From assembly GCA_032620915.1 (NCBI GenBank), contig CP136052.1:2782001-2846000 (forward strand): a DNA stretch of 64,000 bases, given 5' to 3'. The notes below the pieces were generated by a model. The model searched no databases and had not been told where the DNA came from. It saw only the letters and a program-made list of their open reading frames with translations. This DNA comes from Oscillospiraceae bacterium NTUH-002-81. Lineage in GTDB: Bacteria; Bacillota; Clostridia; Lachnospirales; Lachnospiraceae. Within the stretch, counting starts at the first letter, position 1. Every line of letters starts with the position of its first letter. Below, one piece after another: positions 1-64,000 of the stretch. Position numbers and translations under genes: made by a program.

Positions 1-117
1 GCACTTGGAACAGATTTCTACGTGGATGTCCTTCTTTGTAGAGCCTGTAACAAATGTGTTGCCGCAGTTGCAAGTAACAGTTGCCTGGTAGTACTCCGGA
101 TGGATTCCTTCTCTCAT
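1..117 (-). CDS. rpmE: 50S ribosomal protein L31 (partial, C-terminus beyond window)
   Basis: The reverse strand from 117 reads [16 protein letters not shown] and continues with CNCG and CSKC cysteine pairs, the hallmark of the zinc-binding (C+) form of ribosomal protein L31. Thirty-nine codons are present and the frame stays open to the window edge. A ribosome binding site (gaggtg) lies just upstream of the ATG. The protein is part of the large ribosomal subunit, where it helps form an intersubunit bridge. A promoter and a leader of about 170 nt lie upstream (see separate entries). Confidence 0.93.
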
Positions 118-293
118 GATTTTCACCTCATATAAAATATTTTATGTGAACTTCACCCCGCATGCATCTTCGGCATCCGGCGGCCTGGTTCCCGGCCAAT
201 ACTGCTCTGATCTTGCCACAGTAAGATATCCCGGGCGATCCCTGCAAGTCCCTGCAGTTCCCCACTGAGCCACATATACTCAATAGCTTATAT

Positions 294-322
294 ATTGTAG
301 CATGCCATTTTCCAAAATGCAA
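294..322 (-). promoter_or_regulatory. Promoter of rpmE with long 5' leader
   Basis: Reverse strand: -35 TTGCAT (317-322), a 17-bp spacer and -10 TACAAT (294-299). Transcription would start near 287 and leave about 170 nt of leader before the rpmE ATG. The leader holds GC-rich inverted segments such as GGCCGGG...CCAGGCC. L31 mRNAs of Firmicutes often carry autoregulatory leaders, but I cannot confirm a match to a known leader family. Confidence 0.5.
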
Positions 323-396
323 GAAATTTCTTTTGCAAAATCGCTCTTTAAAAATCTCTGTTGTAATCCGGGAAATATCCTTTTATAATAGTATCG

Positions 397-557
397 TTAC
401 AGTTCACTTGTAGATTCATGCGGACAGATTTCATGCTTGCATAAAAAGCTGTCTGCATGAATCTACGAAGGGAGCGCCTGGATATGAGCAAAAATGAGCT
501 GCGAAGCAGCGGAGAGCGCGTCAGCGTGATTTTGCGAATGGCGCGTGTGAACTGTAA
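397..557. repeat. Small palindromic element with terminal inverted repeats (MITE-like)
   Basis: An 11-bp inverted repeat, TTACAGTTCAC (397-407) and GTGAACTGTAA (547-557), brackets 161 bp. Inside is a long hairpin with 18-bp arms (410-427 and 449-466, one mismatch). Just outside is a 7-bp hairpin GTGGGAT/ATCCCAC (574-580 and 585-591), and TGAATTGT/ACAATTCA occurs near 609-636. It separates the divergent rpmE and malic enzyme genes. The reading frame that covers it on the reverse strand has no recognisable family and looks spurious. Mobility is inferred only from the structure. Confidence 0.55.
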
Positions 558-684
558 TAAAATGAGCATAAAAGTGGGATGTAAATCCCACGATATGCGA
601 ATAGCGGTTGAATTGTGAGAGTGCACAGCACGGAACAATTCACAGGTATCATACTCGATTAATTATTTTGCTGGAGGAATCGTA

Positions 685-1839
685 ATGACGCTGAACGAGA
701 AAGCACTGATGCTGCACGAACAATGGCAGGGCAAGGTGGAGACCGTCTCCGCTTCCCCTTTAAAAAACCGGGAGGATCTGGCCATGGCCTACACCCCCGG
801 TGTTGCAGAGCCCTGCCGGGCCATCGCCCAGCATCCCGAAGCTGTGTATAAATATACGATGAAGGGCAACACCGTTGCCGTTATCTCGGACGGCAGCGCC
901 GTTCTGGGGCTGGGCAATATCGGCCCCTATGCGGCCATGCCTGTCATGGAGGGAAAGTCCTGCCTGTTCAAGGAGTTCGGCGGCGTGAATTCCGTGCCGA
1001 TCTGTCTGGACACCCAGGACACCGAGGAGATCATCCGCGTGGTAAAAGCCATTGCCCCGGGCTTTGGTGGCATCAATCTGGAGGATATCTCCGCGCCCCG
1101 CTGTTTTGAGATCGAAGAACGGCTGAAAGCAGAGCTGGACATCCCGGTGTTCCACGATGACCAGCACGGCACCGCCATCGTGGTGCTGGCCGCTGCCATC
1201 AATGCCCTGAAAGTCACCGGCCGGAAGAAAGAGGACTGCAAGATCGTAGTCAACGGTGCCGGAAGCGCAGGCATTGCCATTACCAAACTGCTGCTGTCCT
1301 ACGGTTTCCCCTACGTGATCATGTGTGATAAATCCGGCATTCTGCACAAGGGTTCGGAAAACCTGAACTGGATGCAGCAGAGGATGATGGAGACCACCAA
1401 CCCGGAGGGCCGCACCGGCACCCTGGCAGATGCCCTGAGGGGTGCGGATATTTTTGTGGGCGTCTCTGCGCCTCACATTGTTACCCCGGAAATGGTTGCT
1501 TCCATGAACAGGGATGCCATCATTTTCGCCATGGCCAACCCCGAACCGGAAATCATGCCGGATGTGGCTAAGGCAGCCGGTGCCCGGGTGGTAGGAACAG
1601 GCCGTTCCGATTTCCCGAACCAGATCAACAATGTGGTGGCTTTCCCCGGCATTTTTAAAGGGGCGCTGGAAGGCCGTGCCCGCCAGATCACCGAGGAAAT
1701 GAAGCTGGCTGCAGCGCTGGCCATCGCCGGACTGGTTCCCGAGGAAGAGTTGAACGAAGACAACATCATGCCGGAAGCGTTTAATCCTGCCGTGGCTGAA
1801 GCCGTCAGCCAGGCCGTGAAAGATCATATTCCTGCATGA
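685..1839 (+). CDS. NAD(P)-dependent malic enzyme
   Basis: Oxidatively decarboxylates malate to pyruvate in the cytoplasm, linking the dicarboxylate and pyruvate pools. At 384 aa it matches the short bacterial malic enzymes. Visible motifs are AYTPGVAEPC near residue 35, the metal/malate region KSCLFKEFGG and FHDDQHGTAIV (about 150-160), and a Rossmann nucleotide site VVNGAGSAGIAI (about 188-200). The ATG follows a good ribosome binding site (ctggagga). Its stop overlaps the start of the next gene (ATGA), so the two are probably translationally coupled. Whether NAD or NADP is preferred cannot be told from sequence alone. Confidence 0.93.
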   Translation: MTLNEKALMLHEQWQGKVETVSASPLKNREDLAMAYTPGVAEPCRAIAQHPEAVYKYTMKGNTVAVISDGSAVLGLGNIGPYAAMPVMEGKSCLFKEFGGVNSVPICLDTQDTEEIIRVVKAIAPGFGGINLEDISAPRCFEIEERLKAELDIPVFHDDQHGTAIVVLAAAINALKVTGRKKEDCKIVVNGAGSAGIAITKLLLSYGFPYVIMCDKSGILHKGSENLNWMQQRMMETTNPEGRTGTLADALRGADIFVGVSAPHIVTPEMVASMNRDAIIFAMANPEPEIMPDVAKAAGARVVGTGRSDFPNQINNVVAFPGIFKGALEGRARQITEEMKLAAALAIAGLVPEEELNEDNIMPEAFNPAVAEAVSQAVKDHIPA

Positions 1840-2939
1840 ATACAGACATGATACACCCAATAAAGCCACACGTGAACCATCAAACGCAGACGGGCACACT
1901 GCCAGCTTCGGGGACCTGTGGGCAGCCAAGGCAAACTTGCCAGTCCAGTTGCGAAGAACATCCGCAGGCTCACCAGCAGCAAACGTCCACTGTCCGCCCT
2001 GATTTCGGTCAAAAGCGCTACCACTCGCTGGATTTTGCCTTAAAGCAGCAGTTCGGACAGAAGCTTTACAAGATTTCTCTGGACGGCGGCATGACCTGCC
2101 CCAACCGGGACGGCACCCTGGGCACCGGCGGCTGTATTTTCTGCAGCGCCGGAGGCTCCGGGGAATTTGCTCCGGCGCCAGGGCTTTCCGTCACGGAACA
2201 GATCGAGGCCGGTAAGCGGGTGTTCTGCGAGAAGAACCTGAAGGATGCGGCAGATACCGACACCCGTGGGCAGCAGTTTATCGCCTATTTGCAGTCGTTT
2301 ACGAATACCTATGCGCCCACAGCTCGCCTGCGACAGCTTTTCACAGAGGCCATTGACCATCCGGACATTGCAGCCCTGTCCATCGGCACCCGGCCGGACT
2401 GTCTGCCGCCGGATGTGATCGACCTGCTGGCAGAACTGAACCAACAAAAAACTGTCTGGGTGGAGCTGGGCCTGCAGACCATCCATGACCGCACCGCCAG
2501 CCTCATCCGCCGGGGCTATCCGCTGTCCGTGTTTGAGGACGCCCTGGCCCGGCTGAAAGCAGCCGGTCTCACCGTCATCGTCCATGTCATCCTGGGCCTG
2601 CCCGGGGAAACCGCCGATGATATGCTGGCCACCGCAGATTATCTGGCCCACGCCGGCATCGACGGCATCAAGCTGCAGCTCATGCATGTGCTGCGGGGCA
2701 CAGATCTGGAACAATTTTCCTTCCCGCTGTTTTCCATGGAAGAATACGTGGACATCCTCATCCGCTGCATTGAGCATCTGGATCCCGCCATCGTCATCCA
2801 CCGGATCACCGGCGACGGCCCCAAAGACCTTCTGGTGGCACCGCTGTGGAGTGCCGACAAGCGAAAGGTACTGAACACCATCCATCACGAAATGAAAGTC
2901 CGGGATTCCTGGCAGGGGAAACAGTTTTTCCCCGGATAA
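1836..2939 (+). CDS. TIGR01212 family radical SAM protein (YhcC-like)
   Basis: A 367-aa radical SAM protein. The cluster-binding segment CPNRDGTLGTGGCIFC (about residues 88-103) is the signature of the TIGR01212/YhcC group, whose reaction is unknown. The characteristic FGQKRYHSLDFALKQQFG lies just before it. The first ~60 residues (polar, Gln/Thr/Cys-rich) are longer than in typical relatives, so the real start may be further downstream. The ATG at 1836 overlaps the malic enzyme stop by 4 bp, which supports the start given. Confidence 0.88.
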   Translation: MNTDMIHPIKPHVNHQTQTGTLPASGTCGQPRQTCQSSCEEHPQAHQQQTSTVRPDFGQKRYHSLDFALKQQFGQKLYKISLDGGMTCPNRDGTLGTGGCIFCSAGGSGEFAPAPGLSVTEQIEAGKRVFCEKNLKDAADTDTRGQQFIAYLQSFTNTYAPTARLRQLFTEAIDHPDIAALSIGTRPDCLPPDVIDLLAELNQQKTVWVELGLQTIHDRTASLIRRGYPLSVFEDALARLKAAGLTVIVHVILGLPGETADDMLATADYLAHAGIDGIKLQLMHVLRGTDLEQFSFPLFSMEEYVDILIRCIEHLDPAIVIHRITGDGPKDLLVAPLWSADKRKVLNTIHHEMKVRDSWQGKQFFPG

Positions 2940-2991
2940 CGGCTTCGCCCTGCGGCATACAAAAAATTCTGAAAGTAAGGAGTGTGACATC

Positions 2992-3504
2992 GTGAGTGAT
3001 TCTCTGACCCTCTATAAACTGATCATTCTTTTCATGCTGGACAAGGTGGATTTTCCGCTGACCACCAGCCAGATCTCCGAATTCATCCTGGAGAAAGAAT
3101 ATACGAATTATTTTACGATCCAGCAGGCGCTCAATGAGCTGACCGACAGCCATCTAGTCCGCGCCGATACCATGCGCGGCACTACCTACTATCAGAACAC
3201 CGATGAGGGCAAAAATACCGTCACCTATTTTGGCGACCGGATCCCCCAGGCCATCGTGGACGACATCATGAGCTATCTGGATCAGAACCGCTACACCCTG
3301 AAAAACGAGGTGTCCATTCTGGCCGATTACTACCGGGCCACCTCCCAGGATTTTGCCGTGCGCTGTCAGGTAAAAGAAGGCGAAGTGAACCTCATCGACC
3401 TGACGCTCACCGTGCCGGACGAGCAGACCGCTGCTGCCATCTGCAACAACTGGCATAAAAAAAGCTCCGCCCTGTATGGATATCTCATGGAGGAGCTCTT
3501 ATAA
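2992..3504 (+). CDS. DUF4364 family protein
   Basis: A 170-aa protein that resembles the Clostridia family DUF4364: an N-terminal winged-helix-like region (LYKLIILFMLDKVDFPLTTSQI, then LNELTDSHLV) followed by an alpha/beta tail. It starts with GTG behind a strong aaggag ribosome binding site (2977-2982). The winged helix suggests DNA binding, but no target is known. It sits 52 bp after the radical SAM gene, probably in the same transcription unit. Confidence 0.8.
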   Translation: MSDSLTLYKLIILFMLDKVDFPLTTSQISEFILEKEYTNYFTIQQALNELTDSHLVRADTMRGTTYYQNTDEGKNTVTYFGDRIPQAIVDDIMSYLDQNRYTLKNEVSILADYYRATSQDFAVRCQVKEGEVNLIDLTLTVPDEQTAAAICNNWHKKSSALYGYLMEELL

Positions 3505-3506
3505 CC

Positions 3507-3995
3507 TTATTTTAACTTCATGTACAGCAGCGGATAGGGATTGCCTTCCTCGTCACACGCGGTTCTCTGATACGTTTCAAAACCCATATGTTCGTAAAAG
3601 CCCACTGCCTGGGGATTCTGTTCGTTGACGGTCACTTCCCGGACGCCCTGCTCCCGGATGCCGTATTCCAGCAGCTGCCTGCCAAGCCCTTTCCCCCGTT
3701 CATCCGGGGAGAGGAACAGCATTTCCAGGCGGCCATCTTCGGTTCCCATGAAGGCCACCGGCACGCCGGTCTTGCTTTCTGCCACAAACAGGTTCGCCAC
3801 ACCCGTCAGCGCCTGGGGCACATATTCTCTGATCTGTTTTACCTCTGCATCCGAAAGGAAATGATGGGTGGCCCGGACGGAAGCCTCCCAGACCTGCAAA
3901 AGAGCAGGCAGACGCGGTGCTCTGTCCGGTTGTTTCACCTCATGAATTCTGATCGTCTCCATACCCATCTTCTCCTCTTTTTCTGCACTTTTCAT
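3507..3995 (-). CDS. GNAT family N-acetyltransferase
   Basis: A 162-aa acyl-CoA dependent acetyltransferase. The acetyl-CoA binding motif is LSPDERGKGLGRQLLEYGI (about residues 95-113, pattern RGxGxG/A) and the family C-terminus is NPQAVGFYEHMGFE. The substrate cannot be predicted. It converges with the DUF4364 gene (2 bp apart). The N-terminus is uncertain because several Met codons occur in MKSAEKEEKMGMETIRI. Confidence 0.85.
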   Translation of the reverse strand: MKSAEKEEKMGMETIRIHEVKQPDRAPRLPALLQVWEASVRATHHFLSDAEVKQIREYVPQALTGVANLFVAESKTGVPVAFMGTEDGRLEMLFLSPDERGKGLGRQLLEYGIREQGVREVTVNEQNPQAVGFYEHMGFETYQRTACDEEGNPYPLLYMKLK

Positions 3996-4037
3996 CCATT
4001 TACTTTACTTATTCCATCAGACATTCTGTAGCGCAGG

Positions 4038-5360
4038 TTATTCCGCCTCTTCTTTTAATTTTTTCATATGGGCCGCAATGGTTTTCTCGTAGCCGTTATC
4101 TGAAGGCCGGTAGAATACCCGCCCTTCCAGCTCCGACGGCATATACTGCTGCTTCACATAATGGTTGGGATAGTCGTGGGCATACTTATAGCCGGTGCCC
4201 CGGCCCAGGTTTGCCGAGCCCGGATAATGGGCATCCTGCAAGTGAGATGGCACCGTTGTCCGGGTATGCTTCACCGCATCCGTGGCTTCGAAAATGGCGT
4301 TCACCGCCGCGTTGCTCTTGGGCGCCGTTGCCACATAGGCCACCGCCTGAGCCAGGATGATCTGGCTCTCCGGCATGCCGATACGCTCCACCGCCTGGGC
4401 CGCCGACACCGCCACGGTCAGCGCCATGGGGTCTGCATTTCCCACATCCTCGGAGGCACAGATCATGATCCTTCGCGCAATGAATTTCACATCTTCCCCG
4501 GCATAAAGCATTTTCGCCAGATAAAAAACAGCCGCATCGGGATCAGACCCCCGCATGCTTTTGATAAATGCCGAAATCGTGTCGTAATGGTTGTCCCCTT
4601 TTTTGTCATAGCCCACGGTGCGCTTCTGGATGCATTCGGACACCACATCCAGCGTCAGATGAATCTTGCCGTCCGCCGCCGGGTCGGTGGTCAGCACACC
4701 CAGTTCCACCGCATTCAGCGCGGTACGGGCATCCCCGCCCGCCAGATCCGCCAGAAAATCCAGGGCATCCTCATCGATTTCTGCATGATAGGCCCCCATG
4801 CCCCGCTCGGTGTCGTACACCGCCCGATGGATGATGGTGCGCATATCTTCTATAGAAAGGGGCCGCAGCTCAAAAATGGCCGATCGGGATAACAGTGCCC
4901 CGTTTACCTCAAAATAGGGATTTTCCGTGGTGGCGCCGATGAGGATGATTGTCCCGTCTTCCACAAACGGCAGAAGATAGTCCTGCTGGCCCTTGTTGAA
5001 CCGGTGGATCTCGTCGATGAACAGGATCGTCTTTTTCCCGTACATGCCCCGGTTCTCCTTGGCCTGCTCCACCACCGCTTCCATGTCCTTTTTCCCGGCT
5101 ACCGTGGCGTTGATCTGCCGGAAATCCGCACTGGTGGTGTTGGCGATGACCTTGGCCAGCGTGGTTTTGCCGGTGCCCGGCGGGCCGTAAAAAATCACGG
5201 AGCTGATCTTGTCCGCCTTGATGGCCCGGTACAGCAGCCGGTCTTTTCCAATGATGTGCTGCTGGCCCACCACCTCGTCCAGCGTCCGGGGACGCAGCCG
5301 GGACGCCAGCGGACTCTCCTTTTTCATCGTATTTTCCCGCATATAATCAAATAAATCCAT
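4038..5360 (-). CDS. rarA: Replication-associated recombination protein A (MgsA/RarA AAA+ ATPase)
   Basis: A 440-aa clamp-loader-like AAA+ ATPase acting at stalled replication forks. Visible are Walker A GPPGTGKT (about residues 59-66), Walker B LFIDEIHRFN, sensor GATTENP and the C-terminal tetramerisation region with PKSNAAVNAI and the conserved YPHDYPNHYVKQQYMPSEL-type end (here KYAHDYPNHYV). Full length for the family. Confidence 0.95.
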   Translation of the reverse strand: MDLFDYMRENTMKKESPLASRLRPRTLDEVVGQQHIIGKDRLLYRAIKADKISSVIFYGPPGTGKTTLAKVIANTTSADFRQINATVAGKKDMEAVVEQAKENRGMYGKKTILFIDEIHRFNKGQQDYLLPFVEDGTIILIGATTENPYFEVNGALLSRSAIFELRPLSIEDMRTIIHRAVYDTERGMGAYHAEIDEDALDFLADLAGGDARTALNAVELGVLTTDPAADGKIHLTLDVVSECIQKRTVGYDKKGDNHYDTISAFIKSMRGSDPDAAVFYLAKMLYAGEDVKFIARRIMICASEDVGNADPMALTVAVSAAQAVERIGMPESQIILAQAVAYVATAPKSNAAVNAIFEATDAVKHTRTTVPSHLQDAHYPGSANLGRGTGYKYAHDYPNHYVKQQYMPSELEGRVFYRPSDNGYEKTIAAHMKKLKEEAE

Positions 5361-5389
5361 GACATTCTCTTCCTTTCACACGATCGCAT

Positions 5390-6238
5390 TCACTCCACGA
5401 TGAGCTCATCCGCCGTCACAAAGGTGAACCCTGCTGTCTGCAGCTGATCCACCACCTGCAGCGCCGCTTCCACGCTGGAAGCGTAATAATCGTGCATTAA
5501 AATAATATCATCTTCTTTCACCTGCGTCACTACCCTTCGGACAATTTCCGCCGTATTTGTGGTGGTCCAGTCCAGGGAATCCACCGACCAGAGCACCGGC
5601 AGCATGGATACCTCCCCTTCCAGCTCCCTGTTCCAGCTGCCAAAGGGCGGACGGACGTAAAGGGGCCACTCCCCGGTGATCTGTTCCAGCACCTCCTGGG
5701 TTTTCGTCAGCTCCTGCGTGGCCGCTTCCTCCGAAAGGGTGGTCAGCTGCTGATGGGAATAGGTGTGATTGCCGATGAGATGTCCTTCCTCATAAATCCG
5801 CTCCACCAGTTCCGGATTGGCCGCCGCGTTTTCCCCCACCATGAAAAAACTGGCGTGGACGCCCCGCGCTTTCAGACCGTCCAGGAGCCTGGGCGTATAT
5901 ACCGGATGCGGGCCGTCGTCAAAGGTCAGGGCAACGCGCATCTGTTCTTCGTGATCAATCGGATTGTCTGCGTTGTCCTGCCGTATGCCCTGTTCCTGCT
6001 CGCTGGCCGGATCAGATACTTCGTTTTCTGCAACACCTGTGACACATGCTACCACTACTTCCTGCTCCTCCTGGCTGCCTACCCGCAAAAGCAGAGCTGC
6101 TGCTGCCGCAAGGAGCACTACGGCCCATTTCTTTTTCCTCATTTTCACTTTTTCTTCCATGTCCGTTCCACATTCCTCCCTCGCCTGACCGTCCCGTATA
6201 CGCGTCATTCGCATATCCGCCTCTTTCCTGTCCGCCAT
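5390..6238 (-). CDS. Polysaccharide deacetylase (NodB-type), membrane-anchored or secreted
   Basis: Residues near 105-250 form a NodB carbohydrate esterase 4 domain. Visible are the metal/catalytic segment LTFDDGPHP, the zinc ligands in HTYSHQQ, and RPPFGSWN. Enzymes of this family remove acetyl groups from peptidoglycan or other N-acetylglucosamine polymers outside the cell. An N-terminal hydrophobic helix after KMRKKKW (WAVVLLAAAAALLL) would act as signal or anchor. The start is uncertain: an ATG at 6214 has the better ribosome binding site (aaagagg), and the ATG at 6160 lies closest to the signal sequence. Confidence 0.87.
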   Translation of the reverse strand: MADRKEADMRMTRIRDGQAREECGTDMEEKVKMRKKKWAVVLLAAAAALLLRVGSQEEQEVVVACVTGVAENEVSDPASEQEQGIRQDNADNPIDHEEQMRVALTFDDGPHPVYTPRLLDGLKARGVHASFFMVGENAAANPELVERIYEEGHLIGNHTYSHQQLTTLSEEAATQELTKTQEVLEQITGEWPLYVRPPFGSWNRELEGEVSMLPVLWSVDSLDWTTTNTAEIVRRVVTQVKEDDIILMHDYYASSVEAALQVVDQLQTAGFTFVTADELIVE

Positions 6239-6301
6239 ATCTGCACGGCGTACTTTTCGCGTCTGCCAAAGCCTGATTTTGCAGGAACTATATCCTGGTG
6301 A

Positions 6302-6352
6302 TTGACAATTATTTTCCTTCTCACTATAATAAAAAGACTAACGTCTATTTTT
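6302..6352 (+). promoter_or_regulatory. Near-consensus promoter with adjacent dyad before MATE gene
   Basis: TTGACA (6302-6307), a 17-bp spacer and TATAAT (6325-6330) form a perfect sigma-A type promoter. Immediately after the -10 is the dyad AAAAAGAC-TAAC-GTCTATTTTT (6331-6352), which overlaps the likely transcription start. It could be a repressor operator or an early RNA hairpin. Confidence 0.7.
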
Positions 6353-6378
6353 CATTTTATTGATGGGGGGATTCTGAT

Positions 6379-7750
6379 ATGCCTGCTGAACAGGAAAACA
6401 AGATGGGAACCATGCCGATCAGAAAATTGCTGATCACCATGTCCCTGCCTATGATTATTTCGATGCTCGTCCAGGCCATGTACAACGTGGTAGACAGTAT
6501 CTTTGTATCCCGCCTGGGAGAAAATGCCCTGGCTGCCGTTTCTCTGGCGTTTCCGGTGCAGAACCTGATGATTGCCGTGGCCTCCGGCACCGGCGTGGGT
6601 ATCAACGCCCTGCTGTCCCGCAGCCTGGGGGAGAAGAATTTTGACAATGCGGACAAGGCTGCCGTCAATGGCCTGTTTCTGGCACTGCTGAGCAGTCTTG
6701 CCTTTGCTGTTTTCGGTATCTTTTTCTCTGAATTTTATTTTTTCCGCGCAGATCGCCGATCCGCAGATCATCCAGTATGGCAGAGACTATCTGTTCGTCT
6801 GCTGTACCTTTTCCGTCGGCCTGTTTTTCTCAATCACAAGCGAGCGTCTGCTGCAGTCCACCGGCCGCACGATTTACAACATGATCACCCAGGGACTGGG
6901 AGCCATCATCAACATCATTATGGATCCGATCCTGATCTTCGGCCTGTTCGGATTTCCCCGGATGGAGGTAGCCGGTGCCGCTGTAGCCACGGTCGCTGGG
7001 CAGATCATCGGCATGCTGCTTTCCCTGTTTTTCAACTTTACCAAAAACAAGGACATCCATATCCGGCTCCGCGGCTTCCGCCCGCACGGCGAGACCATTA
7101 CCAACATTTACCGGGTCGGCCTGCCATCTATCATCATGATGTCCATCGGCTCCGTCATGACCTATGGCATCAACAAGATCATGCTCATGTTCTCCGCCAC
7201 CGCAGTGTCGGTGTTCGGCATTTATTTTAAGCTGCAGAGCTTTATCTTCATGCCGGTGTTCGGCCTGAACAACGGCATGGTACCCATTATTGCCTACAAC
7301 TATGGCGCCCGAAGACCTTCCCGCATTTTGCAGACCGTCCGGTTCGGGGCCCTGCTTGCTGAGATCATTATGTTCATCGGCACAGTCATTTTCCAGACGT
7401 GCCCGGCATTTCTTCTGGCACTCTTTGATGCCTCAGACGACATGCTGGCGCTGGGTATCCCTGCACTTCGGATCATCAGCATCAACTTCCTGTTCGCAGG
7501 TCTTGGCATCAGCTTTGGTTCCGTCTTCCAGGCCATGGGAAACGGCATGTACAGTCTGATCGTTTCTGCCTGCCGCCAGCTTGTTGTATTGCTGCCCGTC
7601 GCCTATCTGCTGGCCGTGACCATGGGCGTCCACTTTGTCTGGTGGGCATTCCCCGCATCAGAGCTGGCATCCATCGTTCTCAGCGTGGTGCTGTTCCTGC
7701 GGATTTACAGAAAGAAAATCCAACCGCTGTACGAAGAAGCGGAAGTCTGA
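6379..7750 (+). CDS. MATE family efflux transporter (frame broken once)
   Basis: A multidrug and toxin extrusion pump with about 12 membrane helices, exporting drugs or metabolites against Na+ or H+. The first part (MPAEQENKMGTMPIRKLLITMSLPMIISMLVQAMYNVVD) and the second (ADPQIIQYGRDYLF onward) lie in different frames. Removing one T from the T6 run at 6738-6743 joins them into one protein of about 456 aa, the normal MATE length. The start ATG follows a G-rich ribosome binding site (gggggga). Substrate unknown. It is probably functional if the break is a sequencing error. Confidence 0.85.
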
Positions 7751-7768
7751 TGAAAAGGAGACTTTTTC

Positions 7769-7942
7769 ATGCTGCCACAGGATCCGGTCATTCTTTTGAG
7801 TTATATCAATACCCAGCTGCGAGATCATTACACATCGTTGGAAGATCTGTGCAAAAGTCTGGGAGCTGACCCCCGGCCTTTGGAGGAAAAGCTTGCAAGT
7901 ATCGACTATACTTATGATGAGAGAACGAACCAATTCGTCTGA
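7769..7942 (+). CDS. DUF4250 domain-containing small protein
   Basis: A 57-aa ORF, MLPQDPVILLSYINTQLR and onward, ending IDYTYDERTNQFV. It resembles the small Clostridia family DUF4250 across its length. The ATG follows aaaaggag (7754-7760) at good spacing, 18 bp after the MATE gene, so the two may be cotranscribed. Function unknown. Confidence 0.82.
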   Translation: MLPQDPVILLSYINTQLRDHYTSLEDLCKSLGADPRPLEEKLASIDYTYDERTNQFV

Positions 7943-7960
7943 TCTGACATAACATATGAA

Positions 7961-8028
7961 AATCCCCGGCACAGCGATCCGGGATCACCAGTATTTTTCT
8001 GATGATCCCCTCCGCCATGTCGGGGATT
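7961..8028. terminator. Bidirectional terminator between DUF4250 gene and clpB
   Basis: Nested inverted repeats lie between two convergent genes: AATCCCCG (7961-7968) with CGGGGATT (8021-8028), and inside it GGGATCA (7981-7987) with TGATCCC (8003-8009). Confidence 0.6.
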
Positions 8029-8040
8029 CGTTTATATCTG

Positions 8041-10629
<2,589 letters not shown>

Positions 10630-10697
10630 AAAATCTCCTCCCTGAGTCTTCTATTGCACAATCATTTTCATGATATCTGTTTTCTTGTTCTATTCGC

Positions 10698-10740
10698 ACT
10701 ATAACGCATATTGTTAGCACTGTCAAGTATTGAGTGCTAA
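10698..10740 (-). promoter_or_regulatory. CIRCE operator overlapping the clpB promoter
   Basis: TTAGCACTG-N9-GAGTGCTAA (10714-10740) matches the CIRCE element bound by the HrcA repressor (consensus TTAGCACTC-N9-GAGTGCTAA, one mismatch). On the reverse strand a promoter TTGACA (10721-10726), 17-bp spacer, TATAGT (10698-10703) has its -35 inside the CIRCE loop. HrcA binding would therefore block RNA polymerase. Confidence 0.9.
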
Positions 10741-10753
10741 TTTTATATTTATT

Positions 10754-11353
10754 TTATTCTTCCATGGTTTCTTCCAAAATGGCAAGGCATTTTTTCATGG
10801 AAGCCTCAAATTCCTCATCATTATTATTCTGAAAAGTGATCAGATCATCCTTCACGGCCGGATCATCCAGATTCTCGGGAACGGAAAAATTGCACCCGGC
10901 AATATACTCATCCCAGTGCGCCAGTTTCCACGTATCCCGGTCGGAATTCCTTGCGATCATCCGCTGGTGGACAACCTCCGGGGATGTCTCCACCCATACC
11001 ACCACCAGGGTGGCGTTCTTCTCAGCCAGCTTTGCTTTCAGCCGGTTGATATAATCCATATCCCGGATCTCTCTTGTAAACGGTGCGTTGATCAGCACGA
11101 TATCATCATAATTCAATGCTTCCAGTGCAAGGTCAACCACACATTCGTACTCATAATCTCTGATGTTTTCTTCAAAGAACTGGCTGCTGCGGTCGTAAGG
11201 CTGTCCTGCCACTTTAAAAATCTGCCTAGAAAGAGCAATCAGCGTATCCTTGTCCAGATACACCACGTGCTGCAGACGTTCTGCCAGCGCTTTTGAAATA
11301 AATGTCTTTCCGCATGCCGGCGGGGAAGTTACCAGGATCAGCTTCTTTACCAT
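10754..11353 (-). CDS. P-loop NTPase / AAA_33-like kinase of unknown substrate
   Basis: About 199 aa. The N-terminus MVKKLILVTSPPACGKTFISKAL carries a Walker A variant (SPPACGKT), and the middle has VLINAPFTREIRD and VVVWVETSPEVVHQRMIARN, typical of small P-loop kinases that phosphorylate a metabolite or sugar. The start at 11353 is preferred: its ATG follows an AAGGAG at good spacing, while the upstream GTG at 11362 is too close to it. It lies between the two CIRCE-controlled heat-shock genes clpB and hsp20. An intrinsic terminator after hsp20 suggests separate transcription. Confidence 0.72.
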   Translation of the reverse strand: MVKKLILVTSPPACGKTFISKALAERLQHVVYLDKDTLIALSRQIFKVAGQPYDRSSQFFEENIRDYEYECVVDLALEALNYDDIVLINAPFTREIRDMDYINRLKAKLAEKNATLVVVWVETSPEVVHQRMIARNSDRDTWKLAHWDEYIAGCNFSVPENLDDPAVKDDLITFQNNNDEEFEASMKKCLAILEETMEE

Positions 11354-11395
11354 AACAGTCACTCCTTTATTTCACATCTGTTAAAAATATCTGTC

Positions 11396-11431
11396 AAAAA
11401 ACCGGAGGAGCCGGTAACTTCTGCCGGCTCC
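11396..11431 (-). terminator. Intrinsic terminator of hsp20
   Basis: On the reverse strand GGAGCCGG (11431-11424), a 9-nt loop and CCGGCTCC (11414-11407) form a strong stem, followed by TCCGG and a run of six T just downstream of the hsp20 stop. Confidence 0.85.
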
Positions 11432-11441
11432 CCTAGGAAAA

Positions 11442-11906
11442 TCAGCCTTCAATGGCAATGGTGCTCTTCTGTTCCACTGCCTTTGCTTCCTTCTTCGGAA
11501 CAAACAGCTTCAGCACACCATGACGGAACTCGGCCCTGATATCCTCCTGCTCTACATTGGCTCCTACATAGAAGCTTCTGCTGCAGGCTCCGGCATAACG
11601 CTCCCGTCTGATGTAACGGCTCTCCTTCGCCTCATCCTCCTGATCCAGTCCCTTGCTGGCACTGATGGTCAGATAACCGTTATCCAGGACTGCCTGGATC
11701 TCTTCCTTCTTGAATCCCGGAAGGTCAACCAGCAGTTCATAGCCATCCGCTTTCTCACGGATATCGGTCTTCATCATCCGGTCACCCTTGCGGCCGTAAA
11801 GCTTCTTCTCCGCTTTCTTCAGATCTTTGTCATTGTAGAAAAACGGAAACGAGTCATCAAAAAAGCTATCAAATAAATTTTCTCCAAAAATACTGGGCAT
11901 CATCAT
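11442..11906 (-). CDS. Hsp20/alpha-crystallin family small heat-shock protein
   Basis: A 154-aa holdase chaperone that keeps unfolding proteins soluble for ClpB/DnaK. The alpha-crystallin domain spans about residues 45-140 (DIREKADGYELLVDLPGFKKEEIQ..., and the closing GVLKLFVPKKE). The N-terminal arm MMMPSIFGENLFDSFFDD is typical. Ribosome binding site gaggag precedes the ATG triplet. The CIRCE promoter at 12047-12089 lies upstream, leaving a leader of about 134 nt. Confidence 0.93.
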   Translation of the reverse strand: MMMPSIFGENLFDSFFDDSFPFFYNDKDLKKAEKKLYGRKGDRMMKTDIREKADGYELLVDLPGFKKEEIQAVLDNGYLTISASKGLDQEDEAKESRYIRRERYAGACSRSFYVGANVEQEDIRAEFRHGVLKLFVPKKEAKAVEQKSTIAIEG

Positions 11907-11950
11907 AAGTCATTTCTCCTCTCAAATATATATGCTTGTTTATGGTCTGC

Positions 11951-11979
11951 ATCTGTGGGTTTTTCTATCACCCGCAGAT
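11951..11979 (-). promoter_or_regulatory. Hairpin in the hsp20 mRNA leader
   Basis: ATCTGTGGGT (11951-11960) and ACCCGCAGAT (11970-11979) form a 10-bp stem with a single G-U pair, about 45 nt before the hsp20 start. A second stem TCCCGG/CCGGGA lies near 11985-12005. A structured leader on a small heat-shock gene could act as a thermosensor, but neither stem visibly hides the ribosome binding site. Confidence 0.4.
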
Positions 11980-12046
11980 GTTATTTCCCGGAACTGGTAC
12001 CGGGATACATGTAGATCTTTTGTATCCCTTTCCTTGTTCTATGTGT

Positions 12047-12089
12047 ACTATATCACGCATTGTTAGCACTGTCAATAGGTGAGTGCTAA
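12047..12089 (-). promoter_or_regulatory. CIRCE operator overlapping the hsp20 promoter
   Basis: TTAGCACTG-N9-GAGTGCTAA (12063-12089) is a second CIRCE element. The reverse-strand promoter TTGACA (12070-12075), 17-bp spacer, TATAGT (12047-12052) has the same architecture as that of clpB, so HrcA should repress both. The BREX island starts immediately upstream of this operator. Confidence 0.9.
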
Positions 12090-12115
12090 CTTTTTTGTGA
12101 AGATTTTGTGAACGC
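12072..12115 (+). repeat. Left-edge direct repeat of the BREX island
   Basis: TCAATAGGTGAGTGCTAA (12072-12089, including the right arm of the hsp20 CIRCE), then ATTTTGTGAACGC (12103-12115). The same two blocks occur at the other edge of the island (32984-33016) with two mismatches in the first block and none in the second. AT-rich island sequence starts right after. Confidence 0.6.
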
Positions 12116-12217
12116 TACAAGCCATGCAAAATGGTGAAAAAAGACGCCCTGCTAGTTTTGGGGAGCTACTATTCTTTTTTTTTTAATCTAATGCTCTTCT
12201 ACTATATGTATTTTTCA

Positions 12218-13372
12218 TCACTCTGCCGCTTTATATCCAGCATTCGTAATTACATAAATTGCTTCGCCTTTTCTTTCAATATATTTTGCTTGTAAACAAG
12301 CATTAAGCGCTTCTTCCCAAACAGCATATTCACGTCTATCTGGATACTCCTTAGCAACTACTTCGCTACCTATCTGAATATATGTGCCTGATTCCAAATC
12401 AAAGGCTATCAAAATCTGTCCTTCTGGTACAGCTGCCGCTTTTTTAAGGAGTTGCTTCATTTCCTCTGTAATTGAGACAGATGCAATGCCGACATTCTCC
12501 TTTTGGGTTGATACATCGCCGTTTATTTCACGAATAAACTTGTCCCTTGCTTCTTCCCAAATAATATCTTCATTATCTGAAATATCAAATTCTGATTCTA
12601 ATTCCCGTCTTAACTGATTCAGACGATCTTTTACTTCTGAACGATCACCATCTAACTTAATAGCAATACAGGCACTTCCAATTACACCTTTCATTTCTGA
12701 AAAATCAAAGCCTGGAAGAAGAAGTGACGTTGCATTTGCTCTTAGTACCCATGCTGCGCCCATTTCATTTAAGCTGACTGGACTTTCGTAATATTCTGGC
12801 GAATGTACGAAAATAATATGTAAGGCATAATTAAGAAACCGTTCCCTTAAAAAGTCAAAAATATTGGCTCCATTTGGTATTCCATATCCCGGAAGGGAAC
12901 TACAAAAAATATCTCTGCGAGGACTTAAATTGATTGAACGAAGTAAATCCGCAATTTTTGCAACTTGATCCTTATTCTTGGAAGAATGACTTATAAATAT
13001 AAGCGGTTTCTTTTTCATACCAGAAGCACCTCCTTGTAAGTGTGACAATTCTGACTCTTTTTTTTCGTCTGGATAATATCTATCAATATTTTTTCTAATA
13101 GCCTGAAGTTTTCCAACAAGCTCAATAAAATACTTTTTCTCTGTAAAACCATCCAGGCGCTTGCCACACAAATTAATAGTTTCCCATACAAAAGTGTCAT
13201 GAGTTCGATCATAAATTCCCTGTAATTCCAATTTTATTTCTTGAAGCCAATTTTGAAATTCAGGCACATCACTGATCCGTTCAAATGATGTTCCCATGCC
13301 GCCATCAAACGGATGAAACATCTTTTCTATTTCTTTTCGTGAATCTATAAGTTCAATTAAGTCTTTCTTCAA
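12218..13372 (-). CDS. TIR-domain protein at the end of the BREX operon
   Basis: A 384-aa protein. Residues 1-118 have no recognisable domain. A TIR domain spans about 122-265: beta strand PLIFISHSSKNKD (about 123-135), an AESLHI-like central part (FVHSPEYYESPVSLNEMGAAW) and a candidate catalytic glutamate in NEMGAAW (about residue 203). The C-terminal ~90 residues (EGQILIAFDLESGTYIQIG...) look like a small sensor or winged-helix module. Bacterial TIR proteins of defence systems cleave NAD+ on phage sensing, and a similar role is inferred here. It starts with TTG directly after the brxL stop, so it is the last gene of the operon. No other start has a better ribosome binding site. Confidence 0.85.
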   Translation of the reverse strand: MKKDLIELIDSRKEIEKMFHPFDGGMGTSFERISDVPEFQNWLQEIKLELQGIYDRTHDTFVWETINLCGKRLDGFTEKKYFIELVGKLQAIRKNIDRYYPDEKKESELSHLQGGASGMKKKPLIFISHSSKNKDQVAKIADLLRSINLSPRRDIFCSSLPGYGIPNGANIFDFLRERFLNYALHIIFVHSPEYYESPVSLNEMGAAWVLRANATSLLLPGFDFSEMKGVIGSACIAIKLDGDRSEVKDRLNQLRRELESEFDISDNEDIIWEEARDKFIREINGDVSTQKENVGIASVSITEEMKQLLKKAAAVPEGQILIAFDLESGTYIQIGSEVVAKEYPDRREYAVWEEALNACLQAKYIERKGEAIYVITNAGYKAAE

Positions 13373-15491
13373 TTACTCTACCCCCAACGCCTTAAACACC
13401 GCATCTTCCGCACTCTGATATGGAATCAACTGAAATGCACTCATCAGATCAGCCGGAACACTTGCGAAATCAACAAATGATGTACTCGGAATTAGCACCT
13501 TCTTTGCGCCACTATCCAAGCACACCTGAAGTGTATTGGCAAGTTCATCCACCTTTATCATTGTGCCACTAATTGTTATATCTCCCAACACTGCCAAGTT
13601 GCTGACAACAGGCTTTCCAAGGGCAATCGAACAAAGCGCAATCAACGTAGGAAGTGCCAGTTTATCTGTCATGCCGATGCCCTGCAAATCCTGATAATTG
13701 ATGATGTAGTCTTTGGTCGATGTACTGATAGCGCCACTGATCCGATTGCCGTTGGCTTTCAGATAATTAAATGCCGTGTTCACCGCTTCCTTGCATTTAG
13801 AATCACTGCCTAATCCTGTCCGTTCAATTTTGCCATTGCCCGGAAGCATCTGGCTTTCCAAACGGAATACACCAATCATGCCGCTTTTTCCTCTGGATAC
13901 GGTATAAATCTGTCCCGGATTACACATTCCATCCGGTATCAGCTTACCGCCACCCTGTTCTGGTACGGAAACATAATGTTCTGACATATCTTCTAGATCT
14001 ATATAGGAGAAGTTCACATCATAAAACTCCATACCACCCAGCTTCTTCAACTGCTCCTTGACGCGGCGACGCATTTCCAATGCAATTTGAATAATTTCTT
14101 CCAGTTCTTCTTTGGTAAACTCACCATTTGGATACATCAACTTCAGATAACCGTCTATCATACGACGAACCGCAATTGTGTCACGCTGATTCAAATTTCT
14201 TCCTAAACGGAAATAATGGTCAAATGCATCTCCATATTGCTCCTTGCGAAGTTCTCGGATGAACTCTGCCAAATAGTCACTGATAAAACCGTAATCATCG
14301 GTAAAATGCTCCGGTCTGAACTTCGGTATCTCCCATCCTGGAAGATAACAGTGCATACGATCAAGAAATGCTGTATCTGTTCCCATTTCCTGCGGAAAAG
14401 GTGCAAACAGACTGGATGTTTTCAACAGCACGTCCACACTTTGATTGATATTTCCCACAAATACCATGGACGCAGTAGCAGCTTTTTCTTCTTTGCCACG
14501 GGCAAAAGAGCCGGATGCCATGTAATCCTTCATAATCTGAATGCCATCTTTATCTTTAAACTTGATACCTGCCACTTCATCAAAGGCTACACAGTCCCAT
14601 AAGCCGACCAGTCCGACCGTTTTGCGTCCCATATTGTAAAACAGGTTTGCAACCGTCGTCTGTCCACCGGAAATCAAAATACTGTTTGGTGAAATCTCTT
14701 TGTAAAGATGAGATTTACCGGTGCTTCTCGGTCCAAGCTCACAAAGGTTAAAATTATTCTCAACTAATGGAATCATACGGGTCAAAAGTAACCATTTCTC
14801 ACGGTATGTAAATTCATCCGGTTCCATTCCGATAGAACGAAGAAGGATATCCAACCATTCATCTTTCGTAAAAACTTTTCGTCCCTGCTTCAGTTCATCA
14901 ATATCAATGTGCGGCATCTGGATCGGTGTCAGCTTACGGATACTGATTGGTGAAATATCTTTCTGCTTTTTCTGTTTGGAACGAAGTGGATTTCCATCAA
15001 TGTCCTCAATCCCAAAATTATTGTCGCCTTCAACCTCATAATCCAGCTGAACAATACACCAGATACCGCCACAGAGCAGGCGATCAAATTTTTCCGGATA
15101 TTCGTCGGCAATTGGTACATTACCAACGCCCAAATTAGAAAACTCTGCAAAAAAGCAATCCTTTTTCATATCCAGTCGAACAGTCACCATATCAATGATT
15201 GTGTGACTGCCTTTTTTTACGCAGCTGAGACAGAATTTTCTGTGATTCATCCGGGCGTACAAAGTTGTCAGCAAGAATACGCTTCACATTCTGTACGCCT
15301 TTCTCTATAACAGTCTCATCATCTGAACTGCAATACTGTCCCAACAAGAACTCAAGAACATACACTGGGACATTCGCCCCTTCTTTAATTTTCTTTGTCA
15401 GGTCTTTCCGAACAATCTTACCGTCAAAGTTCTGACGGAGCTTGTTCTTTATTTCTTCGCGGGTACTTTCATCCTCTGCAAATTGCTCCAT
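13373..15491 (-). CDS. brxL: BREX system Lon protease-like protein BrxL (frame broken once)
   Basis: The N-terminal piece (NFDGKIVRKDLTKKIKEGANVPVYVLEFLLGQYC) and the main piece (GSHTIIDMVTVRLD onward) match BrxL but lie in different frames. Removing one base from the T7 run at 15212-15218 (A7 on the coding strand) joins them into about 705 aa, normal for BrxL. An AAA+ module has Walker A GPRSTGKSH and the C-terminus is a Lon-type protease fold (GAISTSTKDYIIN..., GDITISGTMIKVDELANTLQ, AGAKKVLIP). The start at 15491 (MEQFAEDES) is chosen because it follows ggaggagag, while the upstream ATG at 15512 has none. BrxL is needed for phage exclusion. Confidence 0.9.
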
Positions 15492-15511
15492 CTTTCTCTC
15501 CTCCTGCGGCA

Positions 15512-18155
15512 TTAATTAAAAAAATCAAACTCGTCCACCGCAAAGGCGATGTCAATCTGAAATGGCTCTCGCTGTGGCATCTGTAATCCCTGTTCATCTG
15601 CAATTACTAGATAATAAGTAGCTGTATTGCTGTATTTTAGAGATTTTAGATTAAACTGACAACGGAAAGTTCTTTCTGCACCATTATCGCTGGTCTTATC
15701 TGCAATAATCTTCTGAATATCACTAATCTGCTTGCCGTCCTCATCTGTAAAGTAAACCTGATAGTTTGCAGCTTCACGGTTTGTACTTACCGCATCTTTT
15801 TGATAGAAGTTCAACGAAAAAATCATATTGCTGATTTTACGGTTTGCGGACAGTAAATTGACCGTTACCGGCTTGGTATCATATTTCTGTTTATTACGCT
15901 TGTATTCTATAGAATCATTGCGGAGATAATGATACTCAATCACCGGAACAACCATTTCCTGTAAACTGATACCACCATGCACAAAATTCATACCGCCGCC
16001 ATTCATTTTGATACGAATACTTTCTCTCGGTGCAAATCCATCAAATTCTGTATTTCCGCCCAGGAATTTTACAGGCATCAAGTAATCTGGTTGCACACCC
16101 TTCTGCATAATTGCATATCTTCTGCCATACTCCACACATCGCTTGATACTTTCTTTTTTTTGTAATGTCAGAGTTTGTTACATCCACATCAAAAAAGCCT
16201 CTTTTATCTACTTTGTCCTCTTCCTTCAAAGGACTGTATGTATAAAGAAATCCATGATCTGCCGTAATTAGAATATTCGTTCCACCAAATTCATTTACAA
16301 TGATACGCACAAGATTCTTCAATTCTGAAATTGCCTTGTCACACGCAGCAAAAACTGCAGTATCCGAAGTGTGGCTGGCTTCATCAATGGTATCGTGGTA
16401 AATATAGACCACATCCATACCTTTTACCAAAGCACTTCTTTCCGCTCGTTTCATAGCAATGATGTCATTATACTTTAAGGCCACGCTTGCTGAATCTTTT
16501 GTTTTCAGAACCTTGTCCCTATAAGTACTTGCCGTAGACTGTCCATCTGCCAAAACCGTCAAAATATCGTTCCGAACCTCTACTGTCAGTTCTTTGTGCG
16601 GCAACAAAGCTGCCATACCAAACTTTGTAGTAGAAGGGAAGATACTCTGCATACTGCTGATAGAAACCTTACTTTGCGTTTCTCGCTGAAGCTGATCTGC
16701 CATCGTAGCTGCCACTTCATAACGCATGGCATCTGAGATAATTACAAATACTTTCGTATCCGAGGTTTGAATACGGGAACGGTAAAAATCCTCCTGTTGC
16801 GGTACTTCCAGAACTTTACCGTAAGTTGCCAGTTCATCCGCACATACATCTGACCAGTTGTTGCCCAACTCACCTAAGAACCAATGATTATAGAGTCCTT
16901 CCACTTTATCGACAACGTGCTTGAATAGATCATCCAGCAGAATATTGGAAGTCTCCAAACTCTTTTGAAAACTAAGATGGAATAAACGGTAATAAGTATC
17001 CATCTGATAGTAACTCTCTGTATATTCTTTCCAGATACTTTTCGCTTCTGCGGTATGGAATCCGGCAGAATGTTCCTTAAAGAAACTTTGCATATTCGCC
17101 ACTTGTAAGATACCGTCATAAAAATTCTCAAATGGCTCATACCATACACAAGTTCTCCGTTCTTCAACGGTATCCGTAATGGTATCCACATCAATGATAT
17201 GGTCACTAATCTCTGTCATTATCTTTGTCAGAATCACTTCATTAATACACGGAAAGCACTCTGTTCCTACCAAATCCTCTACTGCCAGCTTTTCAAAGCG
17301 CTGATGCAGATGAGCTTCATCCTCAACATAACGTGCCACATCATATAATTGCGGAATGTTATCACTATGAAGCCATTCAGAAATAAAATCATAGCAATAT
17401 GCCTGATGTGGTATGGAAATAAAACCGTCCAGTCCGGCAAGATATTCCTGCCGCATGGTACGGGTCGCCGCGGTTAAAAGCAGATGAATTGCCAACCGCC
17501 CAAGGTCTGGTTCTTCCTCCACAAATCCGCATCTCTGACGAACCATCGCCCAAAATGCTGCGTCTGCATGATATTTTACAAGATCCTGATAAACCGTGTT
17601 ATTATTCAAATCCAGTCCCGCCTGGAACACACTACGGAGAATCATATTAGGCTGTGCATCTTTCAATCCACAGATTACCGCCATGACAGCCATGTGTAAC
17701 TGTGCCGGTGTTTCCGGAACTTTATTCTGTGTACTGACTTTCAAACGACGGTCTTTCGCATTGAAATAAGCACGATAATTTTTAACCTGTTTCCTCATTG
17801 CCGGATTTGATATAAGTCCCATCTCATCCATCCAGATAGAAATCAGATCCGCCCGAAACTCTTCGCTGTAAAGCTCCACATCCAGAAGCCAGTTATCATC
17901 AGGGCGGTTATAGACACACGGACTGTAAACCAGATAATTTGTGGTCAAATCATCTACTGAAAGCAGTTTTTTTACAGAAAACGCATTATTTCCAGTCAGT
18001 GCAATCACCTTTGCATTTTCCAAAACCACTTCATCCAGCTTATCCTCAAATTCCTTATCTTCATCGTACCAGAAAATGATACGACGCTGATAAAACTCAG
18101 GAAGAGGTGCAGCAAACCTGCGATTTAAATCTTGTATTATTTTATCTGTATCCAT
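15512..18155 (-). CDS. pglZ: BREX phosphatase-like protein PglZ (frame broken once)
   Basis: PglZ of type I BREX, alkaline phosphatase superfamily. The first ORF has the metal-binding core VFVIISDAMRYE (about residue 465) and ILITADHGFLYTY (about 630). It leaves frame at DITKK, and the rest (MEYGRRYAIMQKG to EFDFFN) follows in another frame. Removing one base from the T8 run at 16154-16161 (A8 in the coding strand) gives a continuous protein of about 880 aa, close to the family length. ATG follows ggagg, 9 bp after the AlbA_2 gene. Without the correction, the protein would lose its last ~210 residues. Confidence 0.92.
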
Positions 18156-18164
18156 GCTGTCCTC

Positions 18165-19640
18165 CTACCTTATAATTTTCCAATTTGCTTTTCGTTTTGT
18201 TCCGCTCTGTACCAATCTACCTTTTTCCTGTAAAGAAGCAAACATTCGAGAAACCGTTCTTTTCGATATACCTATTTCTTCCGCATAATATGCCTGTGTT
18301 GCAGACGGATTCTTCTCTATAATCTGCAACAATTTTTCTATCTGCGTCTGTTCCTTATTAAGTGGCACTTCAGCGCCATTAGTGCCATCATCAGCGCCAC
18401 AATTAACGCCATTAGTGTCATTTTTAGTGCCATTGGCGTTAATTATGGCGTTATTGGTATCAACCTGACCTCGATAAATATTGATACGCAAATCAACTTC
18501 GCCACCAATAAACTCCGGCTCCCGCAGTCCGGCAGCTTTTACTTTATCAATAATTCTCGGAATACCGCTTCCCCAATGCTCAATCAGGTTCATATAAGCA
18601 AACGCATGGGCAAGGGCTTCATTTCTGATTTTGGAATAGCCTTCTTTCATACGCTCCATCGTTTGTCCCATTGGCAGCTTTCCTGGAGAAGTAATTTCCA
18701 ATCGGTTGTCATATACCGCAACCTGTATCGTACCATGATCCAGATAACTACGATGTACCATGGCATTGATAATCAACTCACGAATGGCATCCGGTGGAAT
18801 CTCATAAACATCCTGCCGATAAATTCCCACAATGGTAGCACCCAGATGAATATTTCTCAGAACAAACTGAAATGCTTCATCTATCTGCTCCCAAAGCGGA
18901 CCGGTATATTCTCTACGGTCAACAAATACCGCTTTCGTTGTACCTTTGAACACACCACATTGCGTTGCAACATGAAGTCCTCCGTTGCCTGTCAAAATAG
19001 CAAAGGCATTGGACGGATAATCTTTTCCATCACGCTCAATCAAAACACCCCAGGAACGCAGCTGCTGTCTACCGACATCTTTGATGTATGCTTTCTGTTC
19101 CTCAGTATGTGCGTTTTTGATTGCCTGCTCCTTCATAGCTTTGCAAAGAGCATCAATATCTTCATCCGTGATATTCAGTCCTGTACACAAAACCTGATCG
19201 TAGTAGCGGTTACTGCCCTCAAACAACAGCTCCTTGACCATATACTCATCGGCAAGGCGGGTGGTTCCGGCAACACGGACATATACACCGCCATCTCTGC
19301 CAAGGGCTTTGATATAATACGGACGCTGTCTGCCCTCAGAAACCTCTACCACAATGACAGTCTTACCATTAACCGTCTGTAAAGTAATATCCGGGATAAT
19401 TGCCGGTTCACAGCTGTCTGATACGGCATTGGCAATGGCATCCATTTTCTTGAATACATCTTCCTTGTCAAAGCCAACAACCTCTCTGGTTTTATCGGCA
19501 ATTCCGAAAATGATTTTTCCTCCAGTTCCATTTGCAAAGGCAACCACAGACTTCATATATTTGATGCTTTTCTCCGGCAGGTTCTCTTTGAACTCTACAT
19601 TCTTCGATTCTCCTGCAAGAATTTCTTCTATGGTCATCAT
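18165..19640 (-). CDS. AlbA_2 (Schlafen-like) DNA-binding protein with HATPase_c_4 and winged-helix tail
   Basis: A 491-aa protein inside the BREX operon. Residues ~10-125 form an AlbA_2 domain (ESKNVEFKENLPEK, VVAFANGTGGKIIFGIADKTREVVG, GGVYVRVAGTTRLAD). Residues ~285-375 resemble the RecG-C-terminal-type HATPase_c_4 fold (REALIINAMVHRSY-like IRELIINAMVHRSYLDHG, NRLEITSPGKLP, NEALAHAFAYMNLIEHWGSGIPRI). A repetitive Asn/Gly/Thr linker (about 397-425) leads to a C-terminal winged helix (YYAEEIGISKRTVSRMFASLQEKGRL). Proteins of this make-up are usually called transcriptional regulators or helicase-like. Its role in BREX is unknown. ATG follows gaggtg. Confidence 0.85.
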   Translation of the reverse strand: MMTIEEILAGESKNVEFKENLPEKSIKYMKSVVAFANGTGGKIIFGIADKTREVVGFDKEDVFKKMDAIANAVSDSCEPAIIPDITLQTVNGKTVIVVEVSEGRQRPYYIKALGRDGGVYVRVAGTTRLADEYMVKELLFEGSNRYYDQVLCTGLNITDEDIDALCKAMKEQAIKNAHTEEQKAYIKDVGRQQLRSWGVLIERDGKDYPSNAFAILTGNGGLHVATQCGVFKGTTKAVFVDRREYTGPLWEQIDEAFQFVLRNIHLGATIVGIYRQDVYEIPPDAIRELIINAMVHRSYLDHGTIQVAVYDNRLEITSPGKLPMGQTMERMKEGYSKIRNEALAHAFAYMNLIEHWGSGIPRIIDKVKAAGLREPEFIGGEVDLRINIYRGQVDTNNAIINANGTKNDTNGVNCGADDGTNGAEVPLNKEQTQIEKLLQIIEKNPSATQAYYAEEIGISKRTVSRMFASLQEKGRLVQSGTKRKANWKIIR

Positions 19641-19676
19641 AACACCTCGCTCTCTTTGGTAGCATTCGCCACCCGA

Positions 19677-20360
19677 TTATTTTAAGTCACTTTCTGTTTC
19701 CGAAGAATCCGCTTTTTCTACTATTGCTGATAACGCTGATTTAGCAGAAATGATTGCTGTAATATCACTAATATCACCAATATCCAATTCGATATGATCT
19801 ATATTTTCATCACCTGGCGTAAATACAAATCTTACTTCCTGCTGATAGCTATACGAATCACGTTTCCAAAAAGCAATATTCCACATTCCTGCAAGCAATG
19901 AAATTAACATATTCCCGCCATCAATAGTTGGATCATAGTATTGAACTGGCTTGAAATAAACTTTATAACCTGCTTGTTCAGCCGCAACTTTTACCCTACG
20001 AATAAATTCATCATGGTCTAAAACGATCAATGCCGTATCGCCAAATGAAAGCATTTTTTCTTTTTGTTTATCTGTAAATCTAAATTTTTCTTTCTTTGGA
20101 TTTACACCAAACATACAGAAAACGAAATCGTTTGATTCAGATGTTTTTAACAAATCATCATTAACTGCAACTGTTTCTCCAGTATCAGGGAAATAGATAG
20201 TAGCTTCGTTAATATGAATCATGGCTTCATACTTGTCGCCAACTTCACAATCACCGGTTTCTTCTTCTCTTTTACGATAATATCCAAGAGTTTTCGCATA
20301 AATTTTCCCCGCTTGCAAACTTTTAATCTTGTCTGCATCTTGAAATTTTATTAGTGGCAT
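19677..20360 (-). CDS. Unknown protein nested in the BREX operon (227 aa)
   Basis: I do not recognise a family. The protein starts MPLIKFQDADKIKSLQAGKIYAKTLGYYRKREEETGD and has KYEAMIHINEATIYF, FVFCMFGVNP and YSYQQEVRFVF segments, which look like a compact alpha/beta fold of soluble type (no membrane helix, no signal). The end is acidic. It lies between the 273-aa gene and the AlbA_2 gene in the same orientation. AAAGGA sits right in front of the ATG, so the ribosome binding site is cramped. Confidence 0.6.
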   Translation of the reverse strand: MPLIKFQDADKIKSLQAGKIYAKTLGYYRKREEETGDCEVGDKYEAMIHINEATIYFPDTGETVAVNDDLLKTSESNDFVFCMFGVNPKKEKFRFTDKQKEKMLSFGDTALIVLDHDEFIRRVKVAAEQAGYKVYFKPVQYYDPTIDGGNMLISLLAGMWNIAFWKRDSYSYQQEVRFVFTPGDENIDHIELDIGDISDITAIISAKSALSAIVEKADSSETESDLK

Positions 20361-20446
20361 TCCTTTTGCTTGAAAATGAAATTTTTCTCCCTTCGAATCT
20401 CTCCCTTCGTTGTTAATTGATATATTTTCACGTCTACATAAGTAAT

Positions 20447-21265
20447 TTAACTTTTCAATTCATCATAAAATCCCTTATAATCAGGATATTTTTCTTGCAT
20501 ATGTATATAATCTCTTATTTCCTCAATGCCTAAAATATTTTCCGGTGGAACATCTCCCACTGTCATTCCTGTAAATTTAAATTCATAATCAAAGCCAAAA
20601 ATATCTTTCATTATGTTGTATTTGACTATTTCAGCAATTAAACTATTGCGATCTGTCTCATAAATATCATCTAATTTAACCTTAAATGTTATTACACATG
20701 GAGTTCCCATAATCCATAGACGCTTATAAGGTTCTTCTTTATACAGATCCCTATCCATCGCTTTCAAAGACCATCGCAAAATTTCGCCCCCTAAATTGAC
20801 AGCAAAATAATTTAATTGATCATTCTTATATACTTGACTTTTATCAATAAAAAAGTGTACCGATTTTGTTTTGGATTGTTTGTTACAATTCCACAAATAA
20901 TATACATGTGAAAAAACTTCTTCTATTTTATCTTCATCTAAGCCTATATCGACAAGGAGTTTTCGTAATCGCCTCTCTCCAGCATTATTTTTCCCTCCAG
21001 CAGTCACAAGACCATGTTTCCAATATTCATTCTCGTCTAAAATACGCGCACAATGACATACTACAATTTCTATATCCATATTTTCTTTAACAAAATCAGT
21101 AACCAACTTCGATTCACCAACTCTAATCCCCTGCAACTGATGTTCAATTTGCCACCCCTCTTCAATGTTATTCGTATTTACTTTTCTTAGAATCATCTTT
21201 TCAAATTCAGTTCCCCAATTTTTCAATTCTTTTGGGAACGTGTTCGGATTGTCAAAATCAATCAT
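20447..21265 (-). CDS. Unknown protein nested in the BREX operon (about 272 aa)
   Basis: Unrecognised soluble protein with notable aromatic and acidic content. The start at 21265 (MIDFDNPNTFPKELK) is chosen because it is 7 nt after gaggtg; the ORF extends six codons further upstream. Segments such as IEIVVCHCARILDENEYW, GGKNNAGERRLRKLL and SHVYYLWNCNKQS are well-formed but match no family I know. Its AT-rich composition differs from the neighbouring pglX ends and from the AlbA_2 gene, suggesting a separate origin. Confidence 0.6.
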   Translation of the reverse strand: MIDFDNPNTFPKELKNWGTEFEKMILRKVNTNNIEEGWQIEHQLQGIRVGESKLVTDFVKENMDIEIVVCHCARILDENEYWKHGLVTAGGKNNAGERRLRKLLVDIGLDEDKIEEVFSHVYYLWNCNKQSKTKSVHFFIDKSQVYKNDQLNYFAVNLGGEILRWSLKAMDRDLYKEEPYKRLWIMGTPCVITFKVKLDDIYETDRNSLIAEIVKYNIMKDIFGFDYEFKFTGMTVGDVPPENILGIEEIRDYIHMQEKYPDYKGFYDELKS

Positions 21266-21309
21266 TTTGTAGCACCTCATCACGAATAAATACCAAACTC
21301 ACATTTCAG

Positions 21310-21540
21310 TTATTGGCAATTTTCCAGAAACTTCTCTGTATATTCCAGTCTTAATTCCTCTACAAGATACAGATCACTCATACAGTGCATATCAGAAACA
21401 CCATCTCGCATTAGCTGATAAACTTCAGAATGATAAAATAATCCCAATGCCTCATCCAGAGAAAGTCCCTGCTGTTTGGCAAAGCACTCAATGACACGGG
21501 CATATTTTTTCTGAAGTAAAATCGGGTTTGCAGTCATCAT
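21310..21540 (-). CDS. Small unknown protein downstream of pglX (about 76 aa)
   Basis: A small all-helical-looking protein, MMTANPILLQKKYARVIECFAKQQG then LSLDEALGLFYHSEVYQLMRDG and SDMHCMSDLYLVEELRLEY. It resembles small conserved Clostridia proteins found next to defence or toxin-antitoxin genes, but I cannot name the family. ATG at 21540 follows ggaggg at 7 nt; the TTG at 21546 is a less likely start. It lies 13 bp after pglX. Confidence 0.62.
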   Translation of the reverse strand: MMTANPILLQKKYARVIECFAKQQGLSLDEALGLFYHSEVYQLMRDGVSDMHCMSDLYLVEELRLEYTEKFLENCQ

Positions 21541-21553
21541 ACGCAATCCCTCC

Positions 21554-24500
21554 TTACTTTATTTTAGCCAAAACATCCTGGATAATTGCATAATTCTTCT
21601 TTACACCATCGTCCAGATCAATGGAAATCATCTGATCGGCAAGGTGATGAATCTTTTCCTCATAGGTTCTGATTTCAGTATCCTGTGCCTGCAAGGTGGT
21701 CAGCTTTTTGTTCAGCTTCACACGCTCGCCAGTAGAAGCATTGGCAATACGTTGTTCCAGATCGGCAATGGCAGTGCGATAACGAGCCTGCTGCTCATGC
21801 ACATAGTCGGTACGGATACGGGCAATGGTGTCCGGCTGGTAGCGGTGCATATAGATCAGTGCCTTGAAGCCATTCTTTTTGCCGCTGTCAAACAACCAGT
21901 AGATCGGACGTTTCTGATACATCTTGCAATGGTCGGAGTAAAAGTCACTCAGGAAATAATTCCGAATCACATCCTTCGGCTGACCCTTGCCGCCGAGAGC
22001 ATCCGCAATGAATTTCAGGTTTTCGTCCAGCGTATCTGCACCATAAACCGTTTTCACAAACTCCACGAACAGACCGACGATATCATCCTCGAAGTATTCA
22101 TCGTCGCAAATCGGGATAATGTTATCCTTATCCGCAGCGAAAGAAGCGTACTTGCTGTTGTCCCATTCGCCACCTACATAGGCAAGCCCGTCCACATCCA
22201 GAGAGTAACGACCAAACATACAACCAACCGCATAGGAAATGAAAGAGCGAATATCTCTACCAAGGTCAGCCTTGCGGACAGTAACATCCTTATCCTCAAC
22301 CTCTGGTGTCAGCTCATCCTGCAAACCATAAATGTCAATGAAGATACGGTTCAGTTCTTCCTCATTAGCTTTCAACTGGTTGAAGCGGTCATCACATTCA
22401 GTCTGCCACTGGTCAAAGGCTTCGGCAATGGTAGAAACTTTACGAAGTAATGGATGGTGCTGGAAATCCCATGAAGTTTCAAAGGAATCCCAATCATTCT
22501 TTGACATTTGTAAATTTGCTGATACTATAATATTTACTTCGCTTTCTCTATTCAATATAAACGGGATATTAGGTATATGTCCGGTACTATAATGAAGTCC
22601 TTGACATATTACATTCAAAAAGGTTTGCGCCACATTTGAATTTAAAAGTCCAAGCAAATACTTCTCATCTCCTGTATAAAAGCAGGTTGGACCAGCAGCA
22701 TCAAACACAAATCCTTTATCCACATATCTCGCACAATATAACGCTGTTGATAAATCGTTCCATGTAATTCCACTTTGAAAATAGTATTGCCTTGATGGTA
22801 GATGATTTCCCATTGTTAAGAGTAAATTATAATTTGTATAATCCATTTTTATAACATACTCTCTATTTCCAAACCATCTTCTAAATGATCCCCCTTTATT
22901 ATATGGTACAAACAATTTTTTACTTTCAAAAAATTGTTCTTGGCTTTCAATACTAAATCCAATTTTTCCATACTCAACTTCATGCCAAAAACGCAAAAAC
23001 AAATCATTATTTCCCGTTGCGATTCCCTGGCGACAGTCAACAGCACTTCCAAGTAAATGTGTATTTGAAAAATGATAGCCAATTTTCTCACTTATCCAAT
23101 ATGCAATAATATTATCAACCATGTGCAAATAATTATTTTGATGGCAGCAATATATCAACTCTTTATTATTATAATTTTTTATCTTCTCTTGCGAATCCGA
23201 TAACTCAGTTAATTTTTCAAATTTTCCAATATAATCAAACAGATGGGACTTCCTAATTACAAATGAAGCCGTCTGTACAACTTCTCCACCAATATCTTCA
23301 AATGCCCTTGCTCCTAAATGCAACACATTTTCCAATGTATAGTTTAATAATTGTAATCGTAAGGATTGATAACGTGAAAGGAACATCCAAGAATGCATCG
23401 TTATCATACCGATAAATCCATTCTTTTTTGTTAATTCCATGTTTTTCTGCATAAATACAGAAAACATATCATTTTTACCATCGGCATACTGCTTTTTTAC
23501 ATATTTCAGTAAAATAGCCCCCATATTAGAACTACTCATATATGGCGGATTCGTCACAACCGTATCATACTTCTGTGCTAATGCCTCTGCTACCTGCACC
23601 AACGGCAGTAATTCTCTCAATACCGTATCACGGGACATATGTATATCTTCCGTAATCTCTGCAAAACGGTCATACAGCATCGACCAATCCTGCGGTGTTA
23701 CCGTCAGAATCGAGCCGTATTCCTTTGCATCATGTAATTCTTTGATGATAGTATCCATAGCGGCTGTGAGCTTCATATCGCCATTACAGAAATAATCTAC
23801 TGCAAATTTGTCTACATGGTTACTCTCCACAATAGCATATACATGTGGCTGAATGCCACGTCTGAAAAAGCGTCGGTCATACTGACGGGCTTTCATCATT
23901 ACCGCAAAATAAGCCAGCTGTGCCGCACGGTCATCAATATCCAAACCATAAAGATTATTCTCCACAATGCTTGCCACTGCTTCACGGGTGGTATAGCCGT
24001 AGGATTCATAAATCTTCATCAGCACATCAAACATATATGCAAGAATATGACCGGAACCAGAGCAAGGATCAATGACCTTCAGCTGATCTGGTGTCAGTGC
24101 GGCGTATTCCTTGCGAATCCCGGCAAGCTGTGCCTGCACTTCTGGCTCCTGCTCGGCTTCTTCCAGATAGTAGTGCCATTTGGTATCTTCCGGGTCACGG
24201 TTTCCGGCAACATAGGCAGACTGTTCTTCCTCTGTCGGCAAAAGCTGTTCTTTTACATCCGGGTGTCCCTCCAACCACAGGCGACCAAGGCTGTTCTCTA
24301 CCATGTAGCGAACAATCCAGTCCGGTGTGAAAAGCTGGGTTGCTGCAGGGATGTTTTCTTTTGTGATTTTCACATTCTTTTTCAGTGCTGTGAAAACGTC
24401 ATCCTTTTTCTCACTGTTATAATACTGATACAACCAGCCGATGATCTGGACAGCATCCTTCCAATCATCCTCCGGTATCAGCTCAATCATCTGCTGAATG

Positions 24501-25048
24501 ACGCTGCCTTCACGGAGCAGATTGTCCGGCAGAAGAAGCTCGGTGTAATCTGCAATCTTCTGGAACATTTCTGGCAGAATCTTATTCAAGGCGTTACACT
24601 GCACGATCAGCAGATATTTATACAGTTCTTCGGTCTTTTCGGCATCTTTCAGTTCATAGACCTTTTCCATATCCAGTCCATCCAAATCCAAATGAATGGC
24701 TTCGGTTATAATCTGCGGCTTAAAGTTGTTTTCCTCGTCCGTGAACACACGCACATGAGAAGGAAGATAGCCATTGACTTCCATGAATCGCAGAGCAGAG
24801 AAGCGGTTGAACCAAGTGTAGGCAATCTCCTCCATGACCTGCCTATATCCTTTATCGTTAATCTCAGCAATCAAAGCCTGACGCTGTTTCTTTTCATCGG
24901 CAGTGAGGACTTTGCCGCCAACACTGTCCGCATTGGCATCCTCAATGTTGTCCTCTGTGATACCGTATTCCACACCTTTCAGGGAAACACGGGCGATCAG
25001 CTCTGTTCTTGCCCAGACAGCAAACTTTTTTATCGCATTTTTATCCAT
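21554..25048 (-). CDS. pglX: BREX-1 system adenine-specific DNA methyltransferase PglX
   Basis: A 1164-aa N6-adenine methyltransferase that marks host DNA so the BREX system can tell it from phage DNA. Motif I DPCSGSGH (about residues 327-334) and motif IV NPPY (about 500-503) are intact. The N-terminal part (KNAIKKFAVWARTELIARVSLKGVEYG) and C-terminal coiled region (ARYRTAIADLEQRIANASTGERVKL) are typical. The segment at about 22500-23470 (residues ~530-850) is much AT-richer than the rest, consistent with an exchanged target-recognition region. ATG follows ggagga, 3 bp after the SEFIR gene. Confidence 0.95.
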   Translation of the reverse strand: MDKNAIKKFAVWARTELIARVSLKGVEYGITEDNIEDANADSVGGKVLTADEKKQRQALIAEINDKGYRQVMEEIAYTWFNRFSALRFMEVNGYLPSHVRVFTDEENNFKPQIITEAIHLDLDGLDMEKVYELKDAEKTEELYKYLLIVQCNALNKILPEMFQKIADYTELLLPDNLLREGSVIQQMIELIPEDDWKDAVQIIGWLYQYYNSEKKDDVFTALKKNVKITKENIPAATQLFTPDWIVRYMVENSLGRLWLEGHPDVKEQLLPTEEEQSAYVAGNRDPEDTKWHYYLEEAEQEPEVQAQLAGIRKEYAALTPDQLKVIDPCSGSGHILAYMFDVLMKIYESYGYTTREAVASIVENNLYGLDIDDRAAQLAYFAVMMKARQYDRRFFRRGIQPHVYAIVESNHVDKFAVDYFCNGDMKLTAAMDTIIKELHDAKEYGSILTVTPQDWSMLYDRFAEITEDIHMSRDTVLRELLPLVQVAEALAQKYDTVVTNPPYMSSSNMGAILLKYVKKQYADGKNDMFSVFMQKNMELTKKNGFIGMITMHSWMFLSRYQSLRLQLLNYTLENVLHLGARAFEDIGGEVVQTASFVIRKSHLFDYIGKFEKLTELSDSQEKIKNYNNKELIYCCHQNNYLHMVDNIIAYWISEKIGYHFSNTHLLGSAVDCRQGIATGNNDLFLRFWHEVEYGKIGFSIESQEQFFESKKLFVPYNKGGSFRRWFGNREYVIKMDYTNYNLLLTMGNHLPSRQYYFQSGITWNDLSTALYCARYVDKGFVFDAAGPTCFYTGDEKYLLGLLNSNVAQTFLNVICQGLHYSTGHIPNIPFILNRESEVNIIVSANLQMSKNDWDSFETSWDFQHHPLLRKVSTIAEAFDQWQTECDDRFNQLKANEEELNRIFIDIYGLQDELTPEVEDKDVTVRKADLGRDIRSFISYAVGCMFGRYSLDVDGLAYVGGEWDNSKYASFAADKDNIIPICDDEYFEDDIVGLFVEFVKTVYGADTLDENLKFIADALGGKGQPKDVIRNYFLSDFYSDHCKMYQKRPIYWLFDSGKKNGFKALIYMHRYQPDTIARIRTDYVHEQQARYRTAIADLEQRIANASTGERVKLNKKLTTLQAQDTEIRTYEEKIHHLADQMISIDLDDGVKKNYAIIQDVLAKIK

Positions 25049-25051
25049 ATA

Positions 25052-26161
25052 TCATTCCTCCGGCTCCATAATAACTGCTTTGCAGGGATTCTCCTCCGTT
25101 ATCTTTGTTCCAGCTGTAACCGTTATTTCTTTCATTGGAATTGCGTACTCAAAATCAAATTGCATATTTTCTATTACAACTCCCATTGATGGATTCTTTA
25201 ATCCGACAGGAACTAAATAATATTTTCCTGTCTTGTTATACATATCTAAAAACTGATCTCTATTACCTGATCCGTTATTTTCATCCATCCACTGGTAACG
25301 TGAAACCGTTGCCAAAAGTAGTTGTTGCATTTCTATTCCGCAATTATTAGCTCGACTAATGCTTTCATCAATATTTGCGCCTATATGCAGAAAATATCCT
25401 TTTCCATAATTTCTGTCATACGATTCATATATCCAACATGACTTAGGAAACGGTGGAACAATATAGTCAACCTTCAAAAAAGTATCTGCGAATGCCATAT
25501 CTTTGTATTTTTTCTTCCACTCTTTGAAAATTTCTTTACCCACTGAGTAATTTGTAAAAAACAAGCCTATGGCAGGTGCATCTCCACCCCAAAAATATAC
25601 TGTTCCTCTCCACTTTGCAACATTCCACTTTTCAAGGTTAATTGGTGAAGAAAAGAACATTGTTTTTCGCTTCTTTTCCGGTAATGGTTTCAACTCACCT
25701 AATGGAGGCTTTTTACTATTGGTAACACCCCTAAAACGCCAATACAGCCTTTCATATTGTCTTTCATCCGAAAGATTATAATATGTGTATGGTTTCAGCG
25801 GTGTGGGTATATACTGCTGATCATCGTCATCAAAAAATGCCGCAATGAATTTATTTGTTTCTGCTGCTGAATCATATAACATTTGATAAACAATATTAGC
25901 TTCCCAAACCACACCTTTACCTTTTTTGTCAGAATAGAGTTTTCGATTATACGTTTCTTCGCACAAGACAAGAACAAATTCTGACTCCGTTATTTGATGT
26001 TCCATCCACCGTGGCCATCCTTCAGAAGGTGCTTCCTCATACTGATCTATCATTGCATCAATGCCTTCTGAACGTAATCTATTTGCTAACTTTAATACTT
26101 TATCTTCATATGCTTGATTTTTATGTGCATACGAAATAAATACTCTTGGGTTATTATCCAT
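25052..26161 (-). CDS. SEFIR-domain protein nested in the BREX operon
   Basis: A 369-aa protein with an N-terminal SEFIR domain (TIR relative; about 1-130): PRVFISYAHKNQAYEDKVLKL, LRSEGIDAMIDQYEEAPSEGWPRWME, SEFVLVLCEETYNRK and a long loop before VVWEANIVYQMLY. SEFIR proteins in bacteria occur in defence islands and are thought to trigger cell death or NAD+ loss. The remaining ~230 residues (KTMFFSSPINLEKWN..., YFLHIGANIDESISRANN) are unrecognised and rich in aromatics. It lies between a membrane protein gene and pglX, and has its own aggaga ribosome binding site. Confidence 0.85.
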   Translation of the reverse strand: MDNNPRVFISYAHKNQAYEDKVLKLANRLRSEGIDAMIDQYEEAPSEGWPRWMEHQITESEFVLVLCEETYNRKLYSDKKGKGVVWEANIVYQMLYDSAAETNKFIAAFFDDDDQQYIPTPLKPYTYYNLSDERQYERLYWRFRGVTNSKKPPLGELKPLPEKKRKTMFFSSPINLEKWNVAKWRGTVYFWGGDAPAIGLFFTNYSVGKEIFKEWKKKYKDMAFADTFLKVDYIVPPFPKSCWIYESYDRNYGKGYFLHIGANIDESISRANNCGIEMQQLLLATVSRYQWMDENNGSGNRDQFLDMYNKTGKYYLVPVGLKNPSMGVVIENMQFDFEYAIPMKEITVTAGTKITEENPCKAVIMEPEE

Positions 26162-26178
26162 ATTTATCTCCTAATTTT

Positions 26179-26661
26179 CTAAACCACTATCGTATCTCTG
26201 ATATTTGCCCGTATTGCAAACAATGGAACTGGCAGTATTCCCTTTACCTTTTTTTGATCAACACTATATGCTGTCACTTGACATTTATCAAAGTGTTCCT
26301 TTTGGCAATGCCATTCCAAAGCATCTACTTCCTGATCTGACAAAGTATATATGATATTATGAAAAGGTAATATAATCCGATCACTTTCAGCTATATGGCA
26401 ATCTACTAATAATTTCTTCTTGTGGCAAATCACAAAGCTCTCCAAAATAAAAGGCTTTTCTCCCACATTAAAGATTTCTATTCCATGTTCAGATGGACTT
26501 TCTTTTACACGGTATTCCTTTTCTGTCAGTTCATCATCTGGTGTAGACACCATTTGAAAGCAGAGCTTCGGTCTTTCCCTAAAAGTAGTAGTCAGCTCAT
26601 TCAATACCCAGCCAATGACAACTCCGATAACGCCAATCCCTGCACTTATTAGTTCTATCAT
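26179..26661 (-). CDS. Membrane-anchored unknown protein upstream of the SEFIR gene (160 aa)
   Basis: The N-terminus MIELISAGIGVIGVVIGWVL is one membrane helix followed by a positively charged stretch (TTFRERPK). The rest is a soluble, beta-rich domain (KLCFQMVS, EHGIEIFNVGEKPFILESFVICHKKK, IILPFHNIIYTL) with no family I recognise. Placement directly before the SEFIR gene, in the same orientation and 17 bp apart, suggests a pair in which this protein tethers or senses at the membrane. aggagag precedes the ATG. Confidence 0.6.
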   Translation of the reverse strand: MIELISAGIGVIGVVIGWVLNELTTTFRERPKLCFQMVSTPDDELTEKEYRVKESPSEHGIEIFNVGEKPFILESFVICHKKKLLVDCHIAESDRIILPFHNIIYTLSDQEVDALEWHCQKEHFDKCQVTAYSVDQKKVKGILPVPLFAIRANIRDTIVV

Positions 26662-26676
26662 GGTTTGGCTCTCCTG

Positions 26677-29600
26677 TTAATTCAGCTTAATCTCGTCGCA
26701 ATTCTTCAGCAACTGTTTCAGCTGAGAACGAATCTTCTCTACATAATCATCAATATCCGCATCCGTCTGTAAGGTCTTTGCCTGAAATACAACCTGACGG
26801 TTATAAGCACGGACAACCTTTTTCTTTGCGGTCGCTTGTTCTTTTTCCAGGCTGTGTCGGCTGCACTGGCGGCTTCGGTGCAGGCGGAGCCAGAACAGTC
26901 TCGATATTGCTGACGGTATCATCCTTGTACTGGCACATCGGCAGGAACATGGCATCCAGAAGGGCAAGGCTCTTTAATTCTGCGATTTTCTCCTTGCACT
27001 GACTGAAATATTTATCCGATTTTTCAATCAGATGAGATGCCTTGGAATCGCCGTTTGCGGCAGTGTGGGTTGCTTCCATACACTGACGAACCGTTTCCAG
27101 AACCTCGGCACGTTTTTCTTCCAGCATCTTATCATGGGCAGTACGAACCGTATCCATCAACGGATTCAGTTCACGAATCCGGTTATAATTGAACTTGCTT
27201 CCGGTCTGAACAATCGTAATCAAACGAATGGTATTCAGCGCTTTATGTGCTTCCTCATTTTCTGCAATACGGTCGAGATCGTCGTGCAGAGATTTTTCAA
27301 ACTGCACTGCCTGGTCGAATACTGTTACCTGGGTCTTGAAAAAGTTTTCAATGCCGTTGCTCATGGCTTCCTTGTTATCGAAAAGAGCATCCTCTTTTTT
27401 CAGTACACGCTCAATCAGAGCAATATTGTCTTTCTTCTGAGAAAGTACATCATCCATCAGATGAATAGCTTCCTGCACCAATGCACGATCCGGATATTTA
27501 TGTCCATCATAACGGGCATCCAGAGAAGCATAGTAATCACGCTGTTCACTGAATTTCTCAGTCACAAAGCGAATCAGACCATCTTCATCATCCGGTACAT
27601 CCATAACATCGAAATAATCCCGGAGCATTGATTTCACATCACGCATCATCGTTGCGGAAATGGTTTTACGCTTGCTGATGGAAGTCTTACCAATCTCACT
27701 CTTTTTACGGAGCATATCCGGCAGTTTCGGGTCATCCGGCTGAATGGTATTGCCTGCATACTTGATGGTTACTTTCTGGGAATAAATCAGCTGTGCCGCA
27801 ACCGCAGCAATGTCGATTTCTTTCCAGCCATACGGAATCGCACTGTATTTGCTTTGCACATCTGCCATAGACGTCGGCAGCTTTTTCGCATCCTGCATTT
27901 CCAGATATTCTTCCATAGCAGAAGCAGCATCACGGTTCGGTTCCATGCCCGGAAGTGCTGTTACCGCACCTGTCAGAATCGCAATAATATCTGCGTCACT
28001 GCCTGCATTATCTGTAATCAGGTCGAGCTTGCTATACACATGAGCAACCAGATATTCAAGAGACTGGTCAATCTTGCTCTTGGCATTTCCGGCTTTGATT
28101 TCCAAATGCTCACCATCTACATAGAACTGTGCCCCTTCAATAGCATTTTGCAATTCGGTCATAGCGCTCAGCTCATATTTTCCGGCTTCGTCCTGCTGAT
28201 CGCTGATGATTTTCTGCACAGTTTTTGGAAGCTGGCTTACGTTTCTCTGCTTTACATACTTCCGAATCTTCATGGCGGATTCCAGAGATTCATAGTAAGG
28301 CGTATCAGCCAGAACAACAATTGCTTCGTTGCCTTTGGATTCTGCCATCAGACGATAATCTGTTTTTTCAATGGCATCCGTTGCCACGGTTAGGAAACGC
28401 AGACGCATACCGCCTGTTGCCACACCAACCGTAATGCCGTCAACCATCTGATCGAAAGCAAAGTCATATTTTCCATAACGGAACTTCTTAGTTGTGAAAA
28501 TATCGCCGTAAATCATCTGGGCGATACGCTCTACGATAGATGCGGTATCCACATTGGTATCTCGGATTTCACGCTGAATGTCCTGTTCTTCATCAGTCAG
28601 GAAGTTATAGGTGTCGCCGGTTCTGCCGATATAGTTCTGGCTCATCAGACGGTCAAGGCATCCACGGACAGCTTCACGCATAATAATCTTATCCACACGA
28701 ATATCGTCCGCCATAAGGATCACGATATTGTCCAGATTAGAAGGAATATCATCAATATATCGAATCAAGTACAGAAGTTTCAGTACATCCACATCCTGCT
28801 GTTCGATGCCGTCCCCATTGTCAGCAGCTTTCTGGCAACGCTCAATTACTCGGCGAATAGAACCGTCCAGGAAAGTATGTACGGTATCGTAAAAACGGAA
28901 GAATGGAACAAGTGCGTATTCATCCTTCTCCTGAATTTTCTGTGCAGCTTCCTGGAAACCGGACAGCATGGAACGCTCACCACCGGACAGGTGTTTACCG
29001 GAATTTCCGTGTTTTCGGATTTCAGCAAATACTTTCTGCATGATAATAAACTGATACGGCACGAATGGGAAGTTCTCTGTAAATTCTCTCGGACCGGAGT
29101 AGCCTTTAATGTCCAGAATAGAGCCACTGAAGCTGAATAGGTTACGAAGGACAGAATCATTCTGCTCATAAACACCTTCCAGGTCTTTGGCTGCTTCTGT
29201 TTTCTTTTTTAGAATACGCTTCTGGATGACTTCATCCACGGAGGAAGAAGATAAGCTCAGTCTTGTTTTGAAACGAGCCTGGATACGGGAGAACTCATCG
29301 GCACGAACTTTGATGATTTCATCAATGGCTTCCTGTCCGGTACAGATCACCCAGATCTTACCTTCGCACTCACTTCCGATTTTCTCGGTCAGAGACTGGA
29401 GGTTCAAAAGCATATCGGTATCCGTACCAACATACTGACCAACCTCGTCAATCATAAACAGCAGACGGAAGTTGGCAGGCTTGGTATCTACATAGGCTTT
29501 CATATCTTCCACAAGCTGTGCGATAGAAATTTCTGTTGCAGTTTTATCATTGAACCACGTCTTGGCATCGTCCTCACTCATATCCAGAACTTCCATCAGT

Positions 29601-30226
29601 GTCGGGATGATGAACTTTCCATTGAAAGCAAAGGCACGGCGCATTTCAAGCCAAGGCTTGCCTTTCTTTTCTTCAAAAACTCTGCGGAACTCCTCTGTCT
29701 TACCCTGCTGGTCAATATAACGCTCCATCATGGCAACTTTCAGATTTTCACCGTAAAATCCCAGATGGTTGTAGAACATCTTTGCAAAAACACGAAGTAC
29801 AGCAGTCTTGTCTTTATTGCTGAATCCCTCAATATCAATATTAAACAGAATTGTCTCCGTTGTTCCCTTTGTAGCACGGTCAATCAGCATAAAGGTTGCC
29901 GGATCGTCCTCAAACTTCTTACGAAAACGTTCTACACTCCGAATACCTTTTACCTCTTTATTTTCCAGAAGGTAGGAAAGCATTTTCAGAAAGTGAGATT
30001 TACCACTTCCAAAGAAACCGGAAATCCAAACACCCATATCAGCCGTAGGCTGGTCAAAGGCATCCCCATAATAGTTGAAGAAAGTGATGAAGTGTTTCTT
30101 CAATTCTCTGGTAATGACATATTCATTTAACTCCTGCTCGATTACATCATCAGCAGCCTGATCTACTTTAATTACACCATTGATTTTGCGGTTAATGTCA
30201 TCCGCAAACATATCTCGAATCATCAT
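26677..30226 (-). CDS. brxC: BREX P-loop ATPase BrxC (frame broken near the C-terminus)
   Basis: A large ATPase required for BREX. Walker A GFFGSGKSH lies at about residues 70-77, the Walker B region is RLLFMIDEVGQYVG, and a conserved LFSFSGSILDIKGYSGPREFTENFPFVPYQF follows. The long frame of 1141 aa ends abnormally (PGKRTSDRKEKGCPCL), while the true tail (EKEQATAKKKVVRAYNRQVVF to CDEIKLN) is in another frame ending at 26677. Removing one base in the T5 run at 26842-26846 restores about 1180 aa. ATG follows ggggga. Confidence 0.93.
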
Positions 30227-30239
30227 GGCTTTATCCCCC

Positions 30240-30800
30240 TTAATCTATGACATTGAATGCCCGATAATAATCATTTGGTGTCAAACGGTTGAACAGTTTT
30301 ACATGACGACCATCAAACTCCCCCGGATACATCACCAAAATCGGAACATCCGAAAAATACGGTTGCAAGGCTTCCAGTAACGTATGGATTCTCATAAACG
30401 GGAATACCTCGCCTACACCTGTCAGCATCAGCACGTCACCCAGTTCGTGTGGCTCATACTGGATTTTTTCAATAAACTCTCCATTGCCGATTGCAGAATT
30501 AAGCTGCTCCAAAAGATAAGCACTCCCGTCAGCTTCTTCCATATCGGGAATCGCATCTGTGATGTCCATATCATCGCAGATAGAGAGAAATGTTTTATAT
30601 AAATTACAAACGATCAAATGGCAATCTAAGAACTGATCGGTTTCCAGCTGATTCACAAAATGGCGGACAACCATTTCATTCTCCGGTTCATAACAGAAGA
30701 TTCTGATATTCACCTCATTGCTGAGTCCTTTGCCTTCCAGGAACTCCGGTTCCTGAATCAATGCCCGAACTTTGTCCAAGCGCTCTTTTATTTCACTCAT
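30240..30800 (-). CDS. brxB: BREX protein BrxB (DUF1788)
   Basis: A 186-aa protein of the DUF1788 family, a small conserved component of type I BREX of unknown activity. Recognisable are MSEIKERLDKVRALIQ at the start and the C-terminal FPFMRIHTLLEALQPYFSDVPILVMYPGEFDG. The start at 30800 is favoured over the ORF start at 30824 because ggagg precedes it at 7 nt. The N-terminus overlaps nothing; brxA ends 12 bp upstream. Confidence 0.92.
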   Translation of the reverse strand: MSEIKERLDKVRALIQEPEFLEGKGLSNEVNIRIFCYEPENEMVVRHFVNQLETDQFLDCHLIVCNLYKTFLSICDDMDITDAIPDMEEADGSAYLLEQLNSAIGNGEFIEKIQYEPHELGDVLMLTGVGEVFPFMRIHTLLEALQPYFSDVPILVMYPGEFDGRHVKLFNRLTPNDYYRAFNVID

Positions 30801-30811
30801 CGGGTTACCTC

Positions 30812-31417
30812 CTACACAAAGCAATTAAACGCCGGCAGTACCGCCGTGTCGCCATTGCTTCTGATGGCATTCTCTAAAATAGGATGCAGCCATACTGGAT
30901 TCAAATGATCTGCCTTGAGGTTGTCGAGATATTCTGTTTCGACAAGCACTCTGGCAATAATCTGTTTTAACTTTGTTATCGTACTATCGCTCCAGGAAGC
31001 TACGGTATCATTTTGTTCCTGTAAACGCATAAAAAATGTATTCAAATCTATTTTACCAAAAGACGTGTCCCTTAATCTGTACTTCTCACCAATGATGGTC
31101 AGCATAAATTCCCAAACCAGTCGACTCTGCTTCATCAATGCATACAGACAAATCTGTTTTGCCACATCCGTCGGCTGTGACGCAATCGCAGAAATCAGAG
31201 AATCATCTTCTAGCGCATGGAGTCGTTTGATACAGGCTTTCGCCATGCGTGTGATAGATTTTTCCGTTGGATACTGGAAAAGATTCTGCTCTACAATTTC
31301 TTTAACAATCGTATCATCGGAAATTCCTTCTGACATAAGCTTTGCAGTGGAACGCATTTCATAAAAAAGGAACGGCTCTCTGGTCAAAGATGCAATATAA
31401 GGATAAGAATGATCCAT
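30812..31417 (-). CDS. brxA: BREX protein BrxA (DUF1819)
   Basis: A 201-aa DUF1819 protein. In E. coli BrxA is a small DNA-binding helical protein of BREX. The sequence MDHSYPYIASLTREPFLFYEMRSTAKLMSEG matches the family N-terminus and LVWEFMLTIIGEKYRLRDTSF its middle. Strong ggaggtg before ATG. It is the first of the core BREX genes and follows the XRE regulator by 14 bp. Confidence 0.93.
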   Translation of the reverse strand: MDHSYPYIASLTREPFLFYEMRSTAKLMSEGISDDTIVKEIVEQNLFQYPTEKSITRMAKACIKRLHALEDDSLISAIASQPTDVAKQICLYALMKQSRLVWEFMLTIIGEKYRLRDTSFGKIDLNTFFMRLQEQNDTVASWSDSTITKLKQIIARVLVETEYLDNLKADHLNPVWLHPILENAIRSNGDTAVLPAFNCFV

Positions 31418-31431
31418 GTTCCCGCACCTCC

Positions 31432-31650
31432 TTACTGCTCTTCTTTTTTATCAGGAACAAATTCCATGATATCTCCCACATCACAATTCAAAGCAGAACA
31501 TATCTTTGACAGAATCTCTGTACTTACATTTTCATCTTTTGATAATCGAGACATCGTTGTTGTACTAACTCCTGTCATTGCACGCAAATCTTTCTTCATC
31601 ATTTCTTTATCAATTAACAATTTCCACAATTTCTTGTAACTAACTGCCAT
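31432..31650 (-). CDS. XRE family transcriptional regulator leading the BREX operon
   Basis: A 72-aa Cro/C1-type helix-turn-helix protein: KKLWKLLIDKEMMKKDLRAMTGVSTTTMSRLSKDENVS then LSKICSALNCDVGDIMEFV. It is the first gene of the BREX operon, with aggtg upstream of the ATG, and probably represses or tunes the operon by binding its own promoter. Confidence 0.93.
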   Translation of the reverse strand: MAVSYKKLWKLLIDKEMMKKDLRAMTGVSTTTMSRLSKDENVSTEILSKICSALNCDVGDIMEFVPDKKEEQ

Positions 31651-31964
31651 TTTTTCACCTCAATCTTATTTGCTTGAAATATCTGTTCACATGGTATTTA
31701 TCATCATATCATAAAAATGCGTTTCAAACAATCTAATCTATCAAAAATCATAATTCAATTCCGAAATATCGCATTTAAAATCACAAGAAGCACAGCTTAA
31801 TAAGACAAGCTGAAAGTACAAGCACATCTTAATAGCAACGGTTTGTCCAGTATGGGATTTACCATATCTGGTTTTCCTATTTTCTGATGTCCGGAGATAG
31901 AAATTTCCTATGACCTGATTGTCCAAAATTGGACTATCCACCCTTAGGCACTTCTATTCTCTAC
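31651..31964. other. BREX operon promoter region and decayed HTH-gene tail
   Basis: Upstream of the XRE gene, on the reverse strand, is an AT-rich TTGAAA followed at 18 bp by TGATAA, a weak promoter at best. Further up (about 31750-31945), the reverse strand encodes fragments of the repeated P-x-L-x-N type tail of replication-type HTH proteins (DSPILDNQV in one frame, NPILDKPLL in another). This suggests that the HTH gene at 31965 once extended into this region and has decayed. No intact gene is present. Confidence 0.45.
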
Positions 31965-32279
31965 TTAATCATTTTCTTCTCCTAATGGAACTTCCCGGAT
32001 AATATATTTGGTATCGCCATAAAAGCCATACTCATTACGCAATCTATGACGTTCCACATATCCATGATGCTCTAATTCCTTAATTGCAGAACGAACAGAA
32101 TCAATCCCATCTCTGCTCAATGTTGCCAGTCCTTGCATATTGTAATTCCAGTCATCTGGCAAACTTAACATCAGCGATAATAGACCTTTCGCTTTCAATG
32201 TCAGATTCTTATTCTTGAAATGATGATTACTCATTACCGTAAAATTCTTAGTTCTCTCTACACGAAAAATCTGTGCCAT
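31965..32279 (-). CDS. Helix-turn-helix protein of conjugative-element replication type (truncated)
   Basis: A 104-aa N-terminal domain, MAQIFRVERTKNFTVMSNHHFKNKNLTLKAKGLLSLMLSLPDDWN, then RDGIDSVRSAIKELEHHGYVERHRLRNEYG. This resembles the winged-helix domain of replication or regulator proteins (DUF6017-related) on Gram-positive conjugative elements. Full-length relatives are longer and have a repetitive tail, whose remnants are seen downstream. Ribosome binding site aaaggagg. It is likely an island-mobility remnant. Confidence 0.7.
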   Translation of the reverse strand: MAQIFRVERTKNFTVMSNHHFKNKNLTLKAKGLLSLMLSLPDDWNYNMQGLATLSRDGIDSVRSAIKELEHHGYVERHRLRNEYGFYGDTKYIIREVPLGEEND

Positions 32280-32402
32280 GCTCCCATCCTCCTTTCCAGT
32301 TCAAAAGAAAAAGACGCAAGCCATATCTTATGACTCACGCCTTACTTCGCTCACAATATTCTATTTTTATCAGTTACCTGCCAGATTAGTTACTGGCAAT
32401 CC

Positions 32403-32762
32403 TTATACATAAATCAATTCCTTGAGAATAATCTCTTCCGCAATCGCTCTGTGTTGATTAGCAGCTCTTACCCATGCCATTTGATCTGCTTTTTTATCCG
32501 GCAGTGGTTCTTTTTCTTCCAGTTGCTTCAGAATCACTTCTTCCCGTTCTCTTGCTGCTTTATCTACTTCCAAAAGGTGTTCTCCAATTGTATCCTGTAA
32601 AAGCATCACCTGATAGGTTGTATTTCGATGGTTTTTCAGATAATCTCTGCGAAGAAAACCATACTTGCCAAGCTGCTCCATCTGCTCACCGGATTTATAG
32701 ATGAGATTCGGGATCAGATATCCATTTACATTCGTATACGTTACATAAACAGGACATTCGCA
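32403..32762 (-). pseudogene. TnpV-type transposon protein (start missing or non-standard)
   Basis: The reverse strand reads YVTYTNVNGYLIPNL-IYKSGEQMEQLGKYGFLRRDYLKNHRN and ends EEIILKELIYV, matching the TnpV family of Tn4451-like transposons in sequence and length. No ATG occurs at the expected place; the frame runs back without a start to a stop near 32817. The in-frame ATG (32681) leaves only 92 residues. Function in the parental element is unknown. A GAACGCAG/CTGCGTTC inverted repeat lies upstream (32784-32815). Confidence 0.65.
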
Positions 32763-32804
32763 ATCCGCTTTCGCTACTTGCTCATGAACGCAGTTGCTTC
32801 GCTG

Positions 32805-32828
32805 CCTGCGTTCATTTTATTAGCACTC
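32805..32828 (-). repeat. Inverted copy of the island edge motif
   Basis: The reverse strand reads GAGTGCTAATAAAATGAACGCAGG, with a perfect CIRCE half-site (TTAGCACTC on the plus strand) next to TGAACGC. It resembles the plus-strand motif at 32990-33020 in inverted orientation, so the two bracket about 165 bp. Confidence 0.45.
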
Positions 32829-32983
32829 TCCATTTCTCATCATTTTTTGACCACAAATTTACGACATTTACGACAAATCTGACACTGCTTTACAATACCA
32901 GACAAAATGACTGATGCCCCGGAAAGCCTGTAAAACAGGCACTTCCGGGATACACAAGACAGGACAAAAATCGACTTCCATTA

Positions 32984-33016
32984 TCAAGAGGTGCGTGCTA
33001 ATAATTTTGTGAACGC
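32984..33016 (+). repeat. Right-edge direct repeat of the BREX island
   Basis: TCAAGAGGTGCGTGCTAA (32984-33001) followed by ATTTTGTGAACGC (33004-33016) repeats the sequence at the left edge (12072-12115). The left copy has about a dozen extra bases between the blocks. Such flanking repeats could be a duplicated target or attachment site. Confidence 0.55.
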
Positions 33017-33072
33017 CAGGAAGCATGAATATTTGCATATGATTCAAAATGTTTTATGGAAAGTCCAAAGAA

Positions 33073-34243
33073 TTACATGGACATTTTTACAATTTCCCGG
33101 ATTTCCTCCTTCGTCAGCACCCGATAACCACCTTTCAGGATGATCGTACCCTTCACGATATCCTCGATCATATCTTCTGTCGCGCCAATCTCAGAAAGAG
33201 ACATGGCAAGTCCCAGCTCCCGCATCCAGGCTTCCATGGCGCTGAGCCCTTCCTCTGCCACTTCCCGGTCAGATTTACCGTCGGCGCTTACTTCCCAGAC
33301 ATTCTTGGCAAAGCGGGTAAATTTGGGCAGGCCCGCATCCAGGATGAACCGATAGTAGGGAAGGGACACGGCTGAAAGGGTCATGCCATGGGTAGCATCT
33401 GTGACAGCCCCGGCTGCCTGACCGATCATATGTACCATCCAATCTGTCTTTTTGCCCTTTGCCACCAACGTGTTCAACGCCCAGGTTGCCGTCCACATGA
33501 TATTGCTTCTTGCCTCATAATCCTCCGGATTTTCATTGGCGATCCGGCTGGAATGAATGAGAGAACGCATCAGTCCCTCACTGATGTAATCACTGGTGTT
33601 GTCATCCTCCCCTGAAAAATACTGTTCACAGATATGGCTGAAAATGTCGTAACAACCTGCCACCATCTGACGGTGAGGAAGGGTCATGGTGTACCGGGGA
33701 TTTAAGATGGCAAACCGGGGCATGATCTTCTCATCCCGGAATACATGGCAGATCTTCATCTTGCTGGCATGGTCGGTGATGACCGCACCGGCATTCATCT
33801 CAGAACCTGTTCCTACCATCGTCAGTACACATCCCACCGGCAACGTCTCACAGCTGGGTTCTTCAAACTTCACATAATATTTTTCCCACGGATCCTCATC
33901 GCAGTTGACAGCGACAGACACAGCCTTTGTGTAATCACACACGGAGCCTCCGCCCACAGCCAGCAGAAAATCTGCCCTGTGCGCTCTGGCAATGGCAACA
34001 CCCCTCCCGCAGCTTGTCAGATGTGGGATTGGGCATGACACCGGAAATTTCCGCCACCTGCTTGCCCTCTGCTTTCAGTATGTCCATGACTTCATCATAG
34101 ATGCCATTTTTCTTAATGGAACCGCCGCCATAGACGAGTACCACATTTGGGCCGTATTTCTTCAGCTCTGTACCCAGCTTGCCCAGCGCCTTTTCTCCAA
34201 AATATAATTTTGTTGGATTACAATATGAAAAATTTCCTAACAT
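33073..34243 (-). CDS. Iron-containing alcohol dehydrogenase, BDH/YqhD type (frame broken once)
   Basis: Reduces aldehydes to alcohols with NAD(P)H in the cytoplasm. MLGNFSYCNPTKLYFGEKAL is the typical N-terminus. GGSIKKNG, VGGGSVCDYTKA, GTGSEMNAG and metal ligands in YDIFSHICEQYF, DWMVHMIGQAAGA and TDATHGMTLS are visible. A C4 run at 34001-34004 carries one base too many; removal restores a protein of about 389 aa. The start at 34243 follows aaaggag. It lies after the glycyl radical enzyme and could reduce the aldehyde made by it. Confidence 0.87.
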
Positions 34244-34291
34244 TCTTTTTCTCCTTTTGAATATTTTCCGAATCTGCCGGATAAGCAGAAA

Positions 34292-34337
34292 AACCTCCAG
34301 GCAGGGTAAGCCTCTGTTACTTCTCTGTCTGAAGGTT
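34292..34337 (-). terminator. Intrinsic terminator between the glycyl radical enzyme and the alcohol dehydrogenase
   Basis: AACCTCCAGGCAG (34292-34304) pairs with CTGTCTGAAGGTT (34325-34337; two mismatches that become G-U pairs in RNA), and the transcript ends with a T-rich tail on the reverse strand. It would lower expression of the dehydrogenase relative to the enzyme. Confidence 0.65.
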
Positions 34338-34384
34338 TTCATTTATATGTTACATTTGTTATCCTGGTGTTTCAAATACCGGGA

Positions 34385-36904
34385 TCAGAAATGCAGTTCT
34401 GTTCTCTGGATCAGGTCTTTCTGCAGTGCATCTCCCAGCTCTACGAAGTATGCGCTGTATCCGGCCACTCGAACAAGCATATCGCGGTAGCTGTCGGGAT
34501 CTTTCTGGGCAGCCCGCATCGTATCTGCGCTCATGATGTTGAACTGCACATGCATCGGGTCATTGGCCAGATAGCCGTCCACGAAGCTTAACAGGTTGTC
34601 TCTTCCCTCCACACCGGTCACTGCGTTCTCCGGGAAACGAACGTTCAGCAGCGTACCGTTGGGTGCCAGGCTGTGGTCCACCTTGCCGACAGAGTTTGCC
34701 AGAGCGGTGGGGCCCTTGGTGTCGTGAGAACCGGCCTCGGTATGTACCGGTCCCATGTTATCAGAGATGGCCTCTCCCTTCTTTCTTCCATCCAGGGAAG
34801 CATTGGTGCCAAGACCCATGGAAACGTTGCCGCTTACAGAGTAAACGCCCGGGTTGAACTGGCCGCCGCGGATGGTCGGTCTGCCGATCAGTGTCTTACA
34901 GTAGCACTCGAAGATGAATTTGAACAGATCATCTGCGTAATCATCATCGTTGCCGTAGTGATGCACCTTGGAGCTGTTGATGAGCTGATGAAGTACCTCA
35001 TGGCCTTCCCAGTTATCTTTGATCGCCTGGAGAAGCTCTGCACCGGTGTATTTCTTCTCATCAAATACCAGCTGCTTGATCGAGACAAGGGAGTCTGCGC
35101 AGGTAGCCACACCCAGTGCCTGGGGTCCAATGCCGTTGTATTTTGCACCGCCTGCGGAAAGGTCTACGCCCTTCTCCAGACAGTCTTCGAAAAATGCGGA
35201 TACATACGGCAGCGGCTTTCTCTCTCTGTGTGCCCGGTCAATGACATTCAGACATGCACACATCTGATCCAGCCAGTACTCAAACTGCTTCTTCACGCTC
35301 TCCAGCAGCTCATCCATGTTCTTATAATCTGCCAGGTTGCCGGTATCCGGGCCAAGATGCTTGCCCAGCTTGCCGCATTTCTCCCATCTCGGACACTGCT
35401 CTCCGCAATCCAGACATCTGCCGCCGTTTAATACCATTTCCATGAATTTTGCGGTATTGATGTAAGCAGCGTCATGCCAGCCATACTCTTTACCGGGGAT
35501 AGAAGGCTCAACGCAGCCAACGATTGCATAATCTGCTGCCTCCTCTGCCGGCACGCCCTTTCTTGCAAATGCCTTGATCGTAGGCGCATCGTTGAAGATC
35601 TTCGGATGGCCATATCCGGCACGGATACACTCGATGGCCTTTACCTTTACCTCATAGGGGGTGCCCTCATGCATTCTCACTAGGAGCCACGGGCACATCA
35701 TTCTTGTATGGACAGATGCATCCAGCATCATCATGGTCAGGTCGTTGGTCAGGTCGTTGCCGTCCTTATCAGCGCCGCCGATGGTCAGACATTCGCCGCC
35801 GAAGCCACGGCCCTGACGGACTTTTGCAGTACCGCCGTCTCTGACCTTGGTGGGGTTGTTCATCTTTACGAAGGTAACCTCCAGAAGCTCCTGTGCGAAC
35901 TCCTTGGTGATCTTGCCTTCCTTGATGTCTTTCTCATAGTAAGGATACAGCCACTGATCCATTCTGCCGTAGGAGATGGAATGTCCGTTGCTCTCAATCT
36001 GGGTCATGGTTGTGGCAAAGTTGAACAGCTGCAGTGCCTGCCAGAAGCTCTGTGCCGGGCCGCCTGCGATCTGGTGACAGTTGTCAGCCATGGCAAGAAG
36101 CTCTTCTTTTCTCTTCGGGTCAGCTTCTTCTGCTGCCTTCTCCCGGGCCAGTGCCTCGTATCTTGCGATGTATTTCTTTGCTGCTTTATGGCAGATGAGA
36201 ACAGCGTCGTAGAACTCTCTCTTTACTGCAAAATCAGGATCCTTCTTGGTGAGCTTTGTAAGGCCTTCCTCGGCTCTTCTGATCATGCCGTCGAAGCCTT
36301 CCTTCATGAGACGCTCATAATCCATGACCAGATGGCCGATGCCGCCGTAGTGGTACAGGTTTGTCTGGAAAATCTTCTTGCCCACCTCGGAGCCCTTCTT
36401 CATTTCCTCATCCATGTACTCGTTGGCCAGATCCTCAACGGTCTTGCCCTTCCAGTAAGCACACAGCTTGATGAACTCCTGTCTGTCCTCTTCATTTGCA
36501 AAATAGTGCTGGTCATGTTCCCGCTTCTCGAAGGGCTCATACAGTGCCTCGTAGAGCATCCAGTCGATGGAAAACTCCGGGTACTGGGGGGATGCCTTTG
36601 CCGGTGCACAGATCTCGCCCAGGATCAGCTCCTCATCGTAGATTCGAAGAGTTGCGTTCAGCAGGATCTTCTCAAAGGCTTTCGCACATTTGATCTTGGT
36701 CGTTGCTCTCTCATTTTCCTGATAAGCCTCTGTCACGTTGCGGAAACGCTCCACGTCAATCAGGTACTCCCGATCCAGGAATGCTTTTCTCAGATGGTTG
36801 ACACGGGGATACGGGGACCAGTCCTTGTGGCCAACCTGATATCCGATACAGTAGTTTTTGTCATACGGATCTACGCCGCGTGCTGTGGTGTGTACTTCGC
36901 TCAT
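34385..36904 (-). CDS. Glycyl radical enzyme of the PFL2/dehydratase group with a four-cysteine insertion
   Basis: An 839-aa oxygen-sensitive enzyme that uses a glycyl radical (RVAGYSAYF, Gly815) to make a thiyl radical on Cys464 in GCVEP. The Cys-x-Glu motif, the Asp in YGWHDAAYIN and the NGHSIS segment (about 306-311) resemble glycerol/diol dehydratases. After the active-site loop, residues 497-510 read CLDCGEQCPRWEKC (C-x2-C-x3-C-x5-C), which I do not expect in those relatives. Substrate unknown; a diol is one option, with the adjacent dehydrogenase consuming the aldehyde. No small subunit and no microcompartment shell genes are visible in the window. Start follows agaaggagag. Confidence 0.9.
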   Translation of the reverse strand: MSEVHTTARGVDPYDKNYCIGYQVGHKDWSPYPRVNHLRKAFLDREYLIDVERFRNVTEAYQENERATTKIKCAKAFEKILLNATLRIYDEELILGEICAPAKASPQYPEFSIDWMLYEALYEPFEKREHDQHYFANEEDRQEFIKLCAYWKGKTVEDLANEYMDEEMKKGSEVGKKIFQTNLYHYGGIGHLVMDYERLMKEGFDGMIRRAEEGLTKLTKKDPDFAVKREFYDAVLICHKAAKKYIARYEALAREKAAEEADPKRKEELLAMADNCHQIAGGPAQSFWQALQLFNFATTMTQIESNGHSISYGRMDQWLYPYYEKDIKEGKITKEFAQELLEVTFVKMNNPTKVRDGGTAKVRQGRGFGGECLTIGGADKDGNDLTNDLTMMMLDASVHTRMMCPWLLVRMHEGTPYEVKVKAIECIRAGYGHPKIFNDAPTIKAFARKGVPAEEAADYAIVGCVEPSIPGKEYGWHDAAYINTAKFMEMVLNGGRCLDCGEQCPRWEKCGKLGKHLGPDTGNLADYKNMDELLESVKKQFEYWLDQMCACLNVIDRAHRERKPLPYVSAFFEDCLEKGVDLSAGGAKYNGIGPQALGVATCADSLVSIKQLVFDEKKYTGAELLQAIKDNWEGHEVLHQLINSSKVHHYGNDDDYADDLFKFIFECYCKTLIGRPTIRGGQFNPGVYSVSGNVSMGLGTNASLDGRKKGEAISDNMGPVHTEAGSHDTKGPTALANSVGKVDHSLAPNGTLLNVRFPENAVTGVEGRDNLLSFVDGYLANDPMHVQFNIMSADTMRAAQKDPDSYRDMLVRVAGYSAYFVELGDALQKDLIQRTELHF

Positions 36905-36949
36905 CGTTCTCTCTCCTTCTAAAAAAATATGATGAATGGTTATTTGTTT

Positions 36950-37894
36950 TTATTCTTTTTCCTTGGTGCCCACGACACAGTGGATGCCGCGGCTGTTGAA
37001 ATAGTCTGCGATGCCTTCTACCTTTTTCTGGAACTCTTCCCGGTCAAACTCCAGATCCTTCATCTCGTATGGTCTTCCCAGGGAAGCACATTTCTCCTCG
37101 CCCATCCGCATGAAGCTTAAGAGCTGCAGGGTACGCAGGCTGCTGCCGATCTGGCTCTCCAGGAAATCCGCCGTTCTGGTGATATTTTCCATGTCATCGT
37201 TGATGCCTGGAATGACGGGAATACGGAGGATCATCTCATGTCCTTCCCGCGCCAGGTGTGCCAGATTGTCCAGAATCTGTTCACAGCCCATGCCGGTGTA
37301 TTTCTTATGGATCTCGCTGTCCATGTGCTTCACATCGGAAATGAGCAGATCCGCGTACTGTACCGTATCCGCAACGATATCCCAGTCTGCATAAAAGGTG
37401 GATTCCAGACATGTATGGATGCCGGCCTCCCGGCTGGCCTTCAGAAGCTCTCTCGTAAATTCGTGCTGCACCAGCGGATCGCCGCCGGATACGGTCATCC
37501 CGCCACCGGAACGCTCGTAGTATTTTCGATCCTTCTCAATGACCTTCATAACCTCTTCCACAGTCATGTGCTCGCCCCAGCGCTTGATGGCCTCCGAGGG
37601 ACAGGCCTCCACGCACTGAGTACAGCCGATGCATTTGCTCCTGTCAATGCCCCAGATCTTCTCTTCACCGAAAAGCAGCGCCTGCTGCTTACAGACCTTC
37701 GTGCAAAGCCCGCATTTCTGCTCGGAAATGCATTTGGACGGGTACACGCCCGGCTCGGACGCCAGCTTCTGACTCTCCGGATTGCTGCACCATTTGCACC
37801 GCATGGGACATCCCTTCATGAAAATCTCTGTCCGGATGCCGGGTCCATCATTGATGGTAAACTGCTGGATATTAAAAATAATTCCCTTTTCCAA
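36950..37894 (-). CDS. Glycyl radical enzyme activating protein (radical SAM)
   Basis: A 314-aa S-adenosylmethionine-dependent activase that installs the glycyl radical. The radical SAM motif CPMRCKWC (about residues 30-37) binds the catalytic [4Fe-4S] cluster. A ferredoxin-like insert, CISEQKCGLCTKVC and CIGCTQCVEACP (about 55-105), binds two more. SGGDPLVQ follows. The start is TTG (37892-37894) preceded by aagagggg. It lies 45 bp before the enzyme gene and is the first gene of the operon. Confidence 0.93.
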   Translation of the reverse strand: MEKGIIFNIQQFTINDGPGIRTEIFMKGCPMRCKWCSNPESQKLASEPGVYPSKCISEQKCGLCTKVCKQQALLFGEEKIWGIDRSKCIGCTQCVEACPSEAIKRWGEHMTVEEVMKVIEKDRKYYERSGGGMTVSGGDPLVQHEFTRELLKASREAGIHTCLESTFYADWDIVADTVQYADLLISDVKHMDSEIHKKYTGMGCEQILDNLAHLAREGHEMILRIPVIPGINDDMENITRTADFLESQIGSSLRTLQLLSFMRMGEEKCASLGRPYEMKDLEFDREEFQKKVEGIADYFNSRGIHCVVGTKEKE

Positions 37895-37951
37895 AATGAC
37901 CCCTCTTATCCTGTTTCGTTTGTTATTGTTATATTTTTATCAGTCAATCAT

Positions 37952-37980
37952 ATTATAGGTTGCACCTGCCCCAAAAACAA
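37952..37980 (-). promoter_or_regulatory. Promoter of the glycyl radical enzyme operon
   Basis: Reverse strand: -35 TTGTTT (37975-37980), a 17-bp spacer and a perfect -10 TATAAT (37952-37957), about 50 bp before the activase start. Confidence 0.65.
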
Positions 37981-37998
37981 TAGGAAGGTCTCCCTATT
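37979..37998 (-). terminator. Terminator of the LuxR-type regulator gene
   Basis: AATAGGAA (37979-37986) pairs with TCCCTATT (37991-37998), giving a stem with a 4-nt loop that includes the stop codon of the regulator. A run of T follows (gtttttgg on the reverse strand). Confidence 0.55.
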
Positions 37999-39088
37999 TT
38001 AGCACCTCATACAGCTCGTACCGGTTGTTTACATGGTATTTGGAAAAAATATTCTGCACGTGATTTTTTACCGTATGATAGCTGATGCACAGCTCATCCG
38101 CCACCTTCTGATAGGTAAAGCCTTTGCACAGAAGCTCTGCCACCTTCTGCTCGGCAGGCGTCAGGGCAATCTCCTCCTTGTGGTTCTTCTCCTCCACCGG
38201 ATCTTTCCGGGAAATGGTGATCCAGTGATACCGGTCAACAATGCCATGGCTGTAGCTCTGGTCGTACGTATAGATCTTGAACACACAGTTTTTGATCTCC
38301 TTGATCACTACCCGGTCGCCCTCCACCTGGCCAGCCTTTCCTTCCAGCAGAAACGGCAGCCACAGGCACCGGGCATGGTGCTCGATCTCCTCCGCCGCCG
38401 ACTGGCCCAGAACGCTCACCAGCAGCCGGACCGCCTCCCGGTTGTAACCGATGATGTGCATGAAATCGTCGGTGATCAGGTAGGCATGCTCCCCGGAGGA
38501 AATGATCTCGTCCTGGATATTGGAAATGATCTTCGCCTGCTCATGCTTCTTGAAGCCCACGTAGGAGGTAGCGATATAGCGGTAAATCTCCTGGAAGCTC
38601 TCCACCTCCGCGTCGGAGAAATCCCCCTCCTCTTTTGTTTTGAAAAAAGCGATCTGGATGTAGGCGTTGATGCCAAACGCCAGAGAAAGACAGTAGTGGG
38701 CACCGAACTCCTTCTCGATGAGCCGCACAAAGCTGGATTTGTCGTAGGTATTTTTTGCATAAAAATCAGAGGCCCGGTACATCCGCGGATTTTGATTAAA
38801 ATAGGTCAATCCGTCGGCAACTGCCTCCTCATACATGGTTTTTCGCATCTTATCGTAGCGCAGGATCCGCGAATAGGCGTGATCTGCCCCGGCCACTTCC
38901 ATTCCGTTTTTCCGGATCCAGGAAAGGAACTGCCCTTCGGTGTTATAAATGAAGATCGCTGCCCGCTCCAGGCCGAAATCCCGCTGCAGCGCGTCCAGCA
39001 ACCCTACACTGAAAAATTCCCGGGCGGAAATCTGCCGCTCCGACATCTCCGTCACGAACCGCGACGCCTCTTTATCGTTGTAAGCCAT
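37994..39088 (-). CDS. LuxR-type helix-turn-helix transcriptional regulator
   Basis: A 364-aa regulator. The first ~290 residues look like a sensor of PAS or GAF type (AIFIYNTEGQFLSWIRKNG, HAYLITDDFMHIIGYNREAV). The C-terminal ~65 residues form a LuxR-type DNA-binding domain (LTPAEQKVAELLCKGFTYQKVADELCISYHTVKNHVQNIFSKY). No signal sequence, so cytoplasmic. It is placed directly upstream of the glycyl radical enzyme operon in the same orientation and is the likely activator of it. Confidence 0.88.
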   Translation of the reverse strand: MAYNDKEASRFVTEMSERQISAREFFSVGLLDALQRDFGLERAAIFIYNTEGQFLSWIRKNGMEVAGADHAYSRILRYDKMRKTMYEEAVADGLTYFNQNPRMYRASDFYAKNTYDKSSFVRLIEKEFGAHYCLSLAFGINAYIQIAFFKTKEEGDFSDAEVESFQEIYRYIATSYVGFKKHEQAKIISNIQDEIISSGEHAYLITDDFMHIIGYNREAVRLLVSVLGQSAAEEIEHHARCLWLPFLLEGKAGQVEGDRVVIKEIKNCVFKIYTYDQSYSHGIVDRYHWITISRKDPVEEKNHKEEIALTPAEQKVAELLCKGFTYQKVADELCISYHTVKNHVQNIFSKYHVNNRYELYEVLK

Positions 39089-39182
39089 AGCACGCCAGGC
39101 CTCCTCTTTTCGACAGGTATTGTTATCTGTATTTTACTACGTTTATGTTTTCAAATCAACGAAAGGAGCACCTGTTATCATG

Positions 39183-39236
39183 AAAAAAGATGCCTGAACC
39201 TTCTGCCGATCATTCGGCAAAAAGCAGACATCTTTT
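39183..39236. terminator. Terminator after the MATE gene
   Basis: AAAAAAGATG (39183-39192) and CATCTTTT (39229-39236) form a stem around an inner GCCGA/TCGGC hairpin. The ends are A- and T-rich, so it can terminate in both directions. It serves the MATE gene that ends at 39306. Confidence 0.65.
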
Positions 39237-39305
39237 ATTTTCCATATGCTCTGTCATGACGCTGCGGGGCAGATCATTCACATCACAGAAATCTTCCCTC
39301 GGGTT

Positions 39306-40677
39306 TTACGATTGCTGCAGGTGCTTCCGCGCCGGGCGGTACCACATGAGCGCCAGGAACATGAGTAGCGCCGTGGTGGACAGGCTGATGGGGTACGCCA
39401 TCATGATGGTGCGGAAGGTCTGGCTTCTGGGGAATGCGGTGAAGATCCACAGCAGGCGGACGCCGCACACGCCGATGATGGTGAGTACCGCCGGTACCAC
39501 GGATATACCGAAGCCCCGCAGGTAGCCGGAGAAATTCTCATACAGCATGGTAAACGTATATGCCGAGAAGATCAGCAGCAGTCTGGTATAGCCAATCTCG
39601 ATGACCGCCGGATCGCTGTTGAAGATCGCCAGCAGATTTTTTCCAAAAAACAATACGATAAAAATGGTGGCTGCCGTGGCGATGGTGTCCTCCAGCAGGC
39701 ACAAAAGCAGCACCTTCCGGCAGCGCTTGATCTGCCCGGCGCCGAAATTCTGGCCGGTGAAGGTGGTGCACGCCTGGCTGAAAGCGTTCAGCACATCGTA
39801 GGCAAATATTTCCAGATTGAAGGCCGCGCTGGAAGCGGCGATGACCACCGTACCCAGGCTGTTGATGGCCGACTGGATCACGATGTTGGCAACAGCAAAC
39901 ACGGCGCTCTGGATGCCCGCAGGCAGGCCGATGCGCAGAATCTTCACAAACACATCCTTGTGGAAACGAAGCTCGTCCAGCCGGATGCGGATGGCCTGAT
40001 CCGTCCGCAGCAGCTTCACCAGCAGGATCAGGGAACTCACCGCGTTGGAAAGTACCGTGGCAATGGCAACGCCGTTGACCGTCATATGCAGCACCACCAC
40101 GAAAAACAGATTGAGACAGACGTTCAAGACACCGGAGATGGCCAGCGCCTCCAGCGGCATCCTTGTCTCGCCGACACTCCGGAAGATCGCCGCCTCAAAA
40201 TTGTATAAGAGAATGACCGGCAACCCCAGCAGGTAAATGCGGATATACAGCAACGCCTGAGGAAATACGTCCTCCGGCACGTTCAGCATCCGCAGCAGGC
40301 TGCCCACACCCAGCTCGCCGATGACCGCCACCAGGGCGCCGCCCGCCACAGCCATGATCACCGCCGTATGTACCGCGTGGTGAATGGTTTTCTCATCCCC
40401 CCTGGCCCACTGCATGGGCGATGACCACATTGGCGCCCAAGGCAATGCCGATGAATAGGTTCAGCAGCAGGCCCACGATGGGGCTGTTGGCGCCCACGGC
40501 CGCCACCGCCACCGTCCGCATCTCGCCGGTAAAATTGCCCACAATGGCCACGTCAGAGGCGTTAAACAGCTGCTCCAGAATGCCCGTGGCCGCCACCGGC
40601 AATGCGTACAGGATGAGTTTGTTCCAGATGGAGCCATGCAGCATATCCATACTCCGCTTTTTCGTTTGTCCGCTCAT
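39306..40677 (-). CDS. MATE family efflux transporter (frame broken once)
   Basis: A second MATE exporter. The N-terminal part (MSGQTKKRSMDMLHGSIWNKLILYALPVAATGILEQLFNASDVAIVGNF) and the remaining part (GDEKTIHHAVHTAVIMAVAGG onward) are in different frames. Removing one base from the C6 run at 40397-40402 (G6 in the coding strand) restores HAVGQGDEKTIHHAV and a protein of about 456 aa. The start at 40677 follows gagggg; the ORF upstream of it is unlikely to be translated. It is divergent from the LysR gene. Confidence 0.85.
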
Positions 40678-40783
40678 AGTTTCCCCTCGATTTCTATTCT
40701 TTGTCTCTTCTATTGTTTTTGTTTCCGTTGATGTCCGTCTGCATTTTGACTTCATTTATACAAATGTCTGACAGATTTTCCGT

Positions 40784-40890
40784 GATATCGCTGTCACACT
40801 TGATATTGCTGTCATACTTGATAGGATATCTTCCTTTATTCTGTTCATTATACGCAGTTGTTCTTTTCATAGCATATATATATTAGCTAT
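40784..40890. promoter_or_regulatory. Tandem repeat and LysR-type dyad in the MATE/lysR intergenic region
   Basis: GATATCGCTGTCACACTT (40784-40801) and GATATTGCTGTCATACTT (40802-40819) are two adjacent 18-bp direct repeats with two mismatches, followed by a third partial GATA. A further dyad ATAGC-N12-GCTAT (40869-40890) has the shape of a LysR-type binding site. Together they are candidate operator sites for both divergent genes. No other feature was found in this region. Confidence 0.5.
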
Positions 40891-40960
40891 CATTTACCAT
40901 AGTTTACAGGAATGATATTTTGGATTAAAATAAGAGAAAAATGATAGTGGGGGAATCTGT

Positions 40961-41659
40961 ATGGACATTCGCATCCTGCGCTATTTTCTGGCAGTTGCAA
41001 GAGAAGAGAATATTACAAGAGCGGCGGAAAGCCTGCACATCGCCCAGCCCTCCCTGTCCAAGCAGCTCATGGAGCTGGAACAGGAGCTGGGGAAGCAGCT
41101 GCTCATCCGGGGAAAACGCAAGATCACGCTGACCGAGGAGGGGATCCTGCTGCGCAAACGGGCCGAGGATATCGTATCCCTGGTGGAAAAGACCGAGCGG
41201 GACATTTCTTCTGATTCCCGGGAGATTTCCGGGGAAATCGTGCTGGGCGGCAATCCCACGCACACCCTTCTGGCAGCGGCTTCCGCCCTGCAAAAGCAGT
41301 ATCCGGACATCCGGTTTCATTTCTACAGCGCCGATGCCACGGACATCACCGAGCGGCTGGATCACGGCAGCCTGGATTTCTCCGTTCTGCTGCAGCCGCC
41401 CCACACGTCCCGCTATGAAAGTCTCGCGCTGCCCGACACCTCCGCCTGGGGCGTGCTCATGCCCCGGAAGGATGCCTTTGCCCGGCTTCCTGTCATCCGC
41501 CGGGAAGAGCTGCTGCAGATGCCGCTGGAGATCCACTATCATCTCGTGTGGAAACGGGACAGTGTCTTTGGAAAGGCCGCTGGGCTGTTTCTGGAGGAAG
41601 TAAGGAGACGGGCAGAGGCGGCAGCTGCGTCCGCTCCTCGCAACGTCCCGGCTTCATGA
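40961..41659 (+). CDS. LysR family transcriptional regulator with an internal deletion
   Basis: The N-terminal winged helix (MDIRILRYFLAVAREENITRAAESLHIAQPSLSKQLMELEQELGKQLLIR) is intact. The effector-binding domain begins normally (GEIVLGGNPTHTLLAAASALQKQYPDI) but jumps, in frame, from REELLQMPL to a C-terminal-like YHLVWKRDSVFGKAAGLFLEEVR. The protein has 232 residues instead of about 300, so roughly 65-70 residues of the second subdomain are missing. It may still bind DNA but probably not its ligand normally. It is divergent from the MATE gene. Start follows ggggga. Confidence 0.85.
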   Translation: MDIRILRYFLAVAREENITRAAESLHIAQPSLSKQLMELEQELGKQLLIRGKRKITLTEEGILLRKRAEDIVSLVEKTERDISSDSREISGEIVLGGNPTHTLLAAASALQKQYPDIRFHFYSADATDITERLDHGSLDFSVLLQPPHTSRYESLALPDTSAWGVLMPRKDAFARLPVIRREELLQMPLEIHYHLVWKRDSVFGKAAGLFLEEVRRRAEAAAASAPRNVPAS

Positions 41660-41673
41660 ATCATCTGCTTGGC

Positions 41674-43047
41674 TTACTGCTGTGCTTCCTCTATCTTCCG
41701 AAGCTCCGGCAGCACGGTCGCCAGCATCGTCACAAAGCACAGGCCCCCGCCGATGACGTTGGACACCGGCTCCGCCAGGAACACGCCATCCGTCCCCATG
41801 GAAAGCCCAAAGGGCAGAAAATACGTCAGCGGCACCACGATCACCACTTTTTCTCAAAATAGAGAAAAAGATGGCCTGCTTTTTCTTATTTAATGATTTG
41901 AACACCATCTGTCCGATGTACTGCAGATCCATGAACACAAACGCCGCGAAATACAAATTCAGCGGCCGGACCGCATGGCTGACCAGCGTGGCATCTGAGC
42001 TGAAAATGCGGATCAGCGCCTCCGGCGCCAGCAGGATCACACTCCACGTCAGTGCCGTGTACAGCAGCACCAGCGTCGCCACCACCCGGATGGACTTCCG
42101 TACCCGGGCAGGCCGTCTGGCCCCGTAATTATAGCTCAGCACCGGGGAAGCGCCCTCGCTCATGGCATGGATGGGTGTCTCCACCAGCTGCCGGACGCTG
42201 GAAATGATCGTCATGATAGAGATGTACAGATCCCCGCCGGTCACCGACAGCACATGGTTGCAGGAAATACTCACCAGACTGTTGGTCAGCTGCATGATAA
42301 AGCCCGCCGTTCCCAGACTGATGATATTGGCCGCCAGCGGCAGACTTTCCGCCAGTTCGTCCTTTCGCAGCAGCCGCACCTTCAGCTCCGCTTTCCCGTG
42401 CAGAAAGGTAAACACAAAGACCGCCGACAGAATCTGAGACAGCACCGTGGCAATGGCCGCCCCCTGGATGCCCAGATGCAGACCGAACATCAGCACCGGG
42501 TCCAGCACCAGATTGGTGCCCGCCCCCCACTGCCACCGACAGCATGCCAATGGTGGCATAGCCCTGGGCGTTGATGAAAGGATTCATGCCCGTGGCGATC
42601 ATGGCCGGCAGCGTGCCCAGCAGATAAATCATCAGATACGGGTACGCATACTGGATGCCGTCCGCGGACGCGCCAAACAGAAACAGCAGCGGTCTGGCAA
42701 ACAGCATTCCGATCACCATCAGAAGCAGCGCCGCCCCGCACACCATGGTAAACGCCGTGTTCATGATCTGATCCGCCTTTTTCGCATCCCCCCTGTCCCT
42801 GGCTGATGGCAAACAGCGGCGCCCCGCCGGTGCCGAACAGGTTGCTGAACGCCGTGATGATCACAATGATCGGAAAGCATAAACCCACCGCCCCCAGCGC
42901 CACCGTCCCCACATCCGGGATCCGGGCAATATAGATCCGGTCCACAATGTTGTACAGAAGGTTCAAAAGCTGCGCCACCAGCATCGGCAGCGCAGCACTT
43001 AAAATGTGATTGGTTACAGTTCCGTTTTCAAAATCGATTTTTTTCAT
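41674..43047 (-). CDS. MATE family efflux transporter (frame broken three times)
   Basis: Third MATE pump, MKKIDFENGTVTNHILSAALPMLVAQLLNLLYNIVDRIYIA at the start. Frame breaks lie in the C6 runs at 42788-42793 and 42523-42528 and the T5 run at 41848-41852; each is repaired by removing one base. The joined protein has about 456 aa and ends ...RKIEEAQQ. It lies 34 bp downstream of the aldolase in the same orientation and may belong to the sugar operon. Confidence 0.82.
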
Positions 43048-43081
43048 AAATTTGTATCAATATTTCTGAATTCCTGTCTGA

Positions 43082-43933
43082 TCAGGCCCGTCCGTCACTG
43101 CCGCACACAAGGATCTTGCTCATGACGTACTGTTTCACTTCTTCTCTTCCCCGGGCATTGTATTTCTTCGGGTCAAACACATCGGGATCTTCCTGCATAT
43201 ACGCTTTCACGCCCTTGGAAAATGCGATTCTTAAGTCTGTCGCATAGTTTACCTTGCAGATACCTCTGCGGACACACTCTCTGACAATATCATCCGGCAC
43301 ACCGGAAGTTCCATGCAGAACGAGAGGAATGGTTACTACCTCACGGATGGCGCTTAAGCGGTCTACGTCTACCTTCGGGATTCCCTTGTATACGCCATGG
43401 GCGGTGCCGATGGCAACCGCCAGAGAATCTACGCCGGTTCTCTCAACAAATTCCCTTGCCTGCTGCGGATCGGTGTAAGGATTCTCATCCCCGGCTTCCA
43501 GATCATCCTCTTTGCCGCCTACTTTTCCAAGCTCTGCCTCCACCGGCACACCGGACGGATGGCACGCATCTGCCACGGCCTTGCTGACTGCGATATTATC
43601 CTCAAAGCTCTCATGGGAACCGTCGATCATGATGGACGTATAGCCTACCCGCAGGGCACGCATGGCCAGATCAAAACTGTTGCCGTGATCCAGATGCATG
43701 ACGATCGGTACCGACGCCATCTCTGCCGCTGCCTTTGCATTGGCGTAAAAATATTTCAGATCTGCATATTTTACGGTAGAGGGGGTTGTCTGCATGATCA
43801 CAGGAGCTTTCAGCTCCTCCGCTGCTGCTGCCACTGCCTGTACCATTTCCATATTTTCCACATTAAATGCGCCGATCGCATAGCCGTTTTTCTGCGCATC
43901 TGCAAAAAGTTCTCTCGTTGTAACCAGTGCCAT
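43082..43933 (-). CDS. Class II fructose/tagatose-bisphosphate aldolase (GatY/KbaY type)
   Basis: A 283-aa zinc aldolase that cleaves a ketohexose bisphosphate into dihydroxyacetone phosphate and glyceraldehyde phosphate. Zinc ligands are in MHLDHGNSFD (about residues 83-90), VEAELG, IGTAHGVYKG and VLHGTSG. Active site VNYATDLR follows. Length and motifs fit the short GatY/KbaY/FbaA family. The substrate stereochemistry cannot be told from sequence. It is the third enzyme after the polyol dehydrogenase and PfkB kinase in the same operon. Confidence 0.9.
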   Translation of the reverse strand: MALVTTRELFADAQKNGYAIGAFNVENMEMVQAVAAAAEELKAPVIMQTTPSTVKYADLKYFYANAKAAAEMASVPIVMHLDHGNSFDLAMRALRVGYTSIMIDGSHESFEDNIAVSKAVADACHPSGVPVEAELGKVGGKEDDLEAGDENPYTDPQQAREFVERTGVDSLAVAIGTAHGVYKGIPKVDVDRLSAIREVVTIPLVLHGTSGVPDDIVRECVRRGICKVNYATDLRIAFSKGVKAYMQEDPDVFDPKKYNARGREEVKQYVMSKILVCGSDGRA

Positions 43934-43960
43934 CGTTATCTCCTTCTTTCCTGTTATTTT

Positions 43961-44893
43961 TTATTTCAGTTTCTCTACTGTGATCTGTTCCATCAGGATG
44001 CCTGCCATCTTCGGCTCAAAATCCCCGGTATTGGGAGACAATGCATTGGCCGTGGCAACAGACGCCGCATATTTCAGCGCTTTTTCCGGCGGATAGTTTT
44101 TCTCCAGAGCAACGGCAAAGGCGCCCACCATGGAGTCACCGCAGCCCACGGTGTTCACCACTTCCAGCCTGGGGATCACGGCACGGTAGCAACCTTCCCT
44201 GCACACAAGCAGGGCGCCGTCCCCGCCCAGGGAAACGACCACATGAGGAATGCCCATGGCCTGAATCTTCTCCGCGCAGGCGATCACGGCCTCCATACTG
44301 TCCAGTTTTTCTCCGAACAGCTGCTCCATCTCATCCCGGTTGGGCTTCACCATGTCCGGGCAGGCCCGAAGACCGGCTTTCAGCGTATCTCCGCTGGAAT
44401 CCAGGATCACTTTCTTTCCCATGCCTTTTGCAAGAGAAATGATCTTTCCGTACACATCGCTGCTCACACCCCGGGGAATGCTGCCGGAAATCGTCACCAC
44501 ATCACTGTCCTGTATGATCTGCGGCAGCCGATCCATAAACTGTTTCTCCTCTTCCGGGCTGACGGTAAAGCCCGGCTCCAGATATTCTGTGGAACCGTAG
44601 CCCGGATCCAGAATGTTGATACAGCAGCGGGTCTCTCCATTTACATAGCCAAAGCTGTGGGGAATTCCGTCCTGCTCCAGCAGATGCTCCAGCTGCTGCC
44701 CGTTGTAACCGCCCACCAGGCCGGTGGCCTGCACCTTTGCCCCGCACAGGGCAATGACCCGGGCCACATTCAGTCCCTTGCCGCCTGCGGTGGTGCGGCT
44801 TTTGGATACCCGCATCACCGTGCCGTTCTTGATCTCATCTGTCATAAAATACGCCTTATCCAGCGCCGCATTCATTGTAACTGTCGTTATCAT
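43961..44893 (-). CDS. PfkB family 1-phosphofructokinase/tagatose-6-phosphate kinase
   Basis: A 310-aa ribokinase-superfamily sugar phosphate kinase of the FruK/LacC group. The PfkB signatures are TAGGKGLNVARV (about residues 35-46) and VNTVGCGDSMVGAFAVAL (about 248-265) with the catalytic Asp. It would convert a ketohexose monophosphate to the bisphosphate that the aldolase splits. It is 9 bp after the dehydrogenase gene. Confidence 0.9.
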   Translation of the reverse strand: MITTVTMNAALDKAYFMTDEIKNGTVMRVSKSRTTAGGKGLNVARVIALCGAKVQATGLVGGYNGQQLEHLLEQDGIPHSFGYVNGETRCCINILDPGYGSTEYLEPGFTVSPEEEKQFMDRLPQIIQDSDVVTISGSIPRGVSSDVYGKIISLAKGMGKKVILDSSGDTLKAGLRACPDMVKPNRDEMEQLFGEKLDSMEAVIACAEKIQAMGIPHVVVSLGGDGALLVCREGCYRAVIPRLEVVNTVGCGDSMVGAFAVALEKNYPPEKALKYAASVATANALSPNTGDFEPKMAGILMEQITVEKLK

Positions 44894-44902
44894 ATGCTTC
44901 TC

Positions 44903-45952
44903 CTACTTTTCACTGTCGATCAGGATCTTGCCCTTTACGGTGCCCGGTGTCTTGTACATCTCGAAGGCATCTGCAATCTGGCTCAGCGGCATTTTTCTGA
45001 AAATAAAGGAATCGTCAAACTTCAGATCTCCGGTCTTGAAGTAATGTGCTGCCAGATCCCACTCTTTTCCCGGGAACGGTGCGCTGTAGGACATCCAGGA
45101 ACCGGTCAGGTTGAATTCTTTACGGTTGATGTTCTCCCACTCGGCTACGGTAAAGGTCAGTTCTTTCGTGGGCGTGCCGATGAAGCATACATTGGCTTTG
45201 TTGGCAGCCAGTTCAAAGGCCATCTTCATGGTGATGGTATTGCCTGCGGTCTCGTATACATAGTCAAAGCCTCTGCCGCCGGTCAGTGCCATTGCCTGCT
45301 CCATGAAATCCGCATCCTTCGTATTGATGCCTGCCGTTGCACCCAGGCGCATGCCCATGTCCAGACGCTCTTTGGCGATATCAAAGATCACAACCTCTTT
45401 TGCGCCGAAAATCTTTGCCCACTGTGCGGTAAACATACCGATGGTGCCGCCGCCCAGGATGGCCACCGTCTTTCCGCCTTCATAAGGCACCCGCAGCAGA
45501 CCGTGCAACGCCACTGTTGCAGGCTCGAAAAATGCACCCTGCTCAAAGGAAACGCTGTCGTCAAATTTTACCGCATTTTTCTCCGGCACTGCCACATATT
45601 CTGCGAAGCTGCCGAACTCTCTGGAACCAATAAAGCTGTAGTGCTTGCACAGAGAATAGTTGCCCTTCTGGCAGTCCTCACATTTCATGCAGGGCACCAG
45701 CGGAACACCGGCCACTCTGTCTCCGGGCTTGAGGCTTGTCACACCTTCTCCGATCTCCTCTACCACTCCCGAAAACTCATGTCCGAGTACATTCGGGAAG
45801 AAATGGCAGGCATTTCCGTTTACCCGCGGAATATCAGAACCACAGATTCCCGTATACTTTACCTTGATCAGCACATGGCCCGCTGTTGCTTTGGGCTTCT
45901 CAATCTCCTCGTACCGAATATCCTCTCTTGCGTGTACAACTCCTGCTTTCAT
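44903..45952 (-). CDS. Zinc-dependent polyol/galactitol-1-phosphate-type dehydrogenase
   Basis: A 349-aa medium-chain dehydrogenase. Catalytic zinc ligands are in TGICGSDIPR and GHEFSG (Cys37 and Glu/His region), structural zinc in PCMKCEDCQKGNYSLC, and the NAD(P) Rossmann site is VAILGGGTIGMFTAQWAK. The sequence is like galactitol-1-phosphate 5-dehydrogenase but that function is not proven. It probably oxidises a polyol or polyol phosphate to a ketose form that enters the PfkB/aldolase steps. Confidence 0.85.
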   Translation of the reverse strand: MKAGVVHAREDIRYEEIEKPKATAGHVLIKVKYTGICGSDIPRVNGNACHFFPNVLGHEFSGVVEEIGEGVTSLKPGDRVAGVPLVPCMKCEDCQKGNYSLCKHYSFIGSREFGSFAEYVAVPEKNAVKFDDSVSFEQGAFFEPATVALHGLLRVPYEGGKTVAILGGGTIGMFTAQWAKIFGAKEVVIFDIAKERLDMGMRLGATAGINTKDADFMEQAMALTGGRGFDYVYETAGNTITMKMAFELAANKANVCFIGTPTKELTFTVAEWENINRKEFNLTGSWMSYSAPFPGKEWDLAAHYFKTGDLKFDDSFIFRKMPLSQIADAFEMYKTPGTVKGKILIDSEK

Positions 45953-45970
45953 GCTTCTTCTCCTCCTGTT

Positions 45971-47483
45971 TTATTGATTCATTATATTTTTCAGATCTTT
46001 GTAAAGATCCAAATAGATCTCATAGTTTCTCATATAAGCATCATGGGTGCTGTCATCCGGTGTATGCTCTCTCGTGATATGTACCGTCCGGTTCACCGCA
46101 TCGTCGAAATCCCGATAAATGCCTACCCCCACACCGGCCAGGAGCACTGCCCCCAGCGTGGTTGCCGCGTCCGAAAACGGAACGATCACCTTTTTCCCGG
46201 TGATATCTGTCTTGATCTGCGTCCACAAAAAGAGAGTTGGCAGAACCGCCCATGGCGCGGAGAACCTCTACATGCGCCCCCACACTTTCTGCGATATCCA
46301 GATTGTGTTTCAGGGAAAATGCCACGCCCTCCATAGCCGCCCGGATCATGTGGGCCTTCGTCTTGCCGAAATCCAACCCGTAAAATACCCCTTTCGCGTT
46401 GGGATCCCAGATGGGAGAACGCTCTCCGGACATATAGGGCAGAAAGACCACGCCCTCGCTTCCCGGCGGTATCGCTGCCGCCTGTTCATTATACTGATCC
46501 AGGGAAGATTTGCCGGTCTCTTTCGCAATGCTGCGCTCATAGGCGCCAAATTCCCGTTCCATCCATTTCATCACACCCCCGCCGCCGGTGCTTCCGCCCT
46601 GCAGCAGCCATTTGCCCGGCACCACATGATAGCCGAGGATGAGACGGGGATCCGCGGTATAGCTATCCATACAGATGCTCATGCCGCCTGCCTGTCCGCC
46701 CTGCTCCTGGGTCTCGCCCGCATGAATGACACCGGCTCCCAGTGCCCCGCAGGCTGCATCCAGACCGCCTGCCACCACAGGAATGCCGCTGACCAGACCA
46801 ATCTGTACCGCTGCTTCTTCGGTAACGGTTCCCACCACCTGATGACAGGGCACGATCTTGGGTAAAAAATGCCGAGGGATGCCCAGCTCGTCACACATAT
46901 CCATATCCCACTGCCCGGTGCGCATGTTGAAGCAGTGGAAGCCATAGCTCTGGCAGATATCCTGTGTCACGGCACCGGTCAGCCGGTAAGCGATAAAGCT
47001 GTTGGCCTGCAGGATCTTGTCGATCTTCGCATAAACCTCCGGCAAATTTTCCTTATACCAGATGATCTTGGCCGTCGTGTAAGATGGCCGGAGCATATTG
47101 CCGGACACCTCAAATATCCGATCTGCACCGATCTGCGCATTCAGGCGGTCACAGATGTCCTGCGCCCGGGTATCCATCCAGATGGGCGTGTTCGTCAGCA
47201 CATGACCTTCCCTGTCAATGGCAATGGCGGACCAGCCCTGTCCGTCAATGCCGATCCCTGCGATCTCCTCCGGCGCCACCGCACCTTTCTCCAGACATTT
47301 CTTCGTTGCCTGGCACACCGCATCCCACCACTCATCCGGGTTCTGCTCTGCCCATCCCGGTTTCGGATAATATACGGCATAGTCTCCCGAGGCCGCGGCC
47401 TTTACCTGTCCATCCAGAGTAAAAAGTGCCACCTTACAGGCGCTCGTTCCGATATCAATTCCCAAAAGATATTTCTTCTCCAT
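45971..47483 (-). CDS. FGGY family carbohydrate kinase, xylulokinase-like (frame broken once)
   Basis: A carbohydrate kinase, MEKKYLLGIDIGTSACKVALFTLDG at the start, with PGWAEQNPDEWW, IGIDGQGWSA, the catalytic GGLDAACGALGAG and GSTGGGG motifs. The frame is lost at GSANSL. Removing one base from the A5 run at 46227-46231 joins it to LWTQIKTDITGKKVIVPFSDAATTLGAV, giving about 503 aa, the family length. It is the first gene of the sugar operon. The substrate may be a ketose or polyol, not necessarily xylulose. Confidence 0.87.
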
Positions 47484-47652
47484 TCTTTTCCCCTCCGGTG
47501 ATTGATCGTCTAATTCCTTTTCTTGCTTTATTATATCATAACATTCCTACATTTTAAAGGAAAGCACAAATTATTCGGGATTTTCACTAAAAAAGAATGG
47601 CCAGAACGCATCCGGCCACTCTTCTGAAAATTCCTGTGAAATTTTTCCCTGT
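47484..47652. other. Promoter region of the sugar operon
   Basis: Between the kinase start and the PF06541 gene. On the reverse strand TATAAT (near 47530) lies within 60 bp of the kinase start, but the -35 is weak. No transcription factor site is evident. The terminator at 47589-47621 is listed separately. Confidence 0.35.
47589..47621 (-). terminator. Terminator of the PF06541 gene
   Basis: GAATGGCC (47595-47602) pairs with GGCCACTC (47614-47621; one mismatch that becomes G-U), followed on the reverse strand by six T. It lies just after the PF06541 stop. Confidence 0.75.
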
Positions 47653-48951
47653 CTATTCCGTCTCGATAGCATTTGGATAAATCTTCGCCATCTTTGCATC
47701 GTCGTAATGCACATCGGCCCATTTCTGCCAGCCACTGGTGGCTTCCACGCCTTTGCTTCTCTGGTCGTGCCGCACCAGTGCCACGCAGGACACGGCCACA
47801 TTGCAGCACATGAAAACGATCAGCGCCCAGGTCAGAAGCTTGCCGCCCACGACAGGGAGCTTTTCGATCCATTTTTCCATAAGCGGGCAGAGGAGTTTGA
47901 GCCACACCACCGCCGCGATGCCCCAGAAGAAGCAGTACAGCAGGTTGATCCTGCCGCCCAGGTTGAAGGGGATCTTGCTGTAGTCCCAGAACACCTTGCC
48001 GAACACCAGCTCGGTGAAGACACTGCACAGGTACTCGTAGGCGCCGCCCAGCAGGGTACCGATGAGGAAAAGGAACCGGTCACTCCGGTTCTTATACTTG
48101 TACAGAAGGGCGGTGGCCAGCGCGATGGCCAGTCCCCAGACGATGCTGAAGGGGCCCCACACCACGCTGCTGCGGCTCATCCACACACCGGCGGTGACCC
48201 GGCAGAAGATGGTTTCCGTGATGTCGCCGAGAAAAGCGCCGATGAAAAACAGCATGACAACCTTATAGAAACCGCAGCCCGCCGCAAATACCTTCTCATT
48301 GGCCAGCCTTGCCTCCACGGCCTGAATCTTCGGATAGGCTTTTCGGATACGCCGCTCCACACGCCGGGAGATCCAGGAGCCCAGCTCTTCGCTGACTTCG
48401 TCGATGCGTTCATCCGTTTCTGCCCAGCGGGCTGCATGCTTGCTGTGTCCGAACAGCAGGATGCAGGACGCCAGAATGTCCACCAGCAGTACAGCCACCA
48501 GCGCCAGCAAAACCATCCGCATCACCACGCCCGGCAGGAATTTCAAAAGCTGCAGCAGCAGGCGGTTGCCGAAACGAACAGTACAGAAACCCAGCGCGCC
48601 AAAGATCAGGGATGCCGGCAGGCAGATATAGCCGTCCAGGTTCCAGCGGACATCAGAGTAGTCCCACCAGCGCTCCCGGAATATTTTTTCAATGAGATGG
48701 CCGCTGATCCACTCCGCCGCCGTTGCATAGACGACTGCAAAAAGATAGAGCCAGCCGCCGGTCAGCTCCTGCAGGCCCACGGTCATGACAACCGCCGTGA
48801 TACCATAGATCACGCAGAACGGCCCGTTGACCAGGCCACGGTTCACGAACCGTTTCTGTTTCAGCGCAGCTGTCACGGTTTCCAGTACCCATCCACCGAA
48901 GGAATACAGGAAAAACAGCCACAAAAGTTCATAACCTGTAAAAGTATTCAT
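47653..48951 (-). CDS. Putative ABC transporter permease-type membrane protein (PF06541, duplicated)
   Basis: A 432-aa protein with about ten membrane helices in two related halves. Each half has the family pattern of a tryptophan- and glutamate-rich sequence: LYSFGGWVLETVTAALKQKRFVNRG and GAFLGDITETIFCRVTAGVWMSRSSVVWGPFS, each followed by WWDYSD or FWDYSKIPFNLGG. PF06541 is a Clostridia family annotated as ABC transporter type IV (CmpB), but no ATPase partner is adjacent. A basic helix (RRVERRIRKAYPK) joins the two halves. Function unknown. Confidence 0.8.
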   Translation of the reverse strand: MNTFTGYELLWLFFLYSFGGWVLETVTAALKQKRFVNRGLVNGPFCVIYGITAVVMTVGLQELTGGWLYLFAVVYATAAEWISGHLIEKIFRERWWDYSDVRWNLDGYICLPASLIFGALGFCTVRFGNRLLLQLLKFLPGVVMRMVLLALVAVLLVDILASCILLFGHSKHAARWAETDERIDEVSEELGSWISRRVERRIRKAYPKIQAVEARLANEKVFAAGCGFYKVVMLFFIGAFLGDITETIFCRVTAGVWMSRSSVVWGPFSIVWGLAIALATALLYKYKNRSDRFLFLIGTLLGGAYEYLCSVFTELVFGKVFWDYSKIPFNLGGRINLLYCFFWGIAAVVWLKLLCPLMEKWIEKLPVVGGKLLTWALIVFMCCNVAVSCVALVRHDQRSKGVEATSGWQKWADVHYDDAKMAKIYPNAIETE

Positions 48952-49053
48952 CGTCTCTTCCCCTGTCCAGGCCTCCCGGCCCTTCGTATTTTTTCTATTT
49001 CTTCTGTCTGATCTGTTCCTGATGAGAAACCGTTTTTCTCCTGATTGCCGATG

Positions 49054-50715
49054 CTATAAGAGCGGTGCAACCAGCCGCAGCACACACTGGGCAATCCGCA
49101 GCACGGTGGAGCGTCCGCTCCGGTATTGCTCGGTCACCTCCCGACACACCGGGAACAGCTGTGCAAAATCTTCCCCGATCTGTTCCACCGCCGGGCATCC
49201 GTACAGAAATACCCCGTTTTCAAAATGATGATACAGACTGCGGTAATCCATGTTGATGGTTCCCACTGTGGCCGCCACGCCGTCACAGAACGTCTGCTTG
49301 GCATGAATAAAGCCCGGCGTATATTCATAGATCCGCACCCCCTGCATGGCAAGTCCCGCATAGTAGGAGCGGGTCACCTTGTAGATCAGCTTTTTGTCCG
49401 GGATGCCCGGGGTGATGATCCGCACATCCACGCCCCGCTTGGCCGCCAGCCCCAGCTCTCGGGTCATCTCATCGCTGATGATCAGATAAGGCGTTGCCGC
49501 ATAGAACCGGTGCTTCGCGCTCTTGATCAGGTTCAGGTACACATTTTCTCCCATGTACTCGTCATCCAGCGGGCTGTCCGCATAGGGCTGGACGAAGCCG
49601 TTCCCCAAGGCATCCAACTTCTGCTCATCCTGCGCGACAGCTGCCTCATCTGCCCTTTCTCGGGCTGCAGACACCTTCTCGTCTGAAAACTGCGCCGCTG
49701 CCGGGAGCCGCCCTGCTCCGGCAGCCTCCAGATATTTCTCCCAGCCGCTCTCCTCCTGCTGTCCTCTGACAGAGGCGTTCCACATTTCCAGGAACAGTGC
49801 GGTCAGCGTCTGCACCGCCCCGCCGGTGAGCTTGACGCCGGTATCCTTCCAACGCCCATAGGGGTGGGTGATGTTAAAATATTCGTCCGCCAAGTTGTAG
49901 CCGCCGGTGAAGCCCACCTTCCCGTCGATGACGGTGATCTTCCGATGATCCCGGTTGTTCATGAACACCTTGATCACCGGCAACACCGGGTTGAACACCC
50001 GGCAGGCAATGCCCAGCGCTTCCATCCGGTGAATGAAATCCAGACCGATGAAACCGATGCTGCCCACATCGTCATACAGGATGCGCACTTCCACACCGGC
50101 CGCCGCCCGCTCTGCCAGCACATCCCGCATCCGCCCGAAGGCCTCGGCTTCCTCGATGGCGTGATATTCCAGAAAAATAAATTCTTTCGCTTCCCGCAGC
50201 TGTCGCAGCTGTTCCTCGAATCCCTCCGCGGCATCGCTGTAAAACGCCACCTCCGTATTTTCATACACCGGAAATTTTCCGTAGTTGTATATATAACGGC
50301 ACTGGTTTGCCGCGGCAAAATCCGTCTGCTCCAGGTGGTGCATCACCGCAGGATCCTGGCGCAGCCTGCCAAACAGCTTCCCGTCAATGGCTTCGTAGCG
50401 GCGGCGCATGGGTTTTGTGGCATCCTTATTGGCCGCCAGCGCATAGAAGCACAGCCCCATCACCGGAAACACAAGGATCAGCACCGTCCAGGACATTTTA
50501 AACGCCGAATTCTGATGTTTGCCGTAAATGCGCAGCACCAGCAACAGGGCCAGCAGACTGCTGATCAGGGCGATGGCCGTGGAATACCGGTTCAGCCGGA
50601 TAAACTGCTCCAGGATCCACACCAGCTGAATGAGCACACTGATCGCCACAAACGCCAGCCGTCGGATGCTGTTTTTCACATTGGATTTCTGCTCTGTACG
50701 CATTCTTTTCTTCAT
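49054..50715 (-). CDS. cls: Cardiolipin synthase
   Basis: A 553-aa membrane enzyme that makes cardiolipin from two phosphatidylglycerol molecules. After two N-terminal helices (AFVAISVLIQLVWILEQFI and IALISSLLALLLVLRIYG), two phospholipase D motifs appear: HRKITVIDGKVGFTGGYNLADEY (about 240-262) and HAKQTFCDGVAATVGTINMDYRS (about 480-500). The ATG overlaps the stop of the upstream permease gene by 4 bp (ATGA). Confidence 0.93.
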   Translation of the reverse strand: MKKRMRTEQKSNVKNSIRRLAFVAISVLIQLVWILEQFIRLNRYSTAIALISSLLALLLVLRIYGKHQNSAFKMSWTVLILVFPVMGLCFYALAANKDATKPMRRRYEAIDGKLFGRLRQDPAVMHHLEQTDFAAANQCRYIYNYGKFPVYENTEVAFYSDAAEGFEEQLRQLREAKEFIFLEYHAIEEAEAFGRMRDVLAERAAAGVEVRILYDDVGSIGFIGLDFIHRMEALGIACRVFNPVLPVIKVFMNNRDHRKITVIDGKVGFTGGYNLADEYFNITHPYGRWKDTGVKLTGGAVQTLTALFLEMWNASVRGQQEESGWEKYLEAAGAGRLPAAAQFSDEKVSAARERADEAAVAQDEQKLDALGNGFVQPYADSPLDDEYMGENVYLNLIKSAKHRFYAATPYLIISDEMTRELGLAAKRGVDVRIITPGIPDKKLIYKVTRSYYAGLAMQGVRIYEYTPGFIHAKQTFCDGVAATVGTINMDYRSLYHHFENGVFLYGCPAVEQIGEDFAQLFPVCREVTEQYRSGRSTVLRIAQCVLRLVAPLL

Positions 50716-51860
50716 CTTATCTTCCTCTGTTCCTCATTCTGTTTCTCCATTTTGCGGAATCGGTTGATATCCCGGGCCACATCGCCGATGGCCGCAAACA
50801 GCGGCTGAAACATGCCGATCCGGTAAAAGGTCTGCACCAGCACGCCCACGGGCACTGCGACGATCATGCCCACCACGCCGTACAGCTTGTACCCGATGTA
50901 AATCCAGATCAGCGTGGCCAGGGGACTTAAGCCCACCGTGTCACCCACGATCTTCGGCTGGATAAGCTGCCGCACGGTCTGGCTCACCGCGTAGATGACC
51001 AGCAGTCCCACCGCCATCCGGTAATCATGGGCCAGAAACTGGAATAACGCCCAGGGCAGCAGCACCGTGCCTGTACCCAGAAACGGCAGGAAATCCAGAA
51101 ATGCCGTGAGAAAGGCGATAAGCACCGCAAAGCGGATGCCCAGCACGGCAAATCCCACCAGCAAGATGAGAAACACCACGCCCATGATCTTAAACTGGGC
51201 TTTGAAATACCCGCCCACGGCATTTTTGATGCTGTCCGTGGCGATGAGAAACGTTTTCTGTACGTTTTCCGGCACATTTTCCCGGAAAAATTTCATGATC
51301 CGCTCCCGGTCTGCAATGAAAAAATAGGCAGACAGAATGACGAACACCACCCCCAGCAGATAGGAGGGCAGATTTTTGGCAAAATTGCCCGCCGCCGTCA
51401 CGGTGGGCCGCCCGATTTCTTCCACAATGGTGCCCATGTACGAATCAAACTGGGTGCCCAGGGATGCCAGCCCTGCCTGCAGGCCGTCCGGCAGCTGCGC
51501 ATACACACCGCTCAGATTTTTGCCGATCTGGGTAAACTCCTCCCCCATCCGGGCATAGGTCTCCGGAAACGCATAAATGAAGCCCACGATCTCCCCGCCC
51601 AGTCTGGCGATGATGAGATAGAGCACCAGCACCACCAGCGCAATGGCCGTAATGATAATGAGCATGGAACCGTGCCTGCGCACGATCCGGAACCGTTTTT
51701 CCATCAGCCGCACCAGCGGATTGGCCAGGATCGCCAGGATCCAGCCAATGACCAGCGGCAGGAAGAACAACAGTAACCGCGGCACCACCGTAAACAGCAG
51801 GACAATGCCCGCTGCCCACAAAAGCAGATTCACCAGCAGCTTCGCATATTTTTCTTTCAT
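50712..51860 (-). CDS. AI-2E family transporter (permease)
   Basis: A 382-aa membrane protein with about eight helices, of the family named after the AI-2 exporter TqsA but including transporters with other substrates. Characteristic parts are LLWAAGIVLLFTVVPRLLLFF at the start, a long loop with ETYARMGEEFTQIGKNLSGV, and PKIVGDTVGLSPLATLIWIYIGYKLYGVVGMIVAVPVGV at the end. It is coupled to cls by overlapping stop and start codons. Confidence 0.85.
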   Translation of the reverse strand: MKEKYAKLLVNLLLWAAGIVLLFTVVPRLLLFFLPLVIGWILAILANPLVRLMEKRFRIVRRHGSMLIIITAIALVVLVLYLIIARLGGEIVGFIYAFPETYARMGEEFTQIGKNLSGVYAQLPDGLQAGLASLGTQFDSYMGTIVEEIGRPTVTAAGNFAKNLPSYLLGVVFVILSAYFFIADRERIMKFFRENVPENVQKTFLIATDSIKNAVGGYFKAQFKIMGVVFLILLVGFAVLGIRFAVLIAFLTAFLDFLPFLGTGTVLLPWALFQFLAHDYRMAVGLLVIYAVSQTVRQLIQPKIVGDTVGLSPLATLIWIYIGYKLYGVVGMIVAVPVGVLVQTFYRIGMFQPLFAAIGDVARDINRFRKMEKQNEEQRKIR

Positions 51861-51913
51861 CGGATCATCCCCTCTGCCCTTATTCTACCCTGCCCGCCGC
51901 CGCCCGTAAAGGC

Positions 51914-52754
51914 CTACGGGCACACTTTTCGATAAAGATAGGTGGCAAAATAAATGATGGCCGAGATGATGACGATGGTGGGGCCGGTGGCCACGTTCAC
52001 GTAAAAAGAAACGATCAGCCCCAGAATGCCGGAAAACATGGAAAACAGCACCGAAAAAGAAGTGATATTCCCGGATGTTGACGGAAAGATTGCGGGCCGA
52101 TGCCACCGGCAGGATCAGCAGGGCGTTGATGATCATAAGCCCCACCCATTTGATAGAAAGCATGACGATGCACGCCGTCAGGATGGCGAACAGATTGTCC
52201 ATCAGCGCCACCGGAATGCCCCGGCTGGACGCCACGGAACGGTTGATGCTCACCGCATTTAACCGGTTAAACGCCACCAGCCAGAACACCAGCGTCACCA
52301 CAAAAATGAGCAGCAGATAGCCTAGCTCTTTGCCGGAAATGCTCAAAATATCACCCACCAGCAGGCCGGAATATTTGCTGAAATTGCCGCCCTGGGACAG
52401 GATCGCCAGGCCCAGCGCCACGCTTAAAGAGGAGCACACGGAAATGATGGTGTCCGTGTTCTGGGTCTGCTTCGCCTTCAGCCGGTTTAACACCAGCGCA
52501 AAAACAATGGCAAAGGCGATCATGGTCAGGTTCGTATCCGTCACGCCCAGCACCACGCCGATGGCAATGCCGGTCAGCGCCGAATGCCCCAGCGCATCGG
52601 AAAAAAACGCCATCTTGTTGCTGACGATCATGGTACCCAGGATGCCGAACAGCGGCGTGATGATCAGGATGGCCAGCAGTGCATTTTTCATAAAATCAAA
52701 GGAAACCCAGGAAAAGGGCAGTAGCGTTTCCATCCAGCTGTAAATTACTTGCAT
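51914..52754 (-). CDS. znuB: Metal ABC transporter permease ZnuB-type (frame broken once)
   Basis: Membrane part of a zinc or manganese importer, with start at MQVIYSWMETLLPFSWVSFDFMKNALLAI. It overlaps the upstream ATPase gene by about 10 bp. It holds eight membrane helices and the family motif GHSALTGIAIG. Near the end the T/A run at 52054-52058 has one base too many; removal restores HFFSVLFSMFSGILGLIVSFY and an end at KVCP (51914), for about 280 aa. Confidence 0.85.
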
Positions 52755-53516
52755 CCCTCTGCCACCTCCCTCTCTCGTCTCAAATTCCACTTTGCCGAAA
52801 ATCCGGTGAAAGCTTTCGCTGGCGTATACCTCCGCCGGGGTGCCCCGGGCCACGATCTTCGTATCCAGCAAGATCACCTCATCCGCATATTTTTCCACAT
52901 AATCCAGATCATGAGAAATGAGGATGATGGCCATGTCGTACTCTTTTTTCAGTCGTACCATGATCCGGTAAAACAGATCCATGCCGTTTTTGTCGATACC
53001 GGCCACCGGCTCGTCCATGATGAGCAGATTCGGGGCATCCATCACCGCCATGGTCAGCAGCACCCGCTGCAGCTCGCCGCCGGACAGCTTGCCCACCTGC
53101 TTGTCGATGAGATCCGTCGCCTCAAATACCTCCAGGTGCTCCCGGATCGCCGCATATTCTGATTTTTTCTTATGCAGAAATACCGGAAAATTGGAATGAT
53201 AGCTGGCGATCATATCGTACACGCTCATGGGCGTATCCCGGTCGATGTTCACCTTCTGGGGCACATAGCCGATCTTCATTTTCTGCAGATTGCCGTTTTC
53301 ATGGGTTTTCAGTTCAATGGTACCCGTGTGGGGAATCTCGTTCAGGATGGCCCGCACCAGCGTGGATTTCCCGGCGCCGTTCTTGCCGATGATCACGTTC
53401 AGTTTGCCGCAGTGGATATGGAGATTGATGTCCTCCAGGATCACCTGTCCCTCGATCTCCACGCCCAGATGATTGACCTTGATGCAGTGAAGGCCGCATG
53501 GTCCGCTGTGTGTCAT
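52745..53516 (-). CDS. znuC: Metal ABC transporter ATP-binding protein ZnuC-type (end frameshifted)
   Basis: About 255 aa. Walker A GKNGAGKST, signature LSGGELQR and Walker B LLIMDEPVAG are intact. As written, the frame runs on into the permease without a stop, giving a 543-aa fusion. If one base is removed from the C3 at 52768-52770, it ends with TREEVAEGCK at a stop at 52745, just after the permease start. Separate subunits are the normal arrangement. ATGA overlap with znuA. Confidence 0.85.
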
Positions 53517-54697
53517 TTCGATTCCTCCTTTCCCGTTTCTATTTCCTGAAAGGCTTGCTGCAATGTCTCCAGATTTTTTTCCATCCCGGTGATGTAGCTG
53601 TCCGCGTCATAGTTGCCACTGACAAGGGAATCCAGCACGTACACCCGGGCATCCGTCTCCCGGGAAACCGCATCTGCCAGCTTCGTTCCATACTGCTCTT
53701 CCGTAAACAGAAGATCGATGTTTTCCTGTTTCACCAGATCCACGATTTCCGACACTTCTCTGGCGCTCAGGCTCGTATTCTCGTCCATGTCAATGACATA
53801 GGAAATATCCATGCCCGTCATGTCCGCAAAATAGGCAAAGGCATCGTGGAATAAAATGATCTTCTCCCCGTCTGCCCGTCCCCGCAGCGTCTCCAGCTCC
53901 TGATGCAGCGTTTCCAGTCGCGCCTCATAGGCAGCGGCGTTGGCCTCGTAAGTCTCCCTGTGAGCAGGGTCGTTGTCCGAGAGCGCCTGGGCAATGTTTT
54001 CCACGTAAACCTCATACCGTCCCACATCCATCCACACGTGAGCGTTCACATCCCCATGATCGTGTGTATGATCGTGTACATGGCCATCCTCACTTTCGTG
54101 AACGTCTGTATCCTCCGCATGATCGTGTCCCTCTGTGTCTCCTTCATCATGCACATCATATTCGTGCGACAATCCTGCTGTTGTCCCGTCGTCTGCATCA
54201 TGCGCATCATACACCTGTCCGTCTACGGTCTCCAGAAAGTCGATCCCCTCGCTGGCCTCGGCCACCGGCAGATTGGGATAGCTGGTGAACACATCGCTCA
54301 AGAAGCTTTCGATGCCACCGCCATTGACCAGAAACAGATCCGCATGGGAGAGGGAGATCATATCCTGGGGTGTCAGCTGATAGTCATGGAGACACCCGGT
54401 CTGAGGTTCGGTCAGATTATGAAGCTCCACGCCTTCCACATCGCCGATGACATTTTTTGCTGCAATGTAGATGGGATAAAAGGAGGTCACCACCTGGAAA
54501 GTTTCATCCTCTCTGTTTCCCACCGCTGCGTCCTCTGTCCGGGCATCGCTGTCGTCTGTCTTACCCTCTGTCTGGGTGCTGCCGCTGCTTTTGCCATGGC
54601 TGCCGCTCCCTCCGGAACCGCATAACACCGTGATTCCAAAGCCCGCCGCGGTCAGCGCCGCCAGCAGGACAGCTGTAAATATATATTTTCGTTTCAT
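53513..54697 (-). CDS. znuA: Zinc/manganese ABC transporter substrate-binding lipoprotein
   Basis: About 394 aa. An N-terminal signal (MKRKYIFTAVLLAALTAAGFGITVLC) is followed by a lipobox-like Cys. Residues ~85-400 form a cluster A-I binding protein with metal ligands in GCLHDYQL, NAHVWMD and FHDAFAYF. A histidine-rich loop (His/Asp/Glu segment of about 60 residues) precedes HVWMD, typical of zinc-specific ZnuA. The start at 54697 is chosen from its aagagga ribosome binding site; the ORF continues nine codons upstream. No clear Zur operator was found in the upstream 140 bp. Confidence 0.9.
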   Translation of the reverse strand: MKRKYIFTAVLLAALTAAGFGITVLCGSGGSGSHGKSSGSTQTEGKTDDSDARTEDAAVGNREDETFQVVTSFYPIYIAAKNVIGDVEGVELHNLTEPQTGCLHDYQLTPQDMISLSHADLFLVNGGGIESFLSDVFTSYPNLPVAEASEGIDFLETVDGQVYDAHDADDGTTAGLSHEYDVHDEGDTEGHDHAEDTDVHESEDGHVHDHTHDHGDVNAHVWMDVGRYEVYVENIAQALSDNDPAHRETYEANAAAYEARLETLHQELETLRGRADGEKIILFHDAFAYFADMTGMDISYVIDMDENTSLSAREVSEIVDLVKQENIDLLFTEEQYGTKLADAVSRETDARVYVLDSLVSGNYDADSYITGMEKNLETLQQAFQEIETGKEESK

Positions 54698-54865
54698 TTC
54701 CGGTTCCTCTTTTCTGTCTTGCAAAATTTCTTTTCCAGAAATTACCAGTTTTCATCATTCTTCTGAAAAAGGGACAGCCCTCTGACCATCCCCTTCTATT
54801 CATACATTTCATATCTGTCCTTGCATACATCTGACGACTGCCTGACAGCTGTATTTCCGGACAGT

Positions 54866-55462
54866 TTACTCCCCATCATGCTCCGGTTCCGCACAGATCA
54901 GATCCCAGATCTCCTCCCGGCCTTCCTTGGTCTCCGCAGAAAACGGAATGATCTTCGTGCCGGGCAGGACGCCCAGGCCGGTGCGCACCAGCTTCAACTG
55001 TTTGTCCCGCTGGCTCCGTTTGATCTTGTCCAGCTTGGTGGCAATGATGATGGGCGCAAACCCGTTGCTGACGATCCACTCATACATCATCTTATCGTTG
55101 GCCGAGGGCTCATGCCGGATATCGATGAGCAGGAACACATACTGGAGCTGCTTCGATGTGTGCAGATACCGCTCGATCATCTTGCCCCACTGCTCCTTGG
55201 CCTCCTGGGATACTTTGGCATAGCCGTATCCCGGCAGATCCACCAGATACCGTTCATCATTGATATTGTAAAAATTAATGGTCTGGGTCTTGCCCGGCTG
55301 TGCCGATGTCCGAGCCAGAGACTTGCGGTTCATCAGCGCATTGATGAGGGAGGATTTTCCCACGTTGGATTTTCCCGCAAAAGCCGCCTCCGGCTTGTCA
55401 TTTTTCGGCAGCACACTAGTGATGCCGCATACCGTTTCCAGATTTACACTTTTAATTACCAT
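54866..55462 (-). CDS. engB: Ribosome biogenesis GTP-binding protein EngB/YihA
   Basis: A 198-aa GTPase for large ribosomal subunit assembly. G1 GKSNVGKSSL, G3 DLPGYG, G4 TKLDKI and G5 FSAETKEG are all seen. The start at 55462 (MVIKSVNLET) is chosen because it matches the family length and follows agaaggg. It lies 6 bp after lon on the same strand. Confidence 0.96.
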   Translation of the reverse strand: MVIKSVNLETVCGITSVLPKNDKPEAAFAGKSNVGKSSLINALMNRKSLARTSAQPGKTQTINFYNINDERYLVDLPGYGYAKVSQEAKEQWGKMIERYLHTSKQLQYVFLLIDIRHEPSANDKMMYEWIVSNGFAPIIIATKLDKIKRSQRDKQLKLVRTGLGVLPGTKIIPFSAETKEGREEIWDLICAEPEHDGE

Positions 55463-55503
55463 GTTCTTCCCTTCTCTCTCAATCGCCAGACATTCCATTT
55501 CGT

Positions 55504-57825
55504 TTACTCTGCCACCAGCGCCTGCTCCAGCACCTGGCTCATGTTTTCCACCGGAATGATCTCCAGACCTTTCTTGATCTCCGCGGAGATCTCCGCCACA
55601 TCATCCTCGTTTTTCTTCGGTACGAGTACCGTGCGGATACCCGCACTCCTGGCCGCCAGCAACTTTTCCTTCAGGCCGCCGATGGGCAGCACACGGCCAC
55701 GCAGGGTGATCTCTCCGGTCATGGCAAGATCTGCCCGCACCGGCTGTTTGATAATGGCAGACAGCATAGCCGTCGCCATGGTAATCCCGGCAGACGGGCC
55801 GTCCTTTGGCACCGCACCCTCGGGAATGTGGATATGGATATCATTCTTTTTGAAAAAATCATCCTCAATGTGATACGCCGGCCCGATGGAACGGATGTAG
55901 CTGATGCCGGCCTTGGCCGACTCCTTCATCACATCGCCCAGTTTTCCGGTGAGGGCAAACTCGCCCTTGCCCGGCATGACGTTGACCTCGATCTCCAGCG
56001 TATCGCCGCCGGCGCTGGTCCAGGCCAGGCCGCGGACAATACCGATGTCATTTTCTTTGTTTGCCATACTATAGGAATAGCGGGCTCTGCCCAGATATTT
56101 TTCCAGGCTGTTCTCCGTTACCCGGATGTGCTTTTTGCCATCCTCCAGGATTTCCCGGGCCGCTTTCCGGCAGATGGCACCGATCTTCCGCTCCAGCCCA
56201 CGGACACCGGCCTCTCTTGTATAGGAACGGATCATTTTTTCCAGGGCACGGTCACTGATGGTGATCTGTGCCTGCTCCAGACCGTTTTTCACTATCTGCT
56301 TCGGAATCAGATGTTCCCTCGCAATGTGCATCTTCTCATTGGCCGTATAGCTTCCTACCTCAATGAGTTCCATCCGGTCCAGCAGGGGCCGGGGAATGGT
56401 CTGCACATCGTTGGCGGTGGCAATGAACAGCACCTCGGACAGATCCACCGGCAGCTCCACGTAGTGATCACAGAACTTGTCATTCTGCTCCGAATCCAGC
56501 ACCTCCAGCAGGGCGGATGCCGTATCTCCCTTGTAATCGCTGCTCACTTTGTCGATCTCATCCAGCAGCATCAGCGGATTTTTCACACCGGCGCTTTTCA
56601 GGCCTGTGATGATCCGGCCCGGCATGGCGCCCACGTATGTTCTTCTGTGTCCCCGGATCTCCGCCTCGTCCCGGACACCACCCAGACAGATGCGGACATA
56701 TTTCTTATTCAATGCCCGGGCCACAGACTGGGCAATGGACGTCTTACCGGTTCCCGGCGGGCCCACCAGACAGATGATGGGGCTGTCGCCCTTGCTGGTC
56801 AGCGTCCGCACAGCCAGGAATTCCAGCACCCGCTCCTTCACCTTCTCCAGGCCATAGTGATCCTCGTCCAGCACCTTTCTGGCATTGCCGATATCGGTGT
56901 TGTCCTGGGACATATGGTTCCAGGGCAGAGACAGCAGCGTCTCAATATAGCCGCGGACCACCGCACCCTCGGAATTGTTCTGTCCCACGTTTTTAAAACG
57001 GGAAATCTCCTTGGCGATCTTCTCCTTGATATCCTCATCCGCTTCCAGACCGGCCAGCTGCTCTTCAAAGTGCTCCGCATCAGAGAACGTATTGTCCTCT
57101 CCCAGCTCCTCCCGGATGTACTTTAACTGCTCCCTCAGCAGGTATTCCCGCTGGTTCTTGTCCACCCTCTCCTTGACCTTGGCCTGGATATCCCGCTTGA
57201 TGCGCATGATATTTGTCTCATTGGCCAGAATCTGGCTCAGTTCCCGGAACCGGTCCTCCAGATCCACCGCCTCCAGGATCTTCTGTTTTTCCTCATAATA
57301 TAAGGGCAGATTGTTGGCGATCTCGTCCATCAGCGGTGCCAGCGCCTCTGTGGACTGGAGCACATTCTGGAACGCTTTCGCCAGCTTGCTGTTCTCACTG
57401 CAGTAATCATCCAGCAGCTCCTTCAGTGTGCGCACCATGGCCTCCTCTGTCAGCGGGGACGGGTGCTCCAGCTCTGCCGGATCAAAAATAGCAACCTCCG
57501 CTTCCAGATAGTCGGTGTTCTCTTCCAGCAAAAGCAGCTCGGCCCGATCCTGCCCTTCCACCAGAATACGCAGAATATTGTTGGGCAGCTTGATGACCTG
57601 TTTGATCACTGCCACCAGACCGATATTGTACAGATCTTCCCCGGTGGGTTCCTCCGCGTCCGGATCCTTCTGGGTGACGAGAAATACCTTCTCATCCTGC
57701 AGCATGGCCCGCTCAATGGCTTTGATGGAGCGTTCCCTGCTCACATCAAAATGAACGACCATGCCAGGAAGGATCGTCATGCCCCGCAGGGCAACCGCCG
57801 GTAATACCTTCGTTATTTCACTCAT
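55504..57825 (-). CDS. lon: ATP-dependent Lon protease
   Basis: A 773-aa AAA+ serine protease. Order: N-terminal substrate domain (about 1-300) with coiled coil, ATPase with Walker A GPPGTGKT, then the S16 protease domain with the catalytic serine in KDGPSAGITMATAML and lysine in PIGGLKEKLLAA. The start at 57825 (MSEITKVLPAVALRG) is preferred over 57852 because the latter abuts the terminator stem at 57854-57883. Confidence 0.96.
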   Translation of the reverse strand: MSEITKVLPAVALRGMTILPGMVVHFDVSRERSIKAIERAMLQDEKVFLVTQKDPDAEEPTGEDLYNIGLVAVIKQVIKLPNNILRILVEGQDRAELLLLEENTDYLEAEVAIFDPAELEHPSPLTEEAMVRTLKELLDDYCSENSKLAKAFQNVLQSTEALAPLMDEIANNLPLYYEEKQKILEAVDLEDRFRELSQILANETNIMRIKRDIQAKVKERVDKNQREYLLREQLKYIREELGEDNTFSDAEHFEEQLAGLEADEDIKEKIAKEISRFKNVGQNNSEGAVVRGYIETLLSLPWNHMSQDNTDIGNARKVLDEDHYGLEKVKERVLEFLAVRTLTSKGDSPIICLVGPPGTGKTSIAQSVARALNKKYVRICLGGVRDEAEIRGHRRTYVGAMPGRIITGLKSAGVKNPLMLLDEIDKVSSDYKGDTASALLEVLDSEQNDKFCDHYVELPVDLSEVLFIATANDVQTIPRPLLDRMELIEVGSYTANEKMHIAREHLIPKQIVKNGLEQAQITISDRALEKMIRSYTREAGVRGLERKIGAICRKAAREILEDGKKHIRVTENSLEKYLGRARYSYSMANKENDIGIVRGLAWTSAGGDTLEIEVNVMPGKGEFALTGKLGDVMKESAKAGISYIRSIGPAYHIEDDFFKKNDIHIHIPEGAVPKDGPSAGITMATAMLSAIIKQPVRADLAMTGEITLRGRVLPIGGLKEKLLAARSAGIRTVLVPKKNEDDVAEISAEIKKGLEIIPVENMSQVLEQALVAE

Positions 57826-57853
57826 GTTTCTCATCTCTTCTTTGTTTTTCAAA

Positions 57854-57883
57854 AGCCGCGGGAACCCCCCGGCCCCCGCGGCT
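57854..57883 (-). terminator. Hairpin between clpX and lon
   Basis: AGCCGCGGG (57854-57862) and CCCGCGGCT (57875-57883) form a 9-bp stem with a C-rich loop and a short T tail on the reverse strand. It lies just after clpX and would limit read-through into lon. Confidence 0.7.
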
Positions 57884-57906
57884 ATGCTGTTGTTCAGTTA
57901 CTTATT

Positions 57907-59169
57907 TTATATTGCTCTGCGCCGTCCGGCCCGGGACTCCCGTCTCGTGATGATGGGCTCGCCGGTTCCGTCGATGACGTCCTTCGTCACCACACAGGAC
58001 TCGATGCTCTCATCCGAGGGGATCTGATACATCAGATCCAGCATGGACTGCTCCATAATGGCCCGAAGACCTCTGGCACCGGTTTTGCGCTCCAGGGACT
58101 TCTTCGCCACTTCCTTCAGTGCCTCCGGCTCAAAGGTCAGCTGCACATCATCCAGCTCAAACAGCTTCTCATACTGCTTGACAATGGCGTTCTTCGGCTC
58201 TGTCAGAATCCGCTCCAGCGCGGTCTCATCCAGCTGATCCAGAGATACCACCATGGGCACACGGCCGACAAACTCCGGAATCAGGCCGAATTTTACCAGA
58301 TCCTGGGGCAGGATCTTCTTCAAAACCTCTCCGATATTTTCTTCACTCTTATGGGTAATCTCTGCGTTAAATCCGATGGACTTCTGATCCATCCGCGCCT
58401 CAATGAGCTTCTCGATCCCCTCAAATGCACCGCCACAGATAAAAAGGATATTGGTGGTGTTGATCTGGATCAGCTCCTGATGCGGGTGCTTCCGGCCGCC
58501 CTGGGGCGGAACGGAGGCTTCGGTTCCCTCGATGATCTTCAGCAGTGCCTGCTGCACGCCCTCACCGGAAACGTCTCTTGTGATGGACACATTCTCGCCC
58601 TTCCGGGTGATCTTGTCGATCTCGTCAATATATATAATTCCATACTCCGCACGCTCGATATCGTAGTCTGCGGCCTGAATTAATTTCAAAAGAATATTTT
58701 CAACATCTTCTCCCACGTAACCGGCCTCTGTCAGCGCAGTTGCATCGGCGATCGCGAACGGCACGTTCAGAAGGCGGGCCAGCGTCTGTGCCAGAAGGGT
58801 CTTACCGGAACCGGTGGGGCCCAGCATGAGAATGTTGCTCTTCTGCAGCTCCACGTCCAGATCTCTGCCGGAGGTGACGCGCTTGTAATGATTGTAAACC
58901 GCAACAGACAGTGCTTTCTTCGCCTCGTCCTGTCCGATGACATAATCATCCAGGAACTCCTTGATCTCCTGCGGTTTCAGAAGGTTGATCTCAAATTCAT
59001 CCGGCTCCGGGTGATCCTGAAATTCCTCCTCAATGATCTCCGAGCAAATGTCCACACACTCGTCACAGATGTATGCTCCGTTGGGGCCAGCAATGAGCTT
59101 GCGGACCTGATCCTGCGTCTTGTTGCAGAAGGAGCAGCGCACCTTGTCTTCACTATTTTTTCCTGCCAT
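57907..59169 (-). CDS. clpX: ATP-dependent Clp protease ATP-binding subunit ClpX
   Basis: A 420-aa unfoldase. A zinc finger ([14 protein letters not shown]...[10 protein letters not shown]) is at residues ~12-45. Walker A is GPTGSGKT, Walker [11 protein letters not shown] and the pore loops GYVGEDVEN follow. The C-terminal part ends [18 protein letters not shown]. It lies 112 bp after clpP and feeds substrates to it. Confidence 0.97.
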
Positions 59170-59235
59170 CTTCTATACTCCTGTTTTTCCTTTTCCTAAA
59201 AAGAATCCCGCAAAAGAATTCTGCCTTGACCTTAG

Positions 59236-59268
59236 AAGGGACACGGCGATTAAACCACCCTGTCCCCT
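59236..59268 (-). terminator. Weak hairpin between clpP and clpX
   Basis: AAGGGACA (59236-59243) and TGTCCCCT (59261-59268) form an imperfect stem on the reverse strand. Without a strong T tail it may only modulate read-through into clpX. Confidence 0.4.
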
Positions 59269-59280
59269 CGGCTCATTCTC

Positions 59281-59865
59281 TTATGCATGCTTCTCGATCA
59301 CATGATCGATCAGGCCATATGCTTTTGCTTCCTCAGCAGACATCCAGTTATCTCTCTCGGTATCTGCCATGACAACATCCAGAGGCTTGCCGCAGTTCTC
59401 AGCCAGGATAGAATTCAGCTTCTTCTTGGTCTTGAGAATGTGCTCGGCAGCAATCTGAATCTCCGTTGCCTGTCCCTGTGCGCCGCCCAGCGGCTGATGA
59501 ATCATCACTTCTGCGTTGGGCAGGGCAAAACGCTTGCCCTTGGTTCCGCCTGCAAGCAGGAACGCACCCATGCTGGCTGCCATACCGATGCAGGTCGTTG
59601 CCACATCGCACTTGATGTATTTCATCGTATCGTAGATCGCCATACCTGCTGTCACAGATCCGCCCGGGCTGTTGATGTACAGCTGGATATCCTTTCCCGG
59701 ATCCTCAGATTCCAGGAAAAGCATCTGTGCCACGATCAGGCTTGCAGACACGTCGGTCACTTCCTCACCGAGAAAAATGATCCGGTCCTTCAGCAGGCGG
59801 GAATAAATATCGTAGGATCTCTCTCCTCTGCTTGTCTGCTCAATGACGTAAGGTACTAAACTCAT
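59281..59865 (-). CDS. clpP: ATP-dependent Clp protease proteolytic subunit ClpP
   Basis: A 194-aa serine protease subunit that forms a 14-mer. The catalytic Ser is in [11 protein letters not shown] (about residue 98), His in VMIHQPLGG (about 123) and Asp in [10 protein letters not shown]. The length is standard. Ribosome binding site aggagg just before the ATG. It lies 31 bp after tig, and the order tig-clpP-clpX is typical. Confidence 0.97.
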
Positions 59866-59896
59866 ATGACTTCCTCCTGTCTTACGACACGGCTGT

Positions 59897-61183
59897 CTAT
59901 ACTTCCTTTGCAGTATCTCTGATCAGATCTGCTGCTTTCTGGACAGCAATGTCCTCTTTCATTGTCTCAGCCTCAGCCTCGCCGATGAGCTGCTCTAATT
60001 TCTCTGTCTCCATCTGGTACATCTTTGCCATCTTCTCTACCTCAGCCTTGTACTCTTCCTCGGTAGCCTTGATATCCTCAGCCTTCACAACAGCCTCCAG
60101 TACCAGTCTTGTCTGGATTCTCTTCAGGGCGTTGGGCTTCATCTGCTCAGCCAGCTTGTCGTTGTCCATGCCGGTGAACTGATAGTACTGCTGCAGTGCC
60201 AGACCCTGCTGCTGCAGACGGCTTGCGAACTCATCCATCATCTGTCTTGTCTGTGTATCGATCATGGCTTCCGGAATGTCCATCTGTGCGTTCTCGATGG
60301 CTTTGGCGATAGCTGCCTCTTCCTTGGCCTCTTTTGCTGCTGCCTCTTTCTTCTCCTCGAGTTTCTTGCGGACATCAGCCTTGTACTCTTCCAGTGTGTT
60401 GAACTCGGAAACGTCCTGTGCGAAATCATCGTCCAGAGCCGGAAGCTCCTTTGCCTTGATCTCCTTCACGGTTACCTTGAACACTGCCGGCTTGCCAGCC
60501 AGATCCTCTGCATGATACTCAGCAGGGAACTGCACCTTTACCTCAACCTCTGCACCTTTCTCTGCGCCGATGAGCTGATCCTCAAAACCGGGGATGAATG
60601 CATCGGAACCGATGGTCAGCGGATAGTCCTCGCCTTTGCCGCCCTCGAAGGCAACGCCGTCAACAAATCCCTCGAAGTCGATGATGGTCTGGTCACCCTT
60701 CTGTACCGGACGGTCCTCAACGGTGATGGTACGTGCGTTGCTGTCTCTCTCTTTCTCAACCTGTGCGTCTACTTCCTCGTCTGTCACAGCGGTATCTGTC
60801 TTCTCTACTTCCAGTCCCTTGTACTCGCCAAGTGTTACCTCAGGCTTTACAGCTACCTCAGCGGTAAAGATGAACGGTTTGCCCTTCTCTAACTGAACAA
60901 CGTCGATCTTCGGCTGGGAAGCGATCTCCAGCTTGCTCTCGTCTGCTGCCTCGGCATATGCATCAGGGATCAGGCGGTTAGCCGCATCATCATAGAAGAT
61001 CTCCGGTCCGTACATCTTCTCGATCATGGCACGCGGAACTTTTCCCTTACGGAATCCCGGAACGCTGATCTTATTCTTCTCTTTCAGATAAGCAGCCTGG
61101 AGTGCTTTCTCCAGATCATCTGCGGATACCTCAATGGTAAGCTTCGCCATATTCTTCTCTAAATTTTCCACCTGTACACTCAT
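59897..61183 (-). CDS. tig: Trigger factor
   Basis: A 428-aa ribosome-bound chaperone. The ribosome-binding signature is [14 protein letters not shown] (about 43-56), the FKBP-type prolyl isomerase domain runs about 155-245 ([21 protein letters not shown]...), and the rest is the helical substrate-binding region. Full length. aggagga precedes the ATG. Confidence 0.97.
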
Positions 61184-61342
61184 TTTAGTGTCTTCCTCCT
61201 TAAAATTACTTTTTGACTCAAGGGATCATCCCTGAAATACAACGTCTGCAGCCAGTTTGACACCGCCCGCAAACAATATTTATTCATACTTACAGTCATT
61301 TTAACAGTATAGCATAAACGTCCCGAAATTACCAGCTTTTTT

Positions 61343-61894
61343 TTATGCGTACACCAGTGTCTTCGCCAGATCGTCCGCTGTCTCCTGTCCCAGCAGCTGG
61401 GAAACGAGAGACAATGCAAAGGGAATGGATTTTCCCGGGCCTCTGCCGGTGGTCACGTTGTCAGAAACTGCCACCTCTGTATATACCACCTTTGCGCCGG
61501 TCAGCTTTTCTTCCAGGCCCGGATAGCAGGTCGCTTCCCGTCCTTCCAGAAGGCCCATCTGTCCGAATACGGTGGGCGCCGCACAGATGGCTGCGATCAT
61601 TTTGCCCTCTTCGTAAAATTTCCGGATCTGTCCGGTCACACCGGCGTGACTGCCCAGGTTGGTCGTTCCCGGCATGCCGCCCGGCAGCACCAGCAGATCC
61701 TTGTCTGCGAAATCCACATCCTCAAAGCAGCAGTCCGCCTGGATCACAATATTGTGTGCACCGGTGACCATCCGCTCTTTTTCCTTAATCGAAACCATCG
61801 TCACCTGCACGCCCGCTCTGCGCAGCAGATCCACCACGGTAAGGCCCTCGATCTCCTCCAGGCCGTCTGCAAGAAATACAACTGCTTTCTTCAT
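61343..61894 (-). CDS. DJ-1/PfpI family protein
   Basis: A 183-aa protein of the DJ-1/ThiJ/PfpI superfamily. The nucleophile elbow is IAAICAAPTVF (about residues 101-111), with the conserved Glu in LADGLEEIEGLT and GGMPGTTNLG. Members are glyoxalases, chaperones or proteases; the exact function cannot be told. It lies 160 bp upstream of tig, which probably has its own promoter. Confidence 0.9.
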   Translation of the reverse strand: MKKAVVFLADGLEEIEGLTVVDLLRRAGVQVTMVSIKEKERMVTGAHNIVIQADCCFEDVDFADKDLLVLPGGMPGTTNLGSHAGVTGQIRKFYEEGKMIAAICAAPTVFGQMGLLEGREATCYPGLEEKLTGAKVVYTEVAVSDNVTTGRGPGKSIPFALSLVSQLLGQETADDLAKTLVYA

Positions 61895-62018
61895 ATTGCC
61901 ACATCCCCTTTCGTTTTTACACCTTGTTCAGCGTATCATGGAACTTCTGTGCTGTCAACTCCTGTGCGCCATATACTATAACAGTGTGCAAAAAACAATA
62001 GGTGCATATTTATTTCAG

Positions 62019-62058
62019 GAAAGGCTCCGAACCACATTTCTGCAATTCGAAGCCTTTC
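62019..62058. terminator. Hairpin between the transglutaminase-like gene and the DJ-1 gene
   Basis: GAAAGGCTCCGAA (62019-62031) pairs with TTCGAAGCCTTTC (62046-62058), one mismatch; a T-rich tail lies on the plus strand. It is likely a terminator for the transglutaminase-like gene that ends at 62092. Confidence 0.6.
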
Positions 62059-62091
62059 TTTTCAACAGCCGCCATGATGGCTACTGCCTGT

Positions 62092-63474
62092 TTATTTTTC
62101 GATATCTTCCATGGAAAGCAGCTCCTGGGATACCTCGATCTGGGAGAACCGAAGCCCGTGATCCTCGTACTCAAACTCGCCTCTCTGGTTGTCGATGGGG
62201 TCGATGCGGAGCCATTTCTTCTCCGGCATGAACTCCTTCTGGATCTCGGAGTTGGCCGGCATACGGAAGATGTCCAGATTGCCGAAGTAATAATTCCAGC
62301 GCTCCTTCTCTCCTGCCCGCCATGCACTGCCGCCGAAGGACGGATCTGCAAATACCCAGCCATAGGGTGCCACATAGAACTGTGCCCAGTCATGACAGCC
62401 GGTGTAGTACTCGGTGGCATAGAGGCCGGACTGCCAGCGTGCCGGGATACCGGACATGCGGCAGAGAGTGATGAACAGCAGCGCCTGTACGCCGCAGTCT
62501 CCCTTCAGATTGACCGCACAGTACTCTGGGATACACTCGATGGTGAAATATTCTCTCATATAGGAATACATCACCTTCGTTGTCACGAAATCATAGAACC
62601 GGCGGGCCAGGATCACCGGGTTGGTCTCCTCCCCTGCCAGCTCATCCCGCAGCTCCCGCAGATATGGGGTAAACATGATGTGGGGTGCCTGCTCTTCCAG
62701 GCAGAAATCCGGCTGCTCTCTGGACACTTTAGCCGGATCCAGCTCCACATAGTTCACATGATAGTCAAAGGAATATTCCACCATGAATTCCTGATCCGGC
62801 TGTAGCGCTGTCTCAAAATAGACGGTACGCTGCGGGGCATCCTCCGGCGCCGTGTAGGTGATCTCCGGGCTGGACGCATGGATCTGTACGTTGGAAACCT
62901 GCTCATACACTTTCGGGATGGGCAGATGGACGCGCACCTTGCGGCCCACTTCCTCGAATTCCTTCTTCGCTTTGATGGCGGCACGGATGCGGGTATGTAC
63001 CGTTCTTCCGCCGTGCTCCTTCATGTAGCGCACGTTGTCGTTGAGCAGCTTCTGTTTCAGGGCGTTGCCTCTGGCATCGTCCACATCCTCCACCATGACC
63101 CGGGCCGCCAGATCCGGTCGGGTCTTGATCAGGTTTTCATAGAAGCGGCGCTGAAAATGCACCTCTCCATCAATGTAGATCCAGTCAGCCGCACTGATCT
63201 CTTTCAGATACTGCAGCTCCTCTTCCTTAAAATCCCGCAGGTGGCTGGTCATAATGTCCAGTGCCTCTGCATAATCGTAAGGGTACTCGTCTGCGCCCAT
63301 GACACCGATGACTTCCTGCTCGATCTCCAGACGTCTGCGCAGCGCCTGGGGGATATCCTTATGCTCCAGGAAATAACGGATCATTTTCTGGGCTCCTGCA
63401 TAATCCCCATATGTTTTTAATTTCAGAACGTCCTCCGGAAGGGGAACCTTCATAAAAGCTAAATCCTGATACAT
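62092..63474 (-). CDS. Transglutaminase-like (cysteine peptidase fold) protein
   Basis: A ~460-aa cytoplasmic protein (no signal) whose last half holds a transglutaminase-like domain. The catalytic triad is Cys in KGDCGVQALLFITLCR (about residue 340), His in TGCHDWAQFYV and Asp in VFADPSFGG. The N-terminal half is helical with a beta-sandwich part. Starting at 63474 (MYQDLAFMKVPL) fits the ggaggtg ribosome binding site better than the ORF start at 63489. It lies 29 bp after the enolase-superfamily gene, so it may take part in peptide or murein-peptide use. Confidence 0.85.
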   Translation of the reverse strand: MYQDLAFMKVPLPEDVLKLKTYGDYAGAQKMIRYFLEHKDIPQALRRRLEIEQEVIGVMGADEYPYDYAEALDIMTSHLRDFKEEELQYLKEISAADWIYIDGEVHFQRRFYENLIKTRPDLAARVMVEDVDDARGNALKQKLLNDNVRYMKEHGGRTVHTRIRAAIKAKKEFEEVGRKVRVHLPIPKVYEQVSNVQIHASSPEITYTAPEDAPQRTVYFETALQPDQEFMVEYSFDYHVNYVELDPAKVSREQPDFCLEEQAPHIMFTPYLRELRDELAGEETNPVILARRFYDFVTTKVMYSYMREYFTIECIPEYCAVNLKGDCGVQALLFITLCRMSGIPARWQSGLYATEYYTGCHDWAQFYVAPYGWVFADPSFGGSAWRAGEKERWNYYFGNLDIFRMPANSEIQKEFMPEKKWLRIDPIDNQRGEFEYEDHGLRFSQIEVSQELLSMEDIEK

Positions 63475-63503
63475 GAATCGCACCTCCACTCATTTATTGA
63501 TTT

Positions 63504-64000
63504 TTACTGCTCGTCCTTAAAACCGATGAAGCCGAAACCGGGCACTTCCGGAAGTACCAGCTTCTTCGTGTCTTCTACATACATGCCGCCCTCAAATGCC
63601 AGCTCGGACAGAGAGAAGGTTGCATCCAGATCGGCACGGGTGATGTTCTTTGTTGCAGCGCCCAGGCTGGCAGCTGCGGTGATGCCCAGATTGCTCTCCT
63701 CTGCCATACAACCCAGCATCACCTCGATGCCTGCTGCCTCACAGATGGCGTTGATCTTCAGCGCCTCACGGATACCGCCGCACTTCATCAGTTTGATGTT
63801 CAGGTAGTCAATGGCACGGCGCTCCACCAGACGAAGGGCATCCTTGGAATTGAAGCAGCTCTCGTCGGACATGATGGGCACGATGGAATGCTTGGTGACA
63901 TATTCCAGACCGGCAATATCGTGGTAAGCCACCGGCTGCTCCACCAGCTCCAGATTGTACTCGTTCAGACGCTCGATGAGACGAACAGCTTCTTTCGCTG
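63504..64000 (-). CDS. Enolase-superfamily enzyme, dipeptide epimerase-like (N-terminus beyond window)
   Basis: About 166 C-terminal residues of a mandelate racemase/muconate lactonizing enzyme relative. Visible are the VEQP metal/barrel signature, the metal ligands in MSDESC, the catalytic lysine in YLNIKLMKCGGI and MLGCMAEES, which resembles the L-Ala-D/L-Glu epimerase group. The frame stays open to the window end (AKEAVRLIERLNEY...). It would isomerise dipeptides such as those from peptidoglycan recycling. Start lies outside. Confidence 0.87.
   Translation of the reverse strand, partial: AKEAVRLIERLNEYNLELVEQPVAYHDIAGLEYVTKHSIVPIMSDESCFNSKDALRLVERRAIDYLNIKLMKCGGIREALKINAICEAAGIEVMLGCMAEESNLGITAAASLGAATKNITRADLDATFSLSELAFEGGMYVEDTKKLVLPEVPGFGFIGFKDEQ

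Follow-up and report, generated by a model that had tools for sequence, protein, structure and literature searches.

Embedded defence genes are reportedly treated in a 2024 preprint by Payne et al. Genes embedded in BREX operons, Schlafen genes included, have already been published. At least 1017 taxa have a Schlafen RNase combined with a minimal histidine kinase and a wHTH in association with BREX and related systems (Rakesh and Krishnan 2026; accessible part of PMC12839542). In the StySA BREX of Salmonella, according to the accessible part of PMC9009780, accessory genes (ATPase, DUF4435) share a transcript with pglZ and have internal transcription starts, and their removal left methylation unaffected. 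There is also a partial terminator between brxC and pglX in that system, so that one shared transcript is uncertain for the locus described here. For SpbK, the accessible text of PMC12847820 describes mutation of residues N191, E192, G194 and W197, which make up the motif N-E-x-G-x-x-W. Our literature search returned no report of TIR or SEFIR proteins embedded in BREX, the matches for BREX and SEFIR being reviews and surveys as judged by their titles and the one match for BREX with TIR and pglX a review. PMC12839542 was not among the BREX and SEFIR matches, and the terms TIR, Toll, NADase and Sir2 were not found in its main text.

The window, that is, the whole 64-kb stretch of DNA analysed, contains a minus-strand island of low GC (about 36-45%, versus 50-59% in the flanks) formed by a type I BREX and accessory genes. 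We consider it fairly likely that the island, now disabled, derives from an integrative mobilizable element which entered the CIRCE of hsp20 by recombination, with the type I BREX as its cargo and the inserts acquired separately. The conserved backbone with its exchange points, the CIRCE junctions, the integrase and relaxase genes of the relatives and the lack of a match to them here can be read from the sequences themselves.

The BREX core and its frame changes

By gene content the locus is a type I BREX, with brxA, brxB, brxC, pglX, pglZ and brxL all present and with PglX and PglZ of type 1. The core families were matched by Pfam, PADLOC and NCBIfam profile searches, with NCBIfam scores of 1410 bits for BREX-1 PglX, 497 for PglZ type A, 1206 for BrxC and 892 for BrxL. 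Every core gene named in a sequence-only reading of this DNA was found on the minus strand and in the order proposed: an XRE-like regulator of 72 aa (31432..31650; HTH_26, PF13443, 81 bits), brxA (30812..31417; PF08849), brxB (30240..30824; PF08747), brxC (26677..30226; NF033441), the type I BREX methyltransferase gene pglX (21554..25048; NF033452, 1410 bits), pglZ (15512..18155) and brxL (13373..15512). BrxA, BrxB, BrxC, PglX, PglZ and BrxL would perform the usual methylation-guided exclusion of phages, with N6-adenine methylation at sites of the host. The additional genes listed in that reading are also all present. A membrane-anchored protein and a SEFIR protein are encoded between brxC and pglX; a DUF3791 protein, an ADP-ribosyltransferase-like protein, an unknown protein and a Schlafen/AlbA_2-HATPase-wHTH protein between pglX and pglZ; and the gene for an SpbK-like TIR protein adjoins brxL. 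These nested genes share the strand of the core, as had been stated, but not all of them show clear spacing for a ribosome binding site of their own, since the TTG start codon of the TIR gene follows the brxL stop without a gap (TAATTG).

In the present assembly brxC changes frame near its 3' end (about 26.82-26.84 kb), pglZ at about 16.14-16.18 kb and brxL at about 15.20-15.27 kb, and none of the three is a single open frame as assembled. The pglZ pieces (16041-18155 and 15512-16135) correspond to the N and C parts of one PADLOC PglZ model, and the brxL pieces (15192-15512 and 13373-15274) each match BrxL. These broken frames could imply a dead operon, which would count against the origin that we favour. 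If the breaks were real, the operon would be decaying and only its autonomous accessory genes would still be protective, which agrees with the open frames of the SEFIR, TIR, Schlafen and 278-aa genes beside frame changes in three of the six core genes. We regard such decay as improbable. In pglZ and brxL the frame breaks at or close to runs of A, and the core pieces flanking the breaks share 93-100% identity with uninterrupted frames of two relatives, G360 and L034. Moreover, brxC, pglZ and brxL are each one unbroken frame in relatives (for brxC, a single 1182-aa frame in four of them), and the flanks outside the island have split-looking genes as well, namely Fe-ADH and two MATE genes, the latter as judged from their profile matches. 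These intact relatives and split flanking genes make assembly error a likelier cause than decay.

The island shares 92-97% DNA identity with that of G360 over most of the backbone, and 85% in the 3' part of pglX. The two differ in the middle of pglX, in the pglX-pglZ insert and in the gene behind brxL; the pglX middle (22496-23521) was not aligned by BLAST to either G360 or L034. Insert boundaries fall at or near gene borders within the conserved backbone, and PADLOC families with PDC names occupy the same junctions in relatives. If our reading is correct, BREX would be inherited as a scaffold in which the DNA-specificity region and the nested effectors are exchanged singly at gene borders.

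Accessory proteins and their ties to BREX

The SEFIR protein (25052..26161, minus strand; 369 aa) matches PF08357 (69 bits), the SEFIR structure 5y8e in the PDB and the PADLOC bSEFIR model (205 bits), the last over residues 1-304, so that the likeness extends beyond the SEFIR domain. One scan yielded six close relatives (83-95% identity), each of them located between the brxC and pglX genes of a BREX locus, and the identity of 95% to a relative is comparable to that of the core. The partner gene (26179..26661, minus strand) encodes a 160-aa protein whose N-terminal hydrophobic stretch, read by eye, would anchor it in the membrane; 51 relatives were found, and the protein is present in four of the six SEFIR-BREX loci.

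The TIR protein (12218..13372, minus strand; 384 aa) matches PF13676 and, over residues 8-284, the PADLOC spbK model (246 bits). It aligns with SpbK in the PDB (9phb, E 1.1e-21), LNEMGAAWV facing LNEMGATWV, and it has the N-terminal domain and the TIR domain with N-E-x-G-x-x-W motif that define SpbK. In G330 this N-terminal domain (aa 2-106) forms a fusion with a protein kinase, likewise placed behind brxL, and a remnant of it was found in G349. The TIR and SEFIR proteins are most likely NAD+-degrading back-ups that would respond to triggers of their own outside the BREX complex; a literature search on bSEFIR and NAD returned nothing. By analogy with SpbK, whose NADase is activated by a phage portal protein, the TIR protein may be triggered by a phage structural protein to which its N-terminal domain binds. 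The back-up suicide role previously suggested for TIR and SEFIR remains an inference. TIR-fold NAD+ degraders would then be added to the published nuclease back-ups.

The pglX-pglZ insert ends with the Schlafen/AlbA_2-HATPase_c_4-winged-helix protein (18165..19640, minus strand, as are the other three genes; 491 aa; PF04326, PF13749, PF13412), which is 96% identical in G360. It shows the architecture of Schlafen back-up effectors, with AlbA_2, a minimal histidine-kinase-type domain and a wHTH inside a core locus, and an AlbA_2 match occurs in 5 of the 19 filled pglX-pglZ junctions among BREX loci of the order. The 227-aa protein (19677..20360) has no family in Pfam, PADLOC or NCBIfam profile searches, and its structure model (pLDDT 88.9) gave no useful PDB match. 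The 278-aa protein (20447..21283) weakly resembles the ADP-ribosyltransferase fold. The 76-aa DUF3791 protein (21310..21540; PF12668, 26.2 bits against a cut-off of 25 bits) has an 84% identical relative in G349 that lacks its partner genes.

The accessory status given to the extra genes by the sequence-only reading is upheld by the insert boundaries and by the position of all six close SEFIR relatives at brxC-pglX. That reading would have been contradicted by accessory genes lying at random beside unrelated loci, and this is half borne out, as the families are mostly away from BREX. In the order, 14 of 18 SEFIR matches are away from BREX, as is a relative of the window TIR in 20 of the 24 genomes that have one and a relative of the 278-aa protein in two of three. 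Co-occurrence of SEFIR and BREX at the genome level was not significant in the order (4/39 vs 13/353, p = 0.077). Thus, the accessory genes look more like travelling defence genes that became lodged in BREX than like subunits of it. The separately acquired units would be the membrane protein with SEFIR; DUF3791 with the ADP-ribosyltransferase-like and unknown proteins; the Schlafen-type protein; and the SpbK-like TIR protein.

It might be argued that SEFIR and TIR are integral to a variant BREX, activated by BrxC, PglX or BrxL upon failed exclusion, with the brxC-pglX junction as a dedicated place for TIR-fold effectors. This junction is readable in 35 of 39 loci of the order, and six of the nine filled ones have a TIR or SEFIR domain, compared with none of the 19 filled among 31 readable pglX-pglZ junctions (p = 2e-4, by a statistic devised post hoc, after the data had been seen, which weakens the argument). 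With look-alike modules collapsed by eye the counts are 4/6 and 0/~15 (estimated), with p about 0.003. The conservation of SEFIR at the level of the core would also agree with an integral role. However, the rest of the class (22 further genomes, with 26 BrxC places and 24 readable brxC-pglX junctions, searched by phmmer with the sequences in hand and not with the TIR/SEFIR Pfam models) gave a single filled junction, occupied by another gene pair. The preference, suggestive in the order, was therefore rejected and is not claimed here. As the same families also live mostly without BREX, a variant of this kind seems unlikely.

Island ends at CIRCE and the mobile backbone

The left end of the island is a CIRCE, the HrcA operator, placed before hsp20 (12063..12089, minus strand; TTAGCACTC-N9-CAGTGCTAA). 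This 9-N9-9 inverted repeat has one mismatch to the consensus, and the strongest promoter match in the region scanned (TTGACA-17-TATAGT, 12075-12047) overlaps it. The hsp20 gene itself (11442-11906) has an HSP20 profile match; hsp20 can be tandem, with two copies in G703. At the right end lies a half CIRCE, followed by island sequence TAATGGAAGTCG (32984..33001, minus strand), and the right ends in G360 and G269 have nearly the same letters, half operator and island start included. In both of these genomes the junction is at the CIRCE of clpB, in the window at that of hsp20. The mobile backbone includes genes for an HTH_36 protein (31965..32279, minus strand; PF13730) and a TnpV-like protein (32403..32681, minus strand; PF14198, 86 bits). 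The block 31829-32743 is 95.5% identical in G360, and an HTH_36 gene of equal length is present in the element of G269, which is without BREX.

The elements of G360 and G269 qualify as integrative mobilizable elements by their integrase, relaxase and att repeats, and they have MobC and actin-like genes as well. Their integrases, of the Tn916 type with PF00589 and PF02920, are 98% identical to each other; the gene adjoins the left end in G360, and in G269 it is separated from that end by about 2 kb and one further gene. No match to the integrase, relaxase, MobC or actin-like genes of the two relatives was found in the 64 kb of the window. As it keeps the ends and part of the backbone without an integrase, relaxase or MobC match, we call the window element a derivative only.

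An uninterrupted CIRCE precedes hsp20 in two genomes of the same genus that have no BrxC match. Since the Fe-ADH and PFL genes of the window are not beside hsp20 in same-genus genomes, there is no syntenic empty site. This counts against the origin that we favour, as do the missing integrase match in the window and the fact that the CIRCE junction is not a BREX trait. When 38 BREX stretches were taken from other genomes in the order, only that of G360 held a CIRCE; the wider flanks of G343, G349 and G153 showed no half-CIRCE junction, and in G153 a single CIRCE lies about 28 kb away from brxC, in front of an apparent hrcA.

The island could also be an ordinary defence island of unrelated same-strand neighbours, with CIRCE at both ends owing to heat-shock promoter recombination and not to a CIRCE-recognising recombinase. 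Clustering and embedding of defence genes are well known (accessible parts of PMC12839542 and PMC12255303), the tandem hsp20 genes would suit such an event, and the junction is known in three copies only (window, G360 and G269). On the other hand, the right junction is almost the same in all three genomes, whether the heat-shock gene is hsp20 or clpB, the 98% identical integrases lie near the left end in two of the copies, and the restriction of CIRCE to G360 among the 38 stretches also argues against an ordinary island, which we find quite unlikely. Beyond the derivative that we favour, there is about an even chance that integrative mobilizable elements of this kind form a family, with a tyrosine integrase that targets CIRCE and with exchangeable immunity cargo, including BREX with TIR/SEFIR inserts, that they move. 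The element would bring its own copy of the left half of the operator, and integration would therefore rebuild operator and promoter. HrcA bound to the att sites could then couple mobility to heat or phage stress. Landing in a heat-shock operator and rebuilding it would be an unusual and testable target choice, and could link the mobility of defence genes to stress.

Comparison with known systems

The locus shares with canonical type I BREX, as represented by the NCBIfam BREX-1 models, the order brxA-brxB-brxC-pglX-pglZ-brxL, a BREX-1 PglX and a PglZ of type A; it differs by the inserts at brxC-pglX, at pglX-pglZ and behind brxL, and by three frame changes in the present assembly. The integrases of G360 and G269 have PF00589 and PF02920 in common with Tn916-type tyrosine integrases, whereas they are less than 60% identical to every plasmid or phage relative found (at most 40% among the matches listed) and lie near CIRCE; the window has no match to them. 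SpbK of ICEBs1, as described in the accessible part of PMC12847820, resembles the window TIR protein in its N-terminal domain and TIR, in the catalytic-site motif and in being carried by an integrative element, but the window protein has an extra C-terminal part (about residues 286-384) and sits behind brxL. The SEFIR protein has the N-terminal SEFIR of the PADLOC bSEFIR model (205 bits over 304 residues) and differs in being paired with a membrane-anchored protein inside BREX. The StySA BREX also carries accessory genes, of other families (accessible part of PMC9009780). Among the embedded defence genes in the accessible part of PMC12255303, DarTG2 sits between hsdS and hsdR; there, as here, defence genes lie inside the operon of another system, although gene families and host operon differ. 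Finally, the window locus shares the Schlafen-type architecture and the idea of back-up suicide with the BREX effectors of PMC12839542, and to the nucleases listed in the accessible part of that paper it adds TIR and SEFIR.

Gene content and reading frames of the island

The window belongs to a 3.62-Mb genome represented by a single contig, and contains at about 12.1-33.0 kb a minus-strand island with 36-45% GC, as opposed to 50-59% in its neighbourhood. Family and profile matches confirmed every gene that a sequence-only reading had named there, i.e. the type I BREX genes, a 160-aa membrane-anchored protein with a SEFIR protein, a Schlafen/AlbA_2 protein and a TIR protein behind brxL. The three genes which that reading left as unknown encode a DUF3791 protein of 76 aa (21310-21540, minus strand), a 278-aa protein and a 227-aa protein.

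Three core genes change frame in the assembly of the window: pglZ, brxL and, close to its 3' end, brxC. Both brxC and pglZ are in one frame in the comparison genomes G360 and G153 and in the loci L034 and L035, and so is brxL in G360, L035 and G153 (in L034 it extends past the end of the stretch). Outside the island, two MATE transporter genes (39306-40755 and 41654-43047) and a Fe-ADH gene (33073-34342) also appear split between frames, which suggests indel errors in this assembly. Since there are also A-runs at or near the breaks of pglZ and brxL, assembly error is the likelier, albeit unproven, cause of the frame changes.

Ends of the element at CIRCE operators

The left end of the island is an intact CIRCE, the HrcA operator of heat-shock genes, in front of hsp20 (12063-12089), and the right end is a half CIRCE, TTAGCACGCACCTCTTGA (33001-32984), followed by TAATGGAAGTCG. 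Similar junctions were found in two relatives (L199, L200 and L137 with L206, compared with window 12063-12089 and 32984-33001). In G360, one end is an intact CIRCE in front of clpB, adjoined by a Tn916-type tyrosine integrase, and the other is TTAGCACTCACCTCTTGA followed by TAATGGAAGTCG. G269, a genome outside the 39 in which BrxC was found, has a CIRCE in front of clpB and TTAGCACTCAACTCTTGA followed by TAATGGAAGTTG at the far end; its integrase, 98% identical to that of G360, lies about 2 kb from the CIRCE with one other gene between, and the element carries relaxase, MobC, actin-like and HTH_36 genes. The integrase was found only in these two relatives, and the window has no match to it.

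Nearly one junction recurs in three insertions, which lie beside two different heat-shock genes, and targeting of CIRCE explains this best; the copies number only three, and no syntenic empty site was found. From the letters of the junctions it follows that the operator would be rebuilt at the left end upon insertion. An uninterrupted CIRCE precedes hsp20 in two same-genus genomes without a BrxC match. The window has a second CIRCE in front of clpB (10714-10740), with no insertion there.

Other genomes of the order supplied 38 BREX stretches for comparison, of which that of G360 alone contains a CIRCE. The wider flanks of G343 and G349 yielded none, and those of G153 yielded one, about 28 kb from brxC and in front of a gene that reads as hrcA; no half-CIRCE junction was found there. 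Thus, the junction belongs to the element and not to BREX.

Conserved backbone and variable junctions

Between the window and G360, BrxA, BrxB, BrxC, PglZ and BrxL are 95-99% identical, and the SEFIR and Schlafen proteins 95% and 96%; identity is lower for the 160-aa protein (77%) and PglX (75%). The matching DNA blocks are 13372-19657 (95.5%, ending at the brxL/TIR border), 21540-22495 (85%), 23522-31821 (92%), 31829-32743 (95.5%) and 32811-33013 (97%). One break (19658-21539) holds the DUF3791, 278-aa and 227-aa genes. Another (22496-23521) lies inside pglX: compared with close relatives, both ends of the gene are conserved and its middle part is not, the pattern expected of a swapped DNA-recognition region. 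G360 is longer by about 4 kb between window positions 31821 and 31829, and this segment encodes a MobA/VirD2 relaxase, MobC/NikA and an actin-like protein; these three proteins and the integrase of G360, used as tblastn queries, gave zero matches in the 64-kb window. As the BREX-less G269 element also has relaxase, MobC and actin-like genes, they were probably lost from the island of the window. G349 carries a DUF3791 gene (84% identical) before pglZ without the 278-aa and 227-aa partners (L136:1118-1324), which we read as a trace of cassette turnover.

BrxC was found in 39 of 392 genomes of the order, and the brxC-pglX junction was readable in 35 of these loci (excluding G082, G135, G172 and G285). 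Nine were filled: by SEFIR in four (the window, G343, G360, G349), TIR in two (G063, G369), DUF3990 in one (G001) and a PADLOC PDC-M14 pair in two (G216 by model, G013 by similarity to G216). A preference of this junction for TIR-fold proteins was considered and dropped, as it did not carry over to a further set from the class, 22 genomes with 26 BrxC places, where one of 24 readable junctions was filled, by a PDC-M14-like pair. The pglX-pglZ junction, counted as filled when an ORF of 140 aa or more lay there on the same strand, was filled in 19 of 31 readable loci, five with an AlbA_2 match. The BREX operon of G001 (L093/L094) is heavily loaded: besides its DUF3990 gene, it has nine ORFs of 280 aa or more in the pglX-pglZ junction.

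SEFIR domains gave 18 matches in 17 of the 392 genomes, four of them within BREX. TIR_2 matches, SEFIR proteins included, numbered 35 and came from 23 of the 39 BREX genomes; eight lay inside the BREX locus. When GTDB representative contigs were scanned once with the SEFIR protein of the window, a search that reaches close relatives only, six loci were returned (83-95% identity), all between brxC and pglX and four with the 160-aa partner; G360 (L033) and G343 (L037) are counted here and in the survey of the order. A remoter full-length relative (43.6%) is encoded by a plasmid of Lactiplantibacillus on which no BREX gene is annotated. The 278-aa family occurs in three of the 392 genomes, the other two without a BrxC match; in G310 (L134:8996-14871) it adjoins ORFs resembling, by eye, a type III restriction subunit and a YhcG nuclease.

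The TIR protein and the role of the accessory genes

The TIR protein has relatives in 24 of the 392 genomes, four in a BREX locus. It matches SpbK in sequence, including the LNEMGA-W stretch, in which the SpbK study (PMC12847820) mutated the N, E, G and W residues. Directly behind brxL, G330 encodes its N-terminal domain (aa 2-106) fused to a Ser/Thr-type protein kinase (L054:12563-14230). That this domain is joined to a different effector at an identical position speaks for an autonomous sensor-effector cassette. Traces of the TIR protein were also found in G349, where its first 48 residues are matched right behind brxL by a sequence with an internal stop, and in the G269 element, which lacks BREX but still has a remnant of the C-terminal end.

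The sequence supports reading the island as an immobilised element that carries BREX and, lodged in it, defence cassettes. The BREX core would exclude phage, as known for the family; by analogy, TIR and SEFIR could be NAD+-degrading back-ups, and the Schlafen-type protein a tRNA-cleaving one, as proposed in PMC12839542. The single combined machine of BREX and accessory genes, suggested by the sequence-only reading, is possible but not favoured over lodged cassettes. Judged by the listing, literature searches for BREX with SEFIR or TIR domains returned only works that look like reviews or surveys, and the terms TIR, Toll, NADase and Sir2 were absent from the searched main text of PMC12839542. 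Accessory genes inside BREX, the Schlafen type included, have already been published (PMC12839542, PMC9009780).
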